Assembly (NCBI GenBank): GCA_009746045.1
Contig: RPFO01000072.1
Location: 1,285,330-1,349,329 of the forward strand
DNA: 64,000 nt
From: Mesostigma viride
Lineage: Eukaryota > Streptophyta > Mesostigmatophyceae > Mesostigmatales > Mesostigmataceae
Direction: 5' to 3'
The notes below the pieces were generated by a model. The model did not search any database. It saw only the letters and a program-made list of their open reading frames with translations, and was not told the origin of the DNA. Made by a program: the position numbers and the translations under genes. How positions within the stretch are numbered: position 1 is the stretch's first letter; each line of letters starts with the position of its first letter. Below, one piece after another: positions 1-64,000 of this stretch.

Positions 1-924
1 ATCACTGCAGGAAAGCCATCGCGACTCGGAATCGCATGGCCCGGCTGCGTTGACAAAGACGACTGAGCCCTGTGGTCCCTCCGCGCCCTGGGCTCGCGCC
101 CCCGTCCGGTCCTCTGACGTTGCCAAAGCATAGCGTGATAAGACATCGGCATTGGAATGGTCCACCCCAGCGCGGTGTACAATGGTCATGTTATATTCTT
201 GAATAATCATGGCCCAGCGCGCCAGCTTGCCAGTCAGATTGGCACTTGTCATCAACCACTGCAGTGGCTGATGGTCGGTGACCAGCGTGAACTGACGCCC
301 GAACAAGTATGGCCGAAAATGTTTGATGGCCCACACCACGGCCAGAGCCTCGCCCTCATACGATGAGTACTTGGCCTCAGCCGTGTTGTTGCTCCTGCTG
401 GCATACGCCACCACATGTTCCTTGCCATGCACGTCCTTCTGTGCCAACACAGCACCAAGTCCAACCCTGGACCAATCCGTGTATAGCACAAATGGCTGGG
501 CATAGTCGGGCTGACGGAGTATCGGCGCTGAGGTGAGCTCTGCCTTGATGGTCTCAATGGCGCGTTGCTGCGCCGGACCCCATGCCCAGACTGCACCTTT
601 CTTCAACAGCTCCGTCAGTGGCTTAACCTTGGTGCTGAAGTTGGGGATATAACCTCGGTAATACCCCGCCAGCCCCAGGTAAGCCCGCACACCCGCCACA
701 TCCGTGGGCGTTGCCGCGTTGACGATCGCTTCCACCTTGGCCGCTTGTGGAGTTCTGCCGCCAGGAATGATCTGGTGTCCGAGGAAGTCGAGGCTCCGCT
801 GCGCAAACCGACACTTCTCGGGATGCAACTTTAGGTTGGCTCGCGCCAGTGCCATGCGCACCTGCTCAAGGTGCTGGAGGTGTTGCTCAAATGTCTCACT
901 GAAGATGATCACATCATCAATGTA
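1..924 (-). pseudogene. pol: gypsy pol, RT active site to RNase H (3' part, runs off window)
   Basis: Reading on the minus strand from 924, the frame opens with YIDDVII (RT catalytic motif) and stays open to the window edge. RT thumb motifs follow (LHPEKCRF, LDFLGH), then the connection (LAGYYRGYI), then RNase H: YTDWS near 440, the EGEALAVVWA helix, VTDHQPLQW and HRAGVDHSNADVLSR. These are classic Ty3/gypsy signatures. It lacks its own start because a hAT element separates it from the upstream RT, one position before the tyrosine of YIDD. A chromodomain/integrase would be expected further left but is not in view. The frame looks intact here, so the damage is the insertion and the frameshifts upstream. 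Confidence 0.9.
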
Positions 925-932
925 ACACGCAG
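925..932. repeat. 8-bp target-site duplication of the hAT element (left copy)
   Basis: ACACGCAG here is repeated exactly at 2418-2425, directly outside the opposite terminus. Removing 933-2425 restores an uninterrupted RT reading frame across the YIDD motif. Confidence 0.92.
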
Positions 933-2417
933 CAGTGTTCAATTATCCGGCGTATTATACGGTATAATACGGTATAATACACGTTATACAAGGTCGAGCG
1001 TATAATTTTTATCCGTTTTATACGATTTGCGTATTTTTACGTATAATACGGCGAATAACACGTATCAGCGCGCGTATAATGGGGTTTTCGCGCTCATCCG
1101 AGGTCCGGCAGCCAAATTTTTCGTGCGGGAACCAAGGCGGGAAAGCAAGGGAACTTAGAAACACTACGGAAACCATCCACTGGTTGACATTTGGCGACCG
1201 TGAGACACAAGGATCTTACAAGCAAGCTACACTGTAGCATGGCAATTAACCCTCCATGCTGTTTAGGTCTCTGCCCTTGCCTCTCGGGCAGCCATGCACC
1301 GAATATTGAAGTCATACAGAAAACTGACTGGTACGAGAGCATGGCCGCTTTACATTTTAGGCATGATCCTTAGGTCTTGAAAAGCTTATATCCTTGGCCA
1401 GGCAGCGTTGGGATGTGCGCGGATGTGTCTCGACCTTCTGCTCGATGCGGCAACCTCGTTTCAGCAACCAGGTGGCGACTGTGCATGTGCTAACTGTTGA
1501 TAGGCGGGAAATGCCCCTACATTTGAACGCGGATAGCTGTTTCACGTTATTCCTTACATGATTTATAAGCGACGACGGCCAGGAAAGGCTCGCAGCTACG
1601 TCCATCAGGTGGGCATGCTGGCTCCGTCAAGAAAGGTAATATGCGGTTTTGATCTGGTACGTGCTATCCTGTTCACGTGTTCATTGTACTGTATCAAGTT
1701 GTTGGGTGGATTGTAAAATAATCGTAGACCTGTAATGGAGGTTTTCTGCTTGTCTTTTGGTTGCTTTACTGCCTCTACGCATTGTTGGCTTGTGATGGTT
1801 GGGGAATACCACTACGACATGCAGATTTTGGACCAGATTTGTCTGCTATTAGCTTATGCTTCATCGAAAGCAGTGACGTAGTGCTTGGCATGGTTTATAC
1901 ATATGATAAGCTTGATAACGCGATGTTTTTTCTTGCTAAGAGCATCTCGAAACAAGTGGTTTTCTGGCCAGATCTAGCCACTATTTCTTGTTTTGCTCGC
2001 CAAAGTCAGCCTTCTTCTTGTGTGCTCCTCATGCATACAAGAAACATGGAGATGCCCAGGACCTGCTTGCATGGAAGCATAGCCATCTTACTTCTTTTGC
2101 TTTTTTCATCTTTCCATTTCATTTGGCGTTGTTTTTTAGGGTATAATGCATAGGTAATCTAGCTCCTCGGGAACACCGGTTTACACGTCCAGTGTTCCCA
2201 AGCACTGCTGATGAGCAGTGGCAACCCATGTATCATGTGTAATTTAGTGTCAGAAACATGTGGACTGCTTGAAATGATATCAAAATGCATGAAACAACCC
2301 CAAAAACGACGAAATCCAGTATTTGCGTATAATTTCCGGATAATACCGTATTATACCGTATTATCCATTATACGGACCCCGCGCGTATAACCGCGTATTG
2401 CGTATAATTGAACTCTG
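933..2417. mobile_element. non-autonomous hAT-type DNA transposon inserted in gypsy RT
   Basis: Ends are CAGTGTTCAATTAT at 933 and, reverse-complemented, CAGAGTTCAATTAT at 2417 (13 of 14 match). The flanks carry a perfect 8-bp direct repeat ACACGCAG at 925-932 and 2418-2425. CAG-starting inverted termini with 8-bp duplications are the hallmark of hAT. Both ends carry GTATAATACG-like subterminal repeats (950-1080 and 2325-2405), the kind of site a hAT transposase binds. Length is 1485 bp. The only longer ORF (1761-2153, plus, 130 codons) does not resemble a transposase, so it was probably mobilised in trans. It must be younger than the gypsy copy it interrupts. Confidence 0.92.
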
Positions 2418-2425
2418 ACACGCAG

Positions 2426-4690
2426 CGAATGGCATGCCATTCAACACTTGATCCATGGCACGCTGAAAGATGGCACTCGCATTCCTATGCCCGAAAGGCA
2501 TCCTGACCCACTCATAGAGTCGGTGGCCCCCCCATGGAACGCGAGCTTGCGTTGGTCACCCTCCGCCACTTGGATTTGGTGAAACCCACTGCGGAGGTCT
2601 AGGGATGAGATGAACTGCACGCGTGGCGATATCCGGTCAAGCACATCGTCCACTCGCGGCATGGGGTACCTGTCCATCGGGGTGTGTGCGTTGAGCAGTG
2701 CCGCAGGTCCGTCGCCATGCGCATCCCAGTCCATTCACCTGTCACCGCATCCTTCTTGGGCGCCACGACGGTCGCGGCCGCATAGTTGGATGTGGATGAC
2801 CGAATGATGCCAGCAGCCTCCAGCTCCTCGCATTGTTGCTGCACAAACTCCAGCTCAGCTTGACTCAGCCGGTGTTGTCGGCGAAACAGTGGCTGATCGG
2901 TGTCCAGCGGGACCCGCATCTGCCCACCATTGTAGCATCCCAGCTCTTGACTGCTGAATGCAAACGCGTTGCGCGCACCTTCCAGCCACTTGAGCAGCCT
3001 CGCACGTTGCTCAGCTGTGAGGTGCTCACAGACGCTCCATTGATGGTTTGCTGCCGGGTCGCTTGCGCTCGAGACATTGTGCACAGCCACCGTGGGACCG
3101 CGCACGGCCGCCGACTGAAACAGCATGTATGCCGCCGCTCCCGGCGTAATGCCTCGCTCTCCCACCTGCCGTTGTGCCTTCGCCACGAGGAACTGAAAGG
3201 CCGGAGCCGCCGAGAACACACAGCTGGTGAGGAGCGCAGTCATGAGGATGACTGACCATACCTGGCGCCAGGTGTAGGACCACCCTTGGCCCCTGCCGCC
3301 TGCACGCTCCGCCTTAGGCACACCAGCCGGCGCAGCACCGGTGGGTGGAGAAGTTTCACTCTGCGCCTGTGCAGTCGCAGCATGGACGGGAAGTGCAACC
3401 CGCTGCACCCTCCGCACACCTTGCGCTGCTAGCAAGGTGTACCCCACCTGCCAGGCTGACATGGCCTGGCCAATGAGCGACCATCGCTCCACCTCCAGGA
3501 GCCCTGGGGCGGCGGATGCACCTTCGGCAAAGCCCATGCTTAGTTCACGAAACCCCGCGGGTGGCTGAACCAAGAGACCTGTGGCACGCTCCCACACAAG
3601 CCCCTTGCCCCGGTCACGATAAGCCTGGGACCCTTGGTAACTGACAAGGGTGGGCAGTGCTCGCATGGGGGCGCCTGCCTTGTTGACGGGCGCGTAGGGT
3701 GCCTGATCATCGTGCTCCACATACTGCGCCGTGAGTTGACTGGGCAACACGACATCGACCGGTGGCAGCTCAATGTGGCTAGCGACATGCTGCATCACCG
3801 CCTGCGTAGAACCTTGGCCAGCGATGTTGGTCCAGAACGCGCGCAGCCGATGGGTATTCCCTCCCAGCCCGGCATTGTCCGACACCACGGGTTCCCCCAA
3901 AATACCCACAATGGTGCCCCAATCCTCCCGAACAGTGGGGCTGGGACTGTCCACCGCCACTACGTTTTCAAATAAGTAGGCGGGTGGCACCTGCTGCAGC
4001 TGCTGGAGCTCGCCCACAATGCGCAGCATGTCCCAAAATAGGCCGCTCCTGCTGTCGGCAAGGCCCCGGCCATGCCCAGCCTGGCTCATGCCTTGGCACT
4101 CCCAGCCAGCAATGACCAACCCTACCTCGCCATGTTGTGAGATGAGGCGGCGCAGCTGCTGCTGCCCAAGGAAGCGCACGTCATGAGTGCCCTCGCCGAA
4201 GACATCAGCCCAGGCGGATGGAGGAAATTGTGCTGGGTATGCTTGCGACAAGATAGCGCAGTGGTGCAAATATGCCGCCCTGGCTGTGAGCGATGCCTCC
4301 ACCGCAATGAGCTTGCTGCATACCCCCCCGCTGCTCAGGAAACCGGCTATGCCGCCACCCATACCTGCGAACAGCTCCAGCACGACGGTGGCACGCCCGA
4401 AGTCCGGGATGCGTTCCAGCACCTCTGCGCTAAAGCCGGGGTACTGCGTGATGGCACCCGGCTGGCGCCGCTTCCCCCCAGCACCCTTGGGCAGTGCCTG
4501 ACATGCCGCCATCACCCGTGCGCGCACATCGCGCAGGCGTGGCAGGGGCGCAACCTGGGCAAGCCAACTTTGCCTCTGCGCATCCCGCGCTGGCAACGCC
4601 GCAGGCAGCACACACCGGTGCCTATCGCGCGCGCGCTTGTCGCTAGCCGCTTGCGCCATGTGCACCGCTTGCGCGTCCGGCCACACGCCC
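2426..4690 (-). pseudogene. gypsy pol: DNMT3-like cytosine methyltransferase domain fused to reverse transcriptase
   Basis: The main frame runs 4686-2599 (about 695 codons). Residues about 95-420 form a C5-methyltransferase: motif I LELFAGMGGG (103-112), motif II acidic VEAS, motif IV GWECQGMS with the catalytic Cys at 197, motif V DSRSGLF, motif VI FENVV (239), motif VIII HRLRAFW (279) and a motif X-like IGQAMSAWQVGYTL (405). FENVV and HRxRxFW resemble DNMT3/DRM enzymes more than DNMT1. The usual Pro before the catalytic Cys is Glu. A hydrophobic segment (about 477-500) follows, then the gypsy RT N-terminus (LSQAELEFVQQQCEELEAAG, NYAAATVVAPKK). The RT then shifts frame near 2705 (on into PMPRVDDVLDRI, FISSLDLRSGFHQI) and near 2530 in a C7 run, reaching MPFGHRNASAIFQRAMD before the hAT insertion. 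The RT is not translatable as it stands; the methyltransferase frame is intact. Confidence 0.88.
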
Positions 4691-7600
4691 CCCCCCAGTT
4701 CTCAGCCGCATCCGGCCCTGGCTCCACCTCTATGCTGGCGGGCGACACCACTGCAGCCACACACGCGTCTAGCGACACCACCCCCTGCGGGTTAGGCTCC
4801 GGGTCGCTGCTGCACTGAATGGGAAGAAGCGCCTTTTGCTTCCCCTCCCCCTGCCAATCACGGCGGTAGGTCGCAACCTCCAGCCAAGGGTCAATTATGA
4901 GCCCGAGGCGATACATGACGTCCATCCCGATAAGGGCTGCATACCCACACCTGTCGACCACCAAGGCCGGCACAGCCACGCAGGCCATCCGCTTTGGGTC
5001 CGTGGGGTTGAGGATGACGTTGATCAGCATGGAAGTCATTGCATCGGGTCGCGCCGCTGGCCCTTTCCATCCCTCCACGAGAACGGTGCTGTCTATGAGC
5101 CCGCCGTTCTCACGGGTCGCACCACACATCTTGGCCAGCTCCATGGTGATCACGAGCGGCCCGGCTCCGCCATCCAGCTTGGTGACGGACTTTGCGCTGG
5201 GGCACACCATAGGGCCCCAACAAGTGCCGTCCTCGCTGATTGCCTGGAAAGCGATAGCCGGGGACCCATCAGGGTGCTTTGCCACCGTGACTGTCCTCGG
5301 CACCCGTGACATCCGCTCCTCGCGGGTTGCTTCCCGGGGCATGGTTGGTGCTGGGACGTCTGCCGGGGTTGCCGGCATAACTGGCATGGTGACCCGCCGC
5401 GCAGTTTCCGCCACCGGCAATGTGCGTGCGTCTAGGCTGTCGGCGCACCGCTGCAGTGCCGCAGCTGCTTGGTGCACCAACGTGATGCCCCGCTGCCCGC
5501 AGCCATCAATCACTTGCCTGGCAGAAAACAAGGGAGCATCAATCACTCCATCCACTGGCAAGAATGGTGGCAGCTTGCGCCGCTGCTCGGCGTCGGCGGG
5601 GTTCGGGTGCTCCAGCAGCGATGACTCACCGCCGGTTGAACCTGCCGGGAACGATGCAGGAAGCTGGGGTGGCCCCCCCTCACCATTTCCCGTGGTTGGT
5701 AGGAACGACGGCAATGCCCGTGCCTGCTTGCCTCGGGTAGCTGCCTGGACCTCGACGGCATGGATAGGAGCCCAGAACAAGTCGGGTTGCTCCACCAGCG
5801 TATACGCGTCATACGCTTCCATCCCCGCCGCCTGCCCACTCGGTTGGCTGGGTGACGCCGGCGCTGCCGATACCTCAGCTGCCTGCTCTGTTGGCGTGCT
5901 GTCGGCCGCCACCATGGCCGCTGCATGTGCTTGCACGGTCTTGGTGACCACTGGGTACTTGCACCCTGCCGGAGCATGGGCGGGCGTTCCAGCCGCGTGC
6001 TCCTTCTTGCACTGGGCTGGGCAGGCCCGCTTCACGTGATCTGGCTTCCCGCAGATCCAACATGCCTTGTGCGGGTCAGCCGTCGCCTGGCCGGTGCTGC
6101 TGGAGGCCGTGTTGTCGCCCCCCGCGCTGGCTGGCTTGTCCGCCTGCGACCCAAACTGCCGGCTGCTTGGTCCACCCCTTCCACCGCTGGACCCTCCACC
6201 GCCTGATTGCGCGCCACCCACCCTGTTACCCTTGTGCGCTTGGGCGACTTCTTGGCGTACCAGCTCCACTAGGTCCGGGAGACCCCGTGCCTGTCGCCGG
6301 TTGAATGCATGCACTTCCGTGCACAGCTGGGCCAGGTCCCAGTGACAACCAAATCTAGGTTGTGGGATCATGGCAGCTTTTGGACCCAACGCCTTGAGCC
6401 ACTTCTCACACGCCTCCGCCTCCGTCCATGCCGGGACCTCATCCCGCAAGACCTCCAGGCGGTCCATCGTGGCGTCAGGCGACTCCTTGTCCCCCACCTT
6501 GAAATCATGCCACTCCGCCTCCGCCTTGGTGGAGGAGTGGGCGTACTTGGCGCGCAGAAGTTCCCACAGCTCCTCGGCAGGGTCGACGTCAAATACCACG
6601 TGTTGGTAGTCCGGCAAGCCTTGTTGGTCGCGCCTGTACCACACATCGGATCTTCCCGTCTTCAGCGCCACCTCATGGTAGCCTGTGACCCACCGCTGCA
6701 CCAGCTTTTGCGTGTTGCCCGAGAAAAACATTGGGATGTTGTCCATCTCAAAGGACTTCGGCAGCTGGTTATGCGTGACGATATACTGCTGGTGCAGCCA
6801 AGTCTTATATTTCCAATAGGCTTGGTTGATGTCAACAAGCCCACCGTCAGCAGTATACCTGTCCTTGAGCTCCACCTGCGCTTGCACCGGCATTCCCACC
6901 TTGGATCCCTCAATCGGCGACCCATTGTAGCCCACCGGCATGCTTGGCGTCCTTGGTAGAGTAGCCACAAACCTCGGCTCCAGCCCATAGCCTCGTTCCA
7001 CCGTGTATGGACTGCCTCGCTGCAATCCCGGAATGATGCCTGGCCGCACCCACGGTGTTTGTAGCCGTGGCGTCGCTGGGTTTGTTGGTGCCGGCGCATG
7101 CGGCACGCCAAAAGAAAACCCAGTTTGTGCACTAGGCATCCCAGGCACATGCTGCCGCGACGCCTGCATCTGTGGCGCTTGCGCCTGTGGCTGCACGGAT
7201 GGTGCCTGCGACATTAAAGGCACCTGCGACTGCAACACCTGCGCTTGGGGCTGCCAAACTTGCGCCTGCGGCTGCAACACTTGCGGCTGTGGTAGGTGCG
7301 GCGCTGGTGTCAGCGTTGCTTGCGCGGTCCACGTCGCGTGCAGACTTGCAATCTGCGCCGCCAACTGCGCCGTCTGCTGCTGCTGCAACTGCATAGCCAG
7401 CTGTTGCTGCTGCATCTGTTGTTGGGATTGTGCTACATGTTGCAAAATCCGCACCCACCCCCTGGCTGGCACTTGGCCCCGGCGCTAGCCCGGTGCCTGC
7501 CAACCCGCTGAGCCGTATCTGCGATGATGGTGTGATGGGAAGTACTGTTCCATCTTGAGGACCTGCCGCGCTGCCACCCAGCCCTCCGTTGACGACCGAT

Positions 7601-7872
7601 GTGTCACCACCACCACCACCAACGCCACCACTCCGATCGGCGACCCCCCCCCCATTGCCCATCCCGGAACCCGAGGCTGCTGGTGGGACGAGTGGCCCAT
7701 TGCCGTTGTCGCCAGTTGGCAAGGATGCATGCGTGCCTGCAGCATCACCCTGCCGCGGTGCGCCATCCACCACCGTGCCTTGGTTGGGGTTGGCGCCCCC
7801 TTGATGTTGACCATCTTGGTCTGCCATCAAGCTTCGTGCTTGTGCTCTCGTGAGCACCGTTTCTGCAACCAA
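4512..7872 (-). CDS. gag: gypsy Gag with zinc knuckle and retropepsin-like protease
   Basis: Translation probably starts at the ATG at 7872 (MVAETVLTRAQARSLM). After a frameshift near 7465 (a G5 run) the frame continues from 7472 for about 985 codons. Visible parts are a Gln-rich N-terminal stretch, a Gag capsid-like helical region (about residues 205-410 of the second frame), and a CCHC knuckle CWICGKPDHVKRAC (471-484, CX2CX4HX4C) for RNA binding. A protease-like region follows, with LDGGAG (766-771) and ALIGMD (846-851) corresponding to the D-T/S-G and I-I/L-G-x-D motifs of retropepsins. DGG replaces the usual DTG/DSG, so activity is uncertain. Real coding in this frame ends around a G9 run (4688-4696), where pol continues in another frame. 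That could be programmed slippage or a sequence error. Confidence 0.85.
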
Positions 7873-8141
7873 TCAGTGGGCTACAGAGTGAGCAGACGTA
7901 GTGCAAAATCAGTATGCACCACAGGGGCCACCACTTGGCCCCTTCAACTTGCTGGCACCACACCAGATGCAAAGGGCAAGGAGAAAGAAAACAATTGCCT
8001 GAAAGCTGAAAACCAATGCTGCTTCAGGACCTTCTTGCAAGCTGCCTGCCTTGACAGCCTTGCACAGCCAGCTTTACCTCTATTCCTAGTATTCAGGAAG
8101 AGGCCTCAGCCTTGACCAAGCTTACCTACCAACTCTCAGTC
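7873..8141 (-). other. gypsy 5' leader, non-coding
   Basis: This stretch lies between the possible LTR and the gag start. A primer-binding site is expected just inside the LTR. TGG-starting candidates exist (for example around 8125), but none matches a tRNA 3' end that I recognise, so no site is assigned. Confidence 0.4.
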
Positions 8142-8403
8142 TAGCTCTGTGTGGATAAGACGAGAAGCCAGTGCCAACTGCACTTCTCAAAAAGGTGAGA
8201 CCTGAGAGTGAGGTATGACTAGGTTAGGCTTCACACTGTGTTCTTTGTTGCAAATGAAATAACGTTTTTATTACCAATACTCTACCTAACTTGGCAGCTC
8301 TGTTTCAGCAATAGCTGGGCTCGATGAAAGAAAGGAGGGCTGGCCACACTTGCCACGCACCACCATGACCAAGACAGAGTTCAAGGATCCACACAGAGCT
8401 ACA
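8142..8403 (-). repeat. possible 5' LTR of the gypsy element
   Basis: The segment is bounded by a 15-nt inverted repeat, TAGCTCTGTGTGGAT (8142-8156) and its complement (8387-8401). On the minus strand it begins TGTAGCTC and contains an AATAAA-type sequence near 8262. It lies about 270 bp upstream of gag, where a short LTR would be expected. The 3' LTR is outside the window, so identity of two LTRs cannot be shown. It could also be a small MITE. Confidence 0.35.
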
Positions 8404-8508
8404 TCCAACGCCCTGGTGGAAACACACACACTTATCCCAATGAATGCCTCACACTTACGCAATATCTTGCGTCAGCCTTACCACGTAGCCACGCTCAGTA
8501 TCTGATCC

Positions 8509-8581
8509 GGGTGGTCCCACGCGGAATGGGGTCATTTTTGGCGCATTTTGCAAGAAAAAAACGCTAGTTTCAATCGTCCGA
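8509..8581 (+). repeat. left terminal inverted repeat of the 40-kb element
   Basis: Begins GGGTGGTCCCACGCGGAATG and runs to TCGTCCGA. Compared with the right end, the first 24 nt are identical, a gap of about 8-9 nt follows, then the A7-containing block ending TCGTCCGA matches with a single mismatch. Confidence 0.8.
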
Positions 8582-8802
8582 TATCTTTTTTTCGCGCGAA
8601 TTTGGCGTCCGATCGCGTATTTTCGAGCTAATTTGGTGTCATAATGCTTAATTCATGTCAATTTGAGCGTACATTCCACATCGAGAGGCTTGAAAGTTAG
8701 TAATTCATGTAAATTTTACGTGGAGAGACTCGACATCATCCTAACCTTTGTATTAACCATAGGACGAGCATTGCCAGCGCATGTCCAAGTGCTAACTTTC
8801 CC

Positions 8803-11271
8803 TCACACTTTCGAGGGCCTCTTCCGTAATTTCGCTTCCGCGATCTGCTGTTCCGTTTTCGAGTTCCTCCTCTTCTTATCGATCTCCTTTGCAGGCGCCC
8901 AGACTTCCACATCCTTCCAGCTCTTGCCATCCGTCAGCTTTACCACCTTCATCGCGTAGTCCAGCGGCATCCACCACAACTTGTTCTTCAACTTCCCTCC
9001 CTTCTCCCCCTCAGCGAAAAACTTAAATGCGACGTCCCTCCACTTGGTGTCGTATCCAGACACCTGCCCATAAAGCATGACGTCTTCTAGCTTGGCATAC
9101 ATTGGCGTAGCCGTATCCTTGTTCCCTGCTTGCATAATGGCTAAAGTCCACCCATCACACCAAAAGGCCTCTGGTGCTCCGAACCCCATTTCCCCGTCCA
9201 TAAGTCTCATTTCCAACGTGGGCTTGTCATCATCCTCATCGCCCGCCTGACTGTCTTCCGCCCCCTTAGGCTCCTCCCGTCCGGAAGTGTCAGCATGTAC
9301 AGCCGCTGGTCCGAAGCCCACCGCCACATTAGCCAAGCGAAGTAACTGCTCCACATCCTCATTACCTGCGAGCAAACCGATCATGCCATCAACGCATGAC
9401 TAAAATCGAGTTAGTAGAAATCGGACTGCCAACCGTGAAAAATCAAAACACTCTACATACCAGAATTCACTCGCAGATTTTTTCTTACCCTTTTTGGCCT
9501 TTTCCTTCGACCTCTGCTCGCAGGTAGACCCCGTCTGGGGGTGGGGGGCAGGCTCCGGGGCGGGTTTGGCGGGCTCGGCAACCTTGGCAGTCTTCGCGGT
9601 CTTGGGTAACTTCTTGGAAGCAACGCGCTCCTTTCCCCCGTCCTCCTCCTCTCCGCCGCCATCCTCCTCCTCCTTCTCCTCCTCATCGTCCGAATCTGAA
9701 AGCACAACTTCTTTTCGACGCCGTTTCTGAGGCAGGGCAGGCTTGGGAGGCTTCCCCACCTTGGCCGATTTCTTGGAAGCAACGTGCTCCGCAGCCTTCC
9801 CACCCTTGGCGGATTTCTTGGTAGCAACGTGCTGCTCCTCCTCCTCCTCCTCCTCCTCCTCCTCCCCCTCCTCCTCCTCAGCATCGTCGTCCTCCTCCTC
9901 CTCCTCCTCCTCAGCATCGTCGTCCGAATCAGCCACTGCCACAACTGGCTTACGAAGCTGCTTCTTCGGTACCTGAGAAATGGCCAGAGTCGGCGGGGGA
10001 ACCCGAAGCTGCTTCTTCGGTACCTGAGAACTGGGCAGAGGCGCCGGGGTGGGCAGAGTCGCCGGGGGAACCCGAAGCTGCTTCTTCGGAACCTGAAAAA
10101 CGGGCTGCGACGCGGCAGGCTTGGAAGGCCCACCTCCATCATCCTCAACAAGTGACACGACTGCCCGTCGAGTCACTTGAGAAGCGGGCTTCTTCGCCGC
10201 AGGCGGATCCGAATCACCTTCAGGCCCCGTCCTCTGTTCGGCCTGCTGCGTTCTGACCTCGACGGGGGTCTCTCCGCGGTTAGACCCTCCTGCCGGACCT
10301 CCATCCCCTCCATCCCCTCCCTCCAACAACTGTTGGTCATCCCTCTCCACCACGGCGGACGATCCCCCAGCTTCGTGGGAAGCTTTTCGCTTCTTCGCCC
10401 TTCCGAGCCTAGGCCCCCCATCACCTTCCCCCTGTTCAAGCCGCTCCCACAATTCACTCCCTTTCCCGATCCTTTCCACTATCTCTTGAAACCCCTTAAT
10501 CTCCGTCTTGGTACCAAACACGATCACCATCGGTTCGAACCTGGAGAAAAAGTCGTGGGCGCAAGCCTTCAGCACATTATCGTACATCCCGCCCGGTTGG
10601 GGAATGGACGAAGCTGTCGGGCAAGGACCGAACGCCCACCACCCTCTCTGAAAGTTACTCCACTTATCACCCCAAATGTTCGCCAAGTTCAGCAGGCTCA
10701 GGCACGGAAGGGACCTGCCCAAGGGAAAGGGGCGGGCTGAAGCTGAGGCAACCTCGCCTGCCACCTGCTTGACGAGCGACTTGTCATCATCATCACCGTC
10801 TAGTTCCTGACAGCAAAACCAGACCCGGCGACGGCCCCAGTCCACACTCTGCCACTCATACTTCACGTCCCATTCCTCCTCCTCCTTCGCCTCCTCCTCC
10901 TTCTTCGCCTCCGTCTCCTTCCCCTTCCCCTTCCCCTTCCCCTTCTCCAGCCCCTTCACCGGCCCCTTCATCGCCGCCTCCTTCACCCCCCCTTCGAGTA
11001 ATCCAACTTTTGGAGCGTACTTCCTGAACGCTTCCGGAGCCAAAAGTGCCAAACCCACCGTCTTGTCCTCGCTCTCTTTTAGCAGAATCTCCTGAAAGTC
11101 GATCTTGCCACTACTGAGATCCTTTCTCGGAATCCTCAGATGTGCGGCGTGTTTTTTGGCTTTAAGGGGACGGGACATGCCCGAATTTTTTGGCGCCAAA
11201 AAATTCGCGCCGGAACCGAAGGTCATAAATTTCACGTGCACGGTGTGCGCACCCCTTGCGGAAGTGGCCAT
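8803..11271 (-). CDS. unknown two-exon protein with long acidic and lysine-rich linker
   Basis: Exon 1 starts at the ATG at 11271 (MATSARGAHTVHVKF). The GT-AG intron is most consistent with 9456-9400 (57 nt, phase 0). Exon 2 ends at 8803, giving about 800 residues. There is a globular N-terminal region, then a KGKGKGK/E-rich stretch. Three copies of the short repeat QVPKKQLR follow, then a long Glu/Asp tract (SDDDAEEEE...) and three VA(S/T)KK(S/L) repeats resembling nuclear linker sequence. A globular C-terminal domain closes it (FWCDGWTLAIM, WRDVAFKFFAEG, LWWMPLDYAMKVV). I recognise no family. The composition suggests a nuclear, perhaps nucleic-acid-associated protein; that is inference. It is the gene closest to the left end of the 40-kb element and is transcribed towards that end. 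Confidence 0.65.
9400..9456 (-). other. phase-0 spliceosomal intron in the leftmost cargo gene
   Basis: On the minus strand GTAGAG...TTTTAG joins the frames of both exons without a stop. An alternative donor four bases upstream (GTATGT, at 9460) has a better consensus but puts a stop in the joined frame. Confidence 0.6.
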
Positions 11272-13425
11272 GGCGACTGCGTTCAGGCGAAACTACCACA
11301 CTAGGGCAGGCGAAATGCAAAAATTTTACTCGAATCTAAAAGACGATGAGTTTATGATGTTAGTTTGTTGCGGAAATCAGCCAGTTTACAATATCGCTGT
11401 TGTTTTTTTATGCCATCGGCATGGGGGGTAATCTGAATTTTTTGGTCGCGCGGAATAAAATAGAATTCATGATAGCGGCAGTAAAATCGCGGTTTTTAGG
11501 GTTGTTTTGACCGTGAAGCAGGCGTTAATATCGGTTGCATCGAATTCTAAACCGCGCTGGTGCTTTTTCCCAGATTTTCGGCCATTATCGGTAAGTAATT
11601 GTTCAGACCTGCGCAGTGCGTGTCTGACCTGTCCATGGAAGAACGGCGGTTGTTGCGCGCCTGGGCGAGGGATTTACGAGGGCGAGGTACAGATTTGTCG
11701 CGAATGTTATCTGCTATCAGTGCTTTCTTCTATGAGCTCATCGTTCGAGGTTTTTTGCGTTCTTTTTGGGCAGTTTCCGCCAGCTATCTCGCCGTCGCTT
11801 GCCGTTGTGTTGTCGAATACCTGGCAGCTTTAGATTGTTTTCGTTGATGTCGTGATCAGGGCCGCTTCAGTCGCAGCCTATAGCTCTTCAGGAAGGTATA
11901 AGGCATTTCATAAAACGTGTTCCGGCAAGGATGTTGTGCGTATGGACGCTTCTTGTTGTGTGAGAGTGACGCACCCTCTCTTCGCAGCGGCATCACAGCG
12001 CTCATGCGCTGAAGGGCCGCCAATGGTTTCTTTGCATTTTATCGTGCAAGGATGGAAGTGTTTTAGTGATGATGATGTTGGAGATATTGCATTTGTGTGA
12101 CTGCATGTAGATAGCTGGCACCAATGGTTGTTTGAGCTTTCCTTTGTTATGATGATGTGACAAGACTACAATGTGCTGAGCCAACCATGGTTGACATGCA
12201 TGACTGCATGCAAGCTATATATACCATGTTCCTGCTTGGTTCCTTGCCCTCCATAGTCCCAGTTTGTCATCCATGCCGGGGAGGACAGTTTAGGAGGTGT
12301 TGTTGAGTTGATTAGCTTGGTTGTCATCAACCTTACACTCTAACCTAGGAGAAACATAGGAAATGCTGCTTAGGCATATTAGGGCTACCATCGTCAAGGC
12401 TATGAACATATTTACAAGGCTGGCCATGCTGGAGGGATGATGAAGACATATGAGGTGCGTGGCCAGCCCTTCGTACATTGTAAACATACTTAGCATGGTT
12501 TTGGTGCATGTTGGATGGCATATGAAGTGGCACTGTGGGGTTACTAACTTACTGAGTGGTCCTTAGCGCCTTGTCAGGTGGTCATATAGGAAACCCATCA
12601 ACTTGAGTAGTTCTTGTCACAATGACCCCCACGTTGACCATGCGTTGCCGTCAGCGTGCAAGAGTTAATTATGTGTGCTTTGGTCAGTTTGCAGATGTCT
12701 TTGATGAAGAAGGAGGTGCTAGTGTGGCTGAATGGTTACTATAATTTCCTTGTAGTGTCTACATGGGTGGCCGTCTTGGAATGGTTGTAACTTGGGCAGT
12801 TCTTGTCAGAATGGCGTCAAACCTGGAACATTGGAGGTACCATATGTGCAGAGGATGGTAGTGTGTGGTTTGGCCAGTTTTCACGTGGCTTAGATGTATT
12901 AAGGGGTGTTAGTGTGGTTAAATACTAGCTAAAACCTCCGTCAGCGTCATCACAGGTGGCAATCTAGGAATATCCATCAAATAGGGCTGCGCTTGTCAGA
13001 ATGACCTGAAAATTTGGGGCTGCATGTCCCCCCCTCTCTAGTATTTGAAAATATAAGATATGGCATGATTCCATGTGTTTATGATTTGTTTTATTTTTTT
13101 TAGTGAAAAAAAGTACCCTTTTTGCGGGAAAATCCATCAATGTGTCTAAACATCATTATTTTGTGCTCAAAATTAGGCAGACTTTCTCAAAAGTGGGGGA
13201 ACTAATTGGAAATATATGATTTGGTCCAAATATGTTTGCCCATTGTCCTAGGGAAAATATGCCAAAAGTAGCGTCTTTTTCTATTTTTAGCGCGTAACCG
13301 GCATCTGGTGGGGGCTAGTACCCCCCCCAAGTGGTTGGAATTTTTTTTTAAAATCATATTTATGGTTCCCAATCATAATTGGATTTTTAGCACATGCATA
13401 GGTATGGTTTCCAGAAAAGTGCCCT
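11272..13425. other. intergenic; degenerate ~190-bp tandem repeat at about 12560-13020
   Basis: No supported gene. Three diverged units start near 12571, 12761 and 12951; each contains CTTGTCA(G/C)AATG about 45-60 bases in. The rest is AT-rich and probably includes the promoter of the gene starting at 11271, but no motif stands out. Confidence 0.5.
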
Positions 13426-16400
13426 TTAGGCATATCCCCTCCCCTTAAGAAGGTAGGCGATGTTCCTCGTTATGATGACGGCCACATCCCAAAATTGCCG
13501 GTATCTGGCCACAATCTCCTGCCTGCCGACCGGCCGAGGGAGAGGATGGAGATTGAAGACGAGTTCGAAAATATGAGACGCCACAAACTCCTTGCCCTTT
13601 GCGTCCTTGCATTGCGCTTCCAGCGTCTCATCCTCCTTGAATCTGGCGCAAATGGTCAGCCGCAGGCACTCCAGCACATCCTTGGCGAACTCCACCAACT
13701 TGGTGAGCTTTTCCGGTCCAACCTGGCAGCTCATGATGCAATCGATCACGGCGTCCATCATAGGAAGGCTGGCCAAGTTCCTGAAAGCGGTCCAAGAGAC
13801 CTTCTGGCCTTTCTTCTCCCCCTCTGCATTCGCGAATTTGCACCTTTGCATCATCACCTCCTCAGGCGCGGGTTTCGTTGAGGCAGGATCATCAGTCTGC
13901 TCCTGTGTCAGACGGAGAAACGTGTTGGCCAGCGTGCGACTGTAAGCGGAATGCACTGAAGCAATGCTGTGGGCCGGCTTTTTCTTTCCTTCTGCTTCCT
14001 CCTCGTGTACATCCACCGCTGCCGGCTCCACATTCCCTTCCCTCCCCCCGCTTGCCGCATAGCCGGGAGGATGTACGTGAGCAGATTGGTGTAGTGGCCA
14101 TCCGCAATATAGTGGCCCTTCCCACGCGTGACTTTGCCGTATAGATATAGCTTGTTGTAGTTCCACACGTCAAGCAACGCCTGGCCCAGCGTACGATCCG
14201 CCACGGCTAAGTCCTCCGAATTCGCCCCCTTGGCGATGTCGAACAGCTTCTCCAGCTTGCCGGTCAGCACCGCCTGCGACATCAATTAACATCGAGCGAG
14301 CAACGACAAAACTCAGTCATAAAAGGCGAGGGGTATAGCTGCGGATAGACCCTAACAAAATTCGAAAAAGAAACGGCCGACAATACGCAACGAAAATTCC
14401 AACAAAAAAAAGGAGAGGGTCTAGCTGCAGCGAGACCCTCGCAAAAAACTTGAAGCGCACACAAAAAACAACCACGAAAATTCCGAGGGTCTACCCGCAG
14501 CTAGACCCTGCCAAAATAGATAGCTTACATCTTCTTTTGCCTTAGGTAGATTTCGAAGCTCACTCCACGACGGGAGCAGGTCGCCACCCTTGAGAAGAAC
14601 GACGTTCGTACCCATGTAACCACCACGGAATTTCCGCAACAGGTCCTGGAAGGCGTGCTCCGCCTCCTTAGGAGTACTTGCGAAATTGGACTCCGCCCCA
14701 CCCTCGCACATCATTGCCCGAACCTCTCCCCACCCGCCATCCGGCCCCCTGAGAAACGACTTTAACCCCTTAAAGTAGTGGTTCCCATCCACCACCGCGT
14801 ACCGGAGAACCAGATACGGTACCGGTACCCGTTCCTCAAAAAATTTCGGATCGTAGGACTTCATCGCAGTATTGCACAGCAGGTTGAAAACTTGCCGACT
14901 GCCCTCGATCTCCTGAGGCAAAACTGCGGCCACCTCGTCCACCTGGCGTAGGTACGCCACTCAACTCCTCTCGCCAGGAAAGAGGTGGTGGACTCCGTGT
15001 TAAGCCACACGTCGACTTCAGTATCCGAAAGGGGCCGGAAGTACCTGGACCCCACATCCTCCGCGTCAATCTTGGCGCCGTGGTAATGCTTCAGCCACTT
15101 GACGAAATCCGGCATGCACAAGATTTGCTTGTCGAACAGGTCAGGTTGAGATTCGGCAAGCGCCTGGAAAGGGAACTGCCAGACCGGGACAACAACCTTG
15201 AAGTGCAAGGCGTTGTCCCGCGCATTGAGGAGAATGCGGCCGTTCTCCTTAATGGTTTCAAGGTTTAAACGCCGCTGCCTCAAAGCCTCTGGCAAAATAA
15301 GCGCGTTGACCGTCTGGATCCGCATACTGAAACATCCGGTCTGCTGAAAATCGGCCGGCCGAATCCAACGCGTTTCCCTGAGAGTATTGGCCTTCCGGAT
15401 GTTCTGGTCCCTGACCTCCTTGTTCGAGTCGACCTTTTTCGAAGGCTTCCAGCTTTCAATGATAGGGTCGGTGTCCGGGTTCCCACTGCTCGTGAGCACC
15501 CCCTCCTTAAAAAGCTTGTTGAGTGACCGGAGCAGCTCAAGAAAGGGGGAGAACTCGGGCCAGTTTGGCAGGTCATCGACGTCCGCCATCCGCCTACTCG
15601 AGCAGTACTTGAGCATATCCTTCACCAGCGCGAACACGGCGTCATGACCAGGTAACTTCTTCTCCACCGTGGCGTCTTCGTCCCCCCCGTCATCCTGAAG
15701 TAAAAAATCGAAAAGGACCGCAGGATTTGCTCAAGTCAGTAATCTTTAGGCCGACCACGACATCCTGTTCAGGGACGAACAAAGTTCTGTTGGAATAGTA
15801 CCTTACTGACACTAAACACAAAGTCCCGCAGCCGGTCAGCGTCTACCCGCAGCGAGAGGTCTAAATTTTCACAACAATCGTACCTGTCCAGTTTTCTGCT
15901 GCTTCTTGGCCTCCTTAGCCTTCTCCTTCTCCGCCTTCTTCGCCTCCTTCTCCGCCGCCTTCGCCTCCGCGTTCTTCTTACTGTTGGCCTTTGCCACCGC
16001 ATTCAGCGCCCTTTTTCCCTCAGCGGCCCGACGACGAAAATCAGCCTTCATGAATTTCTCGATCTTGTCAACCTTTGCCTCTGAGTACTCCTTAGGCTGC
16101 CACTTGAAATTCTTGGTGGCTTTCGACTTCACCAGATTTGCGAATTCATATGCCAATTCACTCTTAAAGGTAGCGTCACCCAACACCTCCGTATCGAAAT
16201 CGGCATCGACTTCCGCCTCAAGTCGTGTCAGGTACTTGCGAAACTCGGACCCCGCAGGTCCCTCCGAATCGACGCCATCGGGCGGAGACTTAAGCATGAT
16301 CAGGCCAACAGCAATAATATGATCCTTCGCAACCTTCTTGCGGGAATCCAGCTTTTCCCTTTCATGCTCAGTCAATGGAGGCTTCGCCGCCTTCCCCCCC

Positions 16401-18224
16401 GCAGTACCCCCAGCGACAGCCCCCGCCTGCATTACAAAAAAAAACGAACAAGAAGGGACTTGACCTCAGTTCGATTGTTGCACCATCGTCTCTCTGCGGA
16501 GATACCCCTCAGCACGAAAAAAATCACACGAACTCGCGGCGGATGAACGTACCTGCACAGCCACTTCTCCCTCAGCGTCTCCCCCATCCTCATCTCCTCC
16601 AGCGTTTTCATCCCCCCCATCCTCATCTCCTCCAGCGTTTTCTTCCTCTCCGGCAGCGCCTGCTGAGGCCAAACCCCCCGCCTGTCAACACCGAATACGA
16701 CAGCTCATTGGAAATCAAAATTAGTCGACATTTGTATATTTCGCATAATGCGCTCACTAAAACTTCAGGCGAAATGCAGACATCCGAATATAGTTTAATG
16801 CTTACCATTTCCATCTCGAGTCCAGACCAAATACCAGCACTGTCAACAGCCATCGCCGCAGCCGCCCCCTGAAAAAAGACAACAGATTGGTTGGGGGCAC
16901 CGTTGAAATTAGCCGAACATGTCAGTCTCAATAAAAGGGTGAGGGTCTACCTGCAGCTAGACCCCATGTAAGATGCTCGTGGAAACTCGACGGACAAGCA
17001 CCCACCTTATCAACCAAGTCTGACAAATTCGTTACATCCGGCGATACGTCCCCTGGCATGGAGCCCCCCTGCATGATATGACAGGACAAACCATGAAGGT
17101 TGGTCAGCATATAGAGCCCTATTCAGGGAATGGAAACAACCCAAATCGATAAACGATATCGGCAAGTTAACGTACCGAAACGTAGAACTTCCACCTCCTC
17201 AAAATCTTCCCCAAAGGCCATATCGGCACTTGATGGGCTCTCTCCTTTTCCAGTTGCCGCCTCAATTCCGCCTCGAAGAACAACTCGAGGGACTGCCAAT
17301 GGCCTCCCGCCTCTAAATCAGACCACTCCGTGTCTGTCTTGGTTCGGATACTCTGGAGACAATCAACCAACGAGATTTGATCCAACCATTCCTGGACGAC
17401 TTCCCGGTATGGCTTATATGTCTGAATAACATGGAAGTCCTCCCGGTGCCGGAAACTTTGGATCACCTGTCCAGCCCAATCCAAAAAGAAAGCGACCGCT
17501 TCCCGCGAAAGGCTGGCGTCCGGGCTGACAAGAAAGTCAGTCCGCCACTTAACAAAAGATTGCAGTAAGTGGTCTCTTGCCATGTCCAAATGCGCGATCA
17601 CTTCATGTGCGCGCTCCTCCAATCCTCCTACGTCATTCATTCTTCCCGGCACAATTACGATATAGTCACTGTTGGACGTGTCAACAAATCCTTGCCTGAC
17701 AATATCAAACACTTCATCTTCCGACAGTGAAGCCCTCGAATCCGCTCTCATCTCATATCTCCAGTCATGAGTTTAAAGAGCTGATGCAACGCAGTGGTTT
17801 TCAAGGTTTCCATATAGGAAGCCTCGATGCATGTGAAGCCAATGTGGACCTCGAACTTTTCAACCTCATCAAAGAGCGTCGACCATATTAAAGCACGACG
17901 GGGAAAGTAACGTCCGACATCCTCCTTCAGGATGCACGACTGCGCGATCTTCAAAACCTCATACATGTCGTCACCAACGACCCTCTTCCCATGAATGGCT
18001 CGCTGTGTGGCTTCGAACAATGCAAGACGGCCCAGGCGGTCGTTCTTCCAAATTATGTGTGCCGACTCCGGACGGTCCACGACGACACCGGACTTCTCTG
18101 CAAACGCTATCTCGGCCGAAAGAAAGCGGATCAAGCCTCTCAAGCCCTTTTCGGTTTTACGACTCACCCCAGCCTCAGACTCAGTCTGAGCCAGGTACTG
18201 TTTCAGAATGGCCACCGTGGAGGG
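13426..18224 (-). CDS. unknown multi-exon protein, seven visible exons, all visible introns phase 0
   Basis: Exons in transcription order: 18224-17176, 17068-17006, 16868-16806, 16681-16553, 16426-15884, 15694-14529 and 14273-13426. Each junction has GT and CAG borders and every intron is phase 0. The first visible exon itself begins after a CAG acceptor, so at least one upstream exon is missing. Frames shift within exons near 17750, 14965 and 14060 (the last in a G-run). The product is over 1,200 residues, mostly helical and charged. Two exons are exactly 63 nt. Exon 16681-16553 encodes a duplicated acidic ENAGGDEDGGD. Exon 16426-15884 ends in a Lys/Glu/Ala coiled coil (AEAKAAEKEAKKAEKEKAKEA). 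No catalytic motif or known family is recognised. Three introns carry the 22-nt palindrome (16943; a variant at 15838; three copies at 14331-14508). Confidence 0.65.
14331..14508. repeat. three 22-nt palindromes in one intron
   Basis: Copies at 14331-14352, 14417-14438 and 14487-14508 lie in the intron 14528-14274. Each has the form GGGT(C/A)T(A/C)(G/C)C(T/C)GC followed by a near reverse complement ending AGACCC. Related copies lie at 16943-16964 (intron), 15838-15859 (variant) and 18298-18319. Confidence 0.85.
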
Positions 18225-18499
18225 CTGCAGACAACAAGAGTAAAAAAAAGGCCACACATCGTCGTCGTCGTCGTCAACAACCTTAACTCCTAGGTCAACG
18301 TCTCTCCGCAGCTAGACCCTTACGATCAATGTATGACATAAAATCCAACCCTTTCTACGATACACACACACCGTTCAAGCCACCCTACCAGCCATTAAGA
18401 ATGTACTCCAGCACGCAAAATGTACTTCGTACCGAAGTTTGTCTTTTTATGCTGAAAATTGTCATGCATGATGTTTGCAACCAAAATAGACCTCGTACA

Positions 18500-19230
18500 A
18501 AGTTTGGTATCGATCGGACGTCATCTTGGTGACATTTGCTAGCAATAAAGGTACATTTTTGTCATTTTTTGTTAAATTAAATAGTAATAAATAGGAAACA
18601 GTACTAAATCACGTCAAACCATCATGGATATTTGCAAGCAACCTAATTACCACTAGAATAGACCATGCACAAAGTTTGGGGTCAATCTGAACTCAAAATA
18701 GTGACGTTTGCTAGCATAAATACTGCATTTTTTGCCATTTTCAAGCATTTTGCTCAGTGTAAGCTACTAAACAATATCAAACTACGTCATAAAGCTATGA
18801 AATATTGGAAGCAACCTAAACACCACTAGATTAGACCATGGGCCAAGTTTGGGCTCAGTCTGACGTCAAAATAGTGACGTTTGCTAGCATAAATGGTGCA
18901 TTTTTTGCCATTTTCAAGCATTTTGCTCAGTGTAAGCTACTAAACAATATCAAACTATGTCAGAAAGCTATGAAATGTTGGAAGCAACCTAACACCACTA
19001 GATTAGACCATGGGCCAAGTTTGGGCCCAGTTTGATCTCAAAATAGTGACGTTTGCTAGCATAAATGGTGCAATTTTTGCCTTTTTCAAGCATTTTGGTA
19101 AGTATGCCTCAAACTATGTCAGAAAACTGTGAATTGTTGTAAATAACCTGTTTGCCACTACATTAGACCATCCTCAACTTGTAAGGTCAGGCATAGGTAA
19201 AGGTAGTGACATTTGCTAGCACTATATACA
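18500..19230. repeat. AT-rich tandem repeat, about 174-bp unit, 4-5 copies
   Basis: The phrase GTTTGCTAGCATAAAT and relatives recur near 18530, 18705, 18878, 19049 and 19209. Each is preceded by a TAGACCATG...AAGTTTGG block. Units three and four are the most alike. No coding content. Confidence 0.85.
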
Positions 19231-19868
19231 AGCATATTATGCCTCTTTTCGCATATACACATCAAAAATAACAAGACATCATCATATCATGGCCTTAATA
19301 CAAGGTGTGCAAATGCAAATCACACCAGATCGGATGACCAATGATGGGTGGCTGCATGCCATCACATCTACCAGGCTGCAGGGTGAGAGGCCACATCGCT
19401 ACAAGACAGGAATCCTCGCAATTGCACAACACCGCTAGTACACTGTGCACATACCCCAAGAGGATTTGGCTACAAGCCATAAAAGTTTGGCCATGCTAAC
19501 ACATTCTTCATCCAAGCAAAATGCAGCCTCTCCAAACTCAACTCGTTGATTTAAATTCAGCTAGGCCAGGCGTGCATGCTCTACTTGCCGACAACCATGA
19601 GTAAACTTGTCTACCACTTCATTCCATGCGCCGGTAGATGGCACCGTCTCATCTACCAGTCATCCCCGGCTCCCATTCCGCATCCTCCTCTCCCTCTCCC
19701 TCTCCCTCTTCCTCCTCCCCCTCCCCCTCCCATTCTCCCTCCCCCTCTCCCTCCTCCTCCCCCTCCTCCTCCCCCTCTTTCTCCCCCTCTTTCTCTCCCT
19801 CTTCCTCCTCCTCCCCGCCTTCACTGTCACTGTGCACAGCAGGGACGGCATCGTCTATGTGGGTGCCA
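19231..19868. other. non-coding, with a CT-rich simple tract at 19680-19815
   Basis: The tract is built of (CTCCCC)/(CTCCTC) hexamers. ORFs on both strands through it (poly-Pro/Ser/Leu or poly-Glu) are composition artefacts. Nothing recognisable in the remainder. Confidence 0.7.
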
Positions 19869-21660
19869 TCACCTGCGTTCACGGTGCCAGCCTAGCTCCT
19901 GTGGAAAGAAGCGAGCGCGGCCAAATGCCTCGACTGGGTGTGGGCAGCCGCACACGAACTGCGTCACCTCCGCCAGGGCATGATAGTCCTCATACTGCCC
20001 ATCAGCCCACATCGCCTTGATGAGCAGGTGACCTCCCCTTTCCTGAACCTTAGTGACCCAGCCATGGAAGCGCTCCCTCTTCCTCGCTATCCCCGGAAAC
20101 AGGGCACACAGGCGCATCCCGATAAGCGCACGTGCTCCATGCTCGGCAAAGTAGGCATTGCAGTCATCCTTTGCTGCTGCCCTGGCGGCGGTGGCAGTCT
20201 TGTAATGCTCAAAGTCAATCTGCGGGTGCTCTTTCAACGCCGCCACCGTGGCAGCTGACAGTTTGCCGGTACTGATCAGCTCAGGCTGGTGCACCTCTGC
20301 CGTACCGCCCACTGTCCAGTGCTGCAGGTGTACATCAGAAATGGGGACCGTCATCCCTGCGCTGCCGCCACCTAATGTCACTCTAGAAAACTGGCCCGTC
20401 CACGACGGTGCGTAGTAAGGAGAGGCGACAATGCTGTCACGCTCCGTGCGATCGCCTTCCAGATCAAGGACCTTCACCAGCATGTGTGGTGCCCACGGCA
20501 TTCCCTGCCCGCAGGTGACGGCTGGCCGCTTAACAACGAGTAGGTCGCTGCGTCGTATGAGGCTTCCATTCACCTTGAAGGTGTGCCTGCCGGAAATCAG
20601 TGTGCGCAAAGCGGGCGTTGCCGTTGATGTGCTCCCTCGCGCAGCGGGCGCACATGCGCGGTTGATCTGCGCTTGAATCTCGCGGGCAGGGCAAGCGACG
20701 TGTGAGATTACTTGTTTTATGGGCAGCCTCAGTGCTCGTGTTGCCCGCGCAACCGACTGGTCGCCTGCAGATCGCAGCGGTAAGGGTACCGCCTTGTTCG
20801 CTTGCAGTTCACGCTTCTCTTTGAGCTTTTGCTCCATGATGTCGAACAGATTCTCGTTGTTGGCACGCACATCCTCCACGGACTTTGGCACCTGCTCAAT
20901 CCATCCGTCCAGCAACTGCTGCTTCTCAGCGGCGACGATGTCAGGAAAAAGGCTGTGAAGGCTAGCGCAGGTACATCTCCTGGCACCGCCCTCGTCCCAT
21001 TCAAAAAGCGGCACTAGACCAGGACTTCCTTTGGGGCCTTGCCACGCTCTATGAGGAGGCACCCATAGACAGGATCTCCCTGCGGGGTGTACCCAATGGG
21101 CGTGACCCCGTCACAAGCCTCGCCATTAGGCCCTGTGGGCTGCCACTTGTTCACCGGTGCATTTACCAACGTCTCCGATGCGGCTAGGCGCCAGCGGACA
21201 TACACGGTCATATCCGGGCCCCAAAACACTTCGAGATCGAACACCTTCGAAGAGCGGTGCCTCTCCCTCTCGGCTTCGGTTGCTGGCTCATCATCCAAGT
21301 CGGCGGTGGCGCCCGCGCCCGCACCCGCGCCGGCGCCTGCGCCCCCACCCCGCCCGCGCCCGCGCGCGCGCCTTGGGTGGCGCCCGCGCCCGCACCCGCG
21401 CCGGCGCCTGCGCCCCCGCCCCCGCCCCCGCCTGGGCCCGCGCCCGCGCCCGCGTCTTGGGTGGCGCCCGCGCCCGCACCCGCGCCTTCTCCCCCGCCCC
21501 CGCCCCCGCCCGCGCCCCCGCCCGCGCCATGGGTGTGGCCCGCGGCTGGCTTCTTCGGAAATGCGTCCATCGATTTCACCCACCGGCCGTCAGCGGTGGA
21601 TGCACCCTTTCGGCCACGTTGTGACATCAAGCGCGGCGTCCCCAATAGAACAGTCATGCA
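19869..21660 (-). CDS. unknown protein with Gly/Ala- or Arg/Gly-rich linker and a possible Tudor-like C-terminus
   Basis: A plausible start is near 21660 (MTVLLGTPRLMSQRGRKGAS). The frame then passes a GC-rich hexamer tract (21300-21535) encoding either (GA)n or (GR)n. It resumes with an ordinary-looking domain (SSKVFDLEVFWGPDMTVYVR) and, after a further shift near 21030, runs from 21000 to 19869. The last about 370 residues contain FEWDEGG, a helical segment (EKQQLLDGWIEQVPKSVEDV), and a terminal block GMRLCALFPGIARKRERFHGW...IKAMWADGQYEDY. The spacing of aromatics and acidic residues in that block recalls a Tudor/chromo barrel. That is inference and the family is unknown. Frameshifts make the exact product uncertain. 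Confidence 0.5.
21300..21535. repeat. GC-rich (GCGCCC)n-type hexamer tract
   Basis: Alternating GCGCCC, GCACCC and CCCGCC hexamers about 235 bp long, with a partly duplicated larger unit. It is embedded in the preceding gene and is a likely site of assembly frameshifts. Confidence 0.9.
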
Positions 21661-21907
21661 ATATGAATAATCATTAGTATCAACGATGCGTTCATGCAGG
21701 CGTGAACTGTGAAATACAACAAGCATGCAACAACGACTCCAGCACACTTAGTAAATACTGCTCATAATATCTGTGGCACATGCAACATGGTTAAAACACA
21801 CATGGATGACCTGTATGGCTGCACATGAACTGTCCACCTAGAGAAGACTAGAAATTCAGCATGATATCAAGAGCCATCCACACAAATATATGTCTTACCG
21901 CAGCTTA

Positions 21908-22562
21908 GGGCTTCTTCGGGTTGAGTTGGCGAATCGAGCTTGTTGAGCCCTGCTCGAAGTAATGCTCAAATGCGATGCCCAGGCCCGCCAGCACATCATC
22001 AAATGTGATTAGTTTCACAGGTGGTCCGAAGAGTTCCAAACGTGGTTGCTAATTTTCAGGCAGTGCCTGAAGGCCGCCTCGAAAGTGAAACGCGAAAGTG
22101 AAAAGGGGTCACAAACCCTATGTTCATATCCTTGACTCCCCCGTCGAGAACGAACCGAAAACCAGCGCCATGAACGAACTTGTGACGAGTAGATGACGAC
22201 ATCGTGGTTATGGCGTCGTACCCCCCCTGGTGCAGCTGCTGCTTTATCGCCGCCTTCCTGTCCTCTTGCTTCCGCCCGGGCGAAAACCAGGCGCTTCGCA
22301 ATGCCTGGAGATGTGATATTCTAATGGGCTTCATGCACTCGTGGCCGCACTTACAGTCGAACGTCTCGTCGGTCACTAGGCTGCCGGCATGGGTGCTGCC
22401 GCTTAGCACTATGGCTGCGAACTTGCGCTTCCCATGGTGTCCCATCACCATGATAGCGAAAGCCAGGAAGCAGATAGCCACGATTATGTCCCAGCAAAGC
22501 CATAGCACACCTTCCGTTTCGACCGCCATGTCGGCCACTAGTCCGGATAGCTCAATGTGCAC
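21908..22562 (-). CDS. unknown small protein with one membrane segment and a Cys-cluster, two exons
   Basis: The ATG at 22562 opens MHIELSGLVADMAVETEGVL. A hydrophobic helix follows (about residues 20-42, IIVAICFLAFAIMVMG). Next is a CKCGHEC cluster and a charged helix (SHLQALRSAWF...RKQEDRKAAIKQQL). That Cys-cluster plus helix resembles the N-terminal zinc segment of some transposases. A likely last exon spans 22049-21908 after the acceptor AAATTAG (GPPVKLITFDDVLAGLGIAF..., stop after LNPKKP). The donor is uncertain. The first 25 codons and the region upstream lie in the left arm of a perfect 297-bp inverted repeat, so a second copy of the 5' end starts at 23030 on the plus strand. Function unknown. 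Confidence 0.45.
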
Positions 22563-23103
22563 CTGACCTTGACACTAATCGCACAAACAGCCACAATTTT
22601 GCAAGCAAGAAGACATGGCTACCTCGGCATTTCATGAAATGTACTTCGTGAAATGCATTTCGTGAAATGTACTAAGGAACGTGATTGGCCGGCGTTCGCT
22701 CGCCAAATCTCGCAAAATGTACTAAGGCACGTGATTGGTCCCGCAAAATGTACTAAGGAACGTGATTGGCCGGCGAAGATTCTGTAGGGAATTTTAATTG
22801 CAGCAAACAGAATCTTCGCCGGCCAATCACGTTCCTTAGTACATTTTGCGGGACCAATCACGTGCCTTAGTACATTTTGCGAGATTTGGCGAGCGAACGC
22901 CGGCCAATCACGTTCCTTAGTACATTTCACGAAATGCATTTCACGAAGTACATTTCATGAAATGCCGAGGTAGCCATGTCTTCTTGCTTGCAAAATTGTG
23001 GCTGTTTGTGCGATTAGTGTCAAGGTCAGGTGCACATTGAGCTATCCGGACTAGTGGCCGACATGGCGGTCGAAACGGAAGGTGTGCTATGGCTTTGCTG
23101 GGA
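22489..23103. repeat. perfect 297-bp inverted repeat (hairpin) with 21-nt spacer
   Basis: Left arm 22489-22785, right arm 22807-23103; I read them as exact reverse complements. The arms contain the 5' end of the gene at 22562 and further internal repeats (AATGTACTAAGGAACGTGAT and a CACGTGATTGG variant). Identity this high implies recent origin or conversion. A read-through transcript would form a long dsRNA hairpin. Confidence 0.95.
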
Positions 23104-24290
23104 TGATTATCATCGTAGTACATCATATGTATTACAGTACATTTCACGAAGTACATTTCATGGAGGCAGAGGGAAAGTTCCTGTTCATGGTGAGTCGGGG
23201 TTAGCAATCACGGCAATGTCGATACATGTACTTGCAGTATATACAAATGCCATAATGTCCTTAGATGCAGCATGAATGTCTATTGTTCGGATTTCTTTTA
23301 TCACGATGCTTAGGATGCCTTCCGACAGAAATCTGCTGCGCTACAGGTCGGGAATACCTGAACTTGATATGCGTGGCCAGTGGCCATGGCAGCCGGGGTC
23401 GGTAAGAATTAACTTCGATAGCCATGAATAATGCGGAAAGTGAACGTTGTCCACCCGCTGCACAGGGAAAATGGCTGCACAGGAACGGCCTGACGTGATA
23501 CTGTCGCAAAGCAGTTCTCATAAGCCGACAATTACACATTCGACTTATGATCGATAATCGGCGCAGGCCTTCGACATTCAAGCGCGCATCGAAACGTCGT
23601 GAGGATTTCGGACATTTAGATGAAGTTGGATTGTTTTCGGCCCTCGTATTTGCCATGATCTTGGCCATCCAATCTTTTTGCTTCGTGCACAGTTTGCGTT
23701 TGCAGTTAAGCGTAGGTACATGACAAGCTTGCGTTTGCGTTTGCGTTTGCGTTTGCCTTTGCCTTTGCCTTTGCGTATACATTTGCATGTGCGCTTGCGT
23801 TGCCGTTTGCTTATGCGTCCCAATGTATGTCTGGCTTTGGGCAATTCTATTTCCTTGTCGTTGGGATATGAGTGGGTGCTGGCGGTGGTGTTACTGTCGG
23901 CAGGTAGAGTGGCAGTGGCTTCAACTTCTGTTGCTTTTTCATTGCATTTGCATTTTCATTGGGTCTCTGTAGTTAACAACTGCTTTAAATATCTTTGTTA
24001 ATAGCCGGCTTCAGCTGTAATTTCGATTGCATGTTGCTTTTGAATTGCATTCGCACTGGGCACATGCAGTGGGCATTAGGCATTGGTAGTGCAATTACAC
24101 ATGCAGTCACACTTGCAATTGCAATGAAGTTGAAATTGAAGCTGCAGCTAAAATTTGCTACGTGCCTAACTGGTACAGTCGCATGTGCAGTCAACTTTGT
24201 GCTTGTTTATTATTATTATTTCTTCTTCTTATAATTTCTTCTTATTATTATTATAATTTCTTCTTGCTTTTCGTAATGTGTGGTGGTTAG
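23104..24290. other. non-coding, with (TTTGCG)n microsatellite at about 23711-23815
   Basis: No credible gene. It holds TTTGCG/TTTGCC hexamers and a TTA/TTC-rich stretch at 24205-24265. ORFs through the hexamers are periodic artefacts. Confidence 0.7.
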
Positions 24291-24299
24291 AATGGTGAT

Positions 24300-24443
24300 G
24301 GCAGGGGCAGGAGCAGGGGCAGGGGCAGGGGCAGGGGCAGGGGCAGGGGCAGGGGCAGGGGCAGGGGCAGGGGCAGGGGCAGGGGCAGGGGCAGGGGCAG
24401 GGGCAGGGGCAGGGGTAGGGGCAGGGGCAGGGGCAGGGGCAAT
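24300..24443 (+). repeat. (GGGGCA)n hexanucleotide array
   Basis: About 23 nearly uninterrupted GGGGCA units on the plus strand. Four-G blocks every six bases give strong G-quadruplex potential. Confidence 0.97.
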
Positions 24444-24711
24444 CATGAGTTGCTTTCGGCCTGGCATGTGCACCAGAACTGGCATATGTGCTCGCAATGC
24501 AGCTTGCTACTCTTGTTCCTTTTGTTTGCCTTTTCTTTTGTTTGGGAACTGTTCGTGCAGGGGGGTGGGATGAGGCCGCGAGTCTCTGGGCAGGGGCATT
24601 GACGTGGGTAGGTGTGTGTCTGGGCTAAGTCTGCAATTGTCGCTGCTGTGCTGTACTTCTGGCTGTGGCTTACGGTGCATTTGTGGCTTGGAGTAGGGGT
24701 GAGGCTAGGGT
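24444..24711. other. spacer between hexamer arrays
   Basis: Contains CTGGCTGTGGCTTACGG...TTGTGGCTTGGAGTAGGGGTGAGGC near 24658-24705. A close relative is repeated at 25531-25583 just before the next GGGCGT array, so spacer plus array form a duplicated unit. Confidence 0.7.
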
Positions 24712-25486
24712 GGGCGCAGGCGCGGGCGTGGGCGTGGGCGTGGGCGTGAGCGTGGGCATGGGCGCGGGCGTGGGCGTGGGCGTGGGCGTGGGCGTGGGCG
24801 TGGGTGTGGGCGTGGGCGTGGGCGTGGGCGTGGGCGTGGGCGTGGGCGTGGGCGTGGGCGTGGGCGTGGGCGTTGGCGTGGGCGTGGGCGTGGGCGTGGG
24901 CGTGGGCGTAGGCGTGGGAGTGGGCGTGGGCGTGGGCGTGGGCGTGGGCGTGGGCGTGGGCGTGGGCGTGGGTGTGGGTGTGGGCGTGGGCGTGGGCGTG
25001 GGTGTGGGCGTGGGCGTGGGCGTGGGCGTGGGCGTGGGCGTGGGTGTGGGTGTGGGCGTGGGCGTGGGCGTGGGCGTGGGCGTGGGCGTGGGCGTGGGCG
25101 TGGGCGTGGGCGTGGGCGTGGGCGTGGGCGTGGGCGTGGGCGTGGGCGTGGGCGTGGGCGTGGGCGTGGGCGTGGGCGTGGGCGTGGGCGTGGGCGTGGG
25201 CATGGGCGTGGGCGTGGGCGTGGGCGTGGGCGTGCGCGTGCGCGTGGGCGTGGGCGTGGGAGTGGGCGTTGGAGTGGGCGTGGGCGTGGGCGTGAGCGTG
25301 GGCGTGGGCGTGGGCGTGGGCGTGGGCGTGGGCGTGGGCGTGGGCGTGGGCGTGGGCGTGGGCGTGGGCGTGGGCGTGGGCATGGGCGTGGGCGTGGGCG
25401 TGGGCGTGGGCGTGGGCGTGGGCGTGGGCGTGGGCGTGGGCGTGGGCGTGAGCGTGGGCGTGGGCGTGGGCGTTGGCGTGGGTAGG
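24712..25486 (+). repeat. (GGGCGT)n hexanucleotide array, about 770 bp
   Basis: More than 120 GGGCGT units with scattered variants (GGGTGT, GGGCAT, GGGAGT, GCGCGT). The ORFs of 200-300 Val-Gly or Pro-Thr codons on opposite strands are products of the six-base period. Confidence 0.97.
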
Positions 25487-25583
25487 TGTGTGTCTCAGCT
25501 ACGTCTGCTATTGTTGCAGCTGCGCTCTACTTCTGGCTGTGGCTTTGGGTATAATTGTGGCTTGGAGTAGGGGTGAGGCTAGG

Positions 25584-26030
25584 GTGGGCGTGGGCGTGGG
25601 CGTGGGCGTGGGCGTGGGCGTGGGCGTGGGCGTGGGCGTGGGCGTGGGCGTGGGCGTGGGCGTGGGCGTGGGCGTGGGCGTGGGCGTGGGCGTGGGCGTG
25701 GGCGTGGGCGTGGGCGTGGGCGTGGGCGTGGGCGTGGGCGTGGGCATGGGCGTGGGCGTGGGCGTGGGCGTGGGCGTGGGCGTGGGCGTGGGCGTGGGCG
25801 TGGGTGAGAATGGGCGGGTGCGGGGGCAGGGGCATGGGCATGGGCGGGGCGGGGGCGGGGCGGGGGCGGGGGCGGGGCGGGCGGGGGCGGGGCGGGGGCG
25901 GGGCGGGGCGGGCGGCGGGGCGGGGGCGGGGCGGGGGCGGGGCGGGCGGGGGGGCTGGGGTTGGGTTTGGGTGGGTGGGTCATTGGTGCAATGTTTGGAG
26001 TTGGGGCTTGTGGGGGGGGGGGGGGGGGGC
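25584..26030 (+). repeat. second GGGCGT array followed by GGGGCG-rich DNA and a G18 run
   Basis: 25584-25806 is (GGGCGT)n. 25830-25960 is irregular GGGGCGGGGCGGGC. A homopolymer of about 18 G occupies roughly 26012-26029. Array lengths here are doubtful in any assembly. Confidence 0.93.
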
Positions 26031-26752
26031 GCATGGGGATTGCCATGCGCGTGCACGTGGGCGTCCGCGTGATCCTCTGTTCGTGTACATGTTCATGCAT
26101 GTGCCATGACGGCACAATGCATGTCAGATTCGTGACTTTATCGTGTGTTCCCTAGTTGCAAGTATTACTGCTAAAATTCATTGCAGCATTCCATTCCTTG
26201 CATAATGCTTGATTGCTTGCATCAGTTCATTCTATACTTCGATCATGACCTGAAGTGCTTAAGTATTACCAGACTCTCGCGCAGTGTCAGAATGTCCAAT
26301 TTTTAGCACACATGCATGTTTGCACACCAAAGCCCTCATTCCCATGTTGATAAGGCTAAGTAAAACATTTTTTTTTGTGCGGTGATCCACGAAATGCAGC
26401 TGTGAATGGCTCTAGGAGGTCACCAATGGTGGCCAGACCTGTTATTGAGCATTGGGAGACGTTACAGGGGCATCAATCACAGTTACATTTAGTTCATATG
26501 TAGTTCAATTTAGTACATTATAGTATAAATGTAGTAGAAAATAGTACAACCTAGTATATTGTAGCATATACTAGTTCAACTACCTCCAGATGAGATCCAG
26601 GGGCTATGGGGACACTTTTTATGCAAAACTGAACTTGAAACAAGCAAAAAACAAGAAACTTGGAAAAACTCAAAATGTACTTGTGCTGGAGTACATTCTT
26701 AACGGCTGGCAGGGCCATCTGAAAAATGTACGTCTCACATTAATAAACATAC
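26031..26752. other. non-coding / possible intron sequence
   Basis: No supported exon. It has several degenerate TAGTA(C/T)A repeats at 26490-26580. It may include intron and 3' sequence of the minus-strand gene that ends its visible exon at 26753 with a GTATGT donor. Confidence 0.5.
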
Positions 26753-27941
26753 CTGATAATCGACTGAAAATCGTTCGTGAAGAAGGGGTGGGCTCCCGTT
26801 CTCGTCCTTCTCCCCCTCAACTGCCTTCGCAGCCTCCTCCTCCTTCCTCGCAGCCTCCTCCATCTTCCTCGCGGCCTCTTCCGCCTTCATCCTCTCCTGT
26901 CGCATCTGCAAAAAAAGAGCGGCCTCCTCCGCAAGAATTCCCTTCGCTGCCGCCTCGTCTTCTTCTTCGCCTCCTCCTTCTGCTTCGCCACCAGGATCCT
27001 GTGCTCCTTCTCCTGGGCAGCCTTTTTCTCCTTGTACTCCCTCTCCTCCTCCTCCCTCTCCGCCTTCTCCAGCCTCTCCTTCTCCTCCCTCTCCACCCTC
27101 TCCCTCTCCGCCTTCTCGATGGCCTCCCTCTCCGCCTTCTCCTTCTCCTTGTCCTTCTTGTCGAGAGCCGCGTATTCGTCAGCAAAGCTTGCGGCCATTG
27201 CTAACAAATCGGACAACCGCTTCTGACGCGACTCCCAAACCGGCGATTCCGGGTCTTCAGGCCTCCCGTTAGTCTGATCGCGCTCGTCCTCCTCAACAAG
27301 CTCACTGATAGACTTCCTCAGCTTCCTGAGCTCTTTGGTGCGGTCGTCTTCCTCTACCCACTCGGCCGCAGGCTTACGCTTAGAACTGGAATGCTTGGGG
27401 GACGGCGAGCGGGACGCAGCAGCGGGGGACTTGGGTGGCGGCGAGCGGGACTTGGGGGAAGCAGAGCGGGACGGCGAGCGGGTCGCAGTTGCGGGGTTCT
27501 TGGTTGACGGCGAGGGGGACTTGCGAGAAGGAGAGCGGGACGCGGTAGCGGGGGGAACTTTGGGCGGAGAGGGGGACTTGCGGTTCGGCGAACGGGTCGC
27601 AGTTGCGGGGGACTTGGGGGACTTGCGGGGCGGCGAGCGGGACGCAGTAGCTCCGGCCGACTTGGGGGGCGGCGATGGAGACTTACGGGGCGGAGAGCGG
27701 GACGGAGCGCGAGACGCAGCAGCGAGAGAGGTGGGGGGTATAATTCTGTCCAACTCGCTGGGGGGCAAGTTGGACTTGGAGGGCGAGGGGGACTCGGTGG
27801 GGGGGACCTCGCAAGATCTTTTACGGGACCGAACTGCAACGAAGGAAACTCCTCCGTTGCCGTTCGGTCCGGCGAGGTGTTCGCCGTCATCTTGGGTGAA
27901 ACGGGAGTGGCCTTGACAGAATCGGAATAGGAGGACGACAT
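26753..27941 (-). CDS. SR/RSP-repeat protein with C-terminal coiled coil (unknown)
   Basis: The exon begins directly after a CAG acceptor with ATG at 27941 (MSSSYSDSVKATPVSP) and ends at a GTATGT donor (26752), both phase 0. The N-terminal half is a run of RSP(P/S)RKSPSP repeats (about 25-30), like the SR domains of splicing and nuclear-speckle factors. The second half is an almost continuous Glu/Lys/Arg helix (KKDKEKEKAEREAIEKAERERVE..., MRQERMKAEEAARKMEEA), a coiled coil or single alpha-helix. Frameshifts occur near 27795 (a G7 run) and about 26950. An SR-like nuclear role is inferred from composition only; no RRM or catalytic domain is seen. The upstream flank is a tandem array of 22-nt palindromes. 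Confidence 0.55.
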
Positions 27942-28018
27942 CTGCAGAACAATATCAAAAAAGCAAGTTTCACAAATGTCATTCAGAATCTGAATCGCCG
28001 GCAGAAAAACGATGGGGA

Positions 28019-28482
28019 GGGTCTCGCTGCAGCTAGACCCTTTCGTGGATTCTAAAAGGGACATTTAGTTTAATGCAAAACTTTGGCGTCTCGCTGCAGC
28101 GAGACCCTCACTTCAAGCAAAAACAAATCATTTTTAGGGTGAGCGTAAACAAGCAACCTCCCATCATGCAAACATAAAAAAGTATACATTCCTTGGGGTC
28201 TCGCTGCAGCGAGACCCTAACGTCAAACAAAAACAAATAATTTTTAGGGTGAGCGAAGAAAGCCCCCTCCCATCTTGCAAACATTAAAAGTCGACATTCG
28301 TAGGGGTCTCGCTGCAGCGAGACCCTAACACCGATACAAAAACAAATCATTTTAAGGGTGAGAAAAGAAAGACCCCCCATCATGAAAACATGAAAAATTG
28401 ACATTCCTTGGGGTCTCGCTGCAGCGAGACCCTAACGTCAATACAAAAACAAAATTCCGAGGGTCTACCCGCAGCGAGACCC
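28019..28482. repeat. six 22-nt palindromes, four of them in a ~108-bp tandem repeat
   Basis: Copies start at 28019, 28086, 28196, 28304, 28411 and 28461. The four at 28086-28432 are spaced 110, 108 and 107 bp. Their spacers share CAAACAAAAACAAAT and TTTAGGGTGAG. The copies at 28196, 28304 and 28411 are perfect palindromes (GGGTCTCGCTG followed by its reverse complement). They lie just upstream of the acceptor of the exon at 27941, so they probably occupy an intron or promoter. Confidence 0.93.
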
Positions 28483-28489
28483 TTACGAC

Positions 28490-29165
28490 CACGTATAAAT
28501 ACATGTGGGGGGGGGAAGCTACGTATAAATACATGTGGGGGGGGATGCTATGTATAAATGCATGTGGGGGGGTGCTGGCATTAATAATTAAATGTGGGGG
28601 GGTGATGGCATGAATAAATAAATGTGGGGGGGTGCTGCCATGAATAAAAGAATGTGGGGGTGTGATGGCATGAATAAATGAATGTTGGGGGGTGCTGGCA
28701 TTAATAATTAAATGTGGGGGGGTGATGGCATGAATAAATAAATGTGGGGGGGTGCTGCCATGAATAAAAGAATGTGGGGGTGTGATGGCATGAATAAATA
28801 AATGTGGGGGGGTGCTGCCATGAATAAAAGAATGTGGGGGGGTGCTGCCATGAATAAAAGAATGTGGGGGTGTGATGGCATGAATAAATGAATGTTGGGG
28901 GGTGCTGGCATTAATAATTAAATGTGGGGGGGTGATGGCATGAATAAATAAATGTGGGGGGGTGCTGCCATGAATAAAAGAATGTGGGGGTGTGATGGCA
29001 TGAATAAATGAATGTTGGGGGGTGCTGGCATTAATAATTAAATGTGGGGGGGTGATGGCATGAATAAATAAATGTGGGGGTGTGCTGCCATGAATAAAAG
29101 AATGTGGGGGGGTGATGGCATTAATAATTAAATGTGGGGGGATGATGGCATGAATAAATAAATGA
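28490..29165. repeat. 30-bp minisatellite, orientation A
   Basis: About 22 units ending in AATGTGGGGGGGTG(C/A)TG(C/G)CATG with an AATAAA-rich spacer. Units alternate in higher-order groups of 60-180 bp. The core is the reverse complement of the array that follows. Confidence 0.95.
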
Positions 29166-31493
29166 TACGTAGCATCACCCCCCACATGTATTGATACGTA
29201 GCATCACCCCCCACGTGTATTAATACGTAGCATCCCCCCCCACATGTATTGATACGTAGCAGCACCCCCCACATGTATTGATACGTAGCAGCACCCCCCA
29301 CATGTATTGATACGTAGCAGCACCCCCCCACATGTATTGATACGTAGCATCCCCCCCACACATGTATTGATACGTAGCAGCACCCCCCCACATGTATTGA
29401 TACGTAGCAGCACCCCCCCACATGTATTGATACGTAGCAGCACCCCCCCACATGTATTGATACGTAGCAGCACCCCCCCACATGTATTGATACGTAGCAG
29501 CACCCCCCCACGTGTATTGATACGTAGCATCCCCCCCCACATGTATTGATACGTAGCAGCACCCCCCCACATGTATTGATACGTAGCAGCACCCCCCACA
29601 TGTATTGATACGTAGCAGCACCCCCCCACATGTATTGATACGTAGCAGCACCCCCCACATGTATTGATACGTAGCAGCACCCCCCACGTGTATTGATACG
29701 TAGCAGCACCCCCCACGTGTATTGATACGTAGCAGCACCCCCCCACATGTATTGATACGTAGCAGCACCCCCCACATGTATTGATACGTAGCAGCACCCC
29801 CCCACATGTATTGATACGTAGCATCCCCCCCCACATGTATTGATACGTAGCAGCACCCCCCCACATGTATTGATACGTAGCAGCACCCCCCACATGTATT
29901 GATACGTAGCAGCACCCCCCACGTGTATTGATACGTAGCAGCACCCCCCCACATGTATTGATACGTAGCAGCACCCCCCCACATGTATTGATACGTAGCA
30001 GCACCCCCCACATGTATTGATACGTAGCAGCACCCCCCCACATGTATTGATACGTAGCAGCACCCCCCACGTGTATTGATACGTAGCAGCACCCCCCCAC
30101 GTGTATTGATACGTAGCAGCACCCCCCCACATGTATTGATACGTAGCAGCACCCCCCACATGTATTGATACGTAGCAGCACCCCCCCACATGTATTGATA
30201 CGTAGCATCCCCCCCACACATGTATTGATACGTAGCAGCACCCCCCCACATGTATTGACACGTAGCAGCACCCCCCCACATGTATTGATACGTAGCAGCA
30301 CCCCCCCACATGTATTGATACGTAGCAGCACCCCCCCACGTGTATTGATACGTAGCAGCACCCCCCCACATGTATTGATACGTAGCATCCCCCCACACAT
30401 GTATTGATACGTAGCAGCACCCCCCCACATGTATTGATACGTAGCAGCACCCCCCCACATGTATTGATACGTAGCAGCACCCCCCACATGTATTGATACG
30501 TAGCAGCACCCCCCCACGTGTATTGATACGTAGCAGCACCCCCCCACGTGTATTGATACGTAGCAGCACCCCCCACATGTATTGATACGTAGCAGCACCC
30601 CCCCACATGTATTGATACGTAGCATCCCCCCCCACATGTATTGATACGTAGCATCCCCCCACACATGTATTGATACGTAGCAGCACCCCCCCACATGTAT
30701 TGATACGTAGCAGCACCCCCCCACATGTATTGATACGTAGCAGCACCCCCCCACATGTATTGATACGTAGCAGCACCCCCCCACGTGTATTGATACGTAG
30801 CAGCACCCCCCCACATGTATTGATACGTAGCAGCACCCCCCCACATGTATTGATACGTAGCAGCACCCCCCCACATGTATTGATACGTAGCAGCACCCCC
30901 CCACGTGTATTGATACGTAGCAGCACCCCCCACATGTATTGATACGTAGCAGCACCCCCCCACATGTATTGATACGTAGCAGCACCCCCCCCGTGTATTG
31001 ATACGTAGCAGCACCCCCCCACATGTATTGATACGTAGCAGCACCCCCCCACATGTATTGATACGTAGCAGCACCCCCCCACATGTATTGATACGTAGCA
31101 GCACCCCCCCACGTGTATTGATACGTAGCAGCACCCCCCACATGTATTGATACGTAGCAGCACCCCCCCACATGTATTGATACGTAGCAGCACCCCCCCA
31201 CATGTATTGATACGTAGCAGCACCCCCCCACATGTATTGATACGTAGCAGCACCCCCCCACATGTATTGATACGTAGCAGCACCCCCCACATGTATTGAT
31301 ACGTAGCAGCACCCCCCCACGTGTATTGATACGTAGCAGCACCCCCCCACATGTATTGATACGTAGCAGCACCCCCCCACGTGTATTGATACGTAGCAGC
31401 ACCCCCCCACATGTATTGATACGTAGCAGCACCCCCCCACATGTATTGATATGTAGCAGCACCCCCCCACATGTATTGATACGTAGCAGCACA
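29166..31493. repeat. 29-30-bp minisatellite, orientation B, about 78 units
   Basis: The unit contains GATACGTAGCAGC, then C6-C8, then ACATGTATT. Point variants are ACGTG for ACATG and CATCC for CAGCA, and the C-run length varies. Together with 28490-29165 it forms two head-to-head arrays sharing the core GCAGCACCCCCCCACAT. Confidence 0.97.
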
Positions 31494-32216
31494 ATTTTAG
31501 TCAGCCTACCATCCACGTTGCGGCAAAAGATCACCTTTTTTTGTGTTTCGGCAAAATGAAGATTTCTTGCAAACTATCGTTATGCAGGCAGGTAGCAACG
31601 TCCGATGTTATAATCCGGCAGGTAGCATGCAAACGTCGAAACGATATGAAGGGGAAAAAAAGCATCAAACAGGAGCACCGATTAGAAACGCAGCAAATGC
31701 AGTATGTGCACATCTACACCTATAACCTAACCAGACCAAAGGCATAGCAAACATGGAAAGGGTGACCCAAGTGAAAGCCTAGCACCACCATGATCGACAT
31801 GTGCGAGACCAAGAAACGCTCCATGGCAACTAGACTAAAGGGATGGATGCCAGATGTGGATTAGGATCGGCTTAGCTGACTCTACCGAGATGTCTGCAGG
31901 GTTTAGCTAGCAACGAAAAGAAGGAAGCCAGACATTTTTATCACTCTTGCTGCAACATAGAGTTTCTTGCGATGGCAGCAAGGACATGTCTTCGCCCAGC
32001 TGGCTAACTGTGTCGTCGGCGTGCATGCGCTGTTTAGTTGCCGTTTTTGATAGAACAATTTTAGTCAGCCTACCATCCAGGATGCGGCAAAAGCTCACCT
32101 TTTTTTCGTTGTGCGGCGAAAGCAGACCGATTTCCTTGTAAACTTCCGGCACCAGGCAGGTATCAACGTAGGATTTTATAATCCAGCAGGTAGCATGCAA
32201 ACGTCGAAACGATATG
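31488..32216 (+). repeat. direct repeat of about 160 bp (31488-31648 and 32055-32216)
   Basis: Both copies start ACAATTTTAGTCAGCCTACC and end ATGCAAACGTCGAAACGATA, with about 85-90% identity by eye. They are separated by about 410 bp of unrelated sequence. A segmental duplication or a degraded pair of terminal repeats would fit. No gene lies between them. Confidence 0.85.
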
Positions 32217-32816
32217 GCAGCTCGTATCAGCTATGGGGTCTCTCTGCGGCTGCGCTTCTTTTTCGATGGGCGATGGGACGGTCGCAATTCGCAAAACGGA
32301 CGCGGCGTCACAGGGCTGCAGCTCCAGAACCGTGTTGCCATTGAACGTGCCATTCGGCTGCCAGGCCCTCTGGGCCTGGTCGTCGTCACCATGGCCTCCA
32401 TGCATGACAAACGCCTCGTGCTGGGAGCACGTCGTCTGCTCCAGCGCGGTGACTTCAGCCTCGACGAGGACTACACACCGGCTCAACTGAAGGCGAGGAG
32501 CGCGGTGTGGAACAGCACCATCGTCAAGGAAACCAAGGAGCTCGAGACCCCGGGTAAGCGTATTATAAGCTGCGTCTGCTTCAGGATGGCTCCCAGAACG
32601 GTATTGAAAAAATTGGAAACGTGGCATCCTCGTTCCTCCCCACGGAACTGAAAACTGGAAGCGCGGCGCTGGTGCAAAAGCTCGATCCCATCTTTTGGAA
32701 CCAAGCTAGCGGATTGGACGACATCCAATATGCCGTCACCCGTGCTTGTGGCCGCAGGTATAAAAAGAGACGACCTCCAGCCCATTTACCTGGGAACATT
32801 CGGATGTTTGGCTGAC
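32214..32816 (+). pseudogene. LINE ORF1-like fragment (uncertain)
   Basis: The frame from 32214 reads through DKRLVLGARRLLQRGDFSLD and EDYTPAQLKARSAVWN, then shifts near 32555 into YYKLRLLQDGSQNGIEKIGN and ends at 32816. The pattern 'ARxLL...LDEDYTPAQ...R' followed by 'GKxxYKLRLLxDG' resembles the C-terminal part of L1-type ORF1 proteins. It also echoes the ORF1-like segment at 63679-63999. The assignment is tentative. Whether it belongs to the RT-bearing element starting at 33190 is unclear. Confidence 0.4.
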
Positions 32817-32891
32817 ATCGTTACCATGCGTCAATGTACAATGAGGTTCTGGGTTCGATTCCTGGTGTGGTCATGGAAATAAATTTTTTTC
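32795..32891 (+). other. tRNA-like B-box with T-run; possible SINE relic
   Basis: GGTTCGATTCC sits in a five-pair T-arm-like context and is followed 20 nt later by T7 (about 32884-32890), which could end Pol III transcription. No matching acceptor stem or anticodon arm is found, so it is not called a tRNA. Confidence 0.25.
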
Positions 32892-33189
32892 TGCACATCT
32901 ACTGAAATCAGTCATAGCACCAAACAATCACGCTGCAGCGAGACGCTATAGCCCTGGAGCCCGCTGATAAACCTGACATCCGGTACGTCTTACTATCATA
33001 GATTGCCGAACTATATAATAATAATAGTCTATACCACTTTTTCTTGTAAATGATTTACTAAATAATGATTCTATATACTTTAACATACCATATTATTAAA
33101 GTATGTGGAATTTAACCATGCTATTCACAATATATTATAAAATCTTTTGCAAAATATACTGTAATTAGTATATATATTTTCCGTTCAAC
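32892..33189. other. AT-rich non-coding stretch before the LINE
   Basis: Contains one half of a palindrome motif (CGCTGCAGCGAGACGC, about 32930) and very AT-rich DNA from 32995. It ends TTCAACAG just before the RT reading frame, so it may be an intron or simply the 5'-truncation point. Confidence 0.4.
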
Positions 33190-35240
33190 AGTCTGTCCCG
33201 CGCCAGCATGTTTGCGGCCGTCATGGAGTCCTTCGAGGACTTGTACGCTTGGACAGCCGTGTGCTACGGCCAGCCCGGCCAACTGGTTCACATCATGGAG
33301 GACGGCACTCGCGGCGGCCTGCTGTCGCGGTCGGGCACCCAGCAAGGGGACCCCCTGGGACCCCTGTACTTTGCCGCCCCCCTCCAGGGTTGCCTCCAAG
33401 CGGTCCATGCTGCCCACCCGGCGGTCGCTATTCAGGCCTACTTGGATGATATCTACCTGCTGGGCCCTGTGCCGGACACCACCGCGGCTCTGCTGGCACT
33501 GCAGACCGCGGTGGCCGACATCAACCTCCAGTTGACCCTTGCCAAGTGCGCGGTGTACTCGCCCCAAGGTGATTGCTCCGGCTTTCCGCCCCAGCTCTTG
33601 GGCCGGGACGAGCGCCTCCATGGGTTGGATGTCCTCGGCGTTCCGGTTGGCGACCCGGCCGCGTTTGTCATCGATGCTCTGCGGGCCGCCCTCGAGGCAC
33701 GCACTGAGGTACTGCCCTTGATTGCGCGCCTTCATGATTCGCAGACCAAGGGTCTGCTTCTGTGGTTTTGCGCTCACCCTCGCGTCGTTCACTGGCTCCG
33801 GGGCGCTCTTCCGTCTCAGGTCCGGCTGGCCGCCGAGGGCCACGACGAACGCATCCAGTCGGCCTTGGCGCAGCTGGTCCCGGGCCCCGACCTCCCGCCA
33901 CATGCTATTCGCATTGCCTCCCTGCCTGCACGGATGGGTGGCTGCGGTCTGACTCGTGCCGCCCGGCTGGCCCCAGCAGCCTTTTTGGGCTCCGTCGCTC
34001 AGTCGTGGGCGGAAAGCTGCCGGCTCCTGCCCCTTTTGGCAACGGCAGCGCCTGACCTCCTGGACCCCAGCAGCCCTTTGCCCTTCGTCACCGCCATCCA
34101 GGAGGCCTATGCTGAGATCCAGCAGGCCTGTTCTCCCGTCCGTGCCGCTCAGGCGGTACAGCGCCACCTCCCTCGCGGCACTCCCTCGGTCGCCTCCGTT
34201 CAATCTCCCGCCGCATTCCCTGCTCGCGTCATCGATAAACACCAGAAAACCTACGCGGGTATTCTGCACACGGCTGATTGGATTGCTCTTTTCGCGGACC
34301 TCAACGCCCAGGGACGTGCGTGGCTGTTCTCGCTTTCCTTGCGGAGTGTGGGCTCGGCGTACCTTCGTGCTCTTCCCATGGCCCCCCATTCGCCTTGGCT
34401 CCCAGCCACTACTCGGTGGCGCTCCGGCACCAGCTATTTGCCCCGCAGCCTCTTGTTCCGGCCGGGCGGCCTTGTGGTAGCTGTGGGCAGCCGCTGGATC
34501 CCACGGGGACTCACTACCTTGCCTGCATGGGGGGCCAACAGAATCAGAATTGGTATTTGTATTTGCACACTGTCCTCCTGACGGTGGTGCTCGCCATGAT
34601 TCGGTCGGTTTTCCCCCACGCGAACATCCGGTCCGAGGATGCGGATGGCGCTGCCTTCTATTCCCCCAACCACCGGCCTGACATCGTGGTGCTGGACTTT
34701 GAGGGGGTGGCCGGCATCTGCTTATTGACGTTTCGGTGGCGCGGCCCTTGGCTCTTAGCCACGTGGCTGGGGCCTCCCTCACGGCAGGTTACACGGCGGA
34801 CCGGGCGGAGCGGGCCAAGCTCCTGGCCTACGGCGACGTCGGGCACCATCGTGTGGTGCCCTTTGTCCTGGAGGAGTTTGGGGCCATGGGGCCCCTGACC
34901 TCCGCCTTCTTCAAGGAGTGTTGCCGGCTCCGGGAGGACCGGCTGGACCTGGAGGGCCAGCGGGCCCCATGGTCGGCGCGGACCTGGACGTCATATTGGC
35001 GTCAGCGCTTGTCGGTGGCGCTGACTCGGGCCATGGCGGACATCATGCTCCGCCGTACGCGGGCTGATTTTGCGGTGCAGCAGGGCTATTAGGTTCCTCC
35101 CGTTAGGCGTTTCCATTGGTCTTATCGTACTTCGTAGTATAGAGCTTTGACATGGCTCTGTATATAGGTTTATAGCTGGGCGTTTGCTTTGGTTTGAGTG
35201 ATTTCACTCTGCTGTAAGTAATTATATTTTTAATATATAT
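33190..35240 (+). mobile_element. 5'-truncated non-LTR retrotransposon with restriction-like endonuclease (R2-like domain order)
   Basis: RT motifs followed by a zinc knuckle and a PD-(D/E)XK-type endonuclease mark a site-specific-type LINE rather than an APE-type one. The first RT motifs (fingers) are missing, as in typical 5' truncation. The 3' UTR (about 35093-35240) recurs as a separate stub at 52093-52215, which defines the family's 3' end. Confidence 0.8.
33199..35092 (+). pseudogene. reverse transcriptase - CCHC - restriction-like endonuclease polyprotein
   Basis: From 33208 the frame carries GTQQGDPLGPLYFA (RT motif B) and AYLDDIYL (the catalytic YLDD variant of YADD). A long thumb/linker region runs to about 34420. 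A first frameshift leads to a Cys/His cluster CGSCGQPLDPTGTHYLAC, then HANIRSED and RPDIVVLDF, the core of the restriction-like nuclease. A second shift near 34730 leads to VARPL and a helical C-terminus that stops at 35092. In this family the nuclease nicks target DNA and RT primes on the nick. The sequence as given cannot encode one continuous protein; either decay or two single-base errors explain this. Confidence 0.8.
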
Positions 35241-35378
35241 TTTCTGATAAACAATTTTATCAATGCTACTGTGTTATTTTTGTTATTCTCGCCATGCAGG
35301 TATCTGAGTGTTCTGGGAGAACTAATAAGAGAATGAGCCGCGAAGGTGAGGAAAACCTGAAATCTTTTCGTCCTTATT

Positions 35379-35637
35379 GGGGTCTCTCTGCAGCTAGACC
35401 ATTTATAACCACAAGCAATAGCTTAAATTCAAGGGTCTCGCTGCAGCTAGACCCTCTTTATGGTTGCTATAAAATTAATGAATCAGAAGTCTGTGATTTA
35501 ACAATCGCACGCCGCAATGAAGGGTCTAGCTGCAGCGAGACCCCAATCTTGGTCGGGGTATGCTAAGTTCACCACATCAGGTAATCTTTTCGTCTAACGG
35601 AAAAAGCCCCTCTAAGGGTCTAGCTGCAGCTAGACCC
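35379..35637. repeat. four 22-nt palindromes upstream of the transposase-like gene
   Basis: Copies at 35379-35400, 35433-35454, 35522-35543 and 35616-35637. The last is a perfect palindrome of the GGGTCTAGCTG type. They lie just 5' of the transposase coding region, in a probable intron or leader. Confidence 0.92.
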
Positions 35638-35799
35638 CAATCGTGGTAAAAAATGATACACTTTCGAACTTTGTCTGTAATTGTCGCTTTTCCCAACGAT
35701 ACTCGATTTGCATGGATTTCGTTGTGCCGGTCGTCATGGCATGCAGCACGCGAACGGGTGGGAGTTTTCGCCCTTGCGTCCGGTCGTCCAGGATTCAGT

Positions 35800-46842
<11,043 letters not shown>

Positions 46843-47126
46843 ACAAGAAATTGGGGTCTCGCTGCGGGTAGACGACGCCCTAGTTTCGGCTCGTATTATA
46901 TCTTTAGAGTGGGGCTTCAGTAGGGTGTAAAAAGGTGGCCGCATATATTGTATATATTTTTCGAGATCTTTCTGAGGTCAAGTTTAAGGGTAGTTGATAA
47001 TTTTTTGCGGCCTTCAATTAACAGTTATTTTTTACTGACATAATTTTATGCTGTATATTTAAATAATGATAAGGATTTCGATATTTTTTTGCACAATCTA
47101 TTCGACATTTGTTTCTGCATGTCGAG
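46843..47126 (+). other. 3' flank of the transposase-like gene
   Basis: AT-rich, with a diverged palindrome at 46854-46875. No clear polyadenylation consensus can be assigned. Confidence 0.4.
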
Positions 47127-47340
47127 AATTTATTGCTCCACCCCCACAAAAAAAATCGTTCCGGAACTGTTCGAAGCGAATAGCACTGACAGGATTCGAA
47201 CCCGGGTCCACCTTAATGTTCGGAGTGAGGTAGGCCAGCCATCATGTTCCGCACTCAAATCTGGCTCGGGTCCGATCCCTCCATTGCTCTTCGCTTCGAA
47301 CAGCTCCGGAACAAGTTAGGTGTGGGGTTGGAGCAATAAA
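47127..47340. mobile_element. hairpin MITE-like element enclosing a tRNA-like B-box
   Basis: The ends ATTGCTCCACCCCCACA and ATTGCTCCAACCCCACACC are inverted, and the arms extend through GTTCCGGAACTGTTCGAAGC. About 45 of 50 positions pair over roughly 210 bp. The middle, read on the minus strand, contains GGGTTCGAATCC, a tRNA-type B-box, but no complete cloverleaf. No target duplication is clear because the flanking AAA/TTT also pairs. Confidence 0.6.
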
Positions 47341-47661
47341 TACTTATTTGCCGGGCGCAGTTGTCATTCCGCCTAGTACAATTGCGTCACTAGTACAATT
47401 TTTGTCTGGGTACGGTACGAACCAATAACGCAATATTTAGTATCTAATCGCCGCTGCTCTTGCTGAATTTTATCCGGAAGCTGAAAAAGGTGTCCGGTGA
47501 AGCGAATACTAGTGACTGGTGGTCGTGCCCTTCCATTACTCCTTATCGACAAATTTTGGGTTCTACCTGCAGTTATAACCCTTGCGCGTCTGGCTGTCGG
47601 GGTCACCAATTTCCTGTCGATTGCAAGCAGCCAACCTTGCCGAAATTTAACACTGTCACAA

Positions 47662-48099
47662 ATGGAGCAGAGCAATATTTTCGGTTCTCAGCATACCTAT
47701 GTGATGGTCGACAAAAATGAGCACGCTGCAAACATCAGAATTGATGTAGAGTTGCTCGGACCTTCTGCACAGTGGGGTGCAGGTGTCATTGCGTTCGGCA
47801 ATGGCATGATCGATCTGGTGCCACCCGATTCAGATTTGAACCCTGCTTACCAATGCGTGCCTGACAATCAGGCGAGAGTGGTGGTGGAGAGCACGGAAAT
47901 TCCGGGCTCTCCCAATGTATCAATGATGCGCCTGAGGGCCGAGGCCCAGCAGGAGTTCCTGGCTGCTGCGGAGAACGGCGGGGCCAAGTGGAACACCAAA
48001 ATGTATACAGGCGAGCCTCCCAACTACAGGGGAGACCAGTACCAGGGAGTGTACTCCTTCGGCGATTTTGACATCGACGGATGGGGCACCTTTTTCTAG
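47662..48099 (+). CDS. unknown small protein, last gene of the 40-kb element
   Basis: The frame is open from 47497, but the first ATG in good context is 47662 (MEQSNIFGSQHTYVMVDKNE), giving 145 residues. Further exons upstream are possible because a diverged palindrome lies at 47558. The product alternates short beta-like and polar segments (IRIDVELLGPSAQWGAGVIAF, YQGVYSFGDFDIDGWGTFF) and has no signal peptide or known motif. An AATAAA lies at about 48187, near 90 bp past the stop, and could serve polyadenylation. It is transcribed towards the right end of the element, mirroring the leftmost gene. Confidence 0.5.
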   Translation: MEQSNIFGSQHTYVMVDKNEHAANIRIDVELLGPSAQWGAGVIAFGNGMIDLVPPDSDLNPAYQCVPDNQARVVVESTEIPGSPNVSMMRLRAEAQQEFLAAAENGGAKWNTKMYTGEPPNYRGDQYQGVYSFGDFDIDGWGTFF

Positions 48100-48483
48100 G
48101 CGCAATGCCTAAGTTGTCAAATACTCCGACAATGTCAAAATTGCGAATGATAAAATTACGGACATGTGCACATATATGTACTGATTCAATAAAAACTTTC
48201 GGCAATTTTGTTCCCGGCATTGATAATCAATAGCTGCTAGCAAGCCAAGGACTTCAAAAGTGGCAATAGATCGATGTAGGTCGTCGATAAACTTGTCTAG
48301 TCGTCATATTTCGGTCGCAAAATTCGTGCGTGGCCTGCAGGCATCGGACAAAGTGCACGCAACAGCAGGAGTCGGTTGAGTTCGAAGCACGGCAGACACA
48401 AAATTTCGGCGCAAAGTCCGTCGGGCGAAAAATTCGCTCGGCTGCCAAATTTTCGGCAAGAATTTCGGCGCAATGTCCGGTTT

Positions 48484-48547
48484 TCGGACGATTGAAATTA
48501 GCGTTTTTTTCTTGCAAAAATCTACCCCATTCCGCGTGGGACCACCC
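48484..48547 (-). repeat. right terminal inverted repeat of the 40-kb element
   Basis: In reverse complement it reads GGGTGGTCCCACGCGGAATG..., identical to 8509 onward for 24 nt. The match continues to TCGTCCGA. The candidate duplication ATCC follows at 48548-48551. Confidence 0.8.
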
Positions 48548-48551
48548 ATCC

Positions 48552-49100
48552 TGACGACAACCGCTTTGTCGTCCATACTGCTTCAATTACACCAAAGCTA
48601 CTCCGTGGCACTCGGCTTTGGTCAGCACCAAGACCTAAAAGTACACAAAATCCTAAGTCGTTGTCTGCAACGACTCCCTGTTCCGCATATGAAACATATC
48701 ATCTAGCACTTTCTCTTTAGACGACAAAATCAACTAGACAACCTGGGTAGGCCAGAAATCCCAGACGACAAAATGTCCTTGTCGCAGATCACTCCAGTGT
48801 CGACTTGCCGACCCCTGAGCTTGCCAAACAACTATATCACCAACCAAGCATGTACGACAACTAGCTGGCCCTGACGAGAAAAGCTGCCTCGTCGCATTCA
48901 CAAAAGCGGCTTGCCAGCCTGCCGAATATCAATGCCAATATTGCACGACATTATCTACCTGCAGCGGACAGTTCTCGAGATCAATAACGCGCCAGCTTGC
49001 GTGCACGTGCATGTTCAGCCTGCACGATAAAGCATAATTGCCAGGCTGGCAGCCTAGCTTGGTCCGTGTTGTAGTCCAGCAGCCAGTGCGTGCTGCTTGC
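48552..49100. other. non-coding flank right of the 40-kb element
   Basis: No supported ORF. It has several GACGACAAAA/TTGTCGTC phrases (48553, 48720, 48764) of unknown meaning. Confidence 0.5.
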
Positions 49101-49108
49101 CAGCGTTG

Positions 49109-49843
49109 CACAGGCCGGATAAATATTATTTAAAGAGTTTTCCGAAGGGAGCAAGATACTTTCAAATACTATTTAAATATTTCCTCGAGAGGCGGCGCGA
49201 GTTTCAAATGTATTTAAATATTTCCAGCAAAAAGCGGGAAGCCTCTAAATATATTTAAATACTTCCCCTGAAATTTTTGTCGCGGATAAATATATTTAAA
49301 TACTATTTAAATATTTTAGCCAACAAATCAGCTAGTTTAGAGGTATTTTCTTACATTTTTACCATGAAACATTATTTATCGGCCGGGCGTGGCTGGGATG
49401 ACCACGACCTTCGCGGGTGCCGCCATTGTGATTTACGGTACAGGTACAGGTACAGGCTGGAAAAAGGGGGTTGTGGGCGCTGGGGGATGGGGCCAGGTGC
49501 CCTATATATTTACGGTTTAAATATATTTAGTACCCTAGATATATTTAAATAACCCACGGTATTTAGAAATATACTCATTTAAATATTCTTTAAACATATT
49601 TAAATATTTTCTTCATAACACGGATCGTCACTAAATACATTTAAATATTTTTCTATCTAGTCAGCGCCGGTGTAAATATATTTAAATATTTTTGCGCCAA
49701 TCGGGATCGTCAGTAAATGTATTTAAATACTTTTGCTGGATCCGGCAACCCTTTGCAAATGTATTTAGAGGTATAAATATTCAGTATTTATAAATATTTC
49801 TATTTAAACTCCATAAATATCATTTATATTTATCCGGCCTGTG
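49109..49843. mobile_element. 735-bp AT-rich hAT-like MITE
   Basis: The inverted ends CACAGGCCGGATAAATAT match for about 17 nt. The flanks hold a perfect 8-bp duplication CAGCGTTG (49101-49108 and 49844-49851). The inside is packed with ATTTAAATATTT-type subterminal motifs and has no ORF of note. TIR plus 8-bp duplication fits a hAT-type non-autonomous element, distinct from the one at 933. Confidence 0.92.
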
Positions 49844-49851
49844 CAGCGTTG

Positions 49852-52092
49852 GCACTGACCTCCTGGTGACGCATGTCAGTACCGCTGTCAACTCCCAGTG
49901 CTGCGCGTCGCACTACGGCGCATGCGTTGCTCCCGTAAGGCCCAAATGCCAAAGGCGTAAACAACTCGCACACGCGCAATGCCTATAGCTGCCTCGCCTC
50001 GTTCCCCGGGCCGGCCGCGTGGCGGCCCCGCGTAAAGCCGATACTCGTGCGAATCGGAACGGCGCGCGACAATCTGCAGGCTGGCTGCAAAGTTGCACCC
50101 TGATTGAACACCAATTAACTACAATATTCTGCTGTCAAGCGTGACTCTCGCGCTAATTTTGGATGTATATAATGCACCGTGCAGGCAGCGCAAATGAGTT
50201 CAGACAGATCTGAAACTTTGCATGCAATCTCAATAGAGCATGCTGAACATGATTGCCAAGTATTATTACCACAGTCGCAACACAGATGAGGGCGTATAAC
50301 AGTGAGAAGTGACAGCAGCCAACTTTGTGTATTTCCTTACAAGTTCATACCCCCAAAAAATACAAGTTGAGGTAAGGTTGAACTCCAACTTGCATGGTTA
50401 TCTCCACCCATGTGGCATGCACTTCATCATGGACATGCATCAAAAGTTGGAACTACCAACATTGCAATGGTGGGGTGTGTTGAGTATAAGAGAGAGCAAC
50501 TAGTTGGCAATTAAGTCAAATGGTGGCTCGGATGGCTGCACACTGTTGGCTTGTGCAGTTGCTATCTATAACATCTTTAGCGGCAGCTAGCTCTCATGCC
50601 AAACAATTTTCTAAAGGTATCATGGGCATTTTTTTATGTGTTGTTCATCATGCACCCTGGCCTATAACAACACCTAGTGAAGCATGGGCTATGCACGGCA
50701 GATGGAGGATGTGGCCATGCAGGCATGCCATGATGAGCTGATGCCAGCGAAGGTGCTGGCAGCAGGCAGATTAGGCAGCATGCAGTAGTCGGACCTAGTG
50801 ATGCAGCCAGAGTGGCCAGCACAAATTGTAGAAAGTAATGCAGATGGCAGTAGTATGGCCAGTGGCACCAGGCAGCGATCATGAAGGCTATCGGTCACGC
50901 AAATATATGTTTTGGTCTAGAATTGAGGTTTTGGTCTAGCATTGAGGTTGTGATGCTACTGCTGCATGATGGAAGCAAAATTCATGTGGCAGGTGGCAGG
51001 GTGTAGCCAACATTGGTGTAGTGTGCAAAGCAACACATTGAATTGGGGTGGGCTTGTGGTGAAAGCCCTTCATTCAGATTTCCATGGCAACACACCACCA
51101 GGTCATGACATTCTGGCAAGTGGTAGTGACAGATTGATCGTGGCAGTGATGGATAGCAATGGTGAGCAGTGGGTTGCCTTCTTTGATACTAATTGCATTA
51201 ATTGCTGTTGTGCAAGGTGCCAGCTACATCAGCTGGCGATGCTGGGCACCAAATGTGGCCCCAGTTTCTGGTGCTATAAATAATAGAAAGGATGAAGAAG
51301 GGCAGGTACTAGTGGCTGCAATCATGATCGATCAAGGCTGCGATGGGCAAAGTCAATATGGCAGATTGTGGCAGCAGTGGTGCAGGGCCTGGCATTCTCA
51401 TTTATGGCAGATTCCATACTGAGTCATAGATAGGGATCGACACTGCCAGCATTTACACCAACAGGCGAGAGTAATGATGGTAGACGTTGCTGCTGGTGGG
51501 AGTCTACAATAACTGCATCACATGGTTATATGCACACGATGCACCTGGCGGTCCCTCCGTGCTAACAACACGAATGTTGGTAATGCTAGGCAATCGTGGT
51601 AGTGCTAACAAAGGCGTATCATGCAGTGGTAGGTGTGTTGGCCGTGCATGGTGGGGCCGCGGAGTGCCGCGGCAGTGGTGTGCCAGGCCGGCAAGCACTT
51701 GTGGTGATCGTTATTGTGACCTTGCCTGTGAGCCCGTAGAAGGTGTCTTGGTGAGATTCATGCCTCTCATGCAATGCTATATGCCCACAGTGCACTCTGT
51801 TGTGCTCGCATTATTACTATGTTAATCGTAGGCCGCAACCCTATCAAAGACAAAATAGCCCCCATCCGTGACAGTATAATATTTTAAGCTCAGCCTGCTT
51901 CAACATAGTAGTATCTGAATAAACGAGGGACATGAATACTTTGTTTCCCAAGGCAGGAACAGCATACCAAACTTCACATACCTGGGGTGGCCCCATGCAG
52001 CGGATTCTTCGTGCCTCCCAGCTAGCCCCAGTTTACAACACGCCCGGCCAATCATCGATAAACGTGGTGCATTATGATCTGGCCAAGGAAAG
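49852..52092. other. non-coding, no recognisable gene
   Basis: Short ORFs only (longest about 112 codons), without motifs or a consistent codon pattern. No repeat of note is seen by eye. Confidence 0.5.
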
Positions 52093-52215
52093 AGGTTTTG
52101 GTCTTATCGTAGTATAGAGCTTTGACATGGCTCTGTATATAGGTTTATAGCTGGGCGTTTGCTTTGGTTTGAGTGATTTCACTCTGCTGTACGTAATTAT
52201 ATATTTAAAATATAT
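52093..52215 (+). mobile_element. 3'-end stub of the restriction-endonuclease LINE
   Basis: GGTCTTATCG...TATAGAGCTTTGACATGGCT and on to the TA-rich tail matches 35116-35240 almost base for base. Only the 3' UTR is present, so this is a severely 5'-truncated insertion of the same family. Confidence 0.88.
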
Positions 52216-52286
52216 ATAAATCACGCTGCTGGGGCTCCACTTTAGTAGCAGAAAGTTGGTAAGTATTTAACCCTTGGATCGTGCTG

Positions 52287-52333
52287 TCCCCTATTTATAG
52301 TGGCCAGTTCAACTCGCCCCTACGAATAGGGGA
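52287..52333. other. short hairpin
   Basis: CTGTCCCCTATT pairs with AATAGGGGACAG 12 bp for 12 bp across a 23-nt loop. Meaning unknown; it could be a remnant of an inverted-repeat element end. Confidence 0.6.
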
Positions 52334-52574
52334 CAGATGGGAAGCGGCGCGGCGCGAATGCCAGTAGACATTTCCGTGATATTTTTAGGTCTGCTGCTAG
52401 AGCTAGATGTGTTCTACGCCCTGATACCGGACATCACTATGTTCAGACCAGGTTTACAGGGACTAATTCAGGGCCAAAGTACAGGGGGTACCCAGGTCCA
52501 CCGGGACGAAAGTGAATGTAAAATAATTACATACATGCAAATTCGAGGCTATGGCGGTGCAGAAAACTGATTAA

Positions 52575-54273
52575 CCCCTAAATGGGCGGAAATGCTGCCG
52601 ATAAATCGGCAGTAACTCACCTATTTTGTAAACCAGCCCCTGTACAACCTAGCAATATCCAATGGCTGTCCTTGGGGGGCAAGCATGTCCATGAGTTGCC
52701 CTAAGCCATGATATATCACAACCTCACATATATTCATCGTAGGCCATGTATAACTGCCGTCAAAGTCAGGGGGGTCAAGACGAGCGTTTTCATTTTTGGT
52801 AGAATGTGCATTTTGAATTATGTTGTAAGAGCTAGGCACCTACCACTTCAGGGATGATAAACAATTAGTTGCTGAACAGTTTGAGCCATTGGGGTCATCA
52901 TTTGGGTGGGTATACCAGCAGTTACACCCAGTACAGCCCATAGGGGTACCGTTGGTAAAAAGCAACCAAGGGGGTAGGAGTGGGCATACTACCTACTAAT
53001 ACCTACTAATATGGCCCCCAACCATGCCAAACAATACATTTCCCTTCCACAATGATGGGGAAACATAACTGCATCATCACACTGCCCTTACATGGCACCT
53101 ATGTGCAGGTGCCACCTTGTCCATGCACGTAGGTAACGTGGTACGGATACCCTACGCAAGGCATGCATTCTAGGAGGCAGCCACCAACAAACTAGTGATT
53201 TTAAGCCTATTTCAGCCTGCCCTAGCAAGGATAAACTAGGCCTAAGCTGCTATAGCTTTCCAGGTGATGGCCAGCACACCTGGTGGCACATGCTGACAAT
53301 GGGAAGCTTCTACTCACCGGTTACATGCTTGATGATGCCACAGAGACCAGCCAACTGCCTCACACTCATGCAATATGTGTGTGGGAAATGTATAACAAAC
53401 ATATATGGAGGTATTCAAACCCATACAGCCTCTAAAACTTATCACCATCACCCTGTGGCAGGTCAACTGACTGAGGGAAGCATCTAAGAAGGGTGTTTTA
53501 GAAAGGGGCCAGGCCAGGGTCAAGAAAGAGCATGAATAATGCAAAAAGAATGTGCTACACAAGCTAGAACGTATATATAAACGTCAAACATCGATAGGAA
53601 AACGATGCTTAAGCTTTACCAGGCATGGATGGCGTTACCTTGGCCCAGGCGGTGGCCGCAAAATGGCGCATTTCGGCACACCAAAGTTGTGCAGCATGGT
53701 CGCTGGATTCGGCGATTTCTGGCCACCCTTGCACGTTTACGACTAATATGTATCATAAAAAGTACAAAGAAACCGATATATCCTTTAAAATACGCCGGAA
53801 AGGTATTGCTGTCAACGTTTCTATCGTCCGGCCTGATCGCAGTTTTTTCCAGCAAGAACGCTGCCGACACCTATCAAATGGCATTCCCGCGAACCAAAAA
53901 TTGGCCTGTATGATCTTTAGGTCGTATAAAATCAATATCCTAAGTTTGGCCAGAAAATTCGAACGCAAACGTAAATGCCATGCGTGGGCGCAAGCCGCCA
54001 TGGCCAGGTCGTCGTTTTCCGGAATGCACGTTGTACGTGAAAAAGTACCCTGACCCCTTGTACTTTGACGGTCTGGAACACCTGTTAAACTTGGTCAAAA
54101 TATAGCAAACCCTAGTATCATGTTCTGGAGAAACTTATAAACTTTCATTCTTCTCAGCTAAACGTTTCCTAATTCCCAATAGTATTCTCGCAAACTGGTC
54201 CCCCGAGTAGGTGCCGACAAATCGGCTGTAAGTCACTTTTTGGCGGAAAATCGGCAGCAAGACCATTTAGGGG
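52575..54273. mobile_element. piggyBac-like non-autonomous element with TTAA ends
   Basis: Inverted termini CCCCTAAATGG (11 nt) are flanked by TTAA at 52571-52574 and 54274-54277. The subterminal blocks TGCCGATAAATCGGC and GCCGATTTGTCGGC are related. TTAA target sites with ends starting CCC are characteristic of piggyBac. At 1.7 kb with only short ORFs (the longest about 140 codons, no DDD motif seen), it lacks a transposase. Confidence 0.75.
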
Positions 54274-54466
54274 TTAATTAATTAATTAATTAATTAGACT
54301 CGTGCTCCCGTTGGGGAGTCACGGAGCATTAACCCCGATGGATGGATGGATGGGTGCAAACATTCCTACCGGTCTAATCTATCTACATTGGCTACATACT
54401 ACATCTATCTAACAGCATTCTAACTACAACATCTATCTAGGCAGCCGCACGCTGCCCGAGGGGGAG

Positions 54467-57146
54467 CTATCTGGCGTGCCTCCCGCGGGATTGCACACGC
54501 GGGCGCTTCCCCACTGGGGGGGGCTCATTGTCCTCTATCACCTGGGCCCACTTGGCCTTGTCCATCATCTTCTTCCAAATCACGGAGAGGCCGAGGCCCC
54601 CCATGTCCTCTACTAGCTGTTCCTTGAAGGTGCGGGCCTTGCGGCGTCTAACATCACTAGGCCCAGCCCACGTCAGGAGGTGCCGGCCAGGCTGGGCTGG
54701 TCGCAGTCCTGCGGGGGGGCCACGTGAGGTGTCTACCTGGTTGGTGCGAGCTAGGTGCCCTACAACAAGCTGCAGGCGGCGTTGCTTAATGGTGCTGGTG
54801 ATATAGGGCATGCCCTGGTACAGGTCCTCATTGCGGACATGAGCAGCATATCCTACTCTGAAAATGGAACGCAGCATGCTGGTGACCGCGCCGTCCAGCT
54901 TGCGGGCCAGGTCGGCGGTGAGGGTCCACGTCTCGGCGCCATACGTGAGAACAGGATCAAGGACGAGGACCTTGAACAGGTCCTGTTTCTCGATCTTGCC
55001 CAGGGGCTTGCGCCACAGGGCCCGGTACTGACGTAAAGCGTGCCAGGCGAGGGAGATGCGATGGTCCACATCAACCTCGCAGCTGGGGAGCAGGCTGCCC
55101 AGCAGCTTAACGCGGTCCCGATACAGGACTCGAGAGCCGTCTAGGAGATAGAGGGGCGGCGGTGAGTGGGTGAGCCCAACCGCCAGGGCCTCTGTCTTCT
55201 TGCTGACCTCAAGCCCCACTGCACGGGCCTCGAGAGCCAGGCAGTCAAGCCATGTCTGCACGTGCTCGGTGTCCTCGAAGAGGGTGGTGTCGTCTGCGTA
55301 AATGATGTCTGCTAGCCGAATCTCCGTGTCCGCACCGCCATGCCAGAATTTTTAGCAACCTGCACTCCTGGTTCCCTGCCCACGATGCGGGCAAATCGCT
55401 TGCGCGCCTGAATCATTACGTATTCGACAACAATAATGAACAGGTAGGGCGACAGCACGCAGCCCTGCCACACACCCTTCTGTAAAGGGCATGGGGGCGT
55501 GGTCCCGTAAGAAGTGCGCACCGAAGTGGTGGACCCTTCATACAGGTTGCGGATGACAGCAATCAGGGGGCGGGGGATCCTGAACAACTCGAGGATGTCC
55601 CAAAGCGCAGGCCAGAAAACCGAATCGAAGGCTTTGATGAAGTCCACCAGCACAAGGTGCAAAGGGGACTCACCAGGCTGAAGGCGTTGCAGTTCCTCCA
55701 CCAGGCGGCGAGTAGCGAAGAGCGCCTGTACTGTGTTGCGACCTGAACGGAAGCCGTGCTGAGTCTCGCTGAGGTGACCGTCCAGGGCCGTGCGCAGGCG
55801 GTTCAGGATGAGCCGCATAAGAAGCTTGAGGGGGGCACTTTGAATGCACACCCCTCTGTAGTTGCCGGGGTCGGCAGGCGACCCCTTGTTCTTGTACAGC
55901 ATCGTGCGAAAACTGTGTTGCCAGGCCGCTGGAGGTGGTTGCGACGACAGCAGAAGGCGGTTGCAGATGTCCCGGAAGAGCAGCATAACACCTGTGTCCT
56001 CGAATTCGGCTGCAAGTTTTACAACTGCGGCCGGAATCTCGTCAGAGCCGGTGGCTGCGTCATAACGCAGGCGCTGGACCGCCTCCGTGACCTCGCGAGA
56101 GGTGAAAGGAGGCATGTCAGACGGGTCGCCAAGTGGGCCGACCAGCGGGGGGACTAGGTAGTCCGCCGCTGACCTAGGCGGGGCAGGGGGCCCAGCGGGG
56201 CCGGCCAGGGCGGCCGGGCGGGCGGCGGCGGCTGGGAGCAGGGGTGGGGGCGGCGCAGCTGTCCCCACGACCTCGGCCGTGGCCGTGGCCCAGGTACGAA
56301 GCCGCTTGGCTGGGGCGCCGGGGACGTCGTGGCGGTGGGGCCGGCCGAGGCCGTCCGGGTGCCCGAGGCGCTTGTACCAGAACCAGGCCCCCTTGCCGTC
56401 GTGCTTCTGCTGGCAGCTGCGCAGGTCCTTGACCATCTGCTGAGCATCTGCCTTCTCAGCCTGCTCGTAGGCGGCCCTCAGAGCTGCTTGCAGCCCAGGT
56501 TTGGCGATCGGATCTCTGTTGCGGCGGAGCATCTGCCTGGCGGCGACCACTGTCGGTGCGTGACGGTGGACAGCAAGCTGCCGACGCGGAGGCAAGGTGG
56601 GGAGGGTGCGGGCAGCCAGGCGATACTTGGCGGCGACACCACGGAGGATCACTGAGATATCCCCGGCGGCGGAATGGCGTGTAACTGCTGTCGGCTGCCC
56701 CCGGCGTCGAATACGGCCAGGAAATCATCCCTGTGCGACATAGCGGCCTGCTCTGCTGCTGACATCTTGTCGGCATCCTTCAGCACAATCCGGAGCACTT
56801 TCAGATCTGGCTGAGGTGCCAGCTGTCGCGACGGTTTCACCCCAGGAAACCGCAATCTGATGCGAGCGAGCACGAGACGATGATCAGATTCCACTGTGCT
56901 GACAGAATCTTGCAGGACGCGAGCATCGACAACTGAGGGGCGCTGAGCCCGACGTACGCAGACATAATCAAGGCACACCACCCGATCCGACGGCCCAAAA
57001 AAGGTGGCCAGCTGCTCAGCGGGGCGTGCGAAAGAAGCATTGCATGCAACCAGCGCAGATTCTGCCAGCAGATTCGCAAATAAAGGCGTGTTACCGTTGG
57101 CTGTCGTGTTGGGTGGGGAATACTGAGCGCCCCCAGTGCCAACTGG
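54467..57146 (-). pseudogene. LINE ORF2: APE C-terminal half, RT and C-terminal domain
   Basis: The 5' part (57146-56650) carries the APE endonuclease end: LDYVCVRR and STVESDHRLVLARI with the catalytic SDH. After a shift near 56665 the frame continues through a helical linker (QMLRRNRDPIAKPGL...RAAYEQAEKADAQ, FWYKRLGHP) to RT: GSDEIPAAVVK, PGNYRGVCI, THGF-type QHGFRSGRNT, motif A VDFIKAFDSVFW, motif B GVWQGCVLSPYLF. A second shift near 55335 precedes the YADD motif (about 55292-55281) and the RT thumb LLGSLLP. The C-terminal domain shows LTYGAETWTL...RRLQLVVGHLAR. Stop at 54467. RT copies LINE RNA at a nick made by the endonuclease. Confidence 0.9.
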
Positions 57147-57445
57147 CACACTAGGAACTCGCTACTGAGAAAACTGAGATTTCCTGAGATTTCCTGAGAA
57201 AAAAACTGAGATTTCCTGAGATTTCCTGAGATTTTCCTGAGATTTCCTGAGATTTCCTGAGAAAGTGACCTGAGATTTCCTGAGATTGGCCTGAGAAAAT
57301 TGGCTTTTTCTCAGGAAATCTCAGGAAATCTCAGGGCTAAGTGGAAACTGAGATTTTACGTGGACACTGAGATTTTTTTTTCTCAGGCTGAAAATCTCAG
57401 GGCATTTTCTCAGGCGCTTAAAATCTCAGGGCATTTTCTCAGGCA

Positions 57446-58344
57446 TGCCATTGCCAGAATTAAATGTGTATTCTTACAAGCATAACACCATCATGCAATA
57501 AATCCAACAATTCATTAATGAATTAAATACGTTATTAGCACATCTTGTGGTATTAGGCGTGGCATTCATGGCATCACGCTGTTTGATAGTAATGAACTTA
57601 TGTTTCATTGTGGCATTCTGTGACTCATCATTTCAATACCATCAAAATATAAAACATCGACTCAAAACTGCTCTCATCCTATTTCTGGATTGCTAGCTGA
57701 TGGCTCATGGCCATATAACAGCTGGCATGCCAGAGCCCAGCAACGGTGGTTTCACTCAATATTGATGTGTACGTCTTCTCGTCGAGCTTGTATGCTCCAC
57801 GATCTGCATCAAGTCATCCCCCAAAGAAAGAAAGCATACAGAAAGCAAGGAGTTAAATTTACAAACATGATAATAATGCCATATGCAACATGATATTCCA
57901 AGAATGATATAGAAGGCGGGCATGCTGCCATGCATTGCGTGACTGCGTGCAGGCGTGCAGCTAGGTGTGCGTGCGTGGGCGAGTGCGTGCAGTTGTGCAT
58001 GAGTGCGTTTGTGCAGGCGTGCCTTGGCGGGTGGGTTGATGGCTGTGTGCAGGCGTGCGTGCGTGAGTGGGTGCGTGAGAGTGTGCAGCTATGTGTGCGT
58101 GTGCGTGCACTTGTGCATGTGCGCGTTTGTGCAGGCGTGCCTTGGTGGGTGGGTTGATGGCTGCGTGCATGCGTGCGTGCGAGGGTAGGTGCGTGGGAGT
58201 GTGCAGCTAGGTGTGCGTGCGTGCAGTCGGTGGGCGTGGTGAAGTCTCCGGGGTGTCGCTGTGGACATGGGTGGGGCACTGGACTCGTGGGTGATACCGT
58301 TGTGGGAGGTGAATTGGGTGGGTACTCGTGGTCCTGGGTATTGT

Positions 58345-58375
<31 letters not shown>

Positions 58376-59960
58376 TGGACTATTGGGGGGACCCCCCCCT
58401 TTGGCGGGGGTCATGGGGGACATTGTTATGGGTTGATTATGTAGTAGTTGTGAGTCGCAGTTGTAGGTAGCTCGTGCGTAGGTCACAGGTTCGTGTGAGG
58501 GTTGGGGATGCTTGGGTTGCGTGGGTGGCTTGGGTATGGTACGTAGGCGGGCTTGCCGGTGGTCGGTGCAGCAGTGTCAGTTATGGTTGAGTGGACAGCT
58601 GATTGGTTGCCCCGGAGGCCGGGGTGGATGGTTATGCTTCACGTGGATGGTGGGGTGGAGTCATCGTATGTTGGGGCAGCGGGGGGCGGGGTGGGCGGGG
58701 TGCAGTGGTGTAGGGGAACCTCGTTGTGGGGCGGTAGGTTTGTTTAGTAGGTGGTTTGTTATGTTGGTGTGGAAGGTGGTGTATGTAATACGGAAGGGTG
58801 GTAGTCAGATAGGTTGGTTTGGGGGGACTCAAGGTGGATGGTCGGGTGGGTCATCGGATGGTTTGGGGGAGGAGGGCGGTGTTACGGTGTTGTGGGGGAC
58901 CTCAGCGTGGGGGCGAGAGTAGTCCGTAGTCAGGTGGGGATGGATAACGGCATGTGGATGTCTGTGACGTATATTTGTGGGTGGGGCGGGTATGGAACAG
59001 GCAGGGGAGTGGGGCGAGTGGGAGTTAGCGGGGTGGAGGGTGCTGGCATTGTGGCGGGATGGTTGGAGGCACACGGACACACGTAATGGCAAGAGTAACT
59101 GCATGCATAGCAACATTGGACCAGCTGTTCCTAGAACATCTGCAACCCTCAGCATGCAACAACCAACAGCAACTGACAACTGCCGACAGTGACAACGTTA
59201 GCAAGATGTGACGCCAAGTCCACTGGAGACCCCGATGTAATTTCAGGTGGTTCCCAGTCCTGCCGTGTACTTCACTTAATTCGGGGCCGCACACTTCGTT
59301 TGGTGCAGCAAGGGCTCGTGGCCGGTATGGTGGTAGCCGGTAGGCTTGATTGCCATGGATATCCGGCGTGGCGGAGGGGCCGCAGGGAGCGAGGCACCAT
59401 GGAGGAGGCGATGGAGCGATTGAAGAAATGTAGGCAGTAGCCCGGTGCCCAGCAGCAGCGGAAGTGGAAATATTGCTTGACGCGGTGCGTGCGGTGGGAT
59501 GGGTAGGCACTGCCTGCCATCACCCGGACATTTCCTGTTACGGCACAGCCCGCAGTCGGCCATATTGGAGCAGACGGGCCTTGCTGCGAATCGAGGGCGT
59601 GATATTGCACGGGAAAAATCATGCCGAGAGTCTCAGGGCGTCTCGCATGGCGACAGCTGCAGCGTGAGGGCCGACAAGCTCGAGATGCAGGTCTCGTCGG
59701 TACATGTGGGCCACTGGTGAGGTCGCCAATGTGATGGAGCCCTCTCCATCGTGCCAGTCGGACATCACTCAACAGCCAACAACGATCTTTTGTGCGACCA
59801 GCAGCCTCCGAATTCCCAAGTCCGGACTCCGGACGCAGCGCCCCTCTCCAACGGACTGCACGCGGAAATTTGAAATTCAGCCCGAAGGGCACGCGCCGCG
59901 CCAGAGCTGGCACAGGAAGTGGACGTTGCACGTGAATTGGAGAACGCCACCGTGACAAAG
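57446..59960. other. CACTA-2 interior without supported genes
   Basis: Includes GTGCGTGC-rich DNA (57950-58240), a (GT)n run (about 58350-58374) and GGGTGG-rich DNA to 59050. Short ORFs on both strands reflect the biased composition. Confidence 0.55.
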
Positions 59961-60099
59961 ACCAAGGCGATAACGGCAGGTACGCAGCCTTGGCAGCGCC
60001 ATAATTTTACTTGGACACCATGCGCGGTGCTGTAGGCAGCCATATATATATCATTCACAGTGACTCGATGTAAAGTCGGGTGGTGTAATAGCGACATCA

Positions 60100-60132
60100 C
60101 CGGGCCCGCTACGTTTTTTGTAGCGGGCCCGG
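60100..60132. other. strong GC hairpin
   Basis: CCGGGCCCGCTAC pairs perfectly with GTAGCGGGCCCGG around a 7-nt T-rich loop. Role unknown. Confidence 0.75.
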
Positions 60133-60256
60133 CACCAACCAAGTGACGTGACTCTGCCAGATGATGATTTGATAACGCAGATGATTTGATAACGCAGTTC
60201 AGCATTATCAAACGTGAACGTCAAGCACTCAATCGGCGAGTTTTTCGTGAGCCAGG

Positions 60257-61875
<1,619 letters not shown>

Positions 61876-61891
61876 TGGCAGCGAGGATGGC

Positions 61892-62266
61892 ATGCCTGCA
61901 CCAAGGAAGAGGAGGGGTAAGCAGCCTGCAGCAGAAACTGATTCCTCCATCTGCAGCGGCAGTGATAATGGTAGCCAAGAGGATGTGGCTCCACCTAGCA
62001 GCGACAGTGATGACCCATGCAGCTACAATGCGTCTGAACCTGCACGGGGAAGCGTGGACGGAGGGGGAGAGGAAGGAGGCAGCCTGCAGCAGAAAATGCT
62101 GCTGATTCTGCCCGTGGTGGCGATGGCCGCGAGTATGCGGCTGAACCTACGCGGGGGAATCGTGGGCAGAGGGGGAGAGGGGGTAGGCAGCACAAGAATG
62201 TGGCTGAACCTAGCCGGGGCGACCTTGCACCAACGAGGAGAAGTGCAAGGGCGTATGGAAAAGTGA
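61892..62266 (+). CDS. small hypothetical ORF inside CACTA-2
   Basis: The ATG at 61892 opens MPAPRKRRGKQPAAETDSSI followed by a Ser/Asp/Glu-rich stretch, the type of disordered N-terminus seen in transposases. The ORF then becomes low in complexity and stops at 62266 without any catalytic motif. It may be an orphaned first exon or chance. Confidence 0.3.
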   Translation: MPAPRKRRGKQPAAETDSSICSGSDNGSQEDVAPPSSDSDDPCSYNASEPARGSVDGGGEEGGSLQQKMLLILPVVAMAASMRLNLRGGIVGRGGEGVGSTRMWLNLAGATLHQRGEVQGRMEK

Positions 62267-62781
62267 GCTACGCTGAAGCAGATTGTAGCAACTCGTCTAG
62301 TGACTGAAATTGATGTTCTTATTAAACTTGAAGAGCTGTACTCCAACTGCACAAGAAATTATTATAATTTGTAATCAAAGTGATTTCTGGTTGCGTGGTA
62401 TGAATGCGATTTCTCTGTGTGCATGAGGTTTCTCAGTTTTTCTCAGGCCTTAAGTTTCCCAGATATTCTCAGTCTCAGATTTTCTCAGGCAGCAACCTGA
62501 GAAAAAACCGGGCGCCTGAGAAATTTCGTTCCTGAGAAAAAAAAATCTCAGGCCAGGCGACTTTCTCAGGCTGATCTCAGTTTTTTCTCAGTTTTCTCAG
62601 TTTTCTCAGGTGATTTTCTCAGTTTTCCTGAGAAAACTGAGATTTTTCTCAGTTGATCTCAGGAAATCTCAGGAAATCTCAGGACATCTCAGGAAATCTC
62701 AGGAAATCTCAGGCAGCCTTCCTGAGAAAACTGAGAAAACTGAGAAAAACTGAGAAAAATCTCAGATCTGAGTTCCTAGTG

Positions 62782-63300
62782 CAGCGTGGCGTTGGCGTCG
62801 AGCAGCATAACCAGGAAGTGCCGAGCTGGGATGTTGGCCTCCTCCTCCTTGAGAGCGTCGAAGAAGGCCTGACGTTCCGCCTGAGCTCGACCCGCATGTG
62901 GTGCATATCCCACGATAACGGTTAGCGTGTGGTGTGAATGGCCCTCAGTGGCTGAAAAAGTGGCCACTAGCACACGCGGGGACCGCAGCACGATGGACTG
63001 GAGCTGCTCTGATGCTGCCGGCGAGCACAAGAGGCCCACACCACCTTGGCCCGGCGCGTCGCCGCCACCATAGTGGAACCGCCAGCCTGCACGCAGGTCG
63101 TCGACCAGCAGACCGTTGACCGCGTGCTGAGGGTCAACGGTGCGTCGGTGCTCCTGGACTCCAAGAACAGCGATCTTGTTGTCGGCGCACAGGGCGATCA
63201 GCTCGTCGACGCGTTGGCGTGCTGGGGTGCCGCCGCTCGTAGAAGGATCTGCAGGGAGGGTGCGCACGTTAAAACTTGCAATACCAAGAATGGGCCGTTG
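62782..63300 (-). pseudogene. LINE ORF2: APE endonuclease N-terminal half
   Basis: On the minus strand the frame starts around 63300 with GIASFNVRTLPADPS (the N-terminal strand with catalytic Asn). It continues with KIAVLGVQEHR (metal-binding Glu), GGVGLLCS, and VGYAPHAGRAQAERQAFFDAL, and reaches LLDANAT just before the CACTA insertion. With the C-terminal SDH beyond the insertion, all the usual APE motifs are represented in the locus. Confidence 0.88.
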
Positions 63301-63678
63301 CCCTATTAGCGGGGGGTGGGGGTGGGGGTGGGGGTGGAGAAGGGTAGTGCTGGAGGTGGGGGTGGGGGGTGGGGGGGGGAGGGGGAGGGTGGCGATTGGG
63401 GTTAATGCTTGTCAACGCATGGAGGCTTTCTTTCAGGACGGATATGCGTCGTCTCCGTCCTGGCTGGGGTCGCCGGCGTGTCGACTGGGCCTCATCCCGC
63501 TCAAGGCGGGCTAGGAGGCGTGTAAGGCTGGTAAATTGGCGGGAAGGTTGACCGTGGCGTGCCTGGCGACCTTGCATCCTGATCATGCTCGCACGGTGCG
63601 ACATGAGGATGGAAAGGGGCTTGTTTATAAAGGCTGTGCCCAAAGCCTATTGTACCGCGAGGCCGCGAGGGTGTGCCC
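63301..63678. other. LINE region between ORF1 and ORF2, with GGGGGT-rich tract
   Basis: 63310-63400 is a (GGGGGT)/(GGGGGA)-rich tract. The remainder may be the frame-shifted end of ORF1 or a spacer. Confidence 0.5.
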
Positions 63679-64000
63679 TTACCGGGCGCCATCCATACCC
63701 AGGACGTGCGTAGACGATGATGACGCAGCTGGGGCGGGCCTGGTACGGCCCGACTTGTGCCGCTTGTTAGGAGCCTGCGCCTCCGTGCGCTGGCCGTTGA
63801 TGAACAGCACGGGGGTGTCGTGGACGAGGCGGACGTAGACCTTGTGGCCTTCATTCCTGGCCTTGATCGCCACGTCGCTGCCCAGCAGACCGTTCTTGAT
63901 GACTAGCTGGGCCGGTGAGAGGAGGTCGTCGAGGCTCGGCGCGTTTCTCCCGCCTAGGAGCTTGCGGGCCTGGTGGAGTACCTTCACCTTGCTGGCCACA
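63679..64000 (-). CDS. LINE ORF1-like C-terminal segment (partial)
   Basis: The frame enters from the right edge and reads KVKVLHQARKLLGGRNAP, DDLLSPAQLVIKNGL, KARNEGHKVYVRLVHDTPVL and FINGQRTEA. The order 'helix - DDLLSPAQ - K/R helix - strand - INGxR' matches the C-terminal domain of L1-type ORF1 proteins, which bind element RNA. It is located directly upstream of the APE-RT ORF as expected, and stops at 63679. The N-terminus is outside the window. Confidence 0.55.
   Translation of the reverse strand, partial: VASKVKVLHQARKLLGGRNAPSLDDLLSPAQLVIKNGLLGSDVAIKARNEGHKVYVRLVHDTPVLFINGQRTEAQAPNKRHKSGRTRPAPAASSSSTHVLGMDGAR

Follow-up and report, generated by a model that had tools for sequence, protein, structure and literature searches.

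A recently spread, many-copy family of large DNA transposons with terminal inverted repeats in Mesostigma viride

Introduction

Eukaryotic cut-and-paste transposons are usually short and encode one or two proteins. Among much larger mobile elements, Starships are defined by a tyrosine recombinase. DNA transposition has been described as losing much of its efficiency once the cargo exceeds 6 kb, and the same account places enlarged CACTA/EnSpm families of 16–20 kb with 4–5 ORFs in Chondrus (PMC6431247). Elsewhere, CACTA/EnSpm elements are described with CACTA-type ends and target-site duplications of 2–3 bp, and hAT and Zisupton (KDZ) elements with duplications of 8 bp, or 5–7 bp in some hAT (PMC12730594). 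The protein reported to define Teratorn is a piggyBac–herpesvirus fusion (PMC6431247, PMC10175614), and those given for Polinton/Maverick are polymerase B and capsid (PMC5753468). Duplications of 4 bp are described for Sola2 elements (PMC3627910).

Here we analyze a stretch of 64,000 nucleotides from contig RPFO01000072.1 of the alga Mesostigma viride (the window). The original prediction was of a giant cargo-carrying DNA transposon of an undescribed type, 40 kb long and about 30 kb before later insertions, with terminal inverted repeats (TIRs) and a 4-bp target-site duplication. The TIR transposon, its 4-bp duplications, the later insertions and a palindrome family of its own stood up to analysis; the 40- or 30-kb cargo carrier did not. 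What we find is very probably a family of large class II DNA transposons, present in many copies and active recently, whose accessory genes are the element's own.

Results

Ends, nested insertions and size of the copy in the window

The copy in the window and its boundaries are as follows.

8509..48547: transposon copy from end to end, 40,039 bp (about 19.6 kb once nested insertions are removed)
8505..8508: left-hand target-site duplication, ATCC
48548..48551: right-hand target-site duplication, ATCC
8509..8581, plus strand: A-end TIR, GGGTGGTCCCACGCGGAATGGGGTCATTTT...
48484..48547, minus strand: B-end TIR, outside-in reading GGGTGGTCCCACGCGGAATGGGGTAGATTT...

As predicted, the 24 nucleotides that start at 8509 and the 24 that end at 48547 are exact reverse complements of each other, and ATCC stands immediately outside both ends. 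A second matching block of 21 nucleotides, beyond a short indel, extends the similarity of the TIRs to the predicted 64–73 bp. Across the family, the inverted ends begin GGGTGGTCCCACGCGG.

The predicted size required correction. When the window copy was compared with a shorter copy elsewhere in the genome (C85), it displayed five extra segments, which sum to 20.4 kb.

11167..13444: I1, 2,278 bp, with a 5-bp duplication TTAAG; absent from C85
18383..26713: I2, 8,331 bp by alignment, with its own TIRs CCCTRCCAGCCRTTAAGAATGTACTCCAGCAC and a duplication CCA or GCCA (3 or 4 bp)
32319..32595: I3, 277 bp
33182..35232, plus strand: I4, LINE-like fragment of 2,051 bp with a reverse transcriptase (Pfam RVT_1) and a 12-bp duplication; absent from C85
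37282..44740: I5, CACTA-type, 7,459 bp, with ends CACTAGGAGCC and a TA duplication; in a transposase intron

Subtraction of these insertions leaves 19,643 bp in the window copy, and the canonical size of the element is about 19.5–21.5 kb. I2 holds a gene (gene C, about 19657–22529) and tandem arrays, and I5 is without a long transposase ORF. I1 sits on the upstream side of core gene A (see below); the first 40 residues once assigned to that gene actually lie within I1.

Copies elsewhere in the genome

We searched the genome for further copies bounded by such ends. With one mismatch allowed, the 16-nucleotide end gave 262 and 244 matches, 506 in all, compared with 14 and 14, 28 in all, for the reversed control; the exact 30-mer of the A end occurred 144 times, its reversed control not once. 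Pairing and flanks were analyzed for 100 listed ends out of the 506. Neighboring ends at most 60 kb apart formed 32 pairs, 27 of them convergent (10,313–58,385 bp long), 3 divergent, one in ++ and one in −− orientation; 46 of the 100 lacked a convergent partner in the list at that distance. Besides the pair in the window there are 26 convergent pairs; the ends of every one of these were retrieved and compared, which makes 27 with the window.

Identical 4-bp flanks were found in 23 of these 27 pairs and in 2 of 702 non-partner controls, so that the match in the window is not the 1-in-256 coincidence that the original prediction had allowed for. Two of the pairs (C323 and C224a) represent a single site, with flanks 97.7–99.7% identical in opposite orientation, and on this sequence evidence are probably two assembled versions of it; counted by site, the 4-bp duplication is present in 22 of 26. 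One pair (C224:638694) repeats 5 bp, TGGCA, instead of 4, and three pairs, on contigs of 32–41 kb (C100, C310 and C382), have no duplication. Among the 27, other lengths were limited to that single case of 5 bp and one of 7 bp (an AGC repeat that also fits 4), with none of 6 bp, as in Polinton/Maverick, or of 8 bp, as in hAT and Zisupton. The duplicated sequences vary (CTAA, GCCA, ATAT, TGCG, CGGA and others), many being G+C-rich, and G is somewhat overrepresented at position 2 (14 of 23).

Sites lacking the element were sought by matching all 27 joined flanks to the sequence retrieved for the copies. Some spanning match was found for 6 of the 27, and three were accepted as empty sites: one for C335 (L010, 99% over 198 nt), one for the copy with the 5-bp duplication (L008, 98% over 187 nt), and one for C85, which is found in 10.3-kb elements of the family at 97.5% over the 200 nt that surround the junction in 6 of 6 loci and sits in a tandem array, where the register is less certain. 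L022 (63 nt) and L034 and L042 (89% over about 100 nt) were dropped as too short. Breakpoints thus match for three other copies, and no empty site for the window copy was present among the sequence retrieved for the copies. Paired TIRs, a fixed 4-bp duplication and precise empty sites for three of the 27 copies agree with the structure of a class II TIR element. Although some listed ends are unpaired, as they would be if the termini were short independent repeats that face each other by chance, the 4-bp duplications, the common interior and the empty sites refute that reading, to which we give practically no credence.

The core of the window copy is 98.6–99.3% identical to seven longer copies. 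Four 10.3-kb elements (C36, C80, C280 and C335) are 99.97–100% identical to one another over their full length and lie at sites with different duplications. These keep both ends of the family. At a threshold of E 1e-6, C36 showed no match to the transposase, B2, D or Sm genes (see below), and just a weak one to B1 together with diverged pieces of A. Together with the paired TIRs, the 4-bp duplications, the empty sites and the common gene set, this recent spread identifies a real TIR transposon family that has spread by a DNA-based route, cut-and-paste or another.

A common set of genes

Of the 26 other pairs, 13 were retrieved whole, namely all six of about 10 kb and 7 of the 20 longer ones. 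In all seven longer copies (16.1–24.7 kb, at six sites), the gene order is A(−), B2(−), B1(−), D(−), transposase(+), Sm(+), C224a being without the 5′ part of the transposase. The five genes other than the transposase, each found in every one of the seven longer copies and all of unknown function, lie in the window as follows.

8809..11166, minus strand: core gene A, acidic protein (blocks 8809–9366 and about 10414–11166)
13483..16423, minus strand: core gene B2 (blocks 13483–13944, 14004–14273, 14526–14942, 15008–15697 and 15884–16423)
17170..18302, minus strand: core gene B1 (blocks 17170–17760 and 17847–18302)
27151..27381, minus strand: core gene D, conserved part, charged protein
47662..48099, plus strand: core gene Sm, 145 aa

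Since the identical set occurs in 7 of 7 longer copies at six sites, A, B2, B1, D and Sm look like core genes of the element, not captured cargo. The interior does hold multiple genes, as predicted, but some of those originally counted belong to nested insertions; in our own analysis, the gene finder merged neighboring genes. One supposed cargo gene, at about 19657–22529, lies in the nested element at 18383–26713. It is the sole copy-specific gene found and stands between ends of that element's own, which, like the constant gene order, argues against the accessory genes being host cargo captured in the manner of Starships. We consider such capture very unlikely, even though Pfam revealed no function for these genes and B2 had no match among the 7,984 word-sharing candidates scored in a protein search.

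Scanning ORFs and spliced models of the element's genes against Pfam gave no match at the curated cut-offs. In the subset of ORFs and spliced models scanned, there was no Pfam domain of a tyrosine recombinase captain, polymerase B or capsid protein. Large size and several genes would also suit an integrated DNA virus or a self-synthesizing element of the Polinton type. However, the duplications are of 4 rather than 6 bp, the gene models scanned contain no polymerase or capsid domain, and the reverse transcriptase belongs to nested I4. Searches of IMG/VR viral contigs gave no confirmed relatives of the transposase or B2, and PHROGs gave two weak matches to B2 (a tape measure protein, E 0.0027 over a charged stretch, and one unknown family, E 0.019), both judged to be chance. 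A viral or Polinton-type origin is therefore highly improbable. A 16-mer of the TIR had five matches in viral contigs, which were likewise treated as chance.

Coding changes among copies gave no sign of selection, with pN/pS about 1.1 overall and values of 0.64 for the transposase, 0.55 for Sm, 0.78 for A_C, 0.83 for B2, 2.18 for A_N and 2.27 for B1; gene D has five nonsynonymous and no synonymous changes. The pattern looks neutral, as it should once a copy has inserted, and is not decisive for function.

The transposase and a sister family

The predicted transposase-like gene is present on the plus strand.

35300..46842, plus strand: transposase gene; short 5′ exon at about 35300–35342, exons 35746–37217, 44834–45610 and 46096–46842

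In the window, the frame carries a one-base frameshift near 36003, within exon 35746–37217. In 2 of the 7 other copies, the three main exons form a wholly open frame of 998 codons; among the eight copies including the window, the frame is shifted in C446, C323 and the window, with a one-base shortfall in the last exon of C323 too, and with the anchors used C85 and C1 were unreadable over the first main exon. The protein P0001 differs from the window transposase by two one-base indels and one residue, and may represent another copy rather than the window's own.

A model of the full-length protein was unusable (pLDDT 33.9), and the catalytic exon, 44834–45610, was therefore modeled. It is predicted to be RNase H-like, with one D after the first strand and another after the fourth; the model is modest (mean pLDDT 55.8, pTM 0.58), and the third acidic residue (in HGKGEVDG) is assumed. 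From this model, we infer that the product of the plus-strand gene, about 1,000 residues long, is a transposase of the DDE type. Its proposed link to the TIRs is based on the position that both share in the copies.

When the transposase was the query of a protein search, 7,992 candidates were scored and two matched, both from the Mesvir1 set: Mv25249, with 99% identity over 74% of the query, and Mv26047, with 60% identity over 99%. A further relative, the metagenomic P0003, came from an alignment search. None of the Pfam transposase models gave a match, comparison with PDB sequences gave nothing meaningful (one match, E 0.73), and no relatives were confirmed in GTDB contigs.

Mv26047 matches at least 45 places in the genome with 97–100% identity over its first part (45 of 1,622 candidates scored). 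In three of these copies, similarity near the 3′ side ends at the same base. The terminus, read outside-in, is GGCCGGGCCCACTTCGAATG as opposed to GGGTGGTCCCACGCGGAATG in the element described here, with 14 of 20 positions identical. Judged by sequence, this is a sister transposase family with 60% identity, a related terminus and at least 45 places in the genome.

Internal palindromes

Between the ends lies a family of palindromes, which the original prediction had called private to the element.

10266..46875: 24 palindromes of the family GGGTCTCGCTGCAGCGAGACCC, with at most 5 mismatches
Starts 1–12: 10266, 14331, 14417, 14487, 16943, 18298, 28019, 28086, 28196, 28304, 28411, 28461
Starts 13–24: 32925, 35380, 35433, 35522, 35616, 44736, 45684, 45771, 45850, 45929, 46003, 46854

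At this threshold all 24 lie between the ends, and none occurs in the 24 kb of the window outside the element. Raising the limit to 7 mismatches gives 29, including one outside the element, at 52908; block shuffles at that limit had a mean of 2.35 and a maximum of 5. Besides the window, 6 of the 7 longer copies carry 24 each, with order and spacing that match by eye, and C224a has 19. These roughly two dozen fixed 22-bp palindromes are also kept in the gene-poor 10.3-kb derivative, 22 sites being counted in C36. Base differences among copies amount to 5 in 3,674 base comparisons within palindromes, 41 in 7,150 in their flanks and 708 in 222,134 in random 22-mers; with sites picked by similarity and 12 divergent rows left out, these counts are no more than suggestive of palindromes that vary less than their flanks.

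Discussion

We propose a mechanism in which the transposase would bind the TIRs and excise the element, which would then be joined to target DNA whose strands are cut 4 bp apart. A, B2, B1, D and Sm would serve the element in accessory roles, each of the 24 fixed palindromes is a candidate for a binding site that acts in cis, and gene-poor elements such as the 10.3-kb family would be mobilized in trans.

Some 20 kb and six genes have been kept together in a recently spread family with 506 ends in the genome (control, 28). In it one can ask, in a natural setting, how a large DNA transposon gets past the limit on size, and what roles accessory proteins and internal palindromes play. The genome, which anchors streptophyte evolution and in whose predicted protein set copies of the transposase stand, would also gain a repeat class. 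The literature searches gave no title on the element, nor any on the Pfam family DUF7869 (see below).

Starship, Teratorn and Polinton/Maverick share with this element its size class and many genes; of their defining proteins, none was found in the gene models scanned here. CACTA/EnSpm elements are likewise large and multi-gene, and usually have repeated internal motifs and non-autonomous derivatives, a further likeness. Here, in contrast, the ends are GGGTGG, the duplications are of 4 bp, and Pfam detects no CACTA transposase domain; CACTA-type ends with a 2–3-bp duplication are absent from the element itself and present in nested I5.

Taken jointly, our observations could, as a tentative reading that we hold somewhat below even likelihood, reflect a new eukaryotic DDE superfamily, represented in this one alga by two or more families. 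It would make 4-bp duplications and mobilize 20-kb DNA by means of a multi-protein machine, namely the transposase and five conserved accessory proteins that belong to no known family, and the palindromes would act as internal binding sites. It is possible, if short of probable, that the transposase is instead a divergent member of a named superfamily with 4-bp duplications, such as Sola or others found only in Repbase, the novelty then being only size and accessory genes. The duplication length of Sola2 fits this, and a weak Pfam match of DUF7869 to the catalytic region of the sister protein (E 0.022, 14.8 bits, the cut-off being 26) hints at wider kin. On the other side, no Pfam transposase model matched, and Sola is set apart by description rather than by sequence. 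By that description, Sola2 elements have in common with the family in Mesostigma TIRs, 4-bp duplications, a large transposase (888 aa in one family) and, in some, an extra protein, whereas the Sola2 families described have AT-rich duplications and TIRs of 12–21 bp (PMC3627910). The element described here has varied, often G+C-rich duplications, TIRs of 64–73 bp, five further core genes and 24 palindromes.

Insertions and flanking sequence in the window

Nested within the giant transposon copy at 8509–48547 is an 8.3-kb element (18383–26713) that has TIRs of its own, roughly 31 bp long, and a duplication of 3 or 4 bp; gene C and GC-rich tandem arrays lie inside it. Within this element, at 22489–23103, lies a perfect inverted repeat of 297 nt with a 21-nt loop, which is either a foldback or an assembly artefact. 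Another nested element (37282–44740) is of the CACTA type, with TGTTGACAA-type repeats abundant close to its ends; a related second fragment is found in inverted orientation at 60260–61411. In the left flank, the minus-strand reading frames of positions 1–7484 include a C-5 cytosine DNA methylase domain, along with a zinc-knuckle match below threshold and, as judged by eye only, reverse-transcriptase/RNase H-like sequence; they probably represent a retroelement.

Related elements in the Mesostigma viride assembly

One insertion site was assembled in two versions, with a 19.5-kb element (C323:668–20202) and a 16.1-kb element (C224:2489380–2505487); the two may be haplotypes, or the result of a duplication or of the assembly process. 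Three divergent end pairs (C16:15435/28871, C110:30081/40862 and C557:402070/402553) are possibly adjacent copies or rearrangements.

A gene-poor 10.3-kb derivative (contigs C36, C80, C280, C335, C429 and C69) carries its palindromes in two mirrored arrays. Its copies are up to 100% identical, a candidate for a very recent burst.

The assembly also holds a second family, whose transposase is 60% identical to that of the main family and whose terminal sequence is related, at no fewer than 45 near-identical places.

Example places of the second family
C1:2473341–2478263
C1446:2303690–2308613
C1524:1064590–1069513
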